Shown here: piece after piece, positions 1-64,000 of the stretch
Position numbering within the stretch: position 1 is the stretch's first letter
Layout: each line of letters begins with the position of its first letter
NCBI RefSeq assembly: GCF_963576615.1
Contig: NC_088711.1
Coordinates: 5,642,001-5,706,000, forward strand
Direction of reading: 5' to 3'
Origin: Watersipora subatra
Lineage: Eukaryota > Bryozoa > Gymnolaemata > Cheilostomatida > Watersiporidae
Length of the DNA: 64,000 bases
Translations under genes and position numbers: made by a program
The notes under the pieces: generated by a model
Seen by the model: the letters and a program-made list of their open reading frames with translations, nothing else
What the model was told of the DNA's origin: nothing
Databases searched by the model: none

Positions 1-118
1 TGACAAGTGCAAAGCTCTTTTGTCCTTCTGCTAGGAATACATACCATTTTGTTTCCAGGCCCAAGTTTAATGACTCTGTGAGGTTTGAAAGAAGACAACC
101 ACCTGTGACGCGCGGGAC

Positions 119-1994
119 TGTGACGCGCGGGACAAAAATAACATCATGAAAAATTAAACATTTCTCTATGTTTTGTTGTTGTTAGACCACAAATTGCCAT
201 GAGTTGTAATTGTAACAGTGAATATATTTGTATTAAACCCACTAGTAATTAATATTATTATATATTGCATTTATTTTATTTAAACATAAAACATATATAA
301 CCTAAAGATTGTCAGACTTTCATGCAGTAAACCATTTTTTTTTAAATCAGCATGATTCATTTTCCATTTTACACAGTTCTTTTCAGTAGCTGGTGGAGCG
401 TAGTAGGCATTTCCAAAGAACAGACAATAGCCTGCCGCAGTCCCAGTAGAGCTGAATCCGCATTTTCGCAGTATTTGCAAGCACAGACAATTTGACCATA
501 CATGTCTAGAAACTGGCTTGCAATTTACTGGGCGCAACTCTTTTTACTAAGGCCAACCTTGATATCTGGATATTCCTCCTTGAAAATCTCAAAGATGTCA
601 CTTAACGTGTAGTTCAGTGTTTCCGAAGTTTTCATCGCTTACCAGTCTTGTCTTTTACACTGATGGTATCCTTCTGGCTTGGCATTTCTCGACTGATCTT
701 ACTGTCCCGGTAGAAATAAGTTATCTTCTCCACTGTTGATTCAAGTAGCTTGTTCCGTGGCTGAAAATTCATTCGCGCTTTTAGTTTAGGCAGACAAACT
801 GCCTGAAGGACAATATCCTGTTTGGTCGGGCTCATCATGGACAGCTATTTACCAATCAAAAGAGCTTTTCTCAATGGAAAGTGTGGCAATGCTGTCTGTA
901 GCTTTTTTCTCGCTCCTCATTCAGACAGTCAGCTTAAAAATATGGAAGAGGTGCTTGTTCCTGGTGTTGAATTAGCTTCTGCCTCTTTAGCGCGATATTT
1001 GGCCTTTCTCTCTTTCCTTAGCACGCTTTGCTTCTAAATCTGATGGAGCCATGCGAAATCTCTTTCTCTCCCTGTGCTATCTACACCTATAAAATCATAA
1101 AACTGTACACTAATATTCATTACAGATTAAACCATATTATGTACATATCATATACATGTATATGACATGAAACCTGTTGAATGTTTACTCAAATTCGTGA
1201 TTCACCTTACATCATCAAACCACAAGTAGTGTGATTGATAAAAAATGTTGTACGTACTTGTGTATACTTGCTCAGAAATGTATAATAGGTATTAAATATA
1301 TTTTACCTTTTATTCTCTAGTTTCCTGAATGCTTTAAATCCATGTTGTGCTATAAAAACTTCTCTACTCTTACGCTTACGATCCATCGAATTAGGCATCT
1401 TGCAAGCAAATGACATCTAACATAACGCCAAGTATGGCATGAGGCTGAGCGTTATGTTGAGTGTGGTGTTATTCTGTCAGCCTTGCCTGACAGGGAGGAT
1501 GGCATGTTTAGTATGGTGTCATTGTGGCAGTATTACCATACCGACAGTAAGTGTAGCATGATTTTAACAGCAGTTTGGCAGTCATTAGAACACATGCCAG
1601 TTTGAAAGTGTGAAAAAAGCAAACGTACTCTCTCTGAAAAATTCTTAGTGTTTATGAGGGAAACCTACTTTCTCTACTGACTGAAAATTCAATGCATGAG
1701 TGGAAAGTAATTTTTGTAACCATACTTTACAAATACACATTTGGTTCAAGGATTACCTCGTGATTTGCATGCTAGGTGTGTGTGTGTGTGTGTATCAAAA
1801 GAGTAATCTTGACAAGCTACATATTTTGAGTTAAAAAACTTCATAAAATAATTCTAATTCGTTATTTTTCTCAAAGAAACTGGCTTTTAAGACTTGGAAT
1901 ATCCAGCATTACTTTCAAATACCAGAGTATCAAAGAGAACTCCCAAACAAAGGCAGACATCACCATATTATTAAAAATGTCCCGCGCGTCACAA
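119..1994. mobile_element. Decayed TIR DNA transposon
   Basis: The segment is bounded by a perfect 16-bp terminal inverted repeat, TGTGACGCGCGGGACA at 119-134 and its reverse complement at 1979-1994. A further direct copy of the motif abuts the left end at 104-118. The interior carries a broken minus-strand ORF (separate entry) of a kind seen in invertebrate transposons. I see no clear target-site duplication, so the superfamily is not assigned. Pairing these two ends rather than others of the same family nearby is an inference. Confidence 0.6.
280..1395 (-). pseudogene. Broken transposon-encoded ORF
   Basis: Reading leftwards, three minus-strand pieces look like one decayed protein. The first is a basic, coiled N-terminal stretch near 1043-930 (starts MAPSDLEAKRAKEREK, then a frameshift). 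The second, at 838-632, contains VEKITYFYRDSKISREMP. The third, at 640-280, contains FEIFKEEYPDIKVGLSKK and, after another frameshift near 543, LRPVNCKPVSRHVWSNCLC. The order FY..D.SR..P, then FK..YPD..IGLSK, then LRP...C.C recalls uncharacterised proteins found in many marine-invertebrate genomes. A short start-like peptide (MDRKRKSREV) lies near 1390. Frameshifts and stops rule out function. Family recognition is from memory of the pattern and is moderate at best. Confidence 0.5.
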
Positions 1995-2148
1995 ATAGTT
2001 CCATGTACCTATAAAACTATAACTTGCAGTATCTTCAGCAAATTGGCGCGTTTGGCTAAGCTATAGCAGCCCAAAATCAAATTATAGATGAGAATTTTTT
2101 ATCTCAGATAGCTTTGAAAGAACAGGCTGCAACTAAATGCACTTAAAT

Positions 2149-2331
2149 TGTGACGCGCGGGACAAACTAATTTTTGCTTGCCTAAATGGTAAGGAAAAAT
2201 TTGCATTTGCTAGGAAAAAACACCTGGGCTATAAAATCCACTATAGTATTGATTATAAAATGGAAGAAAAATTTATTTCAGAATGAATTGCAAAGTTTGA
2301 GAAGAGATGATCAATTGTCCCGCGCGTCACA
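2149..2331. mobile_element. 183-bp MITE-like element, same TIR family
   Basis: A perfect 17-bp terminal inverted repeat, TGTGACGCGCGGGACAA at 2149-2165 and its complement at 2315-2331, encloses about 150 bp of AT-rich sequence with no coding capacity. The ends match those of the element at 119-1994, so this looks like a short non-autonomous derivative of the same family. No convincing target-site duplication is visible. Confidence 0.65.
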
Positions 2332-2509
2332 CACCATACCAGAAAAACCTACTTGCATGCCCAATATCTTCATAAGAGAAGATTTCATTATGAAAACTTT
2401 TGTGTTTCCACATGTCTGAACATGTTTGCTTGCCAATTAACTAAAAATTATGGTTGCTAAAGGCAGAAAAAAAATTGCCTTTGTGTGTGACACCATGCTT
2501 GGCCTTGCC

Positions 2510-2547
2510 CAATTACCAAAGAAAGCTTCTCTACTAAAAACACAACA
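2510..2547 (+). repeat. 5' LTR remnant (38 bp)
   Basis: CAATTACCAAAGAAAGCTTC and the following bases to ACAACA repeat at 6885-6922 with a single C/T difference. Immediately upstream of 2510 the similarity to the 3' LTR stops. Confidence 0.8.
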
Positions 2548-2549
2548 GT

Positions 2550-2567
2550 TGGTGTCAGAAGTGGGAT
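2550..2567 (+). other. Primer-binding site, tRNA-Leu
   Basis: TGGTGTCAGAAGTGGGAT lies 2 bp after the LTR remnant. It is complementary to the 3' end of animal tRNA-Leu including its CCA tail (CCCACTTCTGACA plus CCA), the expected primer for minus-strand synthesis. Confidence 0.85.
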
Positions 2568-2592
2568 TATTGAAGTTATTAAAGGCACAACC

Positions 2593-5500
2593 ATGGCAGA
2601 GAATATTACAGAATTGATAGCAGCAATGCAAGCACAACAAAAGGCACAGATGGAGCAGTTTACAGCGATTCTTGGACAACTTGCTACGAACCAAACAGCG
2701 CAATCAACTGCAGCGCCATCATCCGTAAACGTACCGAGGTTTGATGACTATTGCAGAGAAAAGGAATCTTGGGTACAGTATTTACAACGCCTTAGACAAC
2801 ACTTTACAGTATACAACATAACAGACAGTACTCAGCAACGTGCATGTTTGTTGTCATGGGTTGGTGCAGAAACCTATGAGTTACTAACAAAGCTGTATGG
2901 GCAGGATGACATAACAACAAAAGGGTTTGATGAGCTTACCATAAAGCTCAGTGAACACTTTGCTGATAAGAAACACGTACAAGCAGCTAGATATGAATTT
3001 TATAACTGCAGAATGAAGCCAAATCAGTCGTACTCAGATTGGGCAGCTGATCTGCGAGGCATTGCCCGCAACTGCAATTTTATTTGCAAAAACACAGGGT
3101 GTGGCGAAAGTTATGTCAACGATCAGATTAGAGACGTCATAATAAAAGAGACGCCTCACGCTGACATAAGACGCCAATGCCTGTTAGATACGGATCCAAG
3201 TCTTGAGGATGTGCTTAAAAAAGCTTCCACTTTTATTACTACATCAGAGACTGACAGAGTCTTGAAAGGTGAGACAGTAGTGGAACCAACCACTCATCAA
3301 ATGGCATCGTCATACAAGCATAGACACCTTAACCCCAAAGCGCAATATACACAACGACATAGTAGTGATAAGACTACGCCAGAAATAGGTAAGACGTCTA
3401 AACTCAAATCTTGCCCACAGTGTTTCATACAGCATGACCGAAAACAGTGTCCGCATCGCAACAAGCAATGCAACTTCTGCCAAGGCCTTGGACATATCAG
3501 TTCTGTGTGCATGAAATCATCCAAGACTAATACAAGTAATGGCTACAACTCTAATAATGTAGTTGATGAAACAAGCAGTGTTTTCCAAATCTCGGACACC
3601 TACGAGCGCAAAGGCAAACAAATTTGGATAAATGCCACTGTAAATGGCAGACAGGCTAAGTTTCAATGGGACACAGGCGCTACTTGTTCAATGGTAGGTC
3701 TAAAAGGGTATCAACAGCTAGGTTTTCCTCCATACCAACCCTCAGAAACGTCACTTCGTGCCTATGGCAACACCGCTCTCAAGGTAAAAGTACAATGCTT
3801 TGTTGATGTACATGTTGGTCAAACTCTAAAAAGAAACTTGCGCTTACTTGTCGTTGACTCGGACCAAGGCACAAACCTTCTTGGACTGGACTGGAGTGAT
3901 GAGTTTGGGTTATCTCAGCAAGGTCTTTCCTCTGTTGCACACGCTATTTCAAACACTGACACTGACCAAGCTCTCAAATCGAATATAAACTCAATCTCAA
4001 AACAGTTTCCTGACGTTTTCAAATCAGGTATAGGCCGTTGTAAATCACATAAAGTTTCTATTCATCTAAAAGGAGCTAAGCCTGCCTTTTCTAAACCACG
4101 CGTCATACCTTACTCAAAACAACAAGCGACAAAAGATGAGTTAGACCGCCTAGTCTCAGAAGGTGTTCTAAAACGTGTCGACTTCAGTGACTGGGCTGCG
4201 CCCATAGTCGTTGTATCTAAACCATCTGGTAAAGTAAGAATCTGTGGTGATTTCAAACAACTCAATCAAAGTATATCTGTAGATCAGCATCCTTTGCCAC
4301 AGCTCGATGACCTAATGGAAAAACTTCGAGGGGGTGTGTATTTTTCAAAGTTAGATCTTGCAGATGCATATCTACAACTAGAGCTAGATGATGCTTCCAA
4401 GAACTTGTGTGTCATAAACACACCATTTGGTCTCTACAGATATGAGACCATGTGCTTTGGAGTTGCCTCAAGCCCAGCACAATTTCAGAGATGTATGGAT
4501 GCTCTGACTCAAGAACTTCCTGGTGTGGCTGCCTATCTCGATGATCTCATCATAGCTGGAAGCACAGAGAAAGAACATTGGGATAACCTAAAACGGGTAT
4601 TAGCAAAACTGCAGGAACATGGTTTTCGTGTAAGGCTTGACAAATGTCAATTTTTCCAAAACTCCGTGGAGTACTTAGGCCATGTTATTGACAAGCAAGG
4701 TAAACGCCCTTCTGCTTCATCTATTGCTGCCCTTAAACAGCTGCCTGTGCCCCAAGATGTCCAGCAGTTGAAAGCATTCATTGGAAAAATAACCTACTAC
4801 AGTCGATTCATTCCTAATATGGCAGACAAAGCGGCACCATTGTACTATTTACTCAGAGACAGTGTACCATATGTCTGGAGTGACTCTTGCCAGCAGGCCT
4901 TCATCCAACTTAAGAATGATGTTGTTAGCGCCACTCACCTATCACATTATGACCAGACTAGAACATTAGTGCTTGCAACTGATGCATCTTCTTATGGAGT
5001 GGGTGCTGTACTCTCAATGCAGGACACTAATGGTGATGATGAAACACCAATAGCCTACGCTTCCAAGACTCTCACTGATTCTCAGAAAGGATACTCCCAG
5101 ATAGAGCGGGAAGCACTCTCCATTATATATGGTATCACAAAGTTTCGTCAATTTCTCTATGGAAGGAAGTTTATTCTGCTAACAGACCATGAGCCTTTAG
5201 TAAGCATCTTCTCTCCAAGCAAGAACATACCCACCATGACTGCCCAACGTCTTCAAAGATGTGCCCTGACTCTTATGGGTTTCCAGTATGACATAAAGTA
5301 CAAACACACGTCTAGGCATTCTAATGCTGATGCATTGTCTCGACTACCACTTGGTCCTGACAGCCAGTTTGATTCTGCTGAAGAGCTGGAGAGTCAAGAA
5401 GTATCACACGTGCTGAGAGAAGAAGTAGAAACCCATCCGATAGACCCTATGCTGATCCAGCAGTACACTAAACAGGATCCTACACTTCAAACTGTCTCCA

Positions 5501-6678
5501 AATGGATTTCCGAAGGATGGCCTATAAACAATCCCAAAGGGAAAGAATTTCACAAATTTTGGGAGCACAGAGACTCCCTCACCATACAAGACGACGTGGT
5601 GCTTATTCAGAGAGATGCCAATTGCAGAGTTGTTGTACCCAAGGCACTACAATCTGCAACACTAGAGACTCTACACACATCCCACTGGGGAGTGATGAAA
5701 ATAAAGCAGCTGGCTAGGCGTTACGTATGGTGGGAGTCAATTAATTCTGACATTGAGGCAATGACAGGCGCGTGCGACATCTGTAGACAGCAGGCCCCTG
5801 CGCCTCCACAACACTACACTTCATGGCCTGCATCAGAAGAGCCCTGGAGTCGCATTCACTTAGATTTCGCCGGGCCGTTTAGAGGCAAGATGTGGCTTTT
5901 GTGCATTGATGCATTCTCGAAGTTTCCCTACGTCGGCATGATGGACATTGGGCAGACTACAACTCAGCAAACAACTCATGTTCTCAAGGATATATTTAGC
6001 TTGGAGGGCCTACCAAAAACAATTGTCACAGACAACGGCCCACAATTTGCATCTAAAGAGTTTGAAGAGTTCTGTAGCCAACATTTTATTCAACATATCA
6101 CTTCCCCTGCTTACCATCCATCATCTAATGGTGAAGCCGAACGCTTTGTACAGACATTCAAGAAAGCAGTAGAAAAAAACTGTGTGGGAGGAATTCAGCT
6201 AAAGGACAGTGTACGTCTTGCGCTTGCCACTTACAGAATGCTCCCTCACCCAAGCCTTAACTGGAAAACTCCTTCCGAAATGTTACACGGGCGACAACCA
6301 AGATGCCTACTCTCCCTACTAAATCCAAAAAATAAGGCTGCTCATGTATCTAAGAACACGACCACCTTAAACGCATCACAATTTGCAGTAGATTCTTTGG
6401 TGTATGCTCGCAACTATTCATCTGGCCCTAAATGGATTCCAGGTCAAGTCGTTTCTAAAGTGGGCTCTACAATCTTTATGATTTCTACTGATAAAGGACT
6501 TTGGAAAAGACATTCAAACCAACTTCAAATTCGCCTTTCAGAAACTAGCATATCTAGTGCTACTCCTGCACCAGTTGACCTGGATACAAAGTCTTCTGGT
6601 CAGCCTGACAGTACCTTAATACCTAATAGACGATACCCTCTTCGTGTTAGGAAAGCGCCTGAGCGATACCAATCATAA
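2593..6678 (+). CDS. Gag-Pol polyprotein of Ty3/gypsy element
   Basis: A single 1361-residue ORF with no frameshift between gag and pol. Residues 1 to about 270 are Gag-like. A CX2CX4HX4C zinc knuckle follows (C293, C296, H301, C306), with further cysteines upstream from 274. The aspartic protease has DTGA at 360-363. Reverse transcriptase carries YLDD at 648-651 and RNase H has its first Asp at 797 (TDASSYG) with Glu near 840. The integrase has an H2C2 zinc finger (LHTSHW to CDIC) and a DDE triad D1091, D1147, E1183 with the canonical D-35-E spacing. The C-terminal region is basic. ATG at 2593 lies 25 bp after the primer-binding site. All catalytic motifs look intact, so the protein could be functional if transcribed. 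Confidence 0.97.
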   Translation: MAENITELIAAMQAQQKAQMEQFTAILGQLATNQTAQSTAAPSSVNVPRFDDYCREKESWVQYLQRLRQHFTVYNITDSTQQRACLLSWVGAETYELLTKLYGQDDITTKGFDELTIKLSEHFADKKHVQAARYEFYNCRMKPNQSYSDWAADLRGIARNCNFICKNTGCGESYVNDQIRDVIIKETPHADIRRQCLLDTDPSLEDVLKKASTFITTSETDRVLKGETVVEPTTHQMASSYKHRHLNPKAQYTQRHSSDKTTPEIGKTSKLKSCPQCFIQHDRKQCPHRNKQCNFCQGLGHISSVCMKSSKTNTSNGYNSNNVVDETSSVFQISDTYERKGKQIWINATVNGRQAKFQWDTGATCSMVGLKGYQQLGFPPYQPSETSLRAYGNTALKVKVQCFVDVHVGQTLKRNLRLLVVDSDQGTNLLGLDWSDEFGLSQQGLSSVAHAISNTDTDQALKSNINSISKQFPDVFKSGIGRCKSHKVSIHLKGAKPAFSKPRVIPYSKQQATKDELDRLVSEGVLKRVDFSDWAAPIVVVSKPSGKVRICGDFKQLNQSISVDQHPLPQLDDLMEKLRGGVYFSKLDLADAYLQLELDDASKNLCVINTPFGLYRYETMCFGVASSPAQFQRCMDALTQELPGVAAYLDDLIIAGSTEKEHWDNLKRVLAKLQEHGFRVRLDKCQFFQNSVEYLGHVIDKQGKRPSASSIAALKQLPVPQDVQQLKAFIGKITYYSRFIPNMADKAAPLYYLLRDSVPYVWSDSCQQAFIQLKNDVVSATHLSHYDQTRTLVLATDASSYGVGAVLSMQDTNGDDETPIAYASKTLTDSQKGYSQIEREALSIIYGITKFRQFLYGRKFILLTDHEPLVSIFSPSKNIPTMTAQRLQRCALTLMGFQYDIKYKHTSRHSNADALSRLPLGPDSQFDSAEELESQEVSHVLREEVETHPIDPMLIQQYTKQDPTLQTVSKWISEGWPINNPKGKEFHKFWEHRDSLTIQDDVVLIQRDANCRVVVPKALQSATLETLHTSHWGVMKIKQLARRYVWWESINSDIEAMTGACDICRQQAPAPPQHYTSWPASEEPWSRIHLDFAGPFRGKMWLLCIDAFSKFPYVGMMDIGQTTTQQTTHVLKDIFSLEGLPKTIVTDNGPQFASKEFEEFCSQHFIQHITSPAYHPSSNGEAERFVQTFKKAVEKNCVGGIQLKDSVRLALATYRMLPHPSLNWKTPSEMLHGRQPRCLLSLLNPKNKAAHVSKNTTTLNASQFAVDSLVYARNYSSGPKWIPGQVVSKVGSTIFMISTDKGLWKRHSNQLQIRLSETSISSATPAPVDLDTKSSGQPDSTLIPNRRYPLRVRKAPERYQS

Positions 6679-6690
6679 ACTCACAACTTG

Positions 6691-6701
6691 TGTGGGAGGA
6701 G
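6691..6701 (+). other. Putative polypurine tract
   Basis: A purine-rich run (GTGGGAGGAG) directly precedes the TGTCA start of the 3' LTR, where plus-strand priming is expected. The exact boundary is inferred. Confidence 0.5.
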
Positions 6702-6922
6702 TGTCATATATTCCTATTTAGTTAATTAGTTTGCTATTAAGTCAATTGCTGTTTTTCTTCTAGTAGTAATTGCTGACTCATCATTTGCCCTACTTTTAAC
6801 ACCTGCACGATTTGCTGCATACTTTCTCTTGTCACGTTGAGCTATTATTGCTAACATGTCTTTATACACAATACACCTTTAGAGCAATTACCAAAGAAAG
6901 CTTCTCTACTAAAAACATAACA
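6702..6922 (+). repeat. 3' LTR
   Basis: Starts TGTCATATATTCC and ends AACATAACA, about 221 bp, shortly after the pol stop. Its last 38 bp match the 5' stub. The left edge is inferred from the TG...CA convention and the preceding purine tract. Confidence 0.7.
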
Positions 6923-7886
6923 AATAGAAAATTATTTGGCCAAGTTGGTCAATCAATTTAAGTTACCTAGAGTTCTTACAGCCATGGAGCGTTCCTATTG
7001 CAACCCTTTAATCAGCTAGGTTTTTAGCAGTATTCATGTCAGACAGATCGAAATTTATATAACGCCTTACAAACATTGAGTTCGATTTCAACAATTGAGA
7101 GTTGAACTATATGCTGAAGTCATTTTGCTAGACAATGCACAGCCGAAATTCTAACCAATCATACCTAGATAGTGACCAGCGCGACCTACAAGACATACCA
7201 CCCTGCTTCAATGTTACGAAATTTTAACAGCTAGTTAATTATAGTGAAAAAAAGTTTCAGATTTCGAACAAATCGCTTTCCAAACAACCTTCTGCAACTG
7301 AGTATGTTCATAAACTGAGGTTTGACTGTAATTGTCGAGCATACTCCTGCGCAAACACAGACCAAAAACACAGACACAGACCAAAAACAAGTAGAACCAA
7401 CTATGTGAAGGAAAACTGCATATATAATATAGTACTGATTTTCAAAACTTCAATGCCTCAAAAAATTCCCAACATCATTTATTTAAAATCACTGAGGTGC
7501 AGAGCCAAATATTTAAACAAATTTTACATCTTGTTAAAAAAAATCATAAGTTAACGTGGTTGTAGGTCAGGGCCTGACTGTACTTGATTTTAACGTCTAA
7601 TCTAAATTTGTTTTTGATAAAAGTCAAAATATACAAATTGTATAACAGCACAAGTTTGTAAAATTCTGGTATTCTACCTCTTACTATAAACTGTTAAAAG
7701 CGAAATGAAATTTTAATGCTGTTCGCTTGAAAAATAATGCACTGCTAAACCAATGTGTGTAAATAAACTCGTGCTATAGGCATGCGCTCTTATACAGCAG
7801 ACCCTCACTGAGTTAACAAGCGTTAGCAATGTAGGCTGAAAATGGTACTGACAGAATGTGTTAGCAGACATGAATATTGAATATAC
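6923..7886. other. Non-coding, putative NMD3 intron
   Basis: AT-rich sequence between the retrotransposon and the last visible NMD3 exon. I find no match to the next expected NMD3 exon on the minus strand and no other feature. Confidence 0.5.
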
Positions 7887-7967
7887 CTCCTTCTGAATTG
7901 TTAGTTTTACTTTCAATCGTTTGGAGTGTGGCTCCGTCCAAACAAATCCAGCATCAACAAGTCTAAC
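7887..7967 (-). CDS. NMD3: NMD3 exon
   Basis: 81 nt, 27 codons, acceptor ACTTCAG and donor GTATAT. VRLVDAGFVWTEPHSKRLK is almost identical to vertebrate NMD3. It is the last NMD3 exon visible. Confidence 0.95.
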
Positions 7968-8580
7968 CTGAAGTAAGAAGAGACATATTTTCTGTCGCAA
8001 GAGCCTAAAAACATCCAACAGACTAAATATGTGGGTTTGCACCTAAAACTACTGTTGTTAATGAAACAGAAGGAGTACTTTTCTTACAAGATTAAGGATC
8101 TTAAAATGGTCATAAATAGGTACACAGGCTGCTACCACCTCATATGTAGATGAAGACAATTCTAACCATACATCACCTATAACAGGAGTACTCTGCTTAC
8201 TGCCTTGAGCCCTTTTAGCTTTTTCAAGCAAACAGAAAGAAGTTCTTTGCTCTCCAAGCTGGCAGCAATCCATTGAGAGGGAGGCTGAAGGTACCTGCAA
8301 AGGTGGCAAAGCAACGCTAATGAAGTAACAATTTAACAAGAAAAATTCACTTGACAGCAACATTTTTATGGTCAAATGCAAAACAACTCATAAATGACTA
8401 TATCCAATAGTTTAATCAATTATCAAAAGGTAAGAGCAGACGAACCTTTCACAGTTTCGGCAGAAAAAGATGGTAGCTTGCTTGGGAATACCCTCGGTGA
8501 TATCCACGTGTGTTCTTATGCATACTACACACATATTAGCTGGGTTAGGAGCGATTGGCGTACCACACTGACAGCACAAA
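7887..8580 (-). CDS. NMD3: NMD3 60S ribosomal export adaptor, early exons (partial)
   Basis: NMD3 binds the 60S ribosomal subunit and bridges it to the nuclear export receptor CRM1. Three consecutive minus-strand exons, 8580-8446, 8294-8201 and 7967-7887, join in phase with GT-AG introns. Together they read from the conserved zinc-binding N-terminus (LCCQCGTPIAPNPANMC, then CRNCER), through YLQPPSQWIAASLESKELL, to VRLVDAGFVWTEPHSKRLK. The order and sequence closely follow animal NMD3. The initiator exon was not identified: the first exon seen starts with one base of a split codon behind a TTCTTTCAG acceptor. All exons after KLTIQKE are missing and should lie left of position 1. The gene is only partly present, not evidently broken. 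Confidence 0.95.
8201..8294 (-). CDS. NMD3: NMD3 exon
   Basis: 94 nt between a TTTGCAG acceptor and a GTAAGC donor. It encodes RYLQPPSQWIAASLESKELL and SVCLKKLKGLKA with the neighbouring split codon, ending in phase 0. Confidence 0.93.
8446..8580 (-). CDS. NMD3: NMD3 exon with zinc-binding cysteines
   Basis: 135 nt; one base completes a codon from an unseen upstream exon and two bases remain at the donor (AG|GTTCGT). It encodes the N-terminal CX2C pairs (CCQC, CVVC, CRNC). Confidence 0.93.
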
Positions 8581-8897
8581 CTGAAAGAACGCAAGAATAT
8601 TCATACGCGCATGCACTGTACTTACTAAGTGATGAAAAATTGTTAGACTAAGTATTTAACACAGTCTGATTGCCACAGGACATTTTCGTGTAACTTTTTT
8701 TACAAAGGAGGAAGGACCATGGAGTATAACGGGGTCTTAGGTTTAACAGGCAGACCAGAGCATCCCTTACCTTTATACTTACACTTACTGGTGATACTAT
8801 GGCTAACCAGTGATAATTAGCCATTTAAAGGGTGAGTATAAATACATAAACAATTTGTTTCTTACGCCATGCGTAATTAGCCAAATCTACCAAGCAG
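8581..8897. other. Upstream of visible NMD3 exons, unresolved
   Basis: Should contain the NMD3 first exon or promoter on the minus strand, but I could not identify a convincing initiator ATG with an in-phase donor. Confidence 0.3.
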
Positions 8898-9643
8898 ATC
8901 TACAGACACAAATCTAGATTTTTTAATACGGCGGCGGCCATTTGGGCCCAGTAATAGCAATTAGGTAGTCTGTTTCCGGCTTCACTCGGTTAGAAACAGT
9001 CATTAACATTGGTACTTGGTAATTGATTTCCACTGCTAGCTATCGTGAATTGCATAATTCACTACAATAGAGTACCACATCCTAGCAAGCTATTGCTAAG
9101 CTTTAGCAAAGCATTAACAAAGCTTTGCAAATGGAAAAAAGCTAGTAATTGAGGGCTTTTGAGTAGCATCTACAAAGAGCTTGAGAGGTGCATTGGAAAA
9201 TAGTTACAGCCACCTTAACTGCTCAAAACTGCTCTTCTCCTGTAAAGACCAAGCTGGGTGACATTTACTCGTGTGTCAAAAGTATCAAAGAACTTCTTAA
9301 GCTACAAGGAATTTCAAATCTGAAGAAACTAAGGTGAGAAATCAACAAGCTTGTCTACTCATTGTTTAATAAATAATAAAATGATTAATCAATCACGAAA
9401 TGCATTACTTCATTGAAAATTCTGCAGTACTCAATATTCCGTTCAATCACTCATCTGCAAAGACAAGGCAGCTTATTGTTGGTGGGTGGTTACCGCAATC
9501 CAATGGATCAATGAAGTAGATCATAATTCCATGATTCTATATCATACATATAGATAATAAATTATACATCAAACTACTCTCTGCTTTTGACTAGGTCTTG
9601 TTACTGTACCCACATGGTCTATATATCTGCAACTACAGATGTC

Positions 9644-9886
9644 TCATGAGCCCTGTTGCAGTTTCATAACCTGCCAAGTTCCTTTGGTTTTTCTGTCAAA
9701 TCTCACAATCCCCAATGTTTGTGCTGGAAACAACTCTTCCAAGCACATAAACACCCCAGTGAATTTATCATATGGATGAGCTGCACCATTCAAACCTTCA
9801 CAAAGTATGGTAATAGTGTAACAGAGAAAACCACACAAAGAAAAACTAATTGTGACTCGGTAAATCTCTGTAATTGAAAGACTCAA
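9644..9886 (-). CDS. Unrecognised exon-like ORF inside TIR element
   Basis: A minus-strand frame with protein-like composition, particularly from about residue 32 (AAHPYDKFTGVFMCLEELFP) to a C-terminal TWQVMKLQQGS and stop TGA. A GTGCAG acceptor-like site lies just before the better-looking part, so it could be a terminal exon of a gene or a captured exon. I do not recognise the family. The rest of the element shows no further coding sequence, so a chance ORF cannot be excluded. Confidence 0.2.
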   Translation of the reverse strand: MSLSITEIYRVTISFSLCGFLCYTITILCEGLNGAAHPYDKFTGVFMCLEELFPAQTLGIVRFDRKTKGTWQVMKLQQGS

Positions 9887-9945
9887 GAGAAAACCAGCGG
9901 TTGTTAGGAAGTGAATGGGAGTTTAAGGGAATACGTGAAATTGAT

Positions 9946-9997
9946 GGTCAAACAATACTGCTGAGTAGCCATGGCTACTCATCAGTATTGTTCGACC
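9946..9997. repeat. 52-bp near-perfect palindrome
   Basis: The two 26-base halves, 9946-9971 and 9972-9997, are reverse complements with only two mismatched pairs. The core TGAGTAGCCATGGCTACTCA is perfect. It abuts the inner edge of the right inverted repeat of the surrounding element. Confidence 0.9.
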
Positions 9998-10069
9998 GGA
10001 AACAGACTAAAGACCTAACTGCTATCGATACAAGGAAATATCCACCGTATTAAAAGTGTCTACAGATAT

Positions 10070-11522
10070 GATTGGCTGATAGGGCTGATTGCTCACGGCG
10101 CGATAAAAATATACTTTTGTATATAAAAGTTTTTATAGCTAAGTAGATCACCTTTTAATAGCTAAGTATTTTCAGTTTATCTATTAGAAGAGCGGTAGGG
10201 CACGAAATTAGTAATTACTAGATCAAAACGATGCTAAAAGCAGTAAGCTATCATGGTGCCCATTTGCTACCACCTGTTGACACAATAATGATGTGTGGCA
10301 AACAGACCAATGAATATGAAAGGTAGAACAAATTACTTTGATGAGGCAAGGTGAACATCAACCGAGGTAGCATGATACCTATGGATAAAACTACCGCAAT
10401 GGATGATGGAAACTTGAAATAGGTCTTACATGGTCTGTGAAGGCTGCGCAGCAGACTCATCATACTCTATGGACTGCATTGCTCCTGGCCGAGACAGCAC
10501 TAAACCTAAATCAAACATCAATGCCTTATCAGACTCGGCAAACATTCATTCTAGCCATAAGACTATTTATCTTCAGAACCATTGATATTCATACGTCAGT
10601 CTAGTCTTTGTTTGTTCCAATAGTCAGTTGTAGGCAGTATTAAATACCCCAGCGGTTTAGGGAGCAAACGATTTTTGTTACAGGTAGAGAATAAGTGGCT
10701 GCAACAGCAACTCATGATTCCAGATTGCATTTTCATGCATCACCTGAAGTGATCCATACGATTTTTCCCTGTTCAAGTGGTACATTAGACTGGTAACTAT
10801 CTTGTCAACCACATTTGAAGAGCACTTGGTGCTAAATATGTCAATGTGTTTTTTCAAAAAATGCATTGCTAACTACCGACCACTTACAAAATTAATCACT
10901 TAGAAATAGCTATTATTCATAGCTAGACTATTATATGATAGAGAAAATTACATTATCTTGCAAACATTTAAGCCTTCTGAAACATGGGTACGAATCTACG
11001 CTCTTACACATTTAAAAGTGCTCATAATAATATTTTCCATAAAACAAATCTGCGTTTGAGTTATGAACGCAACAAAGAGACACTTTTTCCAGGCTAAAAA
11101 ATAGTTGACATTCTATCATCACTCAGGTACGGCTGAACGGTAACTGGACTGTTGGGTAACCTTCTGTAACGGTCATGGAAACAGACCTGCCAACCCAAGA
11201 GTGTAGCAATGCTTGAGATTTGGTTTTGGGGCAATTGATGTATCAATGATAGTATATATATATAAAATTGAGGAAATTGGGGCCAAAATTCTCACGCATT
11301 TTCATTTTTTCTTCGGGGCGATTGCGTGAGTCTCACGCCCAATGCGTGAGAGTTGGCAGGTATGCACAGAAACCTATTATGTTATATTAAAAAGAAAACG
11401 AACTATCCACTAGGTAAACTAACGATCGGTTCAAACACTCGAAAGTCTTTAAACCATTACAAACCATGATTATTTCATCTAGTAGCTGCTCATTTGCCAG
11501 TAACAAAAACAACTAAACTGAC
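10070..11522. other. Intergenic, nothing recognised
   Basis: AT-rich sequence with only short, unconvincing ORFs on either strand. Confidence 0.5.
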
Positions 11523-11723
11523 TTATCGTCGGGCAAAATGATGAAGCAAAACTCGATAAATCCGAATATCAAAATTAATATTATGAACTGTATTTTTGCG
11601 ATAATAAAATATAAGTAACGTGAACAACAAAAGAGTGAAAACGGTGGCTTGAATGGTAGATGGGTATATTTCAACTAAGAAGATATCGACAGCGTATGAC
11701 AAGCACGATTTGATAACCAGCAT
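11523..11723 (-). CDS. Small hypothetical ORF with one hydrophobic segment
   Basis: A 66-residue minus-strand frame from ATG at 11723 (the frame stays open upstream to 11762). It contains a membrane-like stretch ATVFTLLLFTLLIFYY followed by basic residues, so a small single-pass membrane protein or a first exon is possible. No homologue is recognised and no splice partner was found; it may be a chance ORF. Confidence 0.15.
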   Translation of the reverse strand: MLVIKSCLSYAVDIFLVEIYPSTIQATVFTLLLFTLLIFYYRKNTVHNINFDIRIYRVLLHHFARR

Positions 11724-12484
11724 GGCTTTCAATACTCTTCTATTGGCTGTGTAGCGGTGCACAAGCCAATAAGTAAGTCGCTAAAAAACGTAGCTGTACG
11801 TTTTATTAGACTCGCAGTGTTGCCAAAAACTTTAAATTAGTTTGTGCCGTAAACGTTAATTAATGCTTTGAAAAATCAACTACACTTACAACTTCAAGCT
11901 AGGAAAAAGATCTGGCGACCACATGGAACGCGAACACGGACGAGTACGTAGTACGAAAACAATATGCTTCATTAGTTGCTGTTTAAAATGAACTACATTG
12001 TATAGCTAAGCTACGGTTTTCACTTTATCAATTAAATTGCAGTTTAAAATCTAGGATAGTGGTCCTCTCTCTGCAAAACTTGTTTCTAGTTTTACAGTTG
12101 TTTTACGTCAATGTTAAAATCTAGGATGGTGGTAGCGTGTTGTTTGTAATCAATAGAGTTGGATTACCCTATTAATTACTCGGCAACGCAGTGGGAAGAG
12201 CTCAACTTTGTTATCAAACAGAGTATATTCCGCTTCAAGTGGCTATTGCCATTAGCACCTAGATAGGCTCTAATCTTGATTAGGTCTAATATTGATTAAT
12301 GAATCCTCAAATGAATTAAGAACCCGCAGCAGAGAAGAGACCTGTCCTGCTCTAAAAAGTCATACAATGAAATTATGCAACTTTGTATCAAGACTAGGTC
12401 TCAGTGCCTGGGCCAACCTACCTCAGTGCAAACAAACAGCAGGCTCTATCACAATAGCTTTCTACCAAAAACTATCAGAGAGCT
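11724..12484. other. Intergenic, nothing recognised
   Basis: No coding or structured feature supported. Confidence 0.4.
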
Positions 12485-13200
12485 GAAAGCACAGATGTCC
12501 TTTTGTGGGATATTGCCGAGCCATAGGCTACACACACAAAAAACAGCAAAGGTCCACGTAATTATGAGCAAAAACAAAAGTATCCATCCAAATATCTCAC
12601 CAATGCGATAAGCAGCACACACAAAAACTAAACCAATCGATAGAACCACCCATCATGTCAAAATATTCCAAGTTTCAAGTCATGTCTTGTACAACTTCCC
12701 TTATGGTTTCACAAAACTTGTCTATAAGTCCCTATCAATTTGAAGCTGTCCAATTGCTGTTTTCGCAATGGTCGCTGCTAGCTTAGCGTCCTACTTCAAC
12801 TCCTCAGTAACTATCGGTGAAAAGTTCGGGAGCACTCAGCGATGCCCCGATAGTTACTGAGGTGTTGAAGCAGGACGCTAGGCTAAGCTAGCAGCGACCA
12901 TTTAGAAAACAGCAATCGGACAGTCTCAAATTAACAGGGACTTGAAGACAAGTAATGAGAAACCATAAGGTGATTTGTACAAGACATGACTTGAAACTTG
13001 GAATATTTTGTCATGATGGGTGGTCCTGTCGATTGGTTTAGTTTTTGTGCGTGCTGCTCATCGCATTGGTGAGATATTTAGATGGATACCTTTGTTTTTG
13101 CTCATAACTACGTGGACCTTTGTTGTTTTGGTGTGTGGGTAGGCTACGGCTTGGCTTGGCAATATCCCACTAAAGGACACCTGTGGCAGAAAGAAACCAA
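12485..13200. mobile_element. Foldback element, ~330-bp inverted arms
   Basis: The left arm (about 12485-12817) and right arm (12847 to about 13200) are long inverted repeats separated by a 29-bp spacer. Matching blocks include TCAGTAACTATCGG, GGTCGCTGCTAGC, TTCCAAGTTTCAAGTCATG and TGCTCATAA, in mirrored order. The arms differ by scattered substitutions and small indels. A transcript would fold into a long hairpin. It is best read as a foldback or MITE-like element; terminal duplications are not clear. Confidence 0.75.
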
Positions 13201-16200
13201 CAAAAAACAGTCGCACAGCGACAGTGTGCTACACTTTCACACAAGACAGGCTGAGCTTGTCTGTGCTGGTCGGAATAAATGTTAAGTATGAATCTAGCTT
13301 TTGGAAACCTAACCTAAAATTGTTTATACTGGCATTTATCTGAGGCAACTCTCTTTCAGTTGTAGGTAGTTTAATGTGAAGAAATCTACGAGGTAATGAC
13401 TGTTGTAATCGATCTATTTTGATGATCGATGTAACCAAGATCTTAAGTTAGACCTCTTTAGGACTGAGCAATGTATACCACAGCTCCAGAAGAAAATTTC
13501 TAAGGGTAAAGAATGTTATATGGTTTTACCAAGACCTTATGTTTATTTTAGAGCAAGAAAAAAGTACAATAGTTATACCATAGACTATAATAATGAAAAT
13601 AGAAGAGTAATTGTCTGAGACTTAAAATATATAGTCACCCTCTTGTTCTCTCAGAAATCAATTCTTCGGCTTATTTAGCTGACACGTCTGTCTAGCATGT
13701 TGAAGCTGCGTTGAAAGAGTGAGGAATGTGAGTAAATGTTTCTTTTTATACTGACTAAGCGTCAACATTTCTCCTTTTATACTGACACAGCATTAATATT
13801 CCTCTTGTTATACTGACTAAGAGTTAGCCTTAGCGTCCAAGAGCGAAACTATGTCTCAGGTTTTGTGAATCTTGTAGTTTTAGGGGGTTTTTGGCTACTT
13901 CCCGGTGTTTTACGTCAATGGAAATTTCAGTATATGGAATCTCTAATTATAAACTATTGTCTGATGTCTTGCAATACCAAATGCGCATGACGCAAATTGT
14001 TATTGTTTTGGTGCTGTTGTTGATAGGAAGTCCAGTTAGGTCTGGATCTTGTATCGCACTTTTTGGGAGTTAATCCATGGTTTTGATATGGGATTTAATT
14101 ACAAGTTTTGGGGATTAGCTAACGTTTTTTTAGGCCAAGCACTCAGAGCTGTAGTCGAAAAATGGATGGGTAAAGATTTGGGAGTTGATTTGTAAGGGTG
14201 ATTATCCCATGTCGGGAATTTGCGGGCAAGTGTGGAAATGTTATCCCACTTGCACGATGTGACTCGTACATGTATTATCTTGTTCTTCCCTTTATGTCTA
14301 ACTGTAGATCATTGATATCAGATATAACAAGCGCAACCTATTGACGTTTCTAGTGATATGTAGTGTCAGTGAGATCGATTGAGCTTTTGACTTCTCAAAG
14401 TGTCAAACTAACATGCTGATCATTGAAATCTTGTTTTTTTAATATCGACGGTTCTTGGAATACGCTGAGGTATGACATCTTTTGATCTTCATTCAGAAAA
14501 TGTCTGACACACCATTGAGCTAATACAGACAAATGTACGTTTCACCAGCAATTTAAAGTACGTAGAAAAAAATCATCACTTTAGCTAGAGAAATAGGGCC
14601 AAGCTCAAATAAAAAAAACTCTACATTGCTTTACTTGCATGGATTCTATACCTTTTTATAGCGTATTGTCATGTAAACAGCAAATTACTGTTTTCTGTGA
14701 ATGTAGACAATAAACTCATACAATCACAATGAATGCAATAGTTTATCATACGATCGTTAGTAATTAAAACTACACAAACGACAGAGTACAACGCGACTAT
14801 TATCAGTGATGATGAATAGCATTGTTTAGATTAAACCAAGACATCAACTTTACAGCACATGTACTGGCCAGCTACATAACATAGCACATATTATGAGACT
14901 ACTTGATACTGAGACATGCCACAATGATACCCATAACAGGCGCTAAGAATGGATTTCTTTAGCTGCACACAAAGAGCTACACCACCAGTTTCCACCTCAA
15001 ATTATTCGTGAGATGAGAGAGGAGCAATCTTAAACAGTGAATCAGCCTATCTCAAAAATAGGGGCTTCTTTTAAGATTTATATTATTAATGGTGTGGAAG
15101 TTCCTCTCTCCCAAAGAAATAAACTCCTTTCTTTTTTGTGTTCGTGCCAACACAGTGTGCATCCTTGAAGTATGTGCAAAGCGGAAAGCAGTATCTGCAG
15201 CAACAAAGTGGTTCATTTTAGATTCACTGAATTCACTGAAGTCTGTTCAAAGAAAAGTTATTCAAAAGCTAAGTACGGTATACTTTTTAGTTGCTTGACC
15301 AATGGCAATAACAGTTACTGCTGGCGTAGTAAAATACTCAATAGATAAAAATAAATCACTGCAACAAATGAAACCACGGAGTAAAAATTGATTTGAAGAT
15401 AAACTTTTGACGATACCTGTAATTCGATATCATATCTCAAGCTGACTGAAATTTCTAACGACGATTTTCATATAAAAGTTGGTAGTCAAAATTCAATTAT
15501 AAAGTGATTATGTGTGTGGATATTTATTGGCAAAAATACGGCTTCCCTACCTATGGCTGAGATCGCAATTCTTCTTTATCTTACCTGCTTTCACAAAGAA
15601 ATTTTTGTTGTCACAACAAACTATGTTAGAGTTTTTTAAATTTAAAATTAAAAAAAATAAAAGAAAGTTTAAAAATTTACTATTACCTTATTTGTCATTA
15701 TTACACAATTCTTACTAACATAGCTTGTAATTCCAATAATGAACTAATACCAAAAATAAGCTTAGTAACATAGCCTATACCCGCTGACACATGCAACTAT
15801 GTTTTAGTGCGCAGGCTATATCAGTGTATTCAATACCATCAATTTTTAATTCTAATTGTCAGCAAGTCAGAAGCAAGAGTAAAACGAAAGTTGGATACTA
15901 AAAATATGATTTTGATGAAGGCAATGCTGTCTTGTCTTTGTTGTGCAAAAGAATATTCAAATGTTGTAAAAAAAATATAAGTAGTTCATTTGGAAGTCCT
16001 AACACTTAGCTGGTGTCTATTTAAAGTAATGAATAATATGTAATAATTTGGTTGTTTGAGAATTATATATGTATTGTTCTTCTCGTTGAACATTGTTTTG
16101 GTTGTTATAATTAAACCGATTATTGCATGTATATTTCAGTTACAATTTAGTCTGTGAGGTATTGCTAAATTTATGTTGATTTTATAGAATTATGTTATTA

Positions 16201-16537
16201 TGTCAAGCACTTATTACTCTTGTAATTTCATGAGCTTTCAGAGATTAGGCTTGCATGTTAGAGTTAAGATATGAATGTGTAGTAATAACTCTATCTGAAT
16301 ATTACTAATTTTTTTGTTCAAATAAGAAATGCAGTTAATATTATCTCTAAACAGAAAATGCTAAATTTACAAATTGCAAAAGATTAAAGAGAATCTTCAT
16401 CACCGGCAGTTTCAGATCAGTCTGCAAATATTAAGTAACATTGTTAACCACCAGAAGCCTGTTTCTGATGGTCCAAATAATCTGGAAGCTTTACAACTGT
16501 TTGCTCAGATAAGCAAGTAGTATTCTTTTTCGGTAGC
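13201..16537. other. Intergenic, nothing recognised
   Basis: AT-rich sequence with short ORFs only. One peptide-like stretch on the plus strand near 14945-15035 (HKELHHQFPPQIIREMREEQ) looks coding but matches nothing I know. Confidence 0.4.
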
Positions 16538-16698
16538 ACTGTCGCTCAGACTGTCGCTCAGACTGTCGCTCAGACTGTCGCTCAGACTGTCGCTCAGACT
16601 GTCGCTCAGACTGTCGCTCAGACTGTCGCTCAGACTGTCGCTCAGACTGTCGCTCAGACTGTCGCTCAGACTGTCGCTCAGACTGTCGCTCAGACTGT
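16538..16698. repeat. 12-bp minisatellite, about 13 copies
   Basis: Nearly perfect tandem copies of ACTGTCGCTCAG. Because 12 is a multiple of 3, the array is open in several frames (a Ser-Glu-Arg-Gln repeat on the minus strand), which is not evidence of coding. Confidence 0.95.
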
Positions 16699-17310
16699 GA
16701 TAGAAAGATAGAAAGCTTCGCTATCAAAACAAACAATTCACTCAATATAGCTTGTTTTTGAACCAAAATGAAAATCCCGCAGATGCAACTTAGTTTATCG
16801 GGATATTGTGTGGATGATTTCAACATTACAAAGGGATTTTGAGCTTTCAGTAATTGGAAAATCGCAACTGGTGTAAAAGCCTTATTTTAAAAAGTTTTGC
16901 AACTGGTAAAAAGTAGCTCTTTTTTAATTAATGTTTCTACATAAGATGTCCTGCTATGAAAGACAATCAGACTGACTTTGCACTACCGATAAAAGACTAC
17001 CCGTGTTGATGAAACAACTGCTGACAATTTTATAATCTATTCACCAAAAACGTTTGTTTAGTGCCGGTAGTGTAAAACCACTAAATGGTGTTATAAAAGT
17101 TGTTGTCTCAATTGTCAACTTTCATGATTTTAACCGCTAAACCTTTCTACATTATCCTCAGCTTACTGTAAGTTTGCCATTTTACTCTTTATAGTGCAGT
17201 GCATTGGGTAATCTCTGCAGTGGAGTGACAATGATTTAGTACAATGGCCTTACTAGAGTAAATCTAAACATTCATGCAAAAGCCAAACTTCATTACAGCG
17301 AATTGGAAGA
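16699..17310. other. Intergenic, nothing recognised
   Basis: No supported feature between the minisatellite and the hAT-like fossil. Confidence 0.4.
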
Positions 17311-17514
17311 ATGAATGCTTCAATGGCCTTCCTTTTTTCTGTGAATATAACAAGTCATCTATCAAAGTTGAATATACAGCTACTAAGTGAGGGGCATTTG
17401 ACAAATGAGATGTTGGAGGGTGTCAATGATTTTAACCAGGTCAAGTTAGAGTTTTTGCAATACATGTATAAGGTCTGTAGTAAAAGGTTCACTCATCACC
17501 TACTGTTTTAAATC
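17311..17514 (+). pseudogene. hAT-like transposase fragment
   Basis: The peptide MAFLFSVNITSHLSKLNIQL followed by an L-rich run to FNQVKLEFLQY resembles the segment 'LAFL.D.T.HLN.LN..LQG...' of hAT-derived proteins (ZBED5/GTF2IRD2-like). Only about 50 residues match, and the flanks do not continue the domain, so this is a short fossil. Recognition is by pattern only. Confidence 0.4.
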
Positions 17515-17802
17515 AGAGCAGCAACCTTATTCTGAACAAAATCATTTAATCCGGTATACTGAAAGGAATGCTAAATCAGATACAATCACACTTTCAAGAC
17601 TTTGAAACCATCTCAAATCCTTCTCAGCATTCGCGCACCTATTCATGTCATTTCAGTGAATAGAGGCTAAAATAACTCGGCAGTGGGTTACTCAATGTTT
17701 CATTTGATAGCTGCAGAATCACAGTTTAATGAACAACATTTACTAAAAGGTCGATTTTTGAGTTATTTATAGCATTGCACAATGGATTGCCTCATTGCTC
17801 GG

Positions 17803-17855
17803 CATAGACCTATTAACTATACTTTATAGTTAAAAGTACAGTTAATAAGTCTATG
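17803..17855. repeat. Hairpin-forming inverted repeat
   Basis: Arms of about 23 bases (CATAGACCTATTAACTATAC and its near complement, which ends ATAAGTCTATG) surround a very short loop. Confidence 0.7.
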
Positions 17856-18153
17856 TTTCTCGATCAATTTACTTGATCACTTACTTTACTTCACAAACAG
17901 TTGAACCTAATTACTTAAACATTTAGGTTCTACTAAGACTTTTCACAGTCTTAAGCTTGTCTTAATGAGCAATTAACCATATTTTGAATATGGTGTGGAA
18001 TGCAAGTTATTCTTTTTGAACAATTGTGTCATCAATACTACTCCTCTTATCAATACTCCTTCAATACTCCTCCAAATTTCTGTTCGACTTGAAATAATTG
18101 GGCTTGAATATTTCCTTACAGCCGTTTCTCTCAAGCTATGATAATCTTCTGAC

Positions 18154-18424
18154 ATGTTCACGAGGTGCCTCAGTGACCTTCGCAGACTCCCACAAGTATC
18201 TGATTGGTCGCTTATTAACTTAAAGTTTGCTCGAGGAGTTAAGGATGGTATTAAAGTGTCAGAATCAGACCCAGTTTCCTCTACAGACATCACACAGCAC
18301 CTCCAAAAGCATGGAATAGAGTTCAAAACCGGTCATGCATGTTTGAGGACAACATGTCCCCGATTTATGGGGACAACCTCAAGGCTTGATAAAGTCAACC
18401 AATTATATATAAATAGTACAACAG
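18154..18424 (+). CDS. TWNK: TWNK exon 1
   Basis: Start codon, putative mitochondrial presequence and the beginning of the N-terminal domain ([20 protein letters not shown]). The donor is G|GTGATA inside the Gly91 codon. Confidence 0.93.
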
Positions 18425-21400
18425 GTGATATACTATCAACTTTTTTGCGTTAAAATTGCTCATTTAATGCTTTTTGATGCAACACAAAAAGAAGGTAGCT
18501 GTTTTTACTTGTGAAATATATAGTGACGTTACCTAATACTGTTCTTCCTACTTGTATTTGAAGGCTATTTCCTTTGCCTGAGCTGTAAGAACTCTGGGCC
18601 TTGGGAGCGAATAAGAGATAATATTACAATGCTCTGCAGCTGCCAGCCGGAGAAACAACGAAGAACCCCGTATGTACTGAACTTCTATACTGTATGTGTT
18701 TGACTTTTACGGAACATGTATCCTCTCTATATATGGCATGTGTGGTATTTGTATCCTGGTTATAAAGGACGTGTATTGTATTTGTACCTGTTGCTTATTA
18801 ATGTCACGTGTGTGATGCATATGTATGTTTCTTATGGTTTAGATGTGATATGTCCTTCAGTCGCTCCATTCTTAGTTATCAAAGCATGCATTTTCAGAAA
18901 GCTATAACATTTCTTCTACCTGTGTTTAGATCTGTGAAGGATATTCATACAGTAGAGATGCAATACATTAAATCCGCAACAAGAAAAACGTTACCAACAT
19001 GTTATTATGTAGCTATCAATAAATTAGCAAATAATATTTCTATTAATTATTTAATTGTTAGTTGTCAGTGATTAAGAGATGCCAATCATGTATATTTCTG
19101 CTATTTCATGTGGTCTTAACCTTTGAGGCAAAAGTACTAGAAGAACATGACCAATGCAAAATGTTAAACAAAACTGCATCATTGTTCGCCAATATTTAAA
19201 CTATGAAGATCACTTATGTATAACTTTGTATACAGTGATACTGATTCCTGGCATGAAGTAGCTGAATTAAGTTATCTTGTTAGCTCCCAACTCTGTTATT
19301 ATCAGTAACTGTCATTAGCCTTATTTTAAAATACTATCTTATCCATTTAGTTTCCTTGGCTTCGGTACATCTACATGTATAACTTGTGAATGGGAGCATT
19401 GTTCATCATAATACGTTACTTGGTAACTCTGGGTTACTCTCTGGACGCCTGTTAATGTTAGTCACACCTTTGTGTTTAGAGCATGTTTTAAGAGCTTGAA
19501 AGAAGCGCAAACAGATGCGGATGAGTCCAAAAATGTTACAGATTTATTGGCATCATGCCAACCTGCAAACTTGCCTGAGAATGAAATGCTGATTCTCATC
19601 GAGGTAAGGGCTGCAACTCTTCAGCTCATCTCATCATAGAATATTGTTATGAATACCACAATCAATGATGATATGCCTTGGATGGTATCTACTCTCTAAG
19701 TAAAGTTTCTGCTATGATAGGATTTTTCCTTTGAACAGTTGAATCCCCACACAGTTTGTATTAAGGAATTTTGAAACATTCCTATCCTTCCTAGACAAAT
19801 GCTGCTGGTAAGGTCACCTCAAGTTCATTTTTTAATGAGCTTCATTTTCTTCATGGAAGCTTCTTTCTATTTGAAACTCTGCGACCTGATTTTTATTTTA
19901 TTGTTAGCTATTGGGAATGAAAGGAATTCATCCTAAGACACTGCAGGATTACAAAGTTAATATTTTACCTAATAAGACTGGAGTTGTCTTCCCTTGTTGT
20001 GACATTGATATGACTCAACAATACGCAAAAGTGGTTGAGGTCAAAGGGAAAGGAGTAAAAAGCACAACATTTCCCAGGTTAGTAAGTTGTCCATGTTTAA
20101 TCTAAAGTATGCTACCTATGTCTAAGTTATACAATGACATCCTGTATCATCTATATTGTGCTACCTAATGTATGTCTAATCTATACTATGACATCTTTTT
20201 CTAATTTATCGCATGCCATGCATGTTGATTCTACTATATGTTATCTACATCTAGTTGATAGTATGTCATTTATGTTTAATTTACAGTTTAATGATTTATT
20301 TCGGAAGTGTGCTTATAATGGATGTATCAGACGATTGTTGTTCGTTTGACAATTTTTTGTAACTACGGTGCACCCCTGGGTTACGACATACCTGTTTTAC
20401 AGTTTTTTCGCCTTACGATGTGGAACACGATGTTCTTGCGGCATTCGTTCTCCATACGGCATTTTTTTCGCCATATGACATCCCATCAACAAAAATGTAT
20501 ATCAAAATTCAATTTTGGCAGTCGGTGTGCTGAATACCTCGAAATAACGAAGATGCTGATACGCTATTTGTTCAAATCCCGCTCACAATGCCTGAATGAG
20601 ATACGATGCTTGCTCTCTCAGCTCAGCATTATTCGTTTTAAGTTGTACTGAAAATGAAACCGGAAACAGGTAATCAAGATTGAGACCATCACAAAATTAC
20701 AGTTTAATTTATTAAAATACGTACTAAAACTTAGCTTCAAGTGCGAAGCTAACTTACGTAAGTAAGTTAAATTCAAAGTTTATGTTATATTTCTGCCTCG
20801 AAGAGCTCCATACGGTGCGTACTTCACATAGTACATTGTAATGTTACATTTCATTGCAGATCATAACCACTAAATACGCTAAAAACTAAAGTTACTGTAG
20901 GTAACTATAGGTACTAAAGTTAATATACTATTTTGTTATTGACTTTTAATATGTTAAGTATGTAGGAAAATATTAACCTATATAAAATTTTGATGCGTTT
21001 TAACAAATGTGTTTTCATTAAATAATTCCTGTGGGTTTCTATACCCCTCTATTCAACATTTGTGCTTTACAATGCCAAAACCGGACCAAATTAATGACTC
21101 ATGGCGGGGGTCCACTGTATATATATTCAATTTTTTGCTTTAGTTTGAAAATTGTTTACTTCTGTTATAACAAAATCTTTGGTGTATATAACTTCACTCT
21201 AGAGTTTATAGCAACTGGAAAGGATCAGTTGCTATCCTTATATCTGTTGATCAGTTGCTATCCTTATAGCTGTTAATCAGTTGTTATCCTTATAGCTGCT
21301 GATCAGTTGCTATCCTTATAGCTGCTGATCAGTTGTTATCCTTATAGCTGCTGATCAGTTGCTATCCTTATAGCTGCTGATCAGTTGCTATCCTTGAAGC

Positions 21401-24400
21401 TGCTGATCAGTTGCTATCCTTATAGCTGCTGATCAGTTGCTATCCTTATAGCTGCTGATCAGTTGCTATCCTTGAAGCTGCTGATCAGTTGCTATCATTA
21501 TAGCTGCTGATCAGTTGCTATCCTTATAGCTGTTGATCAGTTGCTATCCATATAGCTGTTAATCAGTTGCTATCCTTATAGCTGCTGATCAGTTGCTATC
21601 CTTATAGCTGCTGATCAGTTGCTATCCTTATAGCTGCTGATCAGTTGCTATCCTTATAGCTGCTGATCAGTTGCTATCCTTGAAGCTGCTGATCAGTTGC
21701 TATCCTTGAAGCTGCTGATCAGTTGCTATCCTTATAGCTGCTGATCAGTTGCTATCCTTGAAGCTGCTGATCAGTTGCTATCCTTATAGCTGCTGATCAG
21801 TTGCTGCCAAGCTTATAGCTGCTGATCAGTTGCTGCCAAGCTTATAGCTAAGTTTAGTCTTGCGTTAGAAACACTGGTGCAGTCCGTCCATGGTTTTCGA
21901 CAACGAATCGTCATCTGTTAGAAAAATGATATATTGAAATTTTTATTACCAATAATGTAAATAATGCTACTGTATTGCAAGGCTAAAAAGACCTTTTTAA
22001 TTAAGTATTTTTATAATATCTTGCACCCTAAACTGTGGATTAAGATAACAGGGAATATATAAAATACATTTAATTTCTCAAACACTTGATTAGCGGAGTA
22101 GCAGATTTTTACACTTTTATATACAAAATACAGACACTATTTTGTAAAGTCCAACAAACATATCTGCATATAACACGTCAACACTGAAGATATCTAGAGA
22201 GCGACAGTCTGCATATAACACGTCAACACTGAAGATATCTAGAGAGCGACAGTCTGCATATAACACGTCAACACTGAAGATATCTAGAGAGCGACAGTCT
22301 GCATATAACACGTCAACACTGAAGATATCTAGAGAGCGACAGTCTGCATATAACACGTCAACACTGAAGATATCTAGAGAGCGACAGTCTGCATATAACA
22401 CGTCAACACTGAAGATATCTAGAGAGCGACAGTCTGCATATAACATGTCAACACTGAAAATATCTAGAGAGCGACAGTTTTCAACCAAACCGCCTTGCCA
22501 GATTTTTTGGCCCTCTCGGGTTCGAATTGCAAATTTTTATAGCATCTAAAACAAAAATCTTAACTCAATGTTTGACCTCTAGTTAAAAACTTAAGGTTTG
22601 GCTGGAAATCTAAAGTTTGCCAGTTTTTCTCCAAAGTATTTCAACTTTATTTTTAAAGCCAAGTTACAAATAGTTTTGTTAAAATATTGAGTGTTTGTTT
22701 CTAGGCACCACTATGTCGGACTGTTTGGGTGGAATTTGGCAAAAAACAGGAAATCAGTCGTGCTGACATCTAGTGAAGCAGACGCAATGGCTGTGTATCA
22801 AGCGACTGGCATGGCTGCCATTGCTTTACCTCGAGGTTCCTCTACTCTACCTCAGCAGGTGCTTGCTCCACTCTTACCACTGTTTGTGAAAATTTGTTCC
22901 CTCGATTTGTTGCTCCTTTGCTTGAGCGTAAAATGTGTGTAGCTAAAATGTGCATGGTGACATGACACATAGTATTACTATATATATGTACTACCTACTG
23001 TCTCCATGTACTACCTAGTGCCCTCCTCCTGCCCTACTAGCTGAGTCTGCTTCCCATGTTTATTTGTCCTTGGCTAGCTCAAGGTCAGCTCAAGTTGACG
23101 CGGTATGAAGTAGAGTACAGCTATAATAGTCAACAGTACATCTCGTGACACCGCTGTAGGTGTAGTTTTGGGTGTATGCTGAATGTCAGCTTCCTCTCTC
23201 CATATATGTTTAAGCAGCCTGAATAGATTCAGCTGTAGATATTATTTTATTTGTGATGGTGATATAGCACACTATTACAAATAAAATATTATCTACAGCT
23301 GTAATAAAATAATATAATAAAACTAATATCTACAGCTGTAAAGTAATATTATATCAGCAATACTTTCATCATATCAACAAAAGATTTTTATTGGTAATAT
23401 TGTTATTAGTATTTGACACCATGTTTCTCCCCTCGTGCCACTGTTCATGTCTGTATCTCCCCTCATGCCACTGTTCATGTCTGTATCTCCCCTCCTGCCA
23501 CTGTTCATGTCTGTATCTCCCCTCATGCCACTGTTCATGTCTGTATCTCCCCTCATGCCACTGTTCATGTCTGTATCTCCCCTCATGTCACTGTTCATGT
23601 CTGTATCTCCCCTCATGCCACTGTTCATGTCTGTATCTCCCCTCATGCCACTGTTCATGTCTGTATCTCCCCTCATGCCACTGTTCATGTCTGTATCTCC
23701 CCGCATGCCACTGTTCATGTCTGTATCTCCCCTCATGCCACTGTTCATGTCTGTATCTCTGTCACACCTCAGCATTCAGGTCATGATTTTGGTTCCATAT
23801 ACTTTCATGTTTCTACCATACAGTCTTGTCAACGATGAGTAGCAACACAACCTGTACTCATTGCAGGCTTTACCCTTCTTGGAGAGCTTTAACAAGATCA
23901 CCCTTTGGTTTGACAACACTGTGCAGGCCTTTGAAAATGCAAAAACATTTGCTGGCAAGCTGGGTATGAAACGGACGTTTGTTGTGAGGTATGTTCAATA
24001 GTTTGACATACCAGTCAAAATCTGGTGTATGATTCCGATTTTCACTTTTAGGTTAGTTGACACGGGAGCCATTGTAATCTAGTGTCATTGGGAACTTTGC
24101 ATAGACCGTGATGTTTCGATCTGGGATTATGTCACCGATTGCACCAAATACCTATAATACTTTCATTAGTTTCTAGTTTGCGTGTCACTGCTCAGGAAAG
24201 TTAATCTTTTTTCGCTTGCATATTTTCACCTCTACTATCTAGTAGTCGGAACTAAGGCATTTGGTTACTATAAAGAAATGAAAGGGTCGGGTGGATAGCC
24301 TTGGAGCTAGACTAATCACTAGTGTTACAGGCTACGAATTTTTGAGCTTCGAAGTTGTGGTTTTAATCGTAGGAATGAGGAGGATGTATTTAAATGACAC

Positions 24401-27400
24401 ATAGAAGTGGTCGCACAACTCCCAATTGTTCGTAGCTGATGAGTTCACATGCTACGAAGGCATTGTCGCACAAATCCGCGTTTTTTATATTAGTCTGTTG
24501 CGCTTTTATTTACAACGGAGCGCATGTTTTATATCACAGCTGACACTCCTAAAATGTGTCTAAGGCCAAATGTCAAAGCGAGTAGGAAATTTTTTTTTCA
24601 AGTTCGGAGTTGACGTTTTTTATTTTGGAGATAATATTTTTAAAACATGTGCATTAAAAAAGAGCTGCGTAGAGATGCTGTAAGGACATCACTAATGAAG
24701 ACGATGAAAATCCAACCTCCGATCGCACAGACTTATGCAATAATACGAATATTGACGTTTACATCATATGCAGTACTTCGTTGTTGATACGATGTTTTCA
24801 CAAAAACCCCCTTTGAAACGGAAGTTTGAATCGCTTTGAAAAATTAAAGATTCAGCGTTTTAAACCATTTGCATGCTACGAAGATGAAAAGTACAACCAA
24901 AATTCGTAGCGTATAACACTAGTGAAAGACAGTCTGCCTGAAAGGCACTCCAACAGCGTCGAACCAGAACTTGGCTATCTGCCAGCCCACTGTATTATCT
25001 CTGAGGACCATCATGCCACCTACAGTGAAGTACTACAGCACAAGAGAGAGAGCTTGTCTGTTCGTGTTATTAACATCACTCAGTCCTAATATAGTTCTGT
25101 TCTATTCTTTATAATCGCAACCACTTTTTTAATTTTCAGTAAGTCTTTTACTGAGTTTTCAAAGACAACTTTCCTAGTTTCAACTTACTGAGGTTATTAT
25201 CCCAAGTGTATGACTAGCCCTACGCTCGCTTATACTAACATTTACTTGCCTATCAGCTGACTGTTAGTCAGTAACCTAAAACTCCCCAACATAGACTAGC
25301 TGGGCTTGTATCATAATTGTTTGGATATTAATGGTAGTCCTTCTACACAACTTCACTATTTCTTAAATATTAATTCAATGAATTTTTAAAAGTTTACATT
25401 TGAGTGATCGCTCATGTTTGCCGCTGCATAACGGTGGAACTCTGGCTAGGTACATAAGTCGTGTTAGAGTCTGTAATTACAATTTCATTACTGTATATTT
25501 CGGCGTATAAGGCGACCGTCAGATAAGACAAAGTACAAAATTCGAGCAAATATTTATAAATTTACTATATATCGATTGTATGTATTAGACGACTGCTAAA
25601 TTGTTGTGTTCACATTTTTTCACAATAATTCTAGAACGCTTAGATACTGAAAAACCTACATAGGATATCGTAAACACTTACACAAGGTAAAAATGATGTA
25701 ACCTTCCACTGATTCTTCACTTGGCTCGCTGTAAACAATGGATATCGTCACACACTGCTCTCAGGCTTTGTGTTAGGATTTCAGCCAATAATGTGTCGCC
25801 ACCTTAGTAATTTTGGGCTCGCTGTAAGGCAGGGAAAATACTTTAATCAGAGGCCGGAAAAACATTGTATTCCACGTCATAACCTTAAACGACGGATTCT
25901 TAGGGCCACCGTATCCCGGAGTTCAACCGTACTGTAATATTTACTTCTATTGAGAAATAAAGGTTTATGTAATCAACTATTTTTATTTACAACTAATAAT
26001 ATTGATTTTTTCATGCAAAATGAAAAATCTGCACACAGAGTTCAAGGTTTGACTTTTTTATCAGTTGTATAAGAAGTCCCCCAAATGTTTAAGGATGTTT
26101 TTTTACTTTAAAGCTTGTCGTAAACGCTGAAATATGCAGTATTTAGGTTGGAATATAAGCCTGTTTCATATCACTCACACAGCTGCCGTAAATTTTGTTG
26201 AGTTGATTGCTTATTCATCGCGCAATCAATAACTAATAATAAAGAGAGGTAGATATAGACTGTACTCCTAATTATGATATTGCAGGCCAGAGACAGACTC
26301 ACCGAGTGCCCTCAAGGCCCTGCGACAGGAAAAGAACTTGAAAAAGATCCTAGACCGTAGCCTCTCCCTTGTGCATGAGCATGTCATCACTTTTTCCAAC
26401 CATAGAGATGATGTAAAGCATGAACTTGCATTCGCTGACAATGTCGCTGGCGTGCAGGTAAGCTCATTGGTTTCTTCTAAGTATGAATAAAAGAACCTGC
26501 GTATGCTGAACTTTATCTATTATTAACCACCTTGCAGTATTTGCTAACATTCAAAGTTATTCTCTGGACTTTATTGTTACTGCTAACATCGTATTAATTT
26601 AACCTTAAGAGTTGCAATAATTATTCTATTGAAAAATATTTCAATTTACAGTTCAAAGGCTAGAGTTTATCATTTAGTATCATATGGTGTGTGATATTGT
26701 GTATAACCCTATGGTAACATCTATAGGACAGTGTTATATCTCAATGTTTTGTGGGTGTCGATTGTCTCATGCCATAGACAGAACATTATTACACCTCAAC
26801 TAACTGGATCACTTTAGTCCTTCCAGTACCTGACCCTTCTGTATAGAATTGAACATGGTTGATGCAGTGTTAATTTGTAGCTCATTTTATAAAAGGAATT
26901 TGTACTGACCTGCTCAGAGGTGTTTAAACCATTTAGCCATTCTGTTTGTGGTGTATCTACTTGATGTTTAGAGTTTTGTGTGATGTCATGTGGATATAAT
27001 GGCGATTTTGAGTCTGTCACTCTGTTTCAGTGGAAGAACTTTCCTAAACTGAATACAATTCTAAAAGGACACAGAAGGGGGGAGCTGACAGTATTTACTG
27101 GAGGCACTGGATCAGGCAAGACCACCTTCCTTAGTGATTATTCTTTGGATCTGTGCACCAGTGGGGTGAGTTGCCCTCTCTCCTTCCCTACCTCCCCTCC
27201 CTACCTCCCCTGTCTACCTCTCCCTCCTACCTCTCCCTCCCTACCTCCCCTCTCTCTCACACACACTCTCTCTCTCACACACAGACTCTCTCTCTCAGAC
27301 ACTCTCTCACATTTTCTCTTACACACTCTCTCTCACATTCTCTCTCACACACTTTCTCTCTCACACACTCTCTCTCACACACTCTCTCACACACACACTC

Positions 27401-30400
27401 ACACAATCTCTCACACCATCTCTCTCTCACACTCTCTCACACGCTCTTTCTCACACTCTCACACGCTCTCTCTCTCACACTCTCTCTCACACACACTCTC
27501 TCTCACACTCTCTCTCTCTCACACACCTCCCTCTCTCACACTCTCTCTCTCACACACCTCCCTCTCTCACACAATCTCTCTTTCTCACACACTCTCTCTC
27601 ACAATCTCTCTCTCTCACTATCTCACACAATCTCTCACTCACACTGTCTCTCACACACTCTCTCACACTCTCACACACTTTCTCTCACATTCTCTTTCAC
27701 ACATTCTCTCACACTCTCTCTCTCACACCTCCCTCTCTCGCACAATCTCTCTCTCACACACTCTCTTTCTCACACACTCTCTCTCTCACACAATCTCACT
27801 CTCTCTCTCACTCTCTCTCACAATCTCTCACTCACACTCTCTCACACTGTCTCTCACACACTCTCTCACACACTCTCTCGCTATCACTCTCTTTCTCTCA
27901 CACTCTCTTCTCTCTTTCTGTCAGCTGGCCATTCCTCATTAACAGATAGCAATCATCTTTTAGTAACTCCATTTCTTTCCCTTTATAATTTCATACTTTA
28001 TGTCATACTTTATGAGATGTGTCAGTCTGTATATCTAGACAAGCTTAATTGATAGTCAAGTACTCTGAGATTAAATTGTGGCCACCGTAGAAATATGCAG
28101 AGATAGCCTCAGTTTCCACAACCATCTCAGTCGGACTCATTAGCCCTTTCTCTCGTAATTTGCTCTTTCATCGATTATCTTGCTTTGAGTTTAGACTCCC
28201 TGTTTACTTACTCACATTGGTGATTAATTTTTATTTTAAGGTGAACACGTTATGGGGCAGTTTTGAGATTAACAATGTTCGCCTCATGAAACTGATGGTT
28301 CAGCAGTATGCCAAGTAAGTTCCCAGGATCTGAATATTTACAAATTTGCTATTCTCATTCCATCATTAAGAAATATTTAGATTATATTATCATTGGAGTT
28401 TAGGCTAGAAGTAGTCGATAGTTTGAACACGGACTATTGATTGTTGGAAGAGGTGATCCCTGACATCTCTAACTAGATTCATTGTTATATTGAGCCATTG
28501 TATGAATAGAATATAAGGGTTTCTGGTCACTCAGCAAGTGCCAGATAGTGTGGCTGCAGCCATGTTATGATTGTAGAAAGGATTTGTCTGAGTACATAGA
28601 GGACTATGATAAATGGGCTGACAAATTTGAATCTCTCTCCATGTACTACATGAACTACCACGGCCACGAGGATATTAAAAAGGTTTTGGATGTAAGTCAC
28701 AACTTTACGTAAAAGGTGTATGTATGTCTCACAGGTTATAAATAAAAATATTGTATTAGGTACATCATCCCGTTTTAACGTCTACATGACTACAATTACG
28801 AAAAAATATTCAGCTTTATGGAACAATTTTATAGTCAGAATGTTCTAGATAAATGTATTGCTGTGGTTGGTCAACAAGAGACATTGGTGGCTATGCGCTT
28901 TTAGCAAGCAAATAAGTTGAGCTACTAGTAAACATGCATCATATAGTCATATTGATTTGAGCTGCTAGTAAACACATGTCATATAGTCTTATTGATTTGA
29001 GCAGCTAGTAAACACAGATCATATAGTCTTATTGATTTGAGCTGCTAGTAAACATGTGTCATATAGTCTTATTGATATGAGCTGCTAGTAAACATGTGTC
29101 ATATAGTCTTATTGATATGAGCTGCTAGTAAACACAAGTCATATAGTCTTATTGATTTGAGCGGCTAGTAAACACGTGTCATATAGTCTTATTGATATGA
29201 GCTGCTAGTAAACACGTGTCATATAGTCTTATTGATTTGAGCTGCTAGTAAACACGTGTCATATAGTCTTATTGATTTGAGCTGCTAGTAAACACGTGTC
29301 ATATAGTCTTATTGATTTGAGCTGCTAGTAAACATGTGTCATATAGTCTTATTGATTTGAGCTGCTAGTAAACATGTGTCATATAGTCTTATTGATTTGA
29401 GCTGCTAGTAAACACGTGTCATATAGTCATTTCCAGCATGTTTGCTCTTTTGTGTACATTTATTAGATGAAGATCTGATGTTTGCATAGAAAGCATGTCT
29501 GGTTCGGTTGTTACAGACGATGGCGCATGCTGTGTACCTGTACGACATAAGTCATGTGATAGTCGATAACCTTCAATTCATGATGGGATCCCTCGATTCC
29601 GGTATCGATCGGTTTGTTCGGCAAGACCAGATCATCAGTGAATTTAGAAGGTTTGCTACGAAGATGAACTGCCATGTTACGCTTGTTATTCATCCTCGTA
29701 AGGTAAGTTACAGACTCTTATAGTAAGGTAAGTTGCAGACTTTTATAGTAAGGTAAGTTACAGACTCTTATAGTAAGATAAGTTCCAGGCTCTTATAGTA
29801 AGGTAAGTTACATTCTCTTATAGTCGCTTTGATTGTTTTCTTGAGTAGGAGTCTAAGAATAGCATATGCATACCCTTGAGTGGTACGTATTCTCTCAACG
29901 TAAACCGAAACAAAAACACCTGACATGCTTCTTGCTTGATGACTGCAACTGCACATTTTTTAATAGGTTTTGTTTATCAAATTTATGTTTTCTGACTAAA
30001 TTTCTTTTTCGTTTTCATAAATAAATAAAAAATTTTTATGCATTTCAAGTCTTTTAAACTCCTTGCTGATACGATCAAAGTTTTGTTGTGTAGAAAGTCA
30101 TCAGACAAATCAGTCAATCAATAAATTACAGAGTTCGATATAATTTACCACCACCTCATGCTTTTTTCAAGCTTTTATCAAAATTGTGTATTGAAACATA
30201 TGAGATATAGAGATATTGCTCCAAAGCATTCTATATGTAATAATTTTATGGCCTGTCAGCGTAAAATGTTTTGTACTAAAATTGGCTGCTTTCATTTACT
30301 TGTAATTCGTCATTGAAAGAACCTCAGTTTCTCTTGCAGAACATATGAGTTTATATAATTTGTTTTTAAAGATTTTTATAGACTTCACTGTAAATTATTA

Positions 30401-33313
30401 AGGACTTGACCAGCAGACTAAAAACTTACTATTATTATTAAAAACATCTACGAGTGAGAAATGTATAAATAAGTGTGGGACTGTCTGGTCGTCTGCTTCA
30501 AGTGAACCATCATCTTTTACTCTCATGACATATAATATACATAATAACATATAAATTACTTCTGCCAAATTACTGCTGCCAAATTACTGCTGCCAAATGT
30601 TTCAAATACTGAACAACAAGGAGGGAAAGTAGCAGTGACTAATCAGGCTCTAGAATGATATTTGTGTACCTTCCTGTTGCAATATCACTGCTTACATCTA
30701 ATGACTATGCAATGTTGGAGAAGCAGTAACTAAGAGCAATCAGTCTTTTCCAAATATAATTGTACAATTAGTCACCTGTTGCCCTTGCCTAGAGCTATTC
30801 ACCTGTCACACCTGCCACACAGCTACCCACAGCACTTCTCTTTAGCAGTGCAGCACAATGGTATCAAATTTTATTTTCAGCAAGATGAGTTTTCCATGCT
30901 GTCTCAAATATTTTCCTATTAGAAGTTTTCACCTTCTTACTGGCATTCAAGTCACCTTGTTACACAATAATGGAAAAACACTTTTCATTTTCACACTAAC
31001 CCACTGATAAAAATTCACCCATAAATTAGGAGGAATTGTAGGCAGGAATTACAATTACAATACCGGCAGCTGAGAGGTCGTACTAAAGACTTTGGGGACA
31101 TTGATATACATGGCCAGTTCTTGAAGTACCTCAACCTGAAGTTTCCCATCTCACCCAAAGACCTTATTCTGAATGATATTAAATTTGTAATCATTGTTTT
31201 TGTTTCATATAGCGGTGTGTCATTTATGCGCGTGTCCTTTGATCATTCACATTTAGGAAGATGGAGGGGCTCTTACAACAAACTCTATATTTGGTGGTGC
31301 TAAGGCTGCACAGGAAGCAGATAATATTATAATACTTCAGACCAATGGTATTCCTGGTTCCACGGCATGCACTAAATACCTACAGGTTGGTTTCTGCTTG
31401 TCGTTTCAGTCTTATTAAGATATAGCTGAACTTTCTGGCAGCTGGAAGTTGTTTAACGTACCCTAGAGTTGAACTAGGTACACTGTAGTGTTACCCTAGA
31501 GTTGAACTAGGTACACTGTAGTGTTACCCTAGAGCTGAACTAGGTACACTGTAGTGTTACCCTAGAGTTGAACTAGGTACACTGTAGTGTTACTCTAGAG
31601 CTAAACTAGGTACACTGTAGTGTTACCCTAGAGCTGAACTAGGTACACTGTAGTGTTACCCTAGAGCTGAACTAGGTACACTGTAGTGTTACCCTAGAGT
31701 TGAACTAGGTACACTGTAGTGTTACCCTAGAGCTAAACTAGGTACACTGTAGTGTTACCCTAGAGCTGAACTAGGTACACTGTAGTGTTACCCTAGAGCT
31801 GAACTAGGTACACTGTAGTGTTACCCTAGAGCTAAACTAGGTACACTGTAGTGTTACCCTAGAGCTAAACTAGGTACACTGTAGTGTTACCCTAGAGCTG
31901 AACTAGGTACACTGTAGTGTTACCCTAGAGCTGAACTAAGTACACTGTAGTGTTACCCTAGAGCTAAACTAGGTACACTGTAGTGTTACCCTAGAGCTGA
32001 ACTAGGTACACTGTAGTGTTACCCTAGAGCTAAACTAGGTACACTGTAGTGTTACCCTAGAGCTGAACTAGGCTTGAAGATTAGTCACAGAGTAGAAACA
32101 AGTTGAAAAACCATTCTTAAAAAATCTTTTAGCTTCATGTGTTAAGACTGCTTGAGCACTTCCAACGCGTAAAAATTGTTTCAACTATTGACTTTTTTAT
32201 GTTTAAAGTAGGCTTTTCATTTCATAACACAACTTCAAACAATTCTTAACTTGAGCTTTTCATTTATAATATTTCAAGCAATCATTCAAGTCCAGCAATC
32301 TTTGACCAAGCCTCGTGCCATCACTATTATCATATAGTGGACACTATTATCATATAGTGGACACTATTATTATATAGTGGACACTATTATCATATAGTGG
32401 ACACTATTATTATATAGTGGACACTATTATCATATAGTGGACACTATTATCATATAGTGGACACTATTATTATATAGTGGACACTATTATCATATAGTGG
32501 ACACTATTATCATATAGTGGACACTATTATGATATAGTGGATGCTATTATCATATAGTGGACACTGTTATTATATAGTGGACACTATTATCATATAGTGG
32601 ACACTATTATCATATAGCGGACACTATTATCATATGGTGGACACTATTATCATATGGTGGACACTATTATCATATGGTGGACACTATTATCATATAGTGG
32701 ACACTATTATCATATAGTGGACACTAATTTCATATTACAGCGCATAGGCATATTTATCTGACTAGTCATCCTGTCTCACATTTCTGATTTTTGATGTTTG
32801 TCTTTATTCATTTGAATTTGTTCAATGATTACATATCTATCTGTTTTTAGTGCTGCTGTTTTCTAATTCTGACTTTTAATTTGTGACGTCTTGTATTGTG
32901 TCTGGTAGAGTTATGTGCACATGAAATGGCGTTGATTTGAAATTTTGTGGTCTTTGTTTTAATGCATAACTATTTACATTCCAGTTAGTGAACTATAACG
33001 CACCATGTCTATTGAGCTTAAAAACAACATGTGAAACTCGTATAGCATATTGGTTTAGTCAGGGCTGCTGTCCATAATTGACAGATGTCACCTTTTTCCA
33101 CGCATACATATCGAAACGTTGTTTATGCAAACGCAGGTAACAAAGAACCGGTTTGACGGAACACTAGGATCTTTCCGGCTCATATTTAACAAGGCCTACA
33201 AAAGTTTTTCTGTCAAGTTACAGCCACCAGCCCTTGATACAATATCAAGTATCCCATCCGAACAGATCCTACAAGTTCTTGATGAAAATTCTGGTGATAA
33301 TTCTCAGTGGTAG
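18154..33313 (+). CDS. TWNK: Mitochondrial replicative DNA helicase Twinkle (13 exons)
   Basis: Twinkle is the hexameric 5'-3' helicase of the mitochondrial DNA replisome. I joined 13 exons with GT-AG introns and consistent phases: 18154-18424, 18564-18669, 19480-19603, 19908-20077, 22705-22858, 23867-23988, 26286-26457, 27031-27165, 28241-28314, 28577-28691, 29517-29702, 31257-31385 and 33137-33313. They total 1935 nt, or 644 residues (human 684). An in-frame TAA 12 nt upstream supports the ATG at 18154. The N-terminus is Arg-rich ([14 protein letters not shown]), as a mitochondrial presequence. A primase-like N-terminal domain with paired cysteines (63, 68, 95, 98) is followed by a TOPRIM-like region (E248, D291). 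The helicase domain has Walker A GGTGSGKT (397-404), Walker B HVIVDN (D498), LVIHPRK (motif H3 region) and KNRFDG (R591, arginine-finger region). No break was found. Confidence 0.97.
18564..18669 (+). CDS. TWNK: TWNK exon 2, cysteine-rich
   Basis: Encodes [20 protein letters not shown] and a CSC motif. Donor GTATGT. Carries C95, C98, C115 and C117 of a possible metal site. Confidence 0.92.
19480..19603 (+). CDS. TWNK: TWNK exon 3
   Basis: Acidic linker region ending [11 protein letters not shown]; acceptor TGTTTAG, donor GTAAGG, ends in phase 0. Confidence 0.9.
19908..20077 (+). CDS. TWNK: TWNK exon 4
   Basis: [17 protein letters not shown], then VVFPCCDID, matching the N-terminal domain of Twinkle around 'FGLTKVTDDTLKRF'. 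Ends two bases into an Arg codon. Confidence 0.95.
20366..21117. mobile_element. TA-flanked TIR element in TWNK intron 4
   Basis: Left end TA|CGGTGCACCCCTGGGTTACG and right end GCGGGGGTCCACTG|TA form imperfect inverted repeats flanked by TA, as for Tc1/mariner-type MITEs. The 752-bp interior has no transposase. Confidence 0.6.
21216..21846. repeat. 26-bp minisatellite, about 24 copies
   Basis: Unit approximately CTGATCAGTTGCTATCCTTA plus TAGCTG, with recurrent TATA/TGAA variants. Lies in TWNK intron 4, just after the TIR element. Confidence 0.95.
22163..22477. repeat. 45-bp minisatellite, exactly 7 copies
   Basis: Seven nearly identical units starting TCTGCATATAACACGTCAAC and ending GAGAGCGACAG, in TWNK intron 4. 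Open on the minus strand because 45 is divisible by 3. Confidence 0.96.
22705..22858 (+). CDS. TWNK: TWNK exon 5, TOPRIM-like
   Basis: [11 protein letters not shown], then [20 protein letters not shown], aligning with the human 'NLFGLPL...VVLTSRELDSLALNQSTG' region. It holds the conserved acidic residue E248. Confidence 0.96.
23230..23302. repeat. Hairpin inverted repeat in TWNK intron 5
   Basis: Arms CAGCTGTAGATATTATTTTA and TTTGT pair with ACAAATAAAATATTATCTAC and AGCTG across a loop of about 23 bases, with about one mismatch. A further partial copy of the arm (TATCTACAGCTGTAA) follows near 23328. Confidence 0.75.
23426..23760. repeat. 30-bp minisatellite, about 11 copies
   Basis: Unit CCACTGTTCATGTCTGTATC plus TCCCCTCATG in TWNK intron 5. 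The 30-bp period leaves it open in several frames on both strands. Confidence 0.96.
23867..23988 (+). CDS. TWNK: TWNK exon 6
   Basis: [20 protein letters not shown], then [16 protein letters not shown]. The TOPRIM DxD position reads D-N-T. Confidence 0.96.
24317..24924. mobile_element. 608-bp TIR element in TWNK intron 6
   Basis: The ends CACTAGTGTTACAGGCTACG (then AATTTTT) and AAATTCGTAGC, then GTATAACACTAGTG, are inverted repeats. The palindromic CACTAGTG at each end makes the target-site duplication ambiguous. No coding capacity. Confidence 0.7.
26286..26457 (+). CDS. TWNK: TWNK exon 7, linker
   Basis: Region between primase-like and helicase domains: [19 protein letters not shown] and [14 protein letters not shown]. 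Acceptor ATTGCAG, donor GTAAGC. Confidence 0.93.
27031..27165 (+). CDS. TWNK: TWNK exon 8, Walker A
   Basis: Starts [20 protein letters not shown] and carries GGTGSGKTT. Acceptor TTTCAG, donor GTGAGT, phase 0. The first intronic bases run into a CT-rich array. Confidence 0.98.
27171..27925. repeat. CT/CA-rich microsatellite in TWNK intron 8
   Basis: About 750 bp of irregular TCTC and CACA runs (units such as TCTCTCACAC) starting within 10 bp of the exon 8 donor. Purine is almost absent apart from A in CA steps, so long ORFs here are artefacts. Confidence 0.95.
28241..28314 (+). CDS. TWNK: TWNK exon 9
   Basis: [20 protein letters not shown], matching '[15 protein letters not shown]' of human Twinkle. 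Donor GTAAGT. Confidence 0.97.
28577..28691 (+). CDS. TWNK: TWNK exon 10
   Basis: [20 protein letters not shown], then [17 protein letters not shown]. Acceptor ATTGTAG, donor GTAAGT. Confidence 0.96.
28921..29430. repeat. 40-bp minisatellite, 12.75 copies
   Basis: Unit GCTGCTAGTAAACACGTGTC plus ATATAGTCTTATTGATTTGA, in TWNK intron 10, ending about 85 bp before exon 11. Confidence 0.95.
29517..29702 (+). CDS. TWNK: TWNK exon 11, Walker B
   Basis: [20 protein letters not shown] through [11 protein letters not shown]. Its donor AAG|GTAAGT is the first unit of a 25-bp tandem array. Confidence 0.98.
29700..29824 (+). repeat. 25-bp array of repeated 5' splice sites
   Basis: Five tandem units beginning AAGGTAAGTTACAGACTC. 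The first unit is the real exon 11 donor. Donor-like GT dinucleotides recur at 29703, 29728, 29753 and 29803; the unit at 29778 has AT instead of GT. Confidence 0.9.
31029..31180 (+). other. Exon-like open stretch in TWNK intron 11, unrecognised
   Basis: A plus-strand frame reads [20 protein letters not shown], then [18 protein letters not shown], with convincing amino-acid composition and an ATTGTAG acceptor-like site just upstream. It is not part of Twinkle, because exons 11 and 12 join in phase without it. It could be an exon relic, a transposon fragment or a nested gene's exon. Confidence 0.25.
31257..31385 (+). CDS. TWNK: TWNK exon 12
   Basis: [20 protein letters not shown], matching 'SIFGSAKASQEADNVLILQ' of human Twinkle. 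43 codons, phase 0 at both ends. Confidence 0.97.
31458..32071. repeat. 33-bp minisatellite, about 18.6 copies
   Basis: Unit CTAGAGCTGAACTAGGTACA plus CTGTAGTGTTACC with G/A and C/T variants, in TWNK intron 12. Each unit contains the self-complementary GGTACACTGTAGTGTTACC. Confidence 0.96.
32322..32726. repeat. 20-bp minisatellite, about 20 copies
   Basis: Unit CACTATTATCATATAGTGGA, in TWNK intron 12. Each unit is a small inverted repeat, CACTAT...ATAGTG. Confidence 0.96.
33137..33313 (+). CDS. TWNK: TWNK exon 13 and stop
   Basis: [20 protein letters not shown] through a poorly conserved C-terminal tail ending NSQW and TAG. Confidence 0.96.
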   Translation, partial: VTKNRFDGTLGSFRLIFNKAYKSFSVKLQPPALDTISSIPSEQILQVLDENSGDNSQW

Positions 33314-33572
33314 ACATTCCGCTTTCAGCAAGTATCTCCTACTCACTTCCAACAGTCACACTAGCTAGTCTTCCACATACAAAGGCACGATATATTTTTC
33401 TATGGCCGGTAACTCTCTCACATATAATTTTTTACCTTTCCCAGTTATGTGTCACTGCGCAGCTATCTATGGTCAGCATTACTAGTGTAGCGGTTAGTTT
33501 TGTTTTCATATCCTCAGTAGAAGATGACAGTTATCAGGCATCATCTACACTAGGTGCTTCTATAAATATTTG

Positions 33573-33578
33573 CAATAA
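33573..33578 (+). terminator. Candidate TWNK polyadenylation signal
   Basis: AATAAA 260 bp after the TWNK stop, followed by GT/T-rich sequence (CATTGTTTTGGTCGTCTGTG). It is the first canonical hexamer downstream of the stop that I noted. Confidence 0.55.
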
Positions 33579-34779
33579 ATCTAGTCATTGTTTTGGTCGT
33601 CTGTGAAATTTCTCAGATTATTTGATTTGATAAGAATGATGCTATTCAATTCGGCGTTATCACCAGCTACAAGAAGAGTGCTGCGTGTCTTTAGCGAGCG
33701 TTCAGTAATCACCACCTACATTTTACGAAGTTGCGATCATCAAATTTAGATTTTAAAATGTAAAATGAGACCATAGGGTATTCAACTGTACAGCAGGAAC
33801 ATTATTCCTGGCTGGCTTGTTATTTTGAGCAAAAAGTGCTAGGTCATTAAAGGTCATTACCAAAAAGTGTAAAACTAAATATACTTGAAATAGAATTTAT
33901 TTGTGATCAAATTTGAAAGTCATAGTGGGAAAGAGTTTCAAGTGAACAATTCCAATAAGTTGTTGCACCATGACAACACCTTTACTCATTTATGCTTGTC
34001 TTTTCTACTTAGGTTATATCTCATTATAATTCCATGTGATAACAATGAATCATGTGTCAGAACTCATCCTTGTGCTGAGTCATCTTGGGGAAGTCGTTTA
34101 TATAATTATAATATCATAATCATTCTGTCTTTAATTGAGCTGTTTTTTTGTATTGTATACAAAACATAACTTATATCTATAATGTTATATAATGTATGTT
34201 TTTGGGAAAAATAAAAAGATAAGAATTTAATGGCAATGAAGAACTCATGGAATGTAGTGGTGTTCCCTTACCCATAACTGATATGTCTAATGTTTTCGAA
34301 CATTGTTCGAGTACAAAAGAAGTTTGCAAAATTCATTCCAGTATGTTGAAACTTTGATTTGTCTTCTTCGTGATATGGTGAAGGGAAAACAAATGTTGAT
34401 AGATGCTTAAATACGAAATGTTATCAACTATGGTTATAAAAAACTGCAATAGATAAGTAGTCAGCACCAGACAGATAAAACCTTGACCCTAGCTGGTCAT
34501 TTGTATACAATGTGAGTTGATGAGGGTTATAGTAGTAGTTATTCATATACGCGATCAATAAGGTCTATTAGTTTAAATCAGGTGCCACATCTGGCACCAC
34601 CCTTGATTTATGTTCTGGTTTGATCAACTATAGCTGTGGGATAACGAGAGGTAGAGGTCGAGGCCTTAATAGCTTTCAAATAGCATCAAATATGTCTTTC
34701 AGTTGCTCTAAAAGATTGTTGTAGAAACTAATTGTTCAGATACAGCTATTCTCATTTTCAGTGGTATCTGTTAGGGCCA
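33579..34779. other. Intergenic space between convergent genes
   Basis: TWNK ends from the left and the SEA/Thr-rich gene ends from the right; no coding sequence recognised in between. Confidence 0.5.
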
Positions 34780-36059
34780 TCCTCATGACCATTGAATTTA
34801 AAATGGCGCTAGGCATATCATCAGTAGCACTTCCAGGAGATTCTCATCAACCATAAATGTTGAAAGCTGAGTGGTAATTGTTGGTTCTTCTCAAGACATT
34901 TCAGATGTTATGAGATAAAAATGAGTATTGATTTTTTTGGCGGTCATTTTAAAGGCCAGACATTGGTGTAGACTCATTTCAAGGTATTAAAGGTGGTGAG
35001 CAGCAAAAATCAGATGTAGCCTGTGTGGAAATCCGACTTGATCAGGTGGATCAAAAACAAATCACTCTTCAGAAGAGTGCTTTGATCTGGATAGTGAATG
35101 TGATTAATAGATGTGGAAGGTTCATATATACAGTAGTTGTAGATTGTTCCGGTGATGTGGGTGTCACAAGATTCAATTCAAAAGTGACTTGTTTGAACTT
35201 GGAACCTGTAGGTGTACCTTCTTCCAACTTCGTGGTGGTGTGATCGATCAGAAATGTTTTCTCTTTCTAATAGTGGCATGTTCTGAAAATGGACCGGTAG
35301 ACATTTGTGTTTTCGTAATATTTCCTGATGGGGAATACTCATATCTGGCAGCATCCTTGCTGTCTATTGTGGTTTATCATTCATAAATATGGAACGCTCA
35401 GAGATAGTTGCAGACTCCTCCTGAGATGTTGTGGGTGTTACACGATATAAATCAAAAATGGCTTGTTCCGAAGTAGTTACTTGAGGTGATATTTTTTCTA
35501 TTGTGGAAGCTTGATGAATGAAAAATGTGCCTCTAAATGGACTAGTGGTGTGATCTTCATACGGATCAGTAGATGTCTGGATTTGCATAATTATGTGTGA
35601 TTGAGAAAGCACACTAGGTCAAGCATCAGCCTCTTTATCTGATACGCGTACACTGTTTTCAGAGTTGGTTGTGGACCTCGAAGTTTTCGGATGTGCTTTG
35701 TTCAGTACAGTTAATCTTGGATTGTCAGACTCAAGAGAATTTGAAAAGGCCTTTGTAAAATCACAGGTTTTACTTGTTTCTTGGTTTAACAGATGGGTGG
35801 ATTCTTCATATACAATATTATCAGTTGTAGATGCTTACACTTTCAGATTTACTAGTAGTGGAACTTACAAACGTTGTGTCGGATGCTGTTTCTTTTGTGG
35901 GTTCTGTATGAGACATCGAATAATTGTACCCAGTGGCAGGTTTGACATCTACTGTTGCTCTGTGAAAGTCGTCACCAGATGATGTCGGAATATCAGTAGT
36001 TATGCTCGCATGCATTACAGCATTGTAGTATATCAACGCAGTGGCTCTGTTTGGAATCT
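34780..36059 (-). pseudogene. Cassette 4 Thr-rich exon, degenerate
   Basis: Starts at 36059 behind a TTTTGTAG acceptor with EIPNRATALIYYNAV, matching the start EITDIATVLMYYNLV of the cassette 2 long exon. The frame reaches a stop at about 35821. Thr/Ser-rich pieces continue in other frames (for example 35612-35364), so frameshifts have accumulated. The left limit is approximate and no donor was identified. Confidence 0.6.
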
Positions 36060-36100
36060 CTACAAAATAAGAAATTTAAATCTTCCATCAAATGAGCAAT

Positions 36101-36810
36101 CCAGAAAGTTCTTATCAAAGGCAGAAATTCTCACGGTTTCAATTTAAATGCTCTAGTCTATTATGGCCACACCTTCTATAGTCGATTACAACTGCACTTG
36201 GTGCAGTTTACCCCAACAAAACTCACCCTATGTGAAAGCAGTCATCAATGCTTTGGAAAAAGGTACAAGGCACTCACCTTGAATGCTCTTATCAAAGGCA
36301 GAAATTCTCATGGTTTCAATTTAAATGCTCTAGTCCATCATGGCCACACCTTCTATAGTCGATTACAACTGCACTTGGTGCAGTTTACCCCAACAAAACT
36401 CACCCTATGTGAAAGCAGTCATCAATGCTTTGGAAAAAGGTACAAGGCACTCACCTTGAATGCTCTTATCAAAGGCAGAAATTCTCACGGTTTCAATTTA
36501 AATGCTCTAGTCTATCATGGCCACACCTTCTATAGTCGATGACAGCTGCACTTGGTGCAGTTTACCCCAACAAAACTCACCCTATGTGAAAGCAGTCATC
36601 AATGCTTTGGAAAAAGGTACAAGGCACTCACCTTGAATGCTCTTATCAAAGGCAGAAATTCTCATGGTTTCAATTTAAATGCTCTAGTCTACCATGGCCA
36701 CACCTTCTATAGTTGATTACAACTGCACTTGGTGCAGTTTACCCCAACAAAACTCACCCTATGTGAAAGCAGTCATCAATGCTTTGGAGAAAGGTACAAG
36801 GCACTCACCT
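36101..36810. repeat. 177-bp tandem repeat covering a SEA exon donor
   Basis: About four copies of a 177-bp unit. Each includes the last 10 bases of the cassette 4 SEA exon plus its donor (minus strand ATTCAAG|GTGAGT), at 36276, 36453, 36630 and the real site at 36807. Confidence 0.9.
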
Positions 36811-36990
36811 TGAATGCTTATTGATCCTGGTATGATATCTTCAGAATTGTTGAGTAAATCAGTAGTTAGCACATTGGTGATGGCAATAAGGAACCCATTC
36901 ATCTGGCTAGTAGATTGAGTTGTAGTAGTTACATCGTTGACAGCCGTTTTTTGAAATATCACCAGAAACAGAACTATCAGAGAGCCTTGA
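36809..36990 (-). CDS. Cassette 4 SEA exon A (intact but probably orphaned)
   Basis: 182 nt, acceptor TTACAG, donor GTGAGT. Encodes QGSLIVLFLVIFQKTA, then NGFLIAITNVLTTDL and EDIIPGSISIQ, the C-terminal half of a SEA domain. One codon longer than its paralogues. The preceding exon is frameshifted, so this copy is unlikely to be translated in its original context. Confidence 0.75.
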
Positions 36991-37403
36991 CTGTAATGGC
37001 AAATACATTAAATAGGTTGCCTTAAACAGAAGAATTGGAAGATGAAAATAATATAGTGATAGAGTATAAACTATAGTAATACAGGCGAAGAAACAGAGAA
37101 AGTGCGAAAGAGAGAGTTTACAAGTAGCGAATGTGGTGTGGCAAGTGATGAGTAAAAGCAGTATTTCTGCAAGGAGATCAGTGAATATGAGGTGGTAATC
37201 GCTGTAGGTCTAAACAAATGTCTTCTTCCAGACATGCTGCGAGTACTACATAGACACTTTCAATCAATCACTTTCAAGCGTGAGTTTTTAAACAAGACGG
37301 TTAATTGCTTTTTAAATCATTAATGGTATTCCTGTCTGCAGGAAGCACAAGCTTAGTGCACATCGACCCAATAAAGTTTGTGTAAAAGCTAATAAGGACT
37401 TAC

Positions 37404-37564
37404 TCGAAACCAGTTACAATGCGGCCAAGGTATTCATCCCGATATTAGACCCACTGTATGCATTATCAGCTGAAGGCACTTGCTTCCTATTGAAAGACTT
37501 GAGTTGGGATCATTAAGGTCAGATGTAAAGTTCTTGTTCAAAGTGACAGTTGTGTTATAAGCAG
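37404..37564 (-). pseudogene. Cassette 4 SEA exon B, frameshifted
   Basis: Homologous to the 172-nt exon B copies and starts AYNTTVTLNKNFTSDLNDPN, but is 161 nt long. Small deletions shift the frame and introduce stops (for example where paralogues read YQQEA), so the SEA core is destroyed. Splice sites are still present. Confidence 0.8.
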
Positions 37565-38256
37565 CTAAAATTAGAAATAACCTATCATCCATCAGTTCAA
37601 GGAGTAGAATGGCACTATCATTTATGCAAAATACGCCTCAGGCATATGACAAATGTCTGAATTTGCTTCTTCAGCAAAGAATTTCGATTCAATCTTCAAA
37701 AATCTTTAGCAAAAAAAGGCTATTAGAATCTCACAACAAAAACAATTAATTGGTGAGGGGAGTAATTTCTTTAAACTACATCATAAATAAGATAAAAAAA
37801 ATTTAACTGATCTATTGCATAAAGATTAAAAAACGCATAAAAGTCACACTTGATCATAATAGATACAAACTATTACATTCAAATTGTCCAAAGGTCTGTC
37901 ATATTACTAGTAAACCATAAACATCTGACAACATTTTCATCCAGACACTAATTCAAGCATGAAAATTGAAACCAGGAAATAACATGAATTCGGCATGAAA
38001 CAACTATTGACATTTCTTTCAGGATACAGTTTATATTAACTCGGTATCATTTTTGTATCAATGCTGGTGTAAATTGAACTATACCTCCAAATATGTTGAT
38101 TTCAGACTTATCAGCACGTAAGCTTCGCTTAATAAAAATTTATCACCATCAAAGCAAGAATCTAATTCTATCAAAATATTGGATCCTTTGATTATTGTAA
38201 ATCACAACTATTGATCACTGTTAGGTCAATTTTATAAAATCAAGATTAATGCTTAC

Positions 38257-40743
38257 TTATGACTGTGCTTGGTAAGCCCTCCGCTGTTAACTCATAGCTC
38301 CCCAATGAAGCAGCATAACTGACATCAATAGGTATGGAATTAGTCTCAGTCAATGAAGCATCTGTTGAGTTTTCAACTATCATGGAAGCAAGCGTGCTGC
38401 TAGGGCTACTAGTTCCTGGCTCAACACTGGTTTTAGCCTGTTCATTTGTATTAATGATTGGCTTGGCTTGATGTACAGTAGTTCAATCTTCAGTGCTACT
38501 ATCAGATGAGTTAATAAACCTTTCAGTTTAACTGAATTTATTATCGCTCAAAGATGTTTCTCTCTCTGAGATGGTGAAATGCTCTTGAAATAGATTAACA
38601 GATGTCTGATTTGTGAATTTGTTTTGAGAGGCTTGCAAATAAGAACCAAAATTGATCTTTGCAAAATTGGTTGGCATGAATGTAAGATTGCTCAAGTCTG
38701 TTACAGTAGTAGTATGATCATCCACAGATGTGTTCCTCTTTGAAGTTGTGGTATTGTCCTGATATTGACCAGTAAATCTTTCAGTGTTAGTCGAAGTGAA
38801 TTCTTGTGCGAACTGACTAGACCTGCGTTCAGCCTTAACATCGATTGTACTTTCACTATCTATAGATATAGTAGGTACAGAGATAGACTCTTTTTGAAAA
38901 TGTTGTGAGAGAAGGATCGGGAATGACTTGTTCAAAAGTGACATGATCAGAGGTAGTTGTTGTATGTGTACTTCTCTCTAGCGTTGTTGAAGTGTAATGA
39001 ATTAGAGATGAATGTTTTTTCTTAAAAAGTGATGTCATCCATAATTGAACTAGTAGATGTCTGAGCAATGAGTTTTTTGGCGTATGTCTGATGTTTTAGG
39101 ATTATTGTAATAAATAACTTGCTCAGTTGTAGTGGCTGTAGGATTAATTTTTAATTAATTTCTGTTGATTATGCGGTAGTGTGATCAATTGGAGATGTTA
39201 CCCTCCCTCCATTAATAGAATGAACAGTAGATATCTGCCTTTCAGTTGAAGTGGTTGTTTAGGAATTTACACTAAGTCTGGCATCAGCATCAATGTCTGA
39301 TGTGGTTTCACCATTTACAGATGTGGAAGGTTGCAAGATAGTTGTGGCCTTTTCTTGAAGTGGAAGATATGTTTTAGGATAGAAATCAGAAGTGAATTGG
39401 ACAGATGGAGGAGTTGTAGGTCTGGTTGTCCTTGACTCTGTTATAGTATAATCTATAGAAGATGTGTCCCATCTTGAAGTTGTGGCATAACTAACAGATG
39501 TCCAAATTTCAGTACGAGTGGTTGATTGAGAAGCTATACTAGATCTGAAACCAACATCACCGTCTGTTAGGGTTTGATCCGTTGTCAATGCGGAAGGCTC
39601 TGAGATGGTAGTATGATCTTGAATCGGATCAGCAGATGTCCAAGTGGTGAGCTCTTGTTGACGCATCTCTGATGTTTCAGAATTAATATTAGAAACAACT
39701 TGTTCAGTTGTAGTTGCTGTAGGACTAATTTCTCCTGATTTTGTCGTTATGTGATTGATTTGAGATGTTACCCTCCCTCGAATAATGGTAGAAACAGTAG
39801 AAAAGCTCATTTCGGTGTAACTGATTGTTTGGGAATTCACACTAGATCTGCCATCAGCATCAATGTCTGTTGTGGTTTCTAAATTTACAAATGTAGAAGG
39901 TTCTAAAATAGTTGTCGCTTCTTGTCGTGATTCCGATGTTTCAGGATAAAAATCAGAAGTGAGTTGGACAAACAGAGGAGTTGTAAGTCTGGTTTTTAAT
40001 ACCTCTGTAGTAGTGCGATGCCGTAGAGATGTGTCCCATTTTGAAGTTGTGGCATGAATAGCAGATCTTTGAATTTCAGTAGGAATGGATGATTGAGAAT
40101 TCATTCTAGATCTATAATTAGCATCATTGTCTCTTGTGATTGCATCATTTATACTTGAGGTAGTTTCAGGATTTGGTTTAGAACCATCTCGAGCTGTTTT
40201 TGATGTTATGAGATGAGGTTTAGAAACAGTAAATGAGTCATTTGAGGTTCCTAGGTGTACTTTTTCCAGAGTCTGTGGTGGTGTGACGAATCAGGGATGT
40301 GTCCATCTCTGAAATTGCAGTATAATTCTGAACTAGATCAGTTAGTGTGCTTTTTTCTGATTCAATACCTGTGTGATTAGTCAGAGATAAGTCTTTCTCC
40401 GGAGCAGTAGTAAGCTCTCGAAATGGATTGGAGGATGTCTGAACTGTGAACGCTTCTTGAGATGTTTTTGACCTTGGAAGATAAGCATCAGAAGTAAAAT
40501 GTTGAAAATCAGTTTCTCTATGTGTAACTTTTTCAGGTTTCGTGATAGTTTGATTAATAATAGGCTTGTCTCATTCTGCAACTGTGGTATGCTCTTGAAC
40601 TGTTGCTTCAACACTCTTAGATGCTTCGTTAATGGTCGAAGACGCGTGGATATGTTGAGCAGTTGATGTTGAGACTTCAGTAGTTGAACTCACACCCATT
40701 GCTAAGTTGTAGTACATTGACACAGTGGCTATATCTGTGATCT
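38257..40743 (-). pseudogene. Cassette 3 Thr-rich exon, truncated or decayed
   Basis: Starts at 40743 after TTTTGTAG with EITDIATVSMYYNLAMGV, runs 56 codons and meets an in-frame TGA at 40573-40571. Reading through, the same frame continues to a second TGA near 40225, then the coding frame shifts. A long Thr-rich stretch is open at 40104-39259 with an internal repeat of about 86 residues (TTSRWDTS, TTPPSVQFTSDFYP). The end (38257) still encodes a tail like that of cassettes 1 and 2 (EPGTSSPSST, SLTETNSIP) and keeps its donor. It could serve as the new terminal exon of the gene, or be a pseudo-exon. Confidence 0.7.
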
Positions 40744-42305
40744 CTACAAAATGGAAAATAACTGGTGAAGTTCGATCTTTCATCAAATGAACAATCTAGA
40801 AAGTGTATATGTAGGTAGTACTTCTAGTTATTCCGGTCTTTAATATAAATAGTTTGTGACCCAGTTGAAATATTGGATTTCAGAAAGTCCTCCAATTAAA
40901 ATCAAAGGGGAAGGAATCCTCTGTTCTAAGATCTCTAGTAATTTAGGGATTCATGACTTTGAGCAAACACAACTCCAAAACGAAGACTGTGCAGAGAGAA
41001 CTGAAAGCATTAATTTTTCTCATGGTTTAACAGCTTATAGATTTTTCGTAGGTATTTTTCTATTGTGAGATCATATCTAAAAATGTCAGTGAAATGTATG
41101 AAAGAACTTCCAAATATCATAGCTTCGTATTTGCAAAAGTGTTGGTATTTCAATCTGAAAGCCTAGCTTGTTTAAAATTGCTTCAAGCCCCTGTAAGGCA
41201 AAGAATCCGCAACTACGAACTCTCTTTTTGAAAATGACTGCCCATCTATGGTGCCATAACAAACCCTTTTTGATATTATATTTAAGATTTTATTTCAGCT
41301 TTGTCTTTCCTGAATCTCGGCAGTTTTCAGGTAGAATATGATGAGATTTTTTAGCGGTGCAATGCTTTTGCTCCAAAATCAAATTTCACCCAAAGTATTT
41401 ATTAGACTAAAAGCACATAATATCCAGCAGAACACAGCTTGTTCCATGGTGTAATAATTTGTTTGCAGTCTTGTTTAAAGTGTCTCTAATGTTTTATCAT
41501 CTAGCTATTTAAAATAGACAGTTTATAGCTTCTTTGGCTATCAATTGCTGCGGTTGTGTCAATAAAGAGAATGTTAACAGTAAATAATTTCAGCAGTTTA
41601 AGAATTGTTAGCTCTAACATCAGAACTATCCACATGTATTACCTGTTGTAAGTAAAACGGGTAAAACAATCGCCACACACGGAGAAATCCAACAAAGATG
41701 AAACATAAAAGACACTGAGGTAAAGAAAGAGCAAAAAGGTCCAGTCATTAGTTAAATAATGAGATAATCAACAATATTAATAGTGGACACCTAGTTACCT
41801 GGTTAAAATAACTCAGACTAACAGATGTTGGCAAAGCTGAAGATAAAGATGGAGGATTGACAATTCTTTTGCATTATAATAGCTATGGCAAACTTTCCTT
41901 CAAACATTACTACTCAAAACTAATTGCTCAATGTCACAGTGGCGTATAGATCACACCTTTACCCCGCAAATTACAACTTGCGCAAGCAAAATGTAGCAAG
42001 AGTGTGCGTCTACATACAAAGTGCTAAGGCATTGGATTGGCTATATTTAAAAAAAGTTGGCAAAATTGTCTGTATTATGAGTTATGCCATTTGTATATGC
42101 AATACAACACAGCAGTCATTGATGCATATATTGAAAACAGGTATGCATAGATTTGTCTTGAATATAGCTAATTCGAAAGACTACAGCAAAACCCTACAGA
42201 ATATATTCCTAGAATGTAAGTTCCTTTTATCCATGGATAGACAGGAGTTTTCGAACTGCAGTCTGGATTATCAAATTATTTTTTCAATGCATCTCCTCTA
42301 AATTA

Positions 42306-42620
42306 TTACTGCCATGCCTGCTGTAGTATAGTAATGCCACACCTGTTCTAGTTTGTCACTGTCACACCTGCTCTAGCTGGTTATTGTCACACCTGCTCTA
42401 ACCTATCATAATCATACCTGCTCTAGTATATTACAGTCACACCTGCTCAAGCCGGTTATTGTCACACCTGCTCTAACCTATCATAGTCATACCTGCTCTA
42501 GTATATTACAGTCACACCTGCTCAAGCCGGTTATTGTCACACCTGCTCTAACCTATCATAGTCATACCTGCTCTAGTCTAACGCAGTCACACCTGCTCAA
42601 GTCGGTTACTGTCACGTCTT
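42306..42620. repeat. CACACCTGCTCTA-type tandem repeats
   Basis: Degenerate units around TCACACCTGCTCTA with a higher-order period of about 75 bp, in the intron between cassette 3 exons. Confidence 0.8.
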
Positions 42621-42682
42621 CACCTTCTACTCTTCAACATCGCAATAATGGAATGCTATAAAAAAACCCACAAGGCACTCAC

Positions 42683-42861
42683 CTTCAATGTCTATGGACC
42701 CTGATATGATGTCCTCAACATTGTTGGGTAAATCTGTTGTTAACACATTAGCGATGGCAACAAGGAACCGATTCATTTGGCTAGTAGATTGAGTTGTAGT
42801 TCTCACAGTTTGAGCAGTCTGTTCAAATATGACCACAAACAGAACTACCACAGAGCCCTCG
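42683..42861 (-). CDS. Cassette 3 SEA exon A
   Basis: 179 nt. Encodes EGSVVVLFVVIFEQTAQ, then TTDLPNNVEDIISGSIDIE. Contains the exact SEA autoproteolysis consensus GSVVV. Confidence 0.85.
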
Positions 42862-45800
42862 CTGCAAGTAAAAAAACGCAATCAATGTTATGATAAGAGC
42901 ACCTTCATTATTATAAACTATAATCATAGAAATAAGGTTACAAAGGTAGTATCAAATGTGAGCTAGTAATGATATATTAGTTGCACAATAGAAGAAGTGG
43001 ATGATGGAAACGTTAGAATGCTGGAGTGTGGAAGTATTGTAAGAACAGTGAGGTTATAGAGGTAACATAGTGAGTTTACAAACATAAATATTTTGACTCA
43101 ACCACAAGGCATATTTTATAAGTAAAGAATAACACAGTTTCTACAAAGAAGTACATGGAAGAAAAGCAGCATAATTTTCCTCTGAGTCATTACCCATACC
43201 TGCCATTGAGCCTTCATGTGTAATGTTTACTTCTGCATTATTTAGCATGATTTTAGATGCAGCTGGTTAGAACTTACTCAAAACCGGTTACAACGCAGCC
43301 AACATATTCATCTGCCAGATTAGAGCCACTGTATGCATTATCAACCGAGGCACAGAAGGCACTCGCTTCCTGTTGATAGACTTCTGAGGCGGGATCATTA
43401 ACGTCAGCTGTAAAGTTCTTGTTCAAAGTGACAGTCGCGTTATAGGCAGCTGAAATATAAAGATTTGGGAGTGTTAACTAATAAATATTGCTCCAGCTAT
43501 TAGATGTTACATACCAGTTACAGGGTTCACACCGAAACCTGCGACAGTTCCCTCTCTCATCTAAACAGGCTGACTGGGGTGAGAAAGCAGAGTATCATCT
43601 TTAACGCAGTGCTGACATGAATTATAAAAAAGGTTGTATTTTAATAAGAAACTCTAAAGGATATTTCCATAGCCACCCTGAGAAAGGACTTTATCACGAT
43701 GTTAATACTTCAACCAGTAGCACCAATGACACTCAGAAGGTGAAAAAAATAAGTGAATAAGTTTAACCTAAAAGTACATAGATGAACAGTTTTAATTGTT
43801 AATAAAAGTAAGTTTAGAATAACACTTGTTGGCATATCAGGTGCTTTATGACCAAATATACTGATTTATTTTATTTACTGTCTGTTTACATAATAAATAT
43901 AGAAATAAAAGACGTCTTGTTTTTAGTAATAAATGTTTACTTTGCCTTATCCAGAATAACTTTTTTAATATTTCTATCTCTCTGTACATATAATTGCTTA
44001 AATACGTTACATATGTATATTTACGTATTAAACCTGTAGATTGTATGCTCAGAAATGGTTCAACTTGGCCTCACTAAACTTTTCTAACACTGGAAGAAAA
44101 CGTAATTTTTATAATTTGGTTATTAAATCTGAAATGTGTATTACCGATGATAGTCACTGTATATTTATACAGCTAGACCTGATACTCACTTATGACTGTT
44201 ATCGGTACTTCTGTTGTTGAGTCATAGTTCACCGAAGAAGATGCTGTGTAACCGACATTAGTAGGTCGAGATTTTGTCTCAGACGGTGAAACATCTGCTG
44301 CAGTCTGAGTCATACTGAAAGGGAATGAGCCGATTGGATTACTTGCGCCTGGTTTACCAGTGATTGTGAACTGTTCAGAAAAATCTGTTCTACTTCCATG
44401 TTTGGTCTTTGCAGTAGGGTCTGTGCTCCATACATTAGCGAATGTTGCGTCATACTCTTCATATTCTGTTGTTGACAATTTCACATCTGTTGTTAGTTTG
44501 TCAGGCAAGTCTGTGGTATATCCTGTTTCTGCTGTGCTCAACTCACTGATCATTGTTGTCACTTCATCAGAGAAAGTAGATAAATACTCTTCATGCCCTG
44601 TTGTTGAGGATTTCAAATCTGTTATTTGTTCTTCAGGCGAGCCTGTGGTAGACTCCATGTTATTCGTAGTTTGATACATCAGCTCTGTTGTTACTGGATT
44701 ATAAAATGTTGTGTCGTACTTTTCATATTTTGTGGTTGACAATTCCACATCTGTTGTTGGTTCTTCATGCAAATCTGTAGTATATGCCGTTTCAGCTGTG
44801 CTTACCTCACTGATCATTGTCTTCACTTCATTGGTGACAGTAGATAGAGACTCTTCATGCCCTGTTGTTGAGAATTTCACATCTGTTATTAGTTCTTCAG
44901 GCGAGCCTGTGGTGGAGCTCGCGTAATATGTAGTTTGGTTCATCAGCTCTATTGTCACTGGTATGGAAAATGTTGCGTCGTATTCTGTGGTTGACAATTT
45001 CCCATCTGTTGTTGGTTTTTCAGGCAAATCTGTGGTATGTCCTGTTTCTGCTGTGCTCAACTCACTGATCATTGTTGTCACTTCATCAGATAAAGTAGAT
45101 AAATAATCTTCATGCCCTGTTGTTGAGGATTTTAAATCTGTTATTTGTTCTTCAGGCGAGCCTGTAATGAAGCCCGCGTCATATGTAGTTGAGTCCATCA
45201 ACTCTGTTGTTACTAGATTATAAAATGTTGTGTCGTACTCGTCATATTTTGTGGTTGACAGTTCCACATCTGTTGTTGGTTCTTCAGGCAAATCTGTAGT
45301 ATATGCCGTTTCTGCTGTGCTTAGCTCACTGATCATTGTCATCACTTCATCAGAGACAGTAGATAGAGACTCTTCATGCCCTGTTGTTGAGAATTTCACA
45401 TCTGTTATTAGTTCTTCAGGCGAGCCTGTGGTGGAGCCTGCGTAATATGTAGTTTGATCCATCAGCTCTGTTGTCACTGGATTGGAAAATGTTGTTTTGT
45501 ATTCTGTGGTTGACAATTTCCCATCTGTTGTTGGTTTTGCAGGCAAATCTGTAGTATATGGCAGCCCTGCTGTGCTTAACTCACTGATCATTGTTGTCAC
45601 TTCATCAGAGACAGTAGATAGAGAATCTTCATGCTCTGTTGTTGAGGATTTCGCATCTGTTGTCTGTTCTTCGGAAACACCAGTAGTGTATTGGTCATCA
45701 CTTGACAATTCTACATCTGTTGTTGGTTCTTCAGGCAAACCTGTAGTATATCCCATAGCATCTGTGGTTAAATCGCTGATCATTGTTGTCACCTCCCCAG

Positions 45801-48800
45801 AGAAAGTAGATAAATACTTTTCATACTCTGTTGTTGAGGATTTCGCATCTGTTATTTGTTCTTCAGGTGAGCCAGTGGTGTACTCCTCGTTATCTGTAGT
45901 TTGATATGTCTGTTCTGTTGTCTCTGTTGTAAAAAGCGTTGTGTCAAACTTTTGGTGTTCTGTGGTTGACAATTCTACATCTGTTGTTGGTTCTTTAGGC
46001 AAATCTGTAGTATACGCCATTTCTGCTGTGCTTACCTCACTGATTATTGTTGTCACATCATCGGAAAAAGTAGATAAATACTCTTCATACTCTGTTGTTG
46101 AGGATTTCGCAGAAGTTATTTTTTCTTCAGGTGAGCCAGTGGTGTACTCCTCGTTATCTGTAGTTTGATACGTCTGCTCTGTTGTCTCTGTTGTAAATAG
46201 CATTGTGTCAAACTCTTGGTGTTCTGTGGTTGACAATTCTACATCTGTTGTTGGGTCTTCAGGCAAATCTGTAGTATATCCCGTAGCATCTGTGGTTAAA
46301 TCACTGATTATTGTTGTCACATCATCGGAAAAAGTAGATAAATACTCTTCATACTTTGTTGTTGAGGATTTCGCAGAAGTTATTTTTTCTTCAGGTGAGC
46401 CAGTGGTGTACTCCTCGTTATTTGTAGTTTGATACGTCTGCTCTGTTGTCTCTGTTGTAAATAGCGTTGTGTCAAACTCTTGGTGTTCTGTGGTTGACAA
46501 TTCTACATCTGTTGTTGGGTCTTCAGGCAAATCTGTAGTATATCCCGTAGCATCTGTGGTTAAATCACTGATTATTGTTGTCACCTCCTCAGAGAAAGTA
46601 GATAGAGACTCTTCATACTCTGTTGTTGAGGATTTCGCATCTGTTATTTGTTCTTCAGGTGAGCCAGTGGTGTACTCCTCGTTATCTGTAGTTTGATATG
46701 TCTGCTCTGTTGTCTCTGTTGTAAATAGCGTTGTGTCAAACTCTTGGTGTTCTGTGGTTGACAATTCTACATCTGTTGTTGGTTCTTCAGGTGTGCCAGT
46801 GGTGTACACCATGTTATTTGTGGTTAGATCTGTCAGCTCTGTTGTTACTGGATTAGAAAATGTTGTGTCATACTCTTCATATTCTGTGGTGGACAATTCC
46901 ACAGCAGTTGTAGGTTCTTCAGACAAACTTTTACTATTTTTTTTATCATCCGTGATTATATCGGTAAGCCATGTTGTTATCTCATCAGAAAATGTTGTGT
47001 CATACTTTTCAAATTCTGTCGCTGATGACAATTTCACTTCTGTTGTTGTGTTTTTAAAAACACCAGTAGTGTATTGGTCATTATTCGTTGTTAGATCACC
47101 CAAGTCTGTTGGTACTTGAACAGGAGTTGTAGTGCCATACTCGTCATATTTTGTTGTTGACAATTCCACATCCGTTTTGAGCTCCTTAGAAAACTGCGTA
47201 GTGTTGCTTTCATCATACGTACTTAGATCGATCAAATCTGTTGTCACCTCATTCGACAATGTAGTATGATGATCTTCAAACTCAGTAGTTAGTAATTCTA
47301 TTTCTGTAGTTGGCTTCTCAGACACAATAGTGGTATGTCCGGCATCATCTGTGGTTAGAGCATTATACGTTGTAAACTGTTCAGAGAGAGTAGAGTAATA
47401 CTCTTCCATTGTTGATGTGATATCTGTAGTTTGTTCAAGACTCTCTGTAGTTTGGTCAAAGTTGGAAACGGATGGGCTGATGTCTCTAGGAGTTGATATC
47501 AAAACTTCAGCAGTTGAAATCTCGCCAATCACCAAGTTGTAGTACATCAACACAGTGGCTATGTCGGTGATCTCTATAAAATTTAAAGCAAGTTGTAAAA
47601 GTTTGTCTTTTGTGAAATAAGAAATCTGGACACTACGCATATAAGTATGCATATAAGTATGCATATAAGTATGCATATAAGTATGCATATAAGTACGCAT
47701 ATAAGCAACACTTGAAGTTGTATCAGCTCTCAAACCAACTAATCGGTGATCCAGCATTGAAATATTGGATTCTCATAAACACTCAAATTCAGATCTTTTG
47801 GAGGTTAATCGAAAATAAATAATACTAATTTAAATAATTAGTAAAGCAAAGTGCAAATGTTCATTGCACTAACAGTAGAGCATAAGATAACAGATTAGAG
47901 TTTGAATAATATTTTTTTATTATTTTAACCAAATACCAGATTATATTAACATAATCAAGTCATGAAATGGACAGAAAGAATCAGAATCTTTGAAATTATG
48001 ATTAAAATTGCGCAGCTTTGCATTAGATTATCTAAAAACTGTCTGGTTTAATTCCTTATTCATGAAACCAAAGCATGCATTAATAGGTTTTAAACAGATG
48101 ACTTTCGATTATAACAAATTTTCACAAACCGTTTGTTAAATTTCCCATTTGTGTGAACGAAAAACCTTTTCCTAACACACTCTACAAAATATACCCGAAA
48201 GTCAATTGGTGTAATTTTATAACCACTGCTCGAAAGTTAATGCGAGACGTATAAATATGGCGCTAACTTTTTCGATATTTGCACAATCTGCTTCGACCTT
48301 GCATTACATGTATAATTATCTGGCATGCTGAATAAGCAAGCCACATAGTGTGTGATAAAATGAAAAAAATGTATTAGAATGGTGACCAACAGAAGGGCTT
48401 TTGTGTCGCGTTCACGCATTGCTAATCATAGGCATTGACATCATATACAACGTCTATGATGTGCTGAACAATATGTCACAGTTTGGCGCTTACATGTACT
48501 TCGCAAGTGTTTCTGTTACCAAAACTGGCGTTTTGTTTTTCTAAAGCCAAAATCGTTGTTAAAAAATAAAATATCATGATTATATTGATATAATGTAATA
48601 GATGTAATTATAAAATGCTATCGGTTAACCTTTAAATTATCAATAATAATCAATCCTTAAAGATTGAAACCTATTTTGATGCAACTTGGTAATAGATGTA
48701 AAGTTTTATATCCAAATGCCAGGATGTTTGTTAATTTACTGTAAAAAATAAACAGAAGATATTCGTACCGTCTGAAAAAGTGAAAATTAAAATTAGCGAA

Positions 48801-51800
48801 CGATGTAAATATGACCTTTAGAGCAGAAAGTATCTGACAGCCATTATCTGACAGTATTGACTGAATTAACTGTTCAAAGTATGAATCGTAAGTAATGCTG
48901 ACAGAGCTGACAGTGCTAAAGAAAACAATGTAGGACTGACAACCCTTTACTAAAACTGAAGATGAGGTAGACTACAACATGAATGTATATATGAGAGAGT
49001 GTAAGAACGAGTGAGTTCTTATACTCACTGACGTACTGGTACAGGTTGGTGGCTAACTAAAGCTGCATGTATCATGTGTACCAATTGTTAGGCCATTAAA
49101 AAAACTGCAGTCAAAAGATACAGCAGGAATAAAAAGTCATTCATGAGGCGATGCAGCAGAAACTTCTGCCTGCTGCGACAGTGCCATAGCGGAAACAACG
49201 TGGCAAATAAACTTTAGGGCTGCTAGGATTGTTCAGGATGGCCAATGACTACAGGAAGTCCTTAGAACTCTTGCTGCATAAAACACCAGCAGCGATCTTG
49301 CATCACCGCGCTTGACTGTAAATATTTTTCAGTAGCTATATTTTTTGTAGCTTTGCTAGTTTATCACCTTGATTCCTGATTAAGTCTGTTACGGTAACAC
49401 CTAACCTAACCTTCTATGGCAATGACACCTGCTCTAATCTGTCACAGCTGCACTCTCTGCAGTCTGTCACAGTTTTACTGATTCTAGTTTATTATAGCCT
49501 TCTCATTGCAGTGCCCCAGTAAAAAGCCTCCTAGGGGACATCGCAATGACACGCATGGAAAAACAGAAAACATATTCACCTTGAATGTGTATGGATCCTG
49601 GTAGGATGTCCTCAACATTGTTGGGTAAATCAGTTGTTAACACATTAGTGATGGCAGCAAGGAGCCCATTCATTTGGCCAGTAGATTGAGTTGTAGTTGT
49701 CACAGTTTGAGCAGTCTGTTCAAATACCACCACAAACAAAACTATCACAGAGCCTTCTCTGCAAAGAAGAAAATTTTTAAGTTACAGGTTTAAGTTATAA
49801 TCAGCCTTCTATTGCAGTCACAGCAAGTCTCATGTCATACAGATAGAAAAACAGCTATGAGTTTACAAAGCTTATAGCAAGTGTGAGAAAGAAATGGAAG
49901 AGTGGTGAGTCAGAGGTAATAGTGACAGAGAATGAAGGTAATATAAATGGAAGAGTGGTGAGTCAGAGGTACTAGTGATAGAGAATGAAGGTAATATAAA
50001 TGGAAGAGTGGTGAGTCAGAGGTAATAGTGACAGAGAATGAAAGTAATATAAATGGAAGAGTGGTGAGTCAGAGGTAATAGTGATAGAGAATGAAGGTAA
50101 TATAAATGGAAGAGTGGTGAGTCAGAGGTAATAGTGACAGAGAATGAAGGTAATATAAATGGAAGAGTGGTGAGTCAGAGGTAATAGTGATAGAGAATGA
50201 AGGTAATATAAATGGAAGAGTGGTGAGTCAGAGGTAATAGTGACAGAGAATGAAGGTAATATAAATGGAAGAGTGGTGAGTCAGAGGTAATAGTGATAGA
50301 GAATGAAGGTAATATAAATGGAAGAGTGGTGAGTCAGAGGTAATAGTGACAGAGAATGAAAGTAATATAAATGGAAGAGTGGTGAGTCAGAGGTAATAGT
50401 GACAGAGAATGAAGGTAATATAAATGGAAGAGTGGTGAGTCAGAGGTAATAGTGATAGAGAATGAAAGTAATATAAATGGAAGAGTGGTGAGTCAGAGGT
50501 AATAGTGATAGAGAATGAAGGTAATATAAATGGAAGAGTGGTGAGTCAGAGGTAATAGTGATAGAGAATGAAGGTAATATAAATGGAAGAGTGGTGAGTC
50601 AGAGGTACTAGTGACAGAGAATGAAAGTAATATAAATGGAAGAGTGGTGAGTCAGAGGTAATAGTGATAGAGAATGAAGGTAATATAAATGGAAGAGTGG
50701 TGAGTCAGAGGTAATAGTGACAGAGAATGAAGGTAATATAAATGGAAGAGTGGTGAGTCAGAGGTAATAGTGACAGAGAATGAAGGTAATATAAATGGAA
50801 GAGTGGTGAGTCAGAGGTAATAGTGATAGAGAATGAAGGTAATATAAATGGAAGAGTGGTGAGTCAGAGGTAATAGTGACAGAGAATGAAGGTAATATAA
50901 ATGGAAGAGTGGTGAGTCAGAGGTAATAGTGACAGAGAATGAAGGTAATATAAATGGAAGAGTGGTGAGTCAGAGGTAATAGTGATAGAGAATGAAGGTA
51001 ATATAAATGGAAGAGTGGTGAGTCAGAGGTAATAGTGATAGAGAATGAAGGTAATATAAATGGAAGAGTGGTGAGTCAGAGGTAATAGTGACAGAGAATG
51101 AAGGTAATATAAATGGAAGAGTGGTGAGTCAGAGGTAATAGTGATAGAGAATGAAGGTAATGTAAATGGAAGAGTGGTGAGTCAGAGGTAATAGTGACAG
51201 AGAATGAAGGTAATATAAATGGAAGAGTGGTGAGTCAGAGGTAATAGTGATAGAGAATGCAGGTAATATAAATGGAAGAGTGGTGAGTCAGAGGTAGAGA
51301 GAGTTAGTATGTTTAGAGAGTATGAGAAGTGAATAATGAACATTGTCAAGTGCTTGAGTAGAGATATAGCATGATACAAAGCTAGATCAGTATGTATGAA
51401 GACACAAACATGCTGCATGTTCAGCACGTAAAGAATCACACAATTTTTATCCGAGATCAAACGGTAGCGAAGCAGGAGAATTCTATACTATGTCATTGTT
51501 CTCTTCAAGATGGCAATAAAAGTTCTCAATGGTTGAAACAAATATCTCTTTTTTACTGAAAGACTCGCAAGCTTTATATACAGGAACTCATTAGGATCTA
51601 GCAAGGAAGAGACAGAATATTTCTATGATGATTCATGCCTCCATTCTATGTTTTTATATACCATCATCTATGAGCTTACAAAAAGGAGGTTACATGGTTA
51701 CACATGCATAATTTAGCCATAGTTTACGATGCAACGGGTTAAAACTTACTCGAAACCAGTTACAATGCAGCCAACATATTCATCAGCCAGATTAGAGCCA

Positions 51801-54800
51801 CCGTATGCATTATCAACTGAGGCGCAGAAAGCTCTCGCTTCCTGTTGATAGACTTCCGAGTTGGGATCATTAAGGTCAGCTGTAAAGTTCTTGTTCAAAG
51901 TGACAGTCGCGTTATAGGCAGCTGAAATATAAAGATTTGGGAGTGTTAACTAATAAATATTGCTCCAACTATTAGATGTCACATACCAATCAACTAGTCG
52001 AAAAATTCATACCAGAATGAGCGATACGTTATCAATCTAAACAGATTTAGTGGGTGAGAAAGCAGCGGGATATCATCTGTAACGCAAACCTGTATCTGAC
52101 AATTTACACAATTTTGGTTTTCAATCTTTATTGAGAGGAATTGTAGCGGAGATTATACTTTAATTATAAACTCTAATATCGCTTATATTATAAAACGGAA
52201 ATACTTCTGACAAAAAAGAATATTATCAGGATGCTACTATTGGTGATTAACCAGAATCACCAATGACACCCAGATGTTTGAAAACAAGCAACCTAGTTTA
52301 ACCTAGATGTAGATGGACAGCTTTAATCAATATGAATCTAAGTTTGTCATTTGTCATTCCGGTTATAGCAATAATGTTTTAGGAATGAAAAACACTCTCG
52401 TACTGGATTTCAACTCGCAAAGATTGCAACCACAAGTTTGTAAGCGCTAACACTAACAAGCGCACCTAACCACAAGGCTAAACCATTCTTACCATTCCTA
52501 TCGCTCTTACCATATACTGTATATCCATTTCGCAATTGCACATTTTAAATGTGCCCTTTTTATTATTAATTAATATTCCCATTTGTGTTTGCTAATTTTT
52601 TGACAATCTATAAAAACTCATTGTTTATTATTACCTGTTTTTTTTATTTGTACTTTTCAAATGTGTCGTTTCAATTTTAAATAAGCCACTTCAATCATAT
52701 TTCTTGTTTCGGTATATTGGTGAAAGCAAATGCTTTACACGTGGACAATTGTATTATCTGGATTAGGAATTGCATCTACATTCTCTCTCCTTTTAATTGG
52801 ACAAAGTATCAGACAAAGACAGTCCGATATTTAATGTTTACGTTTGTACCAGTGCCAATTGAAAGGTACCAGAATCGTCCATCAAAACTTTGAACACAAC
52901 GAGCTTTTGCAGTAAAAGTAACCTTTTTATACACACAATTCCATGTATGAATTGTTTATTTTTTTCTTTTGGTGTAGGTCTACTTGAACTGCCCAAAAAC
53001 ACTTGTCTCATGATACGAAGCGCAAAAGTTAAAATGGTAAATGTTGCATATGTTGAACAAAAGTAAGTTTTCTGTGCAAAGACTTTGTTTTTACTTTTGT
53101 TAAGACTTTTACTTAAGACTTTTGTTTTTTATTACCCGGGCAATGCCAAGCATTCATCTACTTCTTTATAAAGTTAGTAGGTAACATAAAGTATTACTTG
53201 TTAACATTGCTGCTACTATAGGACCACAGGCTAATGAACCAACCGATTGCCTCTCGAAAACCAATTTAAACAATAAAATTGCAGATGAAAACTTTTAACA
53301 GAAAATTTAATCCAAGTTTCCTTGGAGAAAAATTCACTTCGCATATTTTAGTTATTATTTATTTTTAACTCTGCACAAATACATTGTACATGCATATTTA
53401 TAACTACATATTAAAATATGCAGACTGTATGTTGAGCAATGATTGAACTCGACCTAATGAAACTATTCTAACGCTTGAAGCAAACATGACATGCTATCAA
53501 ATACTTTCATGGCTTGATTATTGGATCTGAAAGCTGCTGCATTACCGATGATAATTTTTATAAATTTACATAACCAGAACTGATACTCACTTATGACTGT
53601 TATCGGTACATCTGTTGTTGAGTCATAGTTCACCAAAGAAGATGCAGTGTAACCGACATTAGTAGGTCGAGAGTTTGTCTCAGTCAGCGAAACATCTTCT
53701 GCAGTCTGAGTCATACTGAAAGGGAATGAGCTGATTGGATTACTCGTACCTGGTTTACCAGTGCTTGTGAACTGTTCAGAAAAATCTGTGCTCATTATTC
53801 CTGTGGCTTCTTCAGAAGGCTCCTCACTCTGTACATAAGAGATTGTACTGTCATACTCTTCAAATTCTGTTGTTGACAACTCTACAAATGTTGTTTGCTC
53901 TTCAGACAAGCTTGTAGTATATCCTTCGTCATCACCTGTGGTTAAACCAATCGACACTGTTGTTACATCCACAGACACAGTAGTGTCATACTCATCATAT
54001 TCTGTTGTTGACAACTCTACAAATGTTGTTTGCTCCTCAGACAAGCTTGTAGTATATCCTTCATCGTCACCTGTGGTTAAACCAATCGACTCTGTTGTTA
54101 CTTCTTCATACATAGTAGTGTCATACTCATCATAATCTGTTGTTGACAACTCTACAAATGTTGTTTGTTCTTCAGACAAGTGTGTAGTATATCCTTCATC
54201 ATCACCTGTGGTTAAACCAATCGACTCTGTTGTCACTTCTTCAGATAAAGTAGTGTCATACTTATCATAATCTGTTGTTGACAACTCTACAAATGTTGTT
54301 TGTTCTTCAGACAAGTTTGTAGTATATCCTTCATCATCACCTGTGGTTAAACCAATCGACACTGTTGTTACATCTTCAGACAAGGTAGTGTCATACTCAT
54401 CATATTCTGTTGTTGACAACTCTACGAATGTTGTTTGTTCTTCAGACAAGCTTGTAGTATATCCTTCATCGTCACCTGTGGTTAAACCAATCGACTCTGT
54501 TGTTACATCTTCAGACATAGTAGTGTCATACTCATCATATTCTGTTGTTGACAACTCTACAAATGTTGTTTGCTCCTCAGACAAGCTTGTAGTATATCCT
54601 TCGTCATCACCTGTGGTTAAACCAATTGACTCTGTTGTTACTTCTTCAGACATAGTAGTGTCATACTCATCATATTCTGTTGTTGACAACTCTACAAATG
54701 TTGTTTGCTCCTCAGACAAGTTTGTAGTATATCCTTCATCGCCACCTGTGGTTAAACCAATCGACTCTGTAGTTACTTCTTCAGATAAAGTAGTGTCATA

Positions 54801-57800
54801 CTCATCATAATCTGTTGTTGACAACTCTACAAATGTTGTTTGTTCTTCAGACAACTGTGTAGTATATCCTTCATCATCACCTGTGGTTAAACCGATCGAC
54901 TCTGTTGTCACTTCTTCAGACAAGGTAGTTTCATACTCTTCATATTCTGTTGTTGACAACTCTACGAATGTTGTTTGTTCTTCAGACAAGCTTGTAGTAT
55001 ATCCTTCATCGTCACCTGTGGTTAAACCAATCGACTCTGTTGTTACATCTTCAGACATAGTAGTGTCATACTCATCATATTCTGTTGTTGACAACTCTAC
55101 AAATGTTGTTTGTTCTTCAGACAAGCTTGTAGTATATCCTTCATCATCACCTGTGGTTAAGCCAATCGACTCTGTTGTTACATCTTCAGACATAGTTGTG
55201 TTATACTCATCATATTCTGTTGTTGAAAACTCTACAAATGTTGTTTGCTCCTCAGACAAGTTTGTAGTATATCCTTCATCATCACCTGTGGTTAAACCAA
55301 TTGACTCTGCTGTTACTTCTTCAGACAAGGTAGTGTCATACTCATCATATTCTGTTGTTGACAACTCTACAATTGTTGTTTGTTCTTCAGACAAGCTTGT
55401 AGTATATCCTTCATCGTCACCTGTGGTTAAACCAATCGACTCTGTAGTTACTTCTTCAGATAATGTAGTGTCATACTCTTCATATTCTGTTGTTGACAAC
55501 TCTACAAATGTTGTTTGTTCTTCAGACAAGCTTGTAGTATATCCTTCATCATCACCTGTGGTTAAACCAATTGACTCTGTTGTTACTTCTTCAGACAAGG
55601 TAGTTTCATACTCATCATATTCTGTTGTTGACAACTCTACAAATGTTGTTTGCTTCTCAGACAAGCTTGTAGTATATCCTTCATCGCCACCTGTGGTTAA
55701 ACCAATCGACTCTGTAGTTACTTCTTCAGATAAAGTAGTGTCATACTCATCATAATCTGTTGTTGACAACTCTACAAATGTTGTTTGTTCTTCAGACAAC
55801 TGTGTAGTATATCCTTCATCATCACCTGTGGTTAAACCGATCGACTCTGTTGTCACTTCTTCAGACAAGGTAGTTTCATACTCTTCATATTCTGTTGTTG
55901 ACAACTCTTCGAATGTTGTTTGTTCTTCAGACAAGCTTGTAGTATATCCTTCATCGTCACCTGTGGTTAAACCAATCGACTCTGTTGTTACATCTTCAGA
56001 CATAGTAGTGTCATACTCATCATATTCTGTTGTTGACAACTCTACAAATGTTGTTTGTTCTTCAGACAAGTTTGTAGTATATCCTTCATCATCACCTGTG
56101 GTTAAACCAATCGACTCTGTTGTTACATCTTCAGACATAGTTGTGTTATACTCATCATATTCTGTTGTTGAAAACTCTACAAATGTTGTTTGCTCCTCAG
56201 ACAAGCTTGTAGTATATCCTTCATCATCACCTGTGGTTAAACCAATTGACTCTGCTGTTACTTCTTCAGACAAGGTAGTGTCATACTCATCATATTCTGT
56301 TGTTGACAACTCTACAATTGTTGTTTGTTTTTCAGACAAGCTTGTAGTATATCCTTCATCGTCACCTGTGGTTAAACCAATCGACTCTGTAGTTACTTCT
56401 TCAGATAATGTAGTGTCATACTCTTCATATTCTGTTGTTGACAACTCTACAAATGTTGTTTGTTCTTCAGACAAGCTTGTAGTATATCCTTCATCGTCAC
56501 CTGTGGTTAAACCAATCGACTCTGTTGTTACTTTTTCAGACAAGGTAGTTTCATACTCATCATATTCTGTTGTTGACAACTCTACAACTGTTGTTTGTTC
56601 TTCAGACAAGCTTGTAGTATATCCTTCGTCATCACCCGTGGTTAAACCAATTGACTCTGTTGTTACTTCTTCAGACAAGGTAGTTTCATACTCATCATAT
56701 TCTGTTGTTGACAACTCTACAAATGTTGTTTGTTCTTCAGACAAGCTTGTAGTATATCCTTCATCATCACCTGTGGTTAAACCAATCGACACTGTTGTTA
56801 CTTCTTCAGACAAGGTAGTTTCATACTCTTCATATTCTGTTGTTGACAACTCTACAAATGTTGTTTGCTCTTCAGACAAGCTTGTAGTATATCCTTCGTC
56901 ATCACCTGTGGTTAAACCAATCGACTCTGTAGTTACTTCTTCAGATAAAGTAGTGTCATACTCATCATAATCTGTTGTTGACAACTCTACAAATGTTGTT
57001 TGTTCTTCAGACAACTGTGTAGTATATCCTTCATCATCACCTGTGGTTAAACCGATCGACTCTGTTGTCACTTCTTCAGACAAGGTAGTTTCATACTCTT
57101 CATATTCTGTTGTTGACAACTCTACGAATGTTGTTTGTTCTTCAGACAAGCTTGTAGTATATCCTTCATCGTCACCTGTGGTTAAACCAATCGACTCTGT
57201 TGTTACATCTTCAGACATAGTAGTGTCATACTCATCATATTCTGTTGTTGACAACTCTACAAATGTTGTTTGTTCTTCAGACAAGCTTGTAGTATATCCT
57301 TCATCATCACTTGTGGTTAAACCAATCGACTCTGTTGTTACATCTTCAGACATAGTTGTGTTATACTCATCATATTCTGTTGTTGAAAACTCTACAAATG
57401 TTGTTTGCTCCTCAGACAAGTTTGTAGTATATCCTTCATCATCACCTGTGGTTAAACCAATTGACTCTGCTGTTACTTCTTCAGACAAGGTAGTGTCATA
57501 CTCATCATATTCTGTTGTTGACAACTCTACAATTGTTGTTTGTTCTTCAGACAAGCTTGTAGTATATCCTTCATCGTCACCTGTGGTTAAACCAATCGAC
57601 TCTGTAGTTACTTCTTCAGATAATGTAGTGTCATACTCTTCATATTCTGTTGTTGACAACTCTACAAATGTTGTTTGTTCTTCAGACAAGCTTGTAGTGT
57701 ATCCTTCATCGTCACCTGTGGTTAAACCAATCGACTCTGTTGTTACTTTTTCAGACAAGGTAGTTTCATACTCATCATATTCTGTTGTTGACAACTCTAC

Positions 57801-60800
57801 AAATGTTGTTTGCTCTTCAGACAAGCTTGTAGTATATCCTTCGTCATCACCTGTGGTTAAACCAATCGACACTGTTGTTACTTCTTCAGACAAGGTAGTT
57901 TCATACTCTTCATATTCTGTTGTTGACAACTCTACAAATGTTGTTTGTTCTTCAGACAAGCTTGTAGTATATCCTTCATCATCACCTGTGGTTAAACCAA
58001 TCGACACTGTTGTTACTTCTTCAGACAAGGTAGTTTCATACTCATCATATTCTGTTGTTGACAACTCTACAAATGTTGTTTGCTCTTCAGACAAGCTTGT
58101 AGTATATCCTTCGTCATCACCTGTGGTTAAACCAATCGACTCTGTAGTTACTTCTTCAGATAAAGTAGTGTCATACTCATCATAATCTGTTGTTGACAAC
58201 TCTACAAATGTTGTTTGTTCTTCAGACAGCTGTGTAGTATATCCTTCATCATCACCTGTGGTTAAACCAATCGACTCTGTTGTTACTTCTTCAGACAAGG
58301 TAGTTTCATACTCATCATTTTCTGTTGTTGACAACTCTACAACTGTTGTTTGTTCTTCAGACAAGCTTGTAGTATATCCTTCATCATCACCTGTGGTTAA
58401 ACCAATCGACAATGTTGTTACTTCTTCAGACAAGGTAGTTTCATACTCTTCATATTCTGTTGTTGACAACTCTACAAATGTTGTTTGCTCTTCAGACAAG
58501 CTTGTAGTATATCCTTCGTCATCACCTGTGGTTAAACCAATCGACACTGTTGTTACATCTTCAGACATAGTAGTGTCATACTCATCATATTCTGTTGTTG
58601 ACAACTCTACAATTGTTGTTTGTTCTTCAGACAAGCTTGTAGTATATCCTTCATCATCACCTGTGGTTAAACCAATTGACTCTGTTGTTACTTCTTCAGA
58701 CAATGTAGTTTCATACTCATCATATTCTGTTGTTGACAACTCTACAAATGTTGTTTGCTCTTCAGACAAGCTTGTAGTATATCCTTCATCATCACTTGTG
58801 GTTAAACCAATCGACTCTGTAGTTACTTCTTCAGATAAAGTAGTGTCATACTCATCATAATCTGTTGTTGACAACTCTACAAATGTTGTTTGTTTTTCAG
58901 ACAACTGTGTAGTATATCCTTCATCATCACCTGTGGTTAAACCAATCGTCTCTGTTGTCACTTCTTCAGATAAAGTAGTGTCATACTTATCATATTCTGT
59001 TGTTGACAACTCTACAAATGTTGTTTGTTCTTCAGACAAGCTTGTAGTATATCCTTCATCATCACCTGTGGTTAAATCAATCGACTCTGTTGTTACATCT
59101 TCAGACATAGTAGTGTCATACTCATCATATTCTGTTGTTGACAACTCTACAAATGATGTTTGCTCCTCAGACAAGCTTGTAGTATATCCTTCGTCATCAC
59201 CTGTGGTTAAACCAATTGACTCTGTTGTTACTTCTTCAGACATAGTAGTGTCATACTCATCATATTCTGTTGTTGAGAACTCTACAAATGTTGTTTGCTC
59301 CTCAGACAAGCTTGTAGTATATCCTTCATCGTCACCTGTGGTTAAACCAATCGACTCTGTAGTCACTTCTTCAGATAAAGTAGTGTCATACTCATCATAT
59401 TCTGTTGTTGACAACTCTACAATTGTTGTTTGTTCTTCAGACAAGCTTGTAGTATATCCTTCGTCATCACCTGTGGTTAAACCAATCGAAACTGTTGTTA
59501 CTTCTTCAGATAATGTAGTGTCATACTCATCATATTCTGTTGTTGACAATTCAACTTCTGTCGTCAGTTCTTTAGACACACTTGTTAAGTACCCTTCATT
59601 TGTAGTTAGATCATTCAATATTGTTGTTGCTTCTTCAGACAAGGTAGTTTCATACTCATCATTTTCTGTTGTTGACAATTGAACTTCTGTCGTTAGTTTT
59701 TCAGACAAATGTGTAGTATATCTTTCATCACCAGTGGTTAAATCATGAAACTCTGTTGTCACTTCAAATTCTGTTGTCTCTTCAGAAAATGTGGAGTAAT
59801 GATCCTCAAATTCTGTTGACGATAGTTTTGCATTTGTTGTCGGCACTTCAGGAATATCCGTGGTGTATCCTTTATGTTCTGTGGTGAGCTTATTCAGCCT
59901 TGTTGTGACACGTTCTTCAGATGTTGTACTCTGTATTTCCATATATGCGGTTGAACTTTCAGGTAGGCCTGTACTGTATGTCTCCTCGTCTGTGGTCAAA
60001 TTATTAAATTCTGATGTCATTTCATGAGGAGTTGTGACATAATTCGTGAACAGCGTCGTTGAAGATCTCGGAAGAGTTGGTGATTCAGCTGAAGTTTCAG
60101 TGCTACGCAGTTCAAGCTCTGTTGTCTTATCATTTAGCTCTGAAGTCACTCCAATAGAACTTGTGACAAGCTTTTGAGTAGTTGTTTGAGAGTATTCAAC
60201 CTCTATCGTTGAATCATCAGAAACGCTAGGATTGGCTGGTTCGGCTTCTGTGGTGTAATTTGCTAATATAGTACTGGACTGTTCATCAGGACTACTGTAG
60301 GCTGATACATCTTTTGTTGTAGGGGCCAAATCTTCTGTTGTAGATAACTTAGAAAAAAGAATATCTTCTGTAGATGTCATGCGTCTTTGTGTTGAGCTAT
60401 AGACACTTGCCTTAGTGCTTCCAGAAGTAGTTGTATAGCCTGTGATAGTAATATCAAACTTTGTATTTATACTACCAGCATCTGTGGTAATCATACTATT
60501 AGTTTTGTTAGTTAATAAATCAGTCATGGTAGTGGTATGCTCCACAGCCATGGTTGACTGATCTAATGTAGAGGTGTGAATCTGTGCTGTAGTATTTGGG
60601 TCAGTTGCTGATGTTGTTAATCTTGTTGTTGAGGATGTGTTGGTAGCTGTTAATGTTGTTGATGTCGTTGTAGTTGTAGTTGAGTCATCCTGAGTTATTA
60701 TAGTGTGATACTGCTGAATTATCTCATTATCAACTATCACTACAAATACAACAACATTAGAGTTCAATGACGTTTTGTAACAATCATAAATATTTTGTGG

Positions 60801-61581
60801 TTAGATCAATAAAAGAATGATTTGTTTTTTACAATAAGCAAATAAAAGGAAATAATAATGTTACACACTGTCAACAGCAACAACTTTGTAAAGAGTTCTG
60901 CAGTTTTTTATTTAAACTAATTTGCATCAAAAGTACCTCTTTGTGCAAATGTATGTCAATTTCATCATTAAGACTACATACAATAATGTACTTACCTCCC
61001 ACATCTATTGTATTAACAATAACATTGTTCATATTGTTTTCTAAGCCCACGACCAAAATCACTGTGATGTCTTGTAGATTTGTACTCATCTGAGTGTCAT
61101 TTTGAGCTGGATCAGTAGCAGCGGGTAGTTGAAAGACAATGACAAAAAAGACTATCACAGAACCATTCCTAAAAGATACAGGCTAGAATTAGTAATAAAC
61201 CAGCATATGAATGAAGAGCCTAATTCGAAGAACAGATCATCTTACTTGGAGTTGAGTTAAGTGCTTTAATTATTATGGTTTAGCTAGTCCAGTTATGCTA
61301 CGCATACCTTCTCATCCTTGCTTTACCTCAAACAATGCACACATTTCCTATTTAAAAAAATAAATATAGTACACTTACACCTGTAAGTAAAATAGCCACA
61401 ATGACTTACTCAAAGCCAGTCACAGTACAGCCAACATATTCATCTGAGAGATTTGAATTTTGGTAAATTTCATCAATGGAAGAGATAAAATTTGATGCTT
61501 GTGCCTGGTAAGCAGCAGATGTAGGGTCTAGCAGGTCAACCGTGAAAGTGGTATTCAGAGAAACGCTGCCATTATACCCCG
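42683..61581 (-). CDS. Giant SEA-domain Thr-rich mucin-like protein (partial)
   Basis: Eight intact exons, transcribed leftwards: 61581-61410, 61168-60996, 60739-53591, 51921-51750, 49758-49580, 47573-44190, 43449-43278, 42861-42683. They form cassettes of exon B + exon A (a SEA domain split at the GFE|GSV region) and exon C (long Thr-rich repeat domain). Every B ends two bases into a codon, A ends one base in, and C ends one base in, so all joins are in phase. Together they encode about 3860 residues, plus about 56 more if the truncated cassette 3 long exon follows. SEA domains with Thr-rich repeats are typical of mucins and other O-glycosylated extracellular proteins; an extracellular role is inferred. 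No signal peptide or membrane segment was found, so the 5' end is missing and the 3' end uncertain. Several separate genes is the alternative. Confidence 0.75.
43278..43449 (-). CDS. Cassette 3 SEA exon B
   Basis: 172 nt. AYNATVTLNKNFTADVNDPA, then SVDNAY and DEYVGCVVTGFE, the N-terminal half of a SEA domain. Acceptor TTTCAG, donor GTAAGT. Confidence 0.85.
44190..47573 (-). CDS. Cassette 2 Thr-rich repeat exon
   Basis: 3384 nt, 1127 full codons, from EITDIATVLMYYNLV to VPITVI. The centre is built of roughly 44-residue acidic Thr-rich units, many arranged as 88-residue (264-bp) dimers such as TTDVELSTTEHQEFDTT and EEYTTGSPEEQITDAKSSTT. The last 70 residues (TDFSEQFTITGKPG, SETKSRPTNVGYTASS) are almost the same as in cassette 1. 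Donor GTGAGT. Confidence 0.85.
44430..47300 (-). repeat. 44-aa (132-bp) repeats, partly 264-bp dimers
   Basis: About 20 units. The dimeric period is clearest at 45900-46800, where near-identical copies recur every 264 bp. Confidence 0.85.
47637..47706. repeat. 12-bp minisatellite ATATAAGTATGC, about 6 copies
   Basis: Lies in the intron about 65 bp upstream of the cassette 2 long-exon acceptor. Open in frame with the exon, but the conserved acceptor lies between, so it is read as intronic. Confidence 0.9.
47707..49579. other. Intron of SEA/Thr-rich gene
   Basis: AT-rich non-coding sequence; a few degenerate CACCTGCTCTA-like copies near 49400-49480 resemble those at 42.3-42.6 kb. Confidence 0.5.
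49580..49758 (-). CDS. Cassette 2 SEA exon A
   Basis: 179 nt. EEGSVIVLFVVVFEQTAQ, then MNGLLAAITNVLTTDLPNN and LPGSIHIQ. Acceptor TTTGCAG, donor GTGAAT (weaker than the GTGAGT of paralogues). Confidence 0.85.
49896..51293. repeat. 53-bp minisatellite, about 26 copies
   Basis: Unit AAGGTAATATAAATGGAAGA, then GTGGTGAGTCAGAGGTAATA and GTGACAGAGAATG, in the intron inside the cassette 2 SEA domain. A C/T variant (GACAG or GATAG) alternates regularly over the first eight units. Confidence 0.95.
51750..51921 (-). CDS. Cassette 2 SEA exon B
   Basis: 172 nt. AYNATVTLNKNFTADLNDPN, then EVYQQEARAFCASVDNAYGG and DEYVGCIVTGFE. Fits the SEA pattern (F...L.dp.S..Y, then F...V...Y, then V..F..GSV). Confidence 0.87.
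51922..53590. other. Intron of SEA/Thr-rich gene
   Basis: AT-rich, no supported feature. Confidence 0.5.
53591..60739 (-). CDS. Cassette 1 Thr-rich repeat exon (7.1 kb)
   Basis: A single 7149-nt exon with 2382 full codons. Acceptor TTTGTAG and donor GTGAGT; phases match its neighbours. It begins VIVDNEIIQQYHTIITQDD, continues with about 390 residues of non-periodic Thr/Ser-rich sequence, then about 42 copies of a 45-residue unit (core STTEYDEYDTTLSEEVTTES, then LTTGDDEGYTTSLSEEQ). It ends with a conserved 70-residue tail (STDFSEQFTSTGKPGTSNP ... VPITVI). The composition is dominated by Thr, Glu, Asp, Ser and Tyr, with few prolines. Dense Thr suggests O-glycosylation; acidic-flanked Tyr suggests possible sulfation. 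Both are inferences. Confidence 0.88.
53860..59560 (-). repeat. 135-bp coding minisatellite, about 42 copies
   Basis: Marker bases recur every 135 bp from 53940 to 59475, exactly 41 periods. Multi-unit blocks of 7 and 9 units are themselves repeated (see findings). Confidence 0.96.
60996..61168 (-). CDS. Cassette 1 SEA exon A
   Basis: 173 nt. ENGSVIVFFVIVFQLPA, then LQDITVILVVGLENNMNN and VIVNTIDVG. More diverged than the other A exons and two codons shorter. Donor GTAAGT. Confidence 0.82.
61410..61581 (-). CDS. Cassette 1 SEA exon B
   Basis: 172 nt. GYNGSVSLNTTFTVDLLDPT, then ASNFISSIDEIYQNS and DEYVGCTVTGFE. Its start phase demands an upstream exon ending one base into a codon; none was found up to 64000. 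Confidence 0.83.
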
Positions 61582-62229
61582 CTGAAAACAGATGGAAGTA
61601 TTAGCTCAGTTGTTGCCAAATGAGTTGATAAGGACTAGGTAATTGATAGAATATTGACAACATAATCAATTATGAATAATCCGAATGTGAAAAGTTCAGA
61701 TGAAGAATGTGAAAGTAGTGACAGCAGATGGTCTGTGTTTTCCTCTAATCTCACAAAACAGCCTAATTTTGTCAGCGGTTCACTGTATTTTCCCAGCCAA
61801 CTCAACAACTCTGTTGACTTGAAGCTAGCCAGTGTTTTTTAGATACGTACTCACCCTAACAATCACCACATAACACATAACGGGTATCATTCTTAACCAC
61901 TTTCTGTCTAATACATTCTTATTTACAGTAGGACAATACGCACATAGAAGTAGGAAGCCATAGATGAGCTAGTGACCACATACACGCAAGCCTATTGGAA
62001 ACTGACTGGAGTTGAGTCATTCTCATCCTATTTGTATTACTTACTACAGACACATACTATGAACCTCTAACATTTCGCACAGTAATAATATAAATGGTAA
62101 AGTATCATGTGATGCATGCCATATTTGGTTTTTCTAGTGAAAGGCTTTATAACTTCTCTCTTTTTTTCCCTGAACCTCATAGATTAATGTATTACTATGC
62201 AGCCCTACAATGTTTTAAAGTAAATCTAT
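61582..62229. other. Upstream intron or flank, nothing recognised
   Basis: No signal-peptide exon or earlier cassette recognised on the minus strand. Confidence 0.4.
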
Positions 62230-62376
62230 TGCTATACACTGCTAGACAGTACTATATATTACTATACGTTGCTATATATTGTTATACACTGCCATATATT
62301 GCTAAACACTGCTAGACATGGCTATATATTACTGTACGTTGATATACACTGCTACATATTGCTATATATACTGATA
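62230..62376. repeat. Degenerate ATA-rich tandem repeat, left part
   Basis: Irregular units like TGCTATATATTGCTATACAC. The same repeat resumes at 63563 on the other side of the TIR element. Confidence 0.75.
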
Positions 62377-62378
62377 TA

Positions 62379-63560
62379 CCGTAAAACCTCTGATTGAACG
62401 CTATGACACTCTATTTTTCAACCCTTCCTCTGTAGTAGCGGTCAATTAGAGGTGCCGTTCAAATAGATGCTGGCGTTGTATTTTTCAAATGGCTAATCAG
62501 AATTGTGGGAAGATAAATTTAGCCCATCTATGTGCGAAGCGGATGTCGCCTATATTTTTCCCTCTTTTTCCGGTGGAGCAGTACTAAACCTTTTAGATGC
62601 AATAAATCTGCTAACTTACCTCAAACTTTTTAAAGATTTCTTGATAAATATGTATTGAGAAATTGAACAATATTTCTACCAGTTGATATCTATTGCTTGC
62701 AATTAACCTACATGTACAATGATATTATAGCCAGTGTCCTGCTTAGGAATTTGTTGGAGCTTTCAATTTTTATTTCGTTCTAAATTTGAAAACATATTTT
62801 CATATTATATCTATATTAACTAATGTTGCATAAAAATTCATTGCACTCATTGATATGTTTGCTACAGTTTGCAGCCAAAACTAGCTTTTTATGTGCAACT
62901 AGCGGGATGCCCGACGTTGCATGGGTGTTTAAAATCAGCTTATAAACAGTGAGAGATAATTTAGTTGCTTTCCACTTGCCATTAGCCTGGCACATTTTCA
63001 ATGGCTAATTGGAATAAGCTTACTAATAAAAGCCGTGAGAGCAAGCATAAAATTATGTTGGGCCGTAATGGAGAGCAGTAGCGTATTTTAATTTATATAC
63101 CCTATATAGATAAAAGAGGAGTAACGAGTGTCGATCAATTGTAAGATCAGATTCCCGCAATGATGCTATCAAATAATATGCTATAAATCTGTAAATTTAT
63201 AAGTTATATGATGATAATCTATCAAATTTTACAAATATATTTGTGCAGTAAACAAGTGACCAGTAAACAAGTGACGTAAACGAACGATACTTATATTACA
63301 TGCAGAAGCAAAAATTAATGCTTTAAAAAAAAAATTTGCATCGTTTGCTCGGATAGCTGTGTTCTGATTGTTGGTTGGATGGAATGAACATCTTCTGTTT
63401 GTTCAATACCTTCTACAATGTCTTTTGACCTCAATTCTTTTTCACTGCTGAACTAATCAATATTAGCGTCTGAACAATTTTTTGGCAGAGCAAAACTTGT
63501 ACGCGTTGCAAATAGAGATGGCAGTCAAATGGAGGTGGCGTTCAATTAAAGGTTTTACAG
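62379..63560. mobile_element. 1.18-kb TA-flanked TIR element
   Basis: Left end TA|CCGTAAAACCTCTGATTGAA and right end, read inversely, TA|CTGTAAAACCTTTAATTGAA are inverted repeats flanked by TA, typical of Tc1/mariner-type MITEs. It interrupts the ATA-rich tandem repeat. No transposase ORF. Confidence 0.75.
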
Positions 63561-63562
63561 TA

Positions 63563-63780
63563 CATTACTATATATTGCGATGTATTGCTAAACACTACGA
63601 TATATGTACTGCTATACACCACTATACAATGCTATACACCGCTACATATTGCTACATACTACTATACACTGTTGTATATTACTGTACACGACTGTATATT
63701 GCTATACGTGTGACTGTATATTGTTATACACTACTATATATTGCTATACACTGCTATACTGTAATACCTAGTTGTGCAGC
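63563..63780. repeat. Degenerate ATA-rich tandem repeat, right part
   Basis: Continuation of the TGCTATATATTGCTATACAC-like repeat seen at 62230-62376. Confidence 0.75.
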
Positions 63781-63960
63781 TATACATAGCTAACATAGTT
63801 TTGGGGTTATAGTGTTATACAGTCATAGCTAGCTATTTAAGTACATTGTATATAAAGTGTATATCTGATATGTAGTGCATTAATAGTGTAGTGCATATCT
63901 GATATGACTGCATTCAGCAAACAGCAGCCTGAAACAAACACCATCTATCAGTTATAAAAA

Positions 63961-64000
63961 GAGTGTCTGAGAGTGTCTGAGAGTATCTGAAAGATTCTGA
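63961..64000. repeat. Start of a 10-bp tandem repeat at window edge
   Basis: Four imperfect copies of GAGTGTCTGA run off the right edge. Confidence 0.6.

Follow-up and report, generated by a model that had tools for sequence, protein, structure and literature searches.

Positions 34,780 to 61,581 of a 64,000-nt stretch of Watersipora subatra DNA (the window; C4:5642001-5706000) carry, on the minus strand, four head-to-tail copies of a three-exon cassette. Each copy holds a SEA domain split over two exons (B and A) followed by a Thr-rich exon (C). The question raised by this locus was whether the cassettes are parts of one giant gene and how many of them still serve in it.

Exon boundaries are collected in Table 1. 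In copies 1–3, B measures 172 nt, A 173, 179 and 179 nt, and C 7,149, 3,384 and 2,487 nt; B runs from phase 1 to 2, A from 2 to 1 and C from 1 to 1, with GT-AG ends throughout. The B/A intron interrupts the second codon ahead of the Gly-Ser pair, and C1 and C2 end in GTGAGT donors in the phase required by the next B. The first-pass annotation had described four head-to-tail copies, common junction phases with cassettes entered and left in phase 1, and SEA domains split ahead of the GSV region; the layout and the split were recovered as described, and the phase logic held in copies 1–3. At the exact position of its lower limit, 34,780, there is no GT donor. Because both ends of a cassette are in phase 1, the frame survives the addition or loss of an entire unit. 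A SEA profile search on the joined B+A translation, also proposed in that annotation, was run on B+A with the start of C and matched PF01390 in copies 1–3 (SEA1, SEA2 and SEA3: E 4.8e-17, 2.9e-15 and 4.4e-14; 62.5, 56.7 and 52.9 bits against a gathering score of 26.4).

Table 1. Exons of the cassette array and hand-placed upstream exons (window numbering, position 1 being the first letter of the window).
Feature	Position	Strand	Remarks
Exon B1	61410..61581	-	SEA1 N-terminal half, phase 1 to 2; in PF01390 match on joined B1+A1+start of C1
Exon A1	60996..61168	-	SEA1 C-terminal half, first residues N-GSVIV, phase 2 to 1
Exon C1	53591..60739	-	single Thr-rich exon, 7,149 nt, 45-aa repeats, without stop
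Exon B2	51750..51921	-	SEA2 N-terminal half
Exon A2	49580..49758	-	SEA2 C-terminal half, first residues E-GSVIV
Exon C2	44190..47573	-	Thr-rich, 3,384 nt, 264/132-bp repeats, without stop
Exon B3	43278..43449	-	SEA3 N-terminal half
Exon A3	42683..42861	-	SEA3 C-terminal half, first residues E-GSVVV
Exon C3, start	40571..40743	-	runs to in-frame TGA (40573-40571); likely protein end
Rest of C3 (whole C3 40743-38257)	38257..40570	-	decayed Thr-rich sequence; stops, frame changes; donor-like GTAAGC retained
Exon B4	37404..37564	-	decayed, 161 nt, out of frame
Exon A4	36809..36990	-	open, first residues Q-GSLIV; belongs to decayed cassette 4
C4	34780..36059	-	decayed Thr-rich remnant; lower end from the first-pass annotation, GT donor absent at 34780
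E1 (MAELYN, 18 nt)	73482-73465	-	hand-placed, from sequence alone; modelled 5' end, beyond window
Cytoplasmic-tail exon 2	71983-71727	-	hand-placed, flank reading, beyond 64000
Cytoplasmic-tail exon 3	70620-70396	-	hand-placed, flank reading, beyond 64000
Anchor exon	69861-69713	-	hand-placed; hydrophobic stretch, phase matches gene
SEA0 exon 1/3	67241-67123	-	hand-placed, flank reading, beyond 64000
SEA0 exon 2/3	65442-65372	-	hand-placed, flank reading, beyond 64000
SEA0 exon 3/3	65262-65105	-	hand-placed, flank reading, beyond 64000
Short Thr exon	64835-64773	-	hand-placed, flank reading, beyond 64000

Cassettes 1 and 2 are whole, as is SEA3; the earlier proposal that all four cassettes serve in the gene was not borne out. 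C3 meets a TGA after 57 codons, and beyond it the Thr-rich composition shifts through all three reading frames, with stops and three changes of frame. C3 as a whole exon was ruled out by 42 stops in the phase-1 frame together with this movement of the composition among frames. B4 is frameshifted (161 nt against 172), A4 is still open, and in exon C4 no frame is open through the second and third 150-nt bins. The lesions in C3, B4 and C4 are several and resemble ordinary decay, and by its reading frames the sequence past the C3 stop is decayed.

Upstream exons were placed by hand and counted on the window numbering; all eight lie past position 64,000. The resulting model of 17 exons has 16 of 16 junctions GT-AG and in phase and stays in a single frame as far as the C3 stop, 4,270 codons in all, although exon ends were picked by hand and the phase agreement is therefore partly selected for. 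A candidate for the membrane anchor came from scanning the locus and its flanks for hydrophobicity: it is the stretch right after SAKKEERRVTRP, one of 27 stretches above threshold between 26 and 80 kb. It lies upstream of B1, is preceded by KKEERR and is carried by an exon in the phase of the gene; a probable type II topology was read from its position and the basic residues ahead of it. The three cytoplasmic exons had no relative for comparison. Past the C3 stop, down to the 26-kb limit of the scan, two stretches lie barely above threshold, at 28.6–28.7 kb. With its modelled 5' end at 73,482 the gene leaves the window and does not fit between 34,780 and 61,581, contrary to the earlier proposal; the idea of one giant modular gene alternating SEA domains with long acidic Thr-rich domains gained support from the one frame over 17 modelled exons, anchor included. 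From the model we infer that adjacent cassettes are linked in one mRNA. The locus is probably a giant animal gene for a type II membrane mucin-like protein with a coat of SEA domains and acidic Thr-rich segments, ending at the C3 stop and grown by tandem addition of cassettes.

The first 520 residues of the model (SEA0 and SEA1) gave two SEA stretches in Pfam (92.8 bits, E 1.7e-26) and the last 250 residues (SEA3) gave one (51.7 bits, E 1e-13). SEA0 was found by flank reading and then by Pfam; B/A queries and profiles over 114 kb returned no SEA exons besides the four copies and missed SEA0, and other diverged SEA exons may escape in the same way.

The genome (784 Mb, 239 contigs) was searched for further copies, with the best candidates scored, so that family size is a lower bound. 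At least one further place outside the window was found, at C4:0.79 Mb on the same chromosome. In tblastn this sister gene was hit by B (E 5.8e-13) and, as a weak match, by A (E 0.023), and Pfam recognised SEA domains in it (2.8e-13 and 2.2e-14). On the minus strand it carries, in order, an anchor exon, a three-exon SEA0, a Thr-rich exon, B, A and a Thr-rich exon, and the start phases of its anchor, SEA0, B and A exons equal those of the window gene. The gene model draws its strongest support from this recurrence of the layout. The sister gene continues to a third SEA domain (E 2.6e-8), without Gly-Ser at the junction, and to LDLa exons, which form a cassette array of 75 units. One of its LDLa exons and one of its Cys-rich exons were searched by tblastn over 114 kb at the window locus and found nothing better than E 0.51; scans for LDLa and protease motifs in 124 kb around the window locus gave no convincing match. 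One small extra exon in the sister gene model is doubtful, and a Frizzled domain suspected by eye in its Cys-rich exon was rejected, having no Pfam match.

Two other accounts of the array were weighed against a single gene ending in C3. If the array were a tandem cluster in which every cassette is a small gene in its own right, each having a promoter and a start, the copies would be expected to look as they do in one respect, in that they differ in decay state like duplicated genes. The frames of C1 and C2 also stay open beyond the donors until they meet stops, after 42 and 5 codons respectively, and the C1-B2 intron holds two hydrophobic stretches barely above threshold (52481 and 52250), but the C2-B3 intron holds none above it. 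The B exons moreover start at an acceptor in phase 1, the GTGAGT donors of C1 and C2 fit the phase of the following B, and the single upstream anchor exon fits the frame, with the sister gene ordered alike; a cluster of separate genes is very unlikely. A functional gene might instead end after C2, with everything from B3 on in decay and SEA3 non-functional as well. A stop does lie 5 codons beyond the C2 donor, C3, B4 and C4 are indeed broken, and A4 of the dead cassette is open too, so that open B3 and A3 prove little; yet B3 and A3 are phase-matched with splice sites kept, and SEA3 still matches PF01390 strongly. The substitution ratios divide between these two endings, A2/A3 (dN 0.096, dS 0.124, dN/dS ~0.77) favouring the earlier and B2/B3 (dN/dS ~0.23) the later. 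An end after C2 is the less likely ending, with a smaller though appreciable chance of being right.

The case for selection on cassette 3 is weak. Over B+A, cassettes 2 and 3 gave dN 0.072, dS 0.164 and dN/dS ~0.44. A4, from a decayed cassette, gave similar values (A2/A4 0.167/0.342 = 0.49; A3/A4 0.181/0.448 = 0.40), and the ratio therefore fails to distinguish live copies from dead ones. Cassettes 2 and 3 are 92.3% identical in B and 90.4% in A. In 100-column bins B was 88–92% identical, and the C-B intron was mostly 49–78% identical or unaligned; ~95 bp of intron immediately upstream of B were also 88% identical. The SEA domain of cassette 1 is far more diverged (dS 1.6–2.4 for A, beyond computing for B). 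Over their final 51 codons, C1 and C2 (dN 0.064, dS 0.054, no constraint) resemble each other much more than the SEA domains of the two cassettes do, and cassettes thus did not evolve solely as whole units; the small difference between these ends points to sequence exchange between C exons. Within C1, 43 units compared with their consensus gave a nonsynonymous to synonymous count of 156:130 (1.2, against 2.83 expected without selection), with 3 single changes that create a stop codon set aside; the units share ancestry, so that the counts are not independent, and with each distinct change counted once the result was 56:29 (1.93).

C1 encodes 2,382 aa (Thr 26.1%, Ser 11.2%, acidic residues 25.5%, Tyr 6.0%, Pro 0.7%, net charge -578) and C2 1,127 aa (Thr 24.8%, Ser 10.4%, Pro 3.9%, net charge -185). 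The C1 repeat was found in 43.9 copies of 135 bp by TRF and as 43 units by our own matching. PTS domains are defined as Pro/Thr/Ser-rich regions (PMC1552070); here Thr plus Ser reach 37% in C1 and 35% in C2, beside Pro at 0.7% and 3.9%. Pfam matches of C1 to DsrC (E 4.3e-10) and of C2 to NAD_binding_11 (E 0.0012) were rejected as repeat artefacts in which no single stretch passes.

The same composition admits, in place of a glycosylated mucin, a structural or adhesive protein that is acidic and carries phosphorylation or tyrosine sulphation, a reading compatible with the gene model. The strong negative charge of C1 fits it, as do the very low proline, the SEE recurrent in the C1 repeat consensus and the tyrosines, of which 130 of 144 have at least three acidic residues within 5 positions. 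The Thr and Ser contents of C1 fit O-glycosylation, however, and cell-surface mucins typically combine a membrane anchor with SEA domains in series; a non-mucin protein is judged improbable. O-glycosylation of the Thr-rich stretches is likely from their Thr content, and sulphation or phosphorylation of these acidic stretches is possible.

As a mucin-like protein, the product would be held by a signal anchor near its N-terminus, with basic residues ahead of it placing the C-terminus outside the cell. On the extracellular side, SEA0 would be followed by a short Thr linker and SEA1; ~2,380 aa of acidic Thr-rich repeats would then lead to SEA2, and a further ~1,130 aa, similar in sequence, to SEA3, whose short tail ends at the stop in C3. 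Growth would have proceeded by tandem duplication of the three-exon unit, with phase 1 at both ends. O-glycosylated Thr-rich stretches would make a long, extended coat; each SEA domain is predicted to fold and may cleave itself at Gly-Ser, in which case the coat would consist of mucin segments linked in series through non-covalent SEA joints able to part under load.

All six SEA domains aligned from the two genes have Gly-Ser, and so do all four modelled SEA domains here (GSVVL in SEA0, GSVIV in SEA1 and SEA2, GSVVV in SEA3). The autoproteolysis consensus is given as G-S[V/I]VV (PMC10687090) and is matched exactly in SEA3 only, the other three being off by one conservative residue. Cleavage of MUC1 at GSVVV is described as leaving a non-covalent pair separable by mechanical force (PMC9564314). 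A bolder version of the mechanism, doubtful though conceivable, is a type II membrane mucin with a self-cleaving SEA domain between all mucin segments, forming a chain of non-covalently linked segments that can each break off separately, in place of a single polypeptide. The family would then have expanded in this lineage through amplification of multi-exon phase-1 cassettes, of the SEA-Thr kind at this locus and of the LDLa-Cys-rich kind in the sister gene.

Type II transmembrane serine proteases such as TMPRSS6 and HAT (TMPRSS11D) have an N-terminal cytoplasmic tail, a signal anchor and then a SEA domain, an N-terminal layout like that modelled here. A profile of the six SEA domains from both genes was compared with PDB chains alone and, with small differences between the scores, matched TMPRSS6 (3.3e-6), HAT (2e-5) and one more transmembrane protease (6.1e-5) best, then 1ivz (9.9e-5), a SEA domain of a mouse MUC16 homologue (PMC10829539), adhesion GPCR F1 (1.9e-4) and human MUC16 chains (0.13–0.34). 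Unlike these proteases, the gene has several SEA domains and long Thr-rich domains; a simple scan for trypsin-type His/Ser motifs ([ASTVLI]A[AG]HC, DSGG-, GDSGG-type) found none in 124 kb here or 70 kb at the sister gene.

Membrane mucins with a single SEA domain are type I and have Pro-rich repeats. As here, MUC1, MUC3, MUC12, MUC13 and MUC17 combine a repeat-rich candidate domain for O-glycosylation with a G-S[V/I]-type motif in SEA, but C1, with so little proline, differs from typical mucin PTS domains; one SEA domain is reported for each of the five (PMC10687090). MUC16 is the closest design and a described parallel, so that the idea of an arrangement without one is not supported. Both are giant membrane proteins with tandem SEA and Ser/Thr-rich units in one gene, in our case from the gene model alone, and the gene may work like MUC16. 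The MUC16 repeat is described as a SEA domain plus a P/S/T-rich linker over five exons (PMC3431878), present 19 times in the human protein (PMC10829539). That repeat has 156 aa, whereas the unit here has three exons and linkers of 1.1–2.4 thousand aa in one exon. Proline is scarce in the Thr-rich exons, unlike in MUC16. Gly-Ser in every modelled SEA domain is a further difference, a GSVVV-like motif having been confirmed by 2012 in one MUC16 SEA domain only, according to PMC3431878. MUC16 is type I (PMC4918949) with a C-terminal anchor, whereas the anchor candidate here is N-terminal, which would place the gene outside that family on topology. A search of the open-access literature for "type II transmembrane mucin" found no paper, an absence that is weak evidence. 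Possibly the MUC16 design was reached here separately, on a type II stem; giant coats of tandem SEA units would in that case seem to have more than one origin. Should all its SEA domains cleave, the protein would offer a natural means of testing serial SEA joints under force.

Phase-symmetric cassettes that were added in frame and others that have decayed stand next to each other at this locus. Spliced genes and one Ty3/Gypsy-like element are also present in the window.

The sister gene, a related locus at 0.79 Mb on the same chromosome (C4) with the exon order anchor, SEA0, Thr, B, A, Thr, continues into an array in which 75 units are repeated in tandem. The array period was exactly 980 bp, all 74 intervals being equal, and the units (40 distinct sequences) had a mean identity of 99.0% to their consensus. 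Each unit carries one LDLa exon and one Cys-rich exon (214 and 242 nt, sum divisible by three). Six units, in which one search string deviates, were left out of parsing; 68 of the 75 were fully parsed, and 68 of 69 parsed strings were open. The cassettes, about 75 with two exons each, are presumably spliced into a single mRNA of the sister gene; such a number within one gene would be striking.

Features located in the window and on C4 beyond it (L numbers, fetched stretches of C4).
Feature	Location	Strand	Remark
Sister-gene tandem array	C4, about 714.6-787.8 kb (L010, L012, L025-L027, L029-L031)	minus	outside window
Additional LDLa or Cys-rich exons	C4, 703-705 kb (L032)		outside window
Ty3/Gypsy-like element	window 2491-6678	+	domains in one open frame
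Twinkle-like open frame	window 26965-27300	+	Pfam match
177-bp tandem copies (n=4)	window 36110-36818		at A4 end
53-bp minisatellite, 26.5 copies	window 49892-51296		B2-A2 intron

Within the window, the single frame of the Ty3/Gypsy-like element (1,395 codons) encodes reverse transcriptase, RNase H, integrase and protease domains. The helicase-like frame matched Pfam AAA_25 (4.4e-7) and DnaB_C (0.025), resembles the Twinkle mitochondrial DNA helicase, and points towards the SEA gene, the modelled mucin-like gene. In the decayed fourth cassette of that gene, the 177-bp copies begin at the end of exon A4 and occupy part of the next intron, and the A4 donor string is present four times. The 53-bp minisatellite makes up most of the intron between the SEA2 halves (exons B2 and A2), and numerous further minisatellites occur elsewhere in the window.
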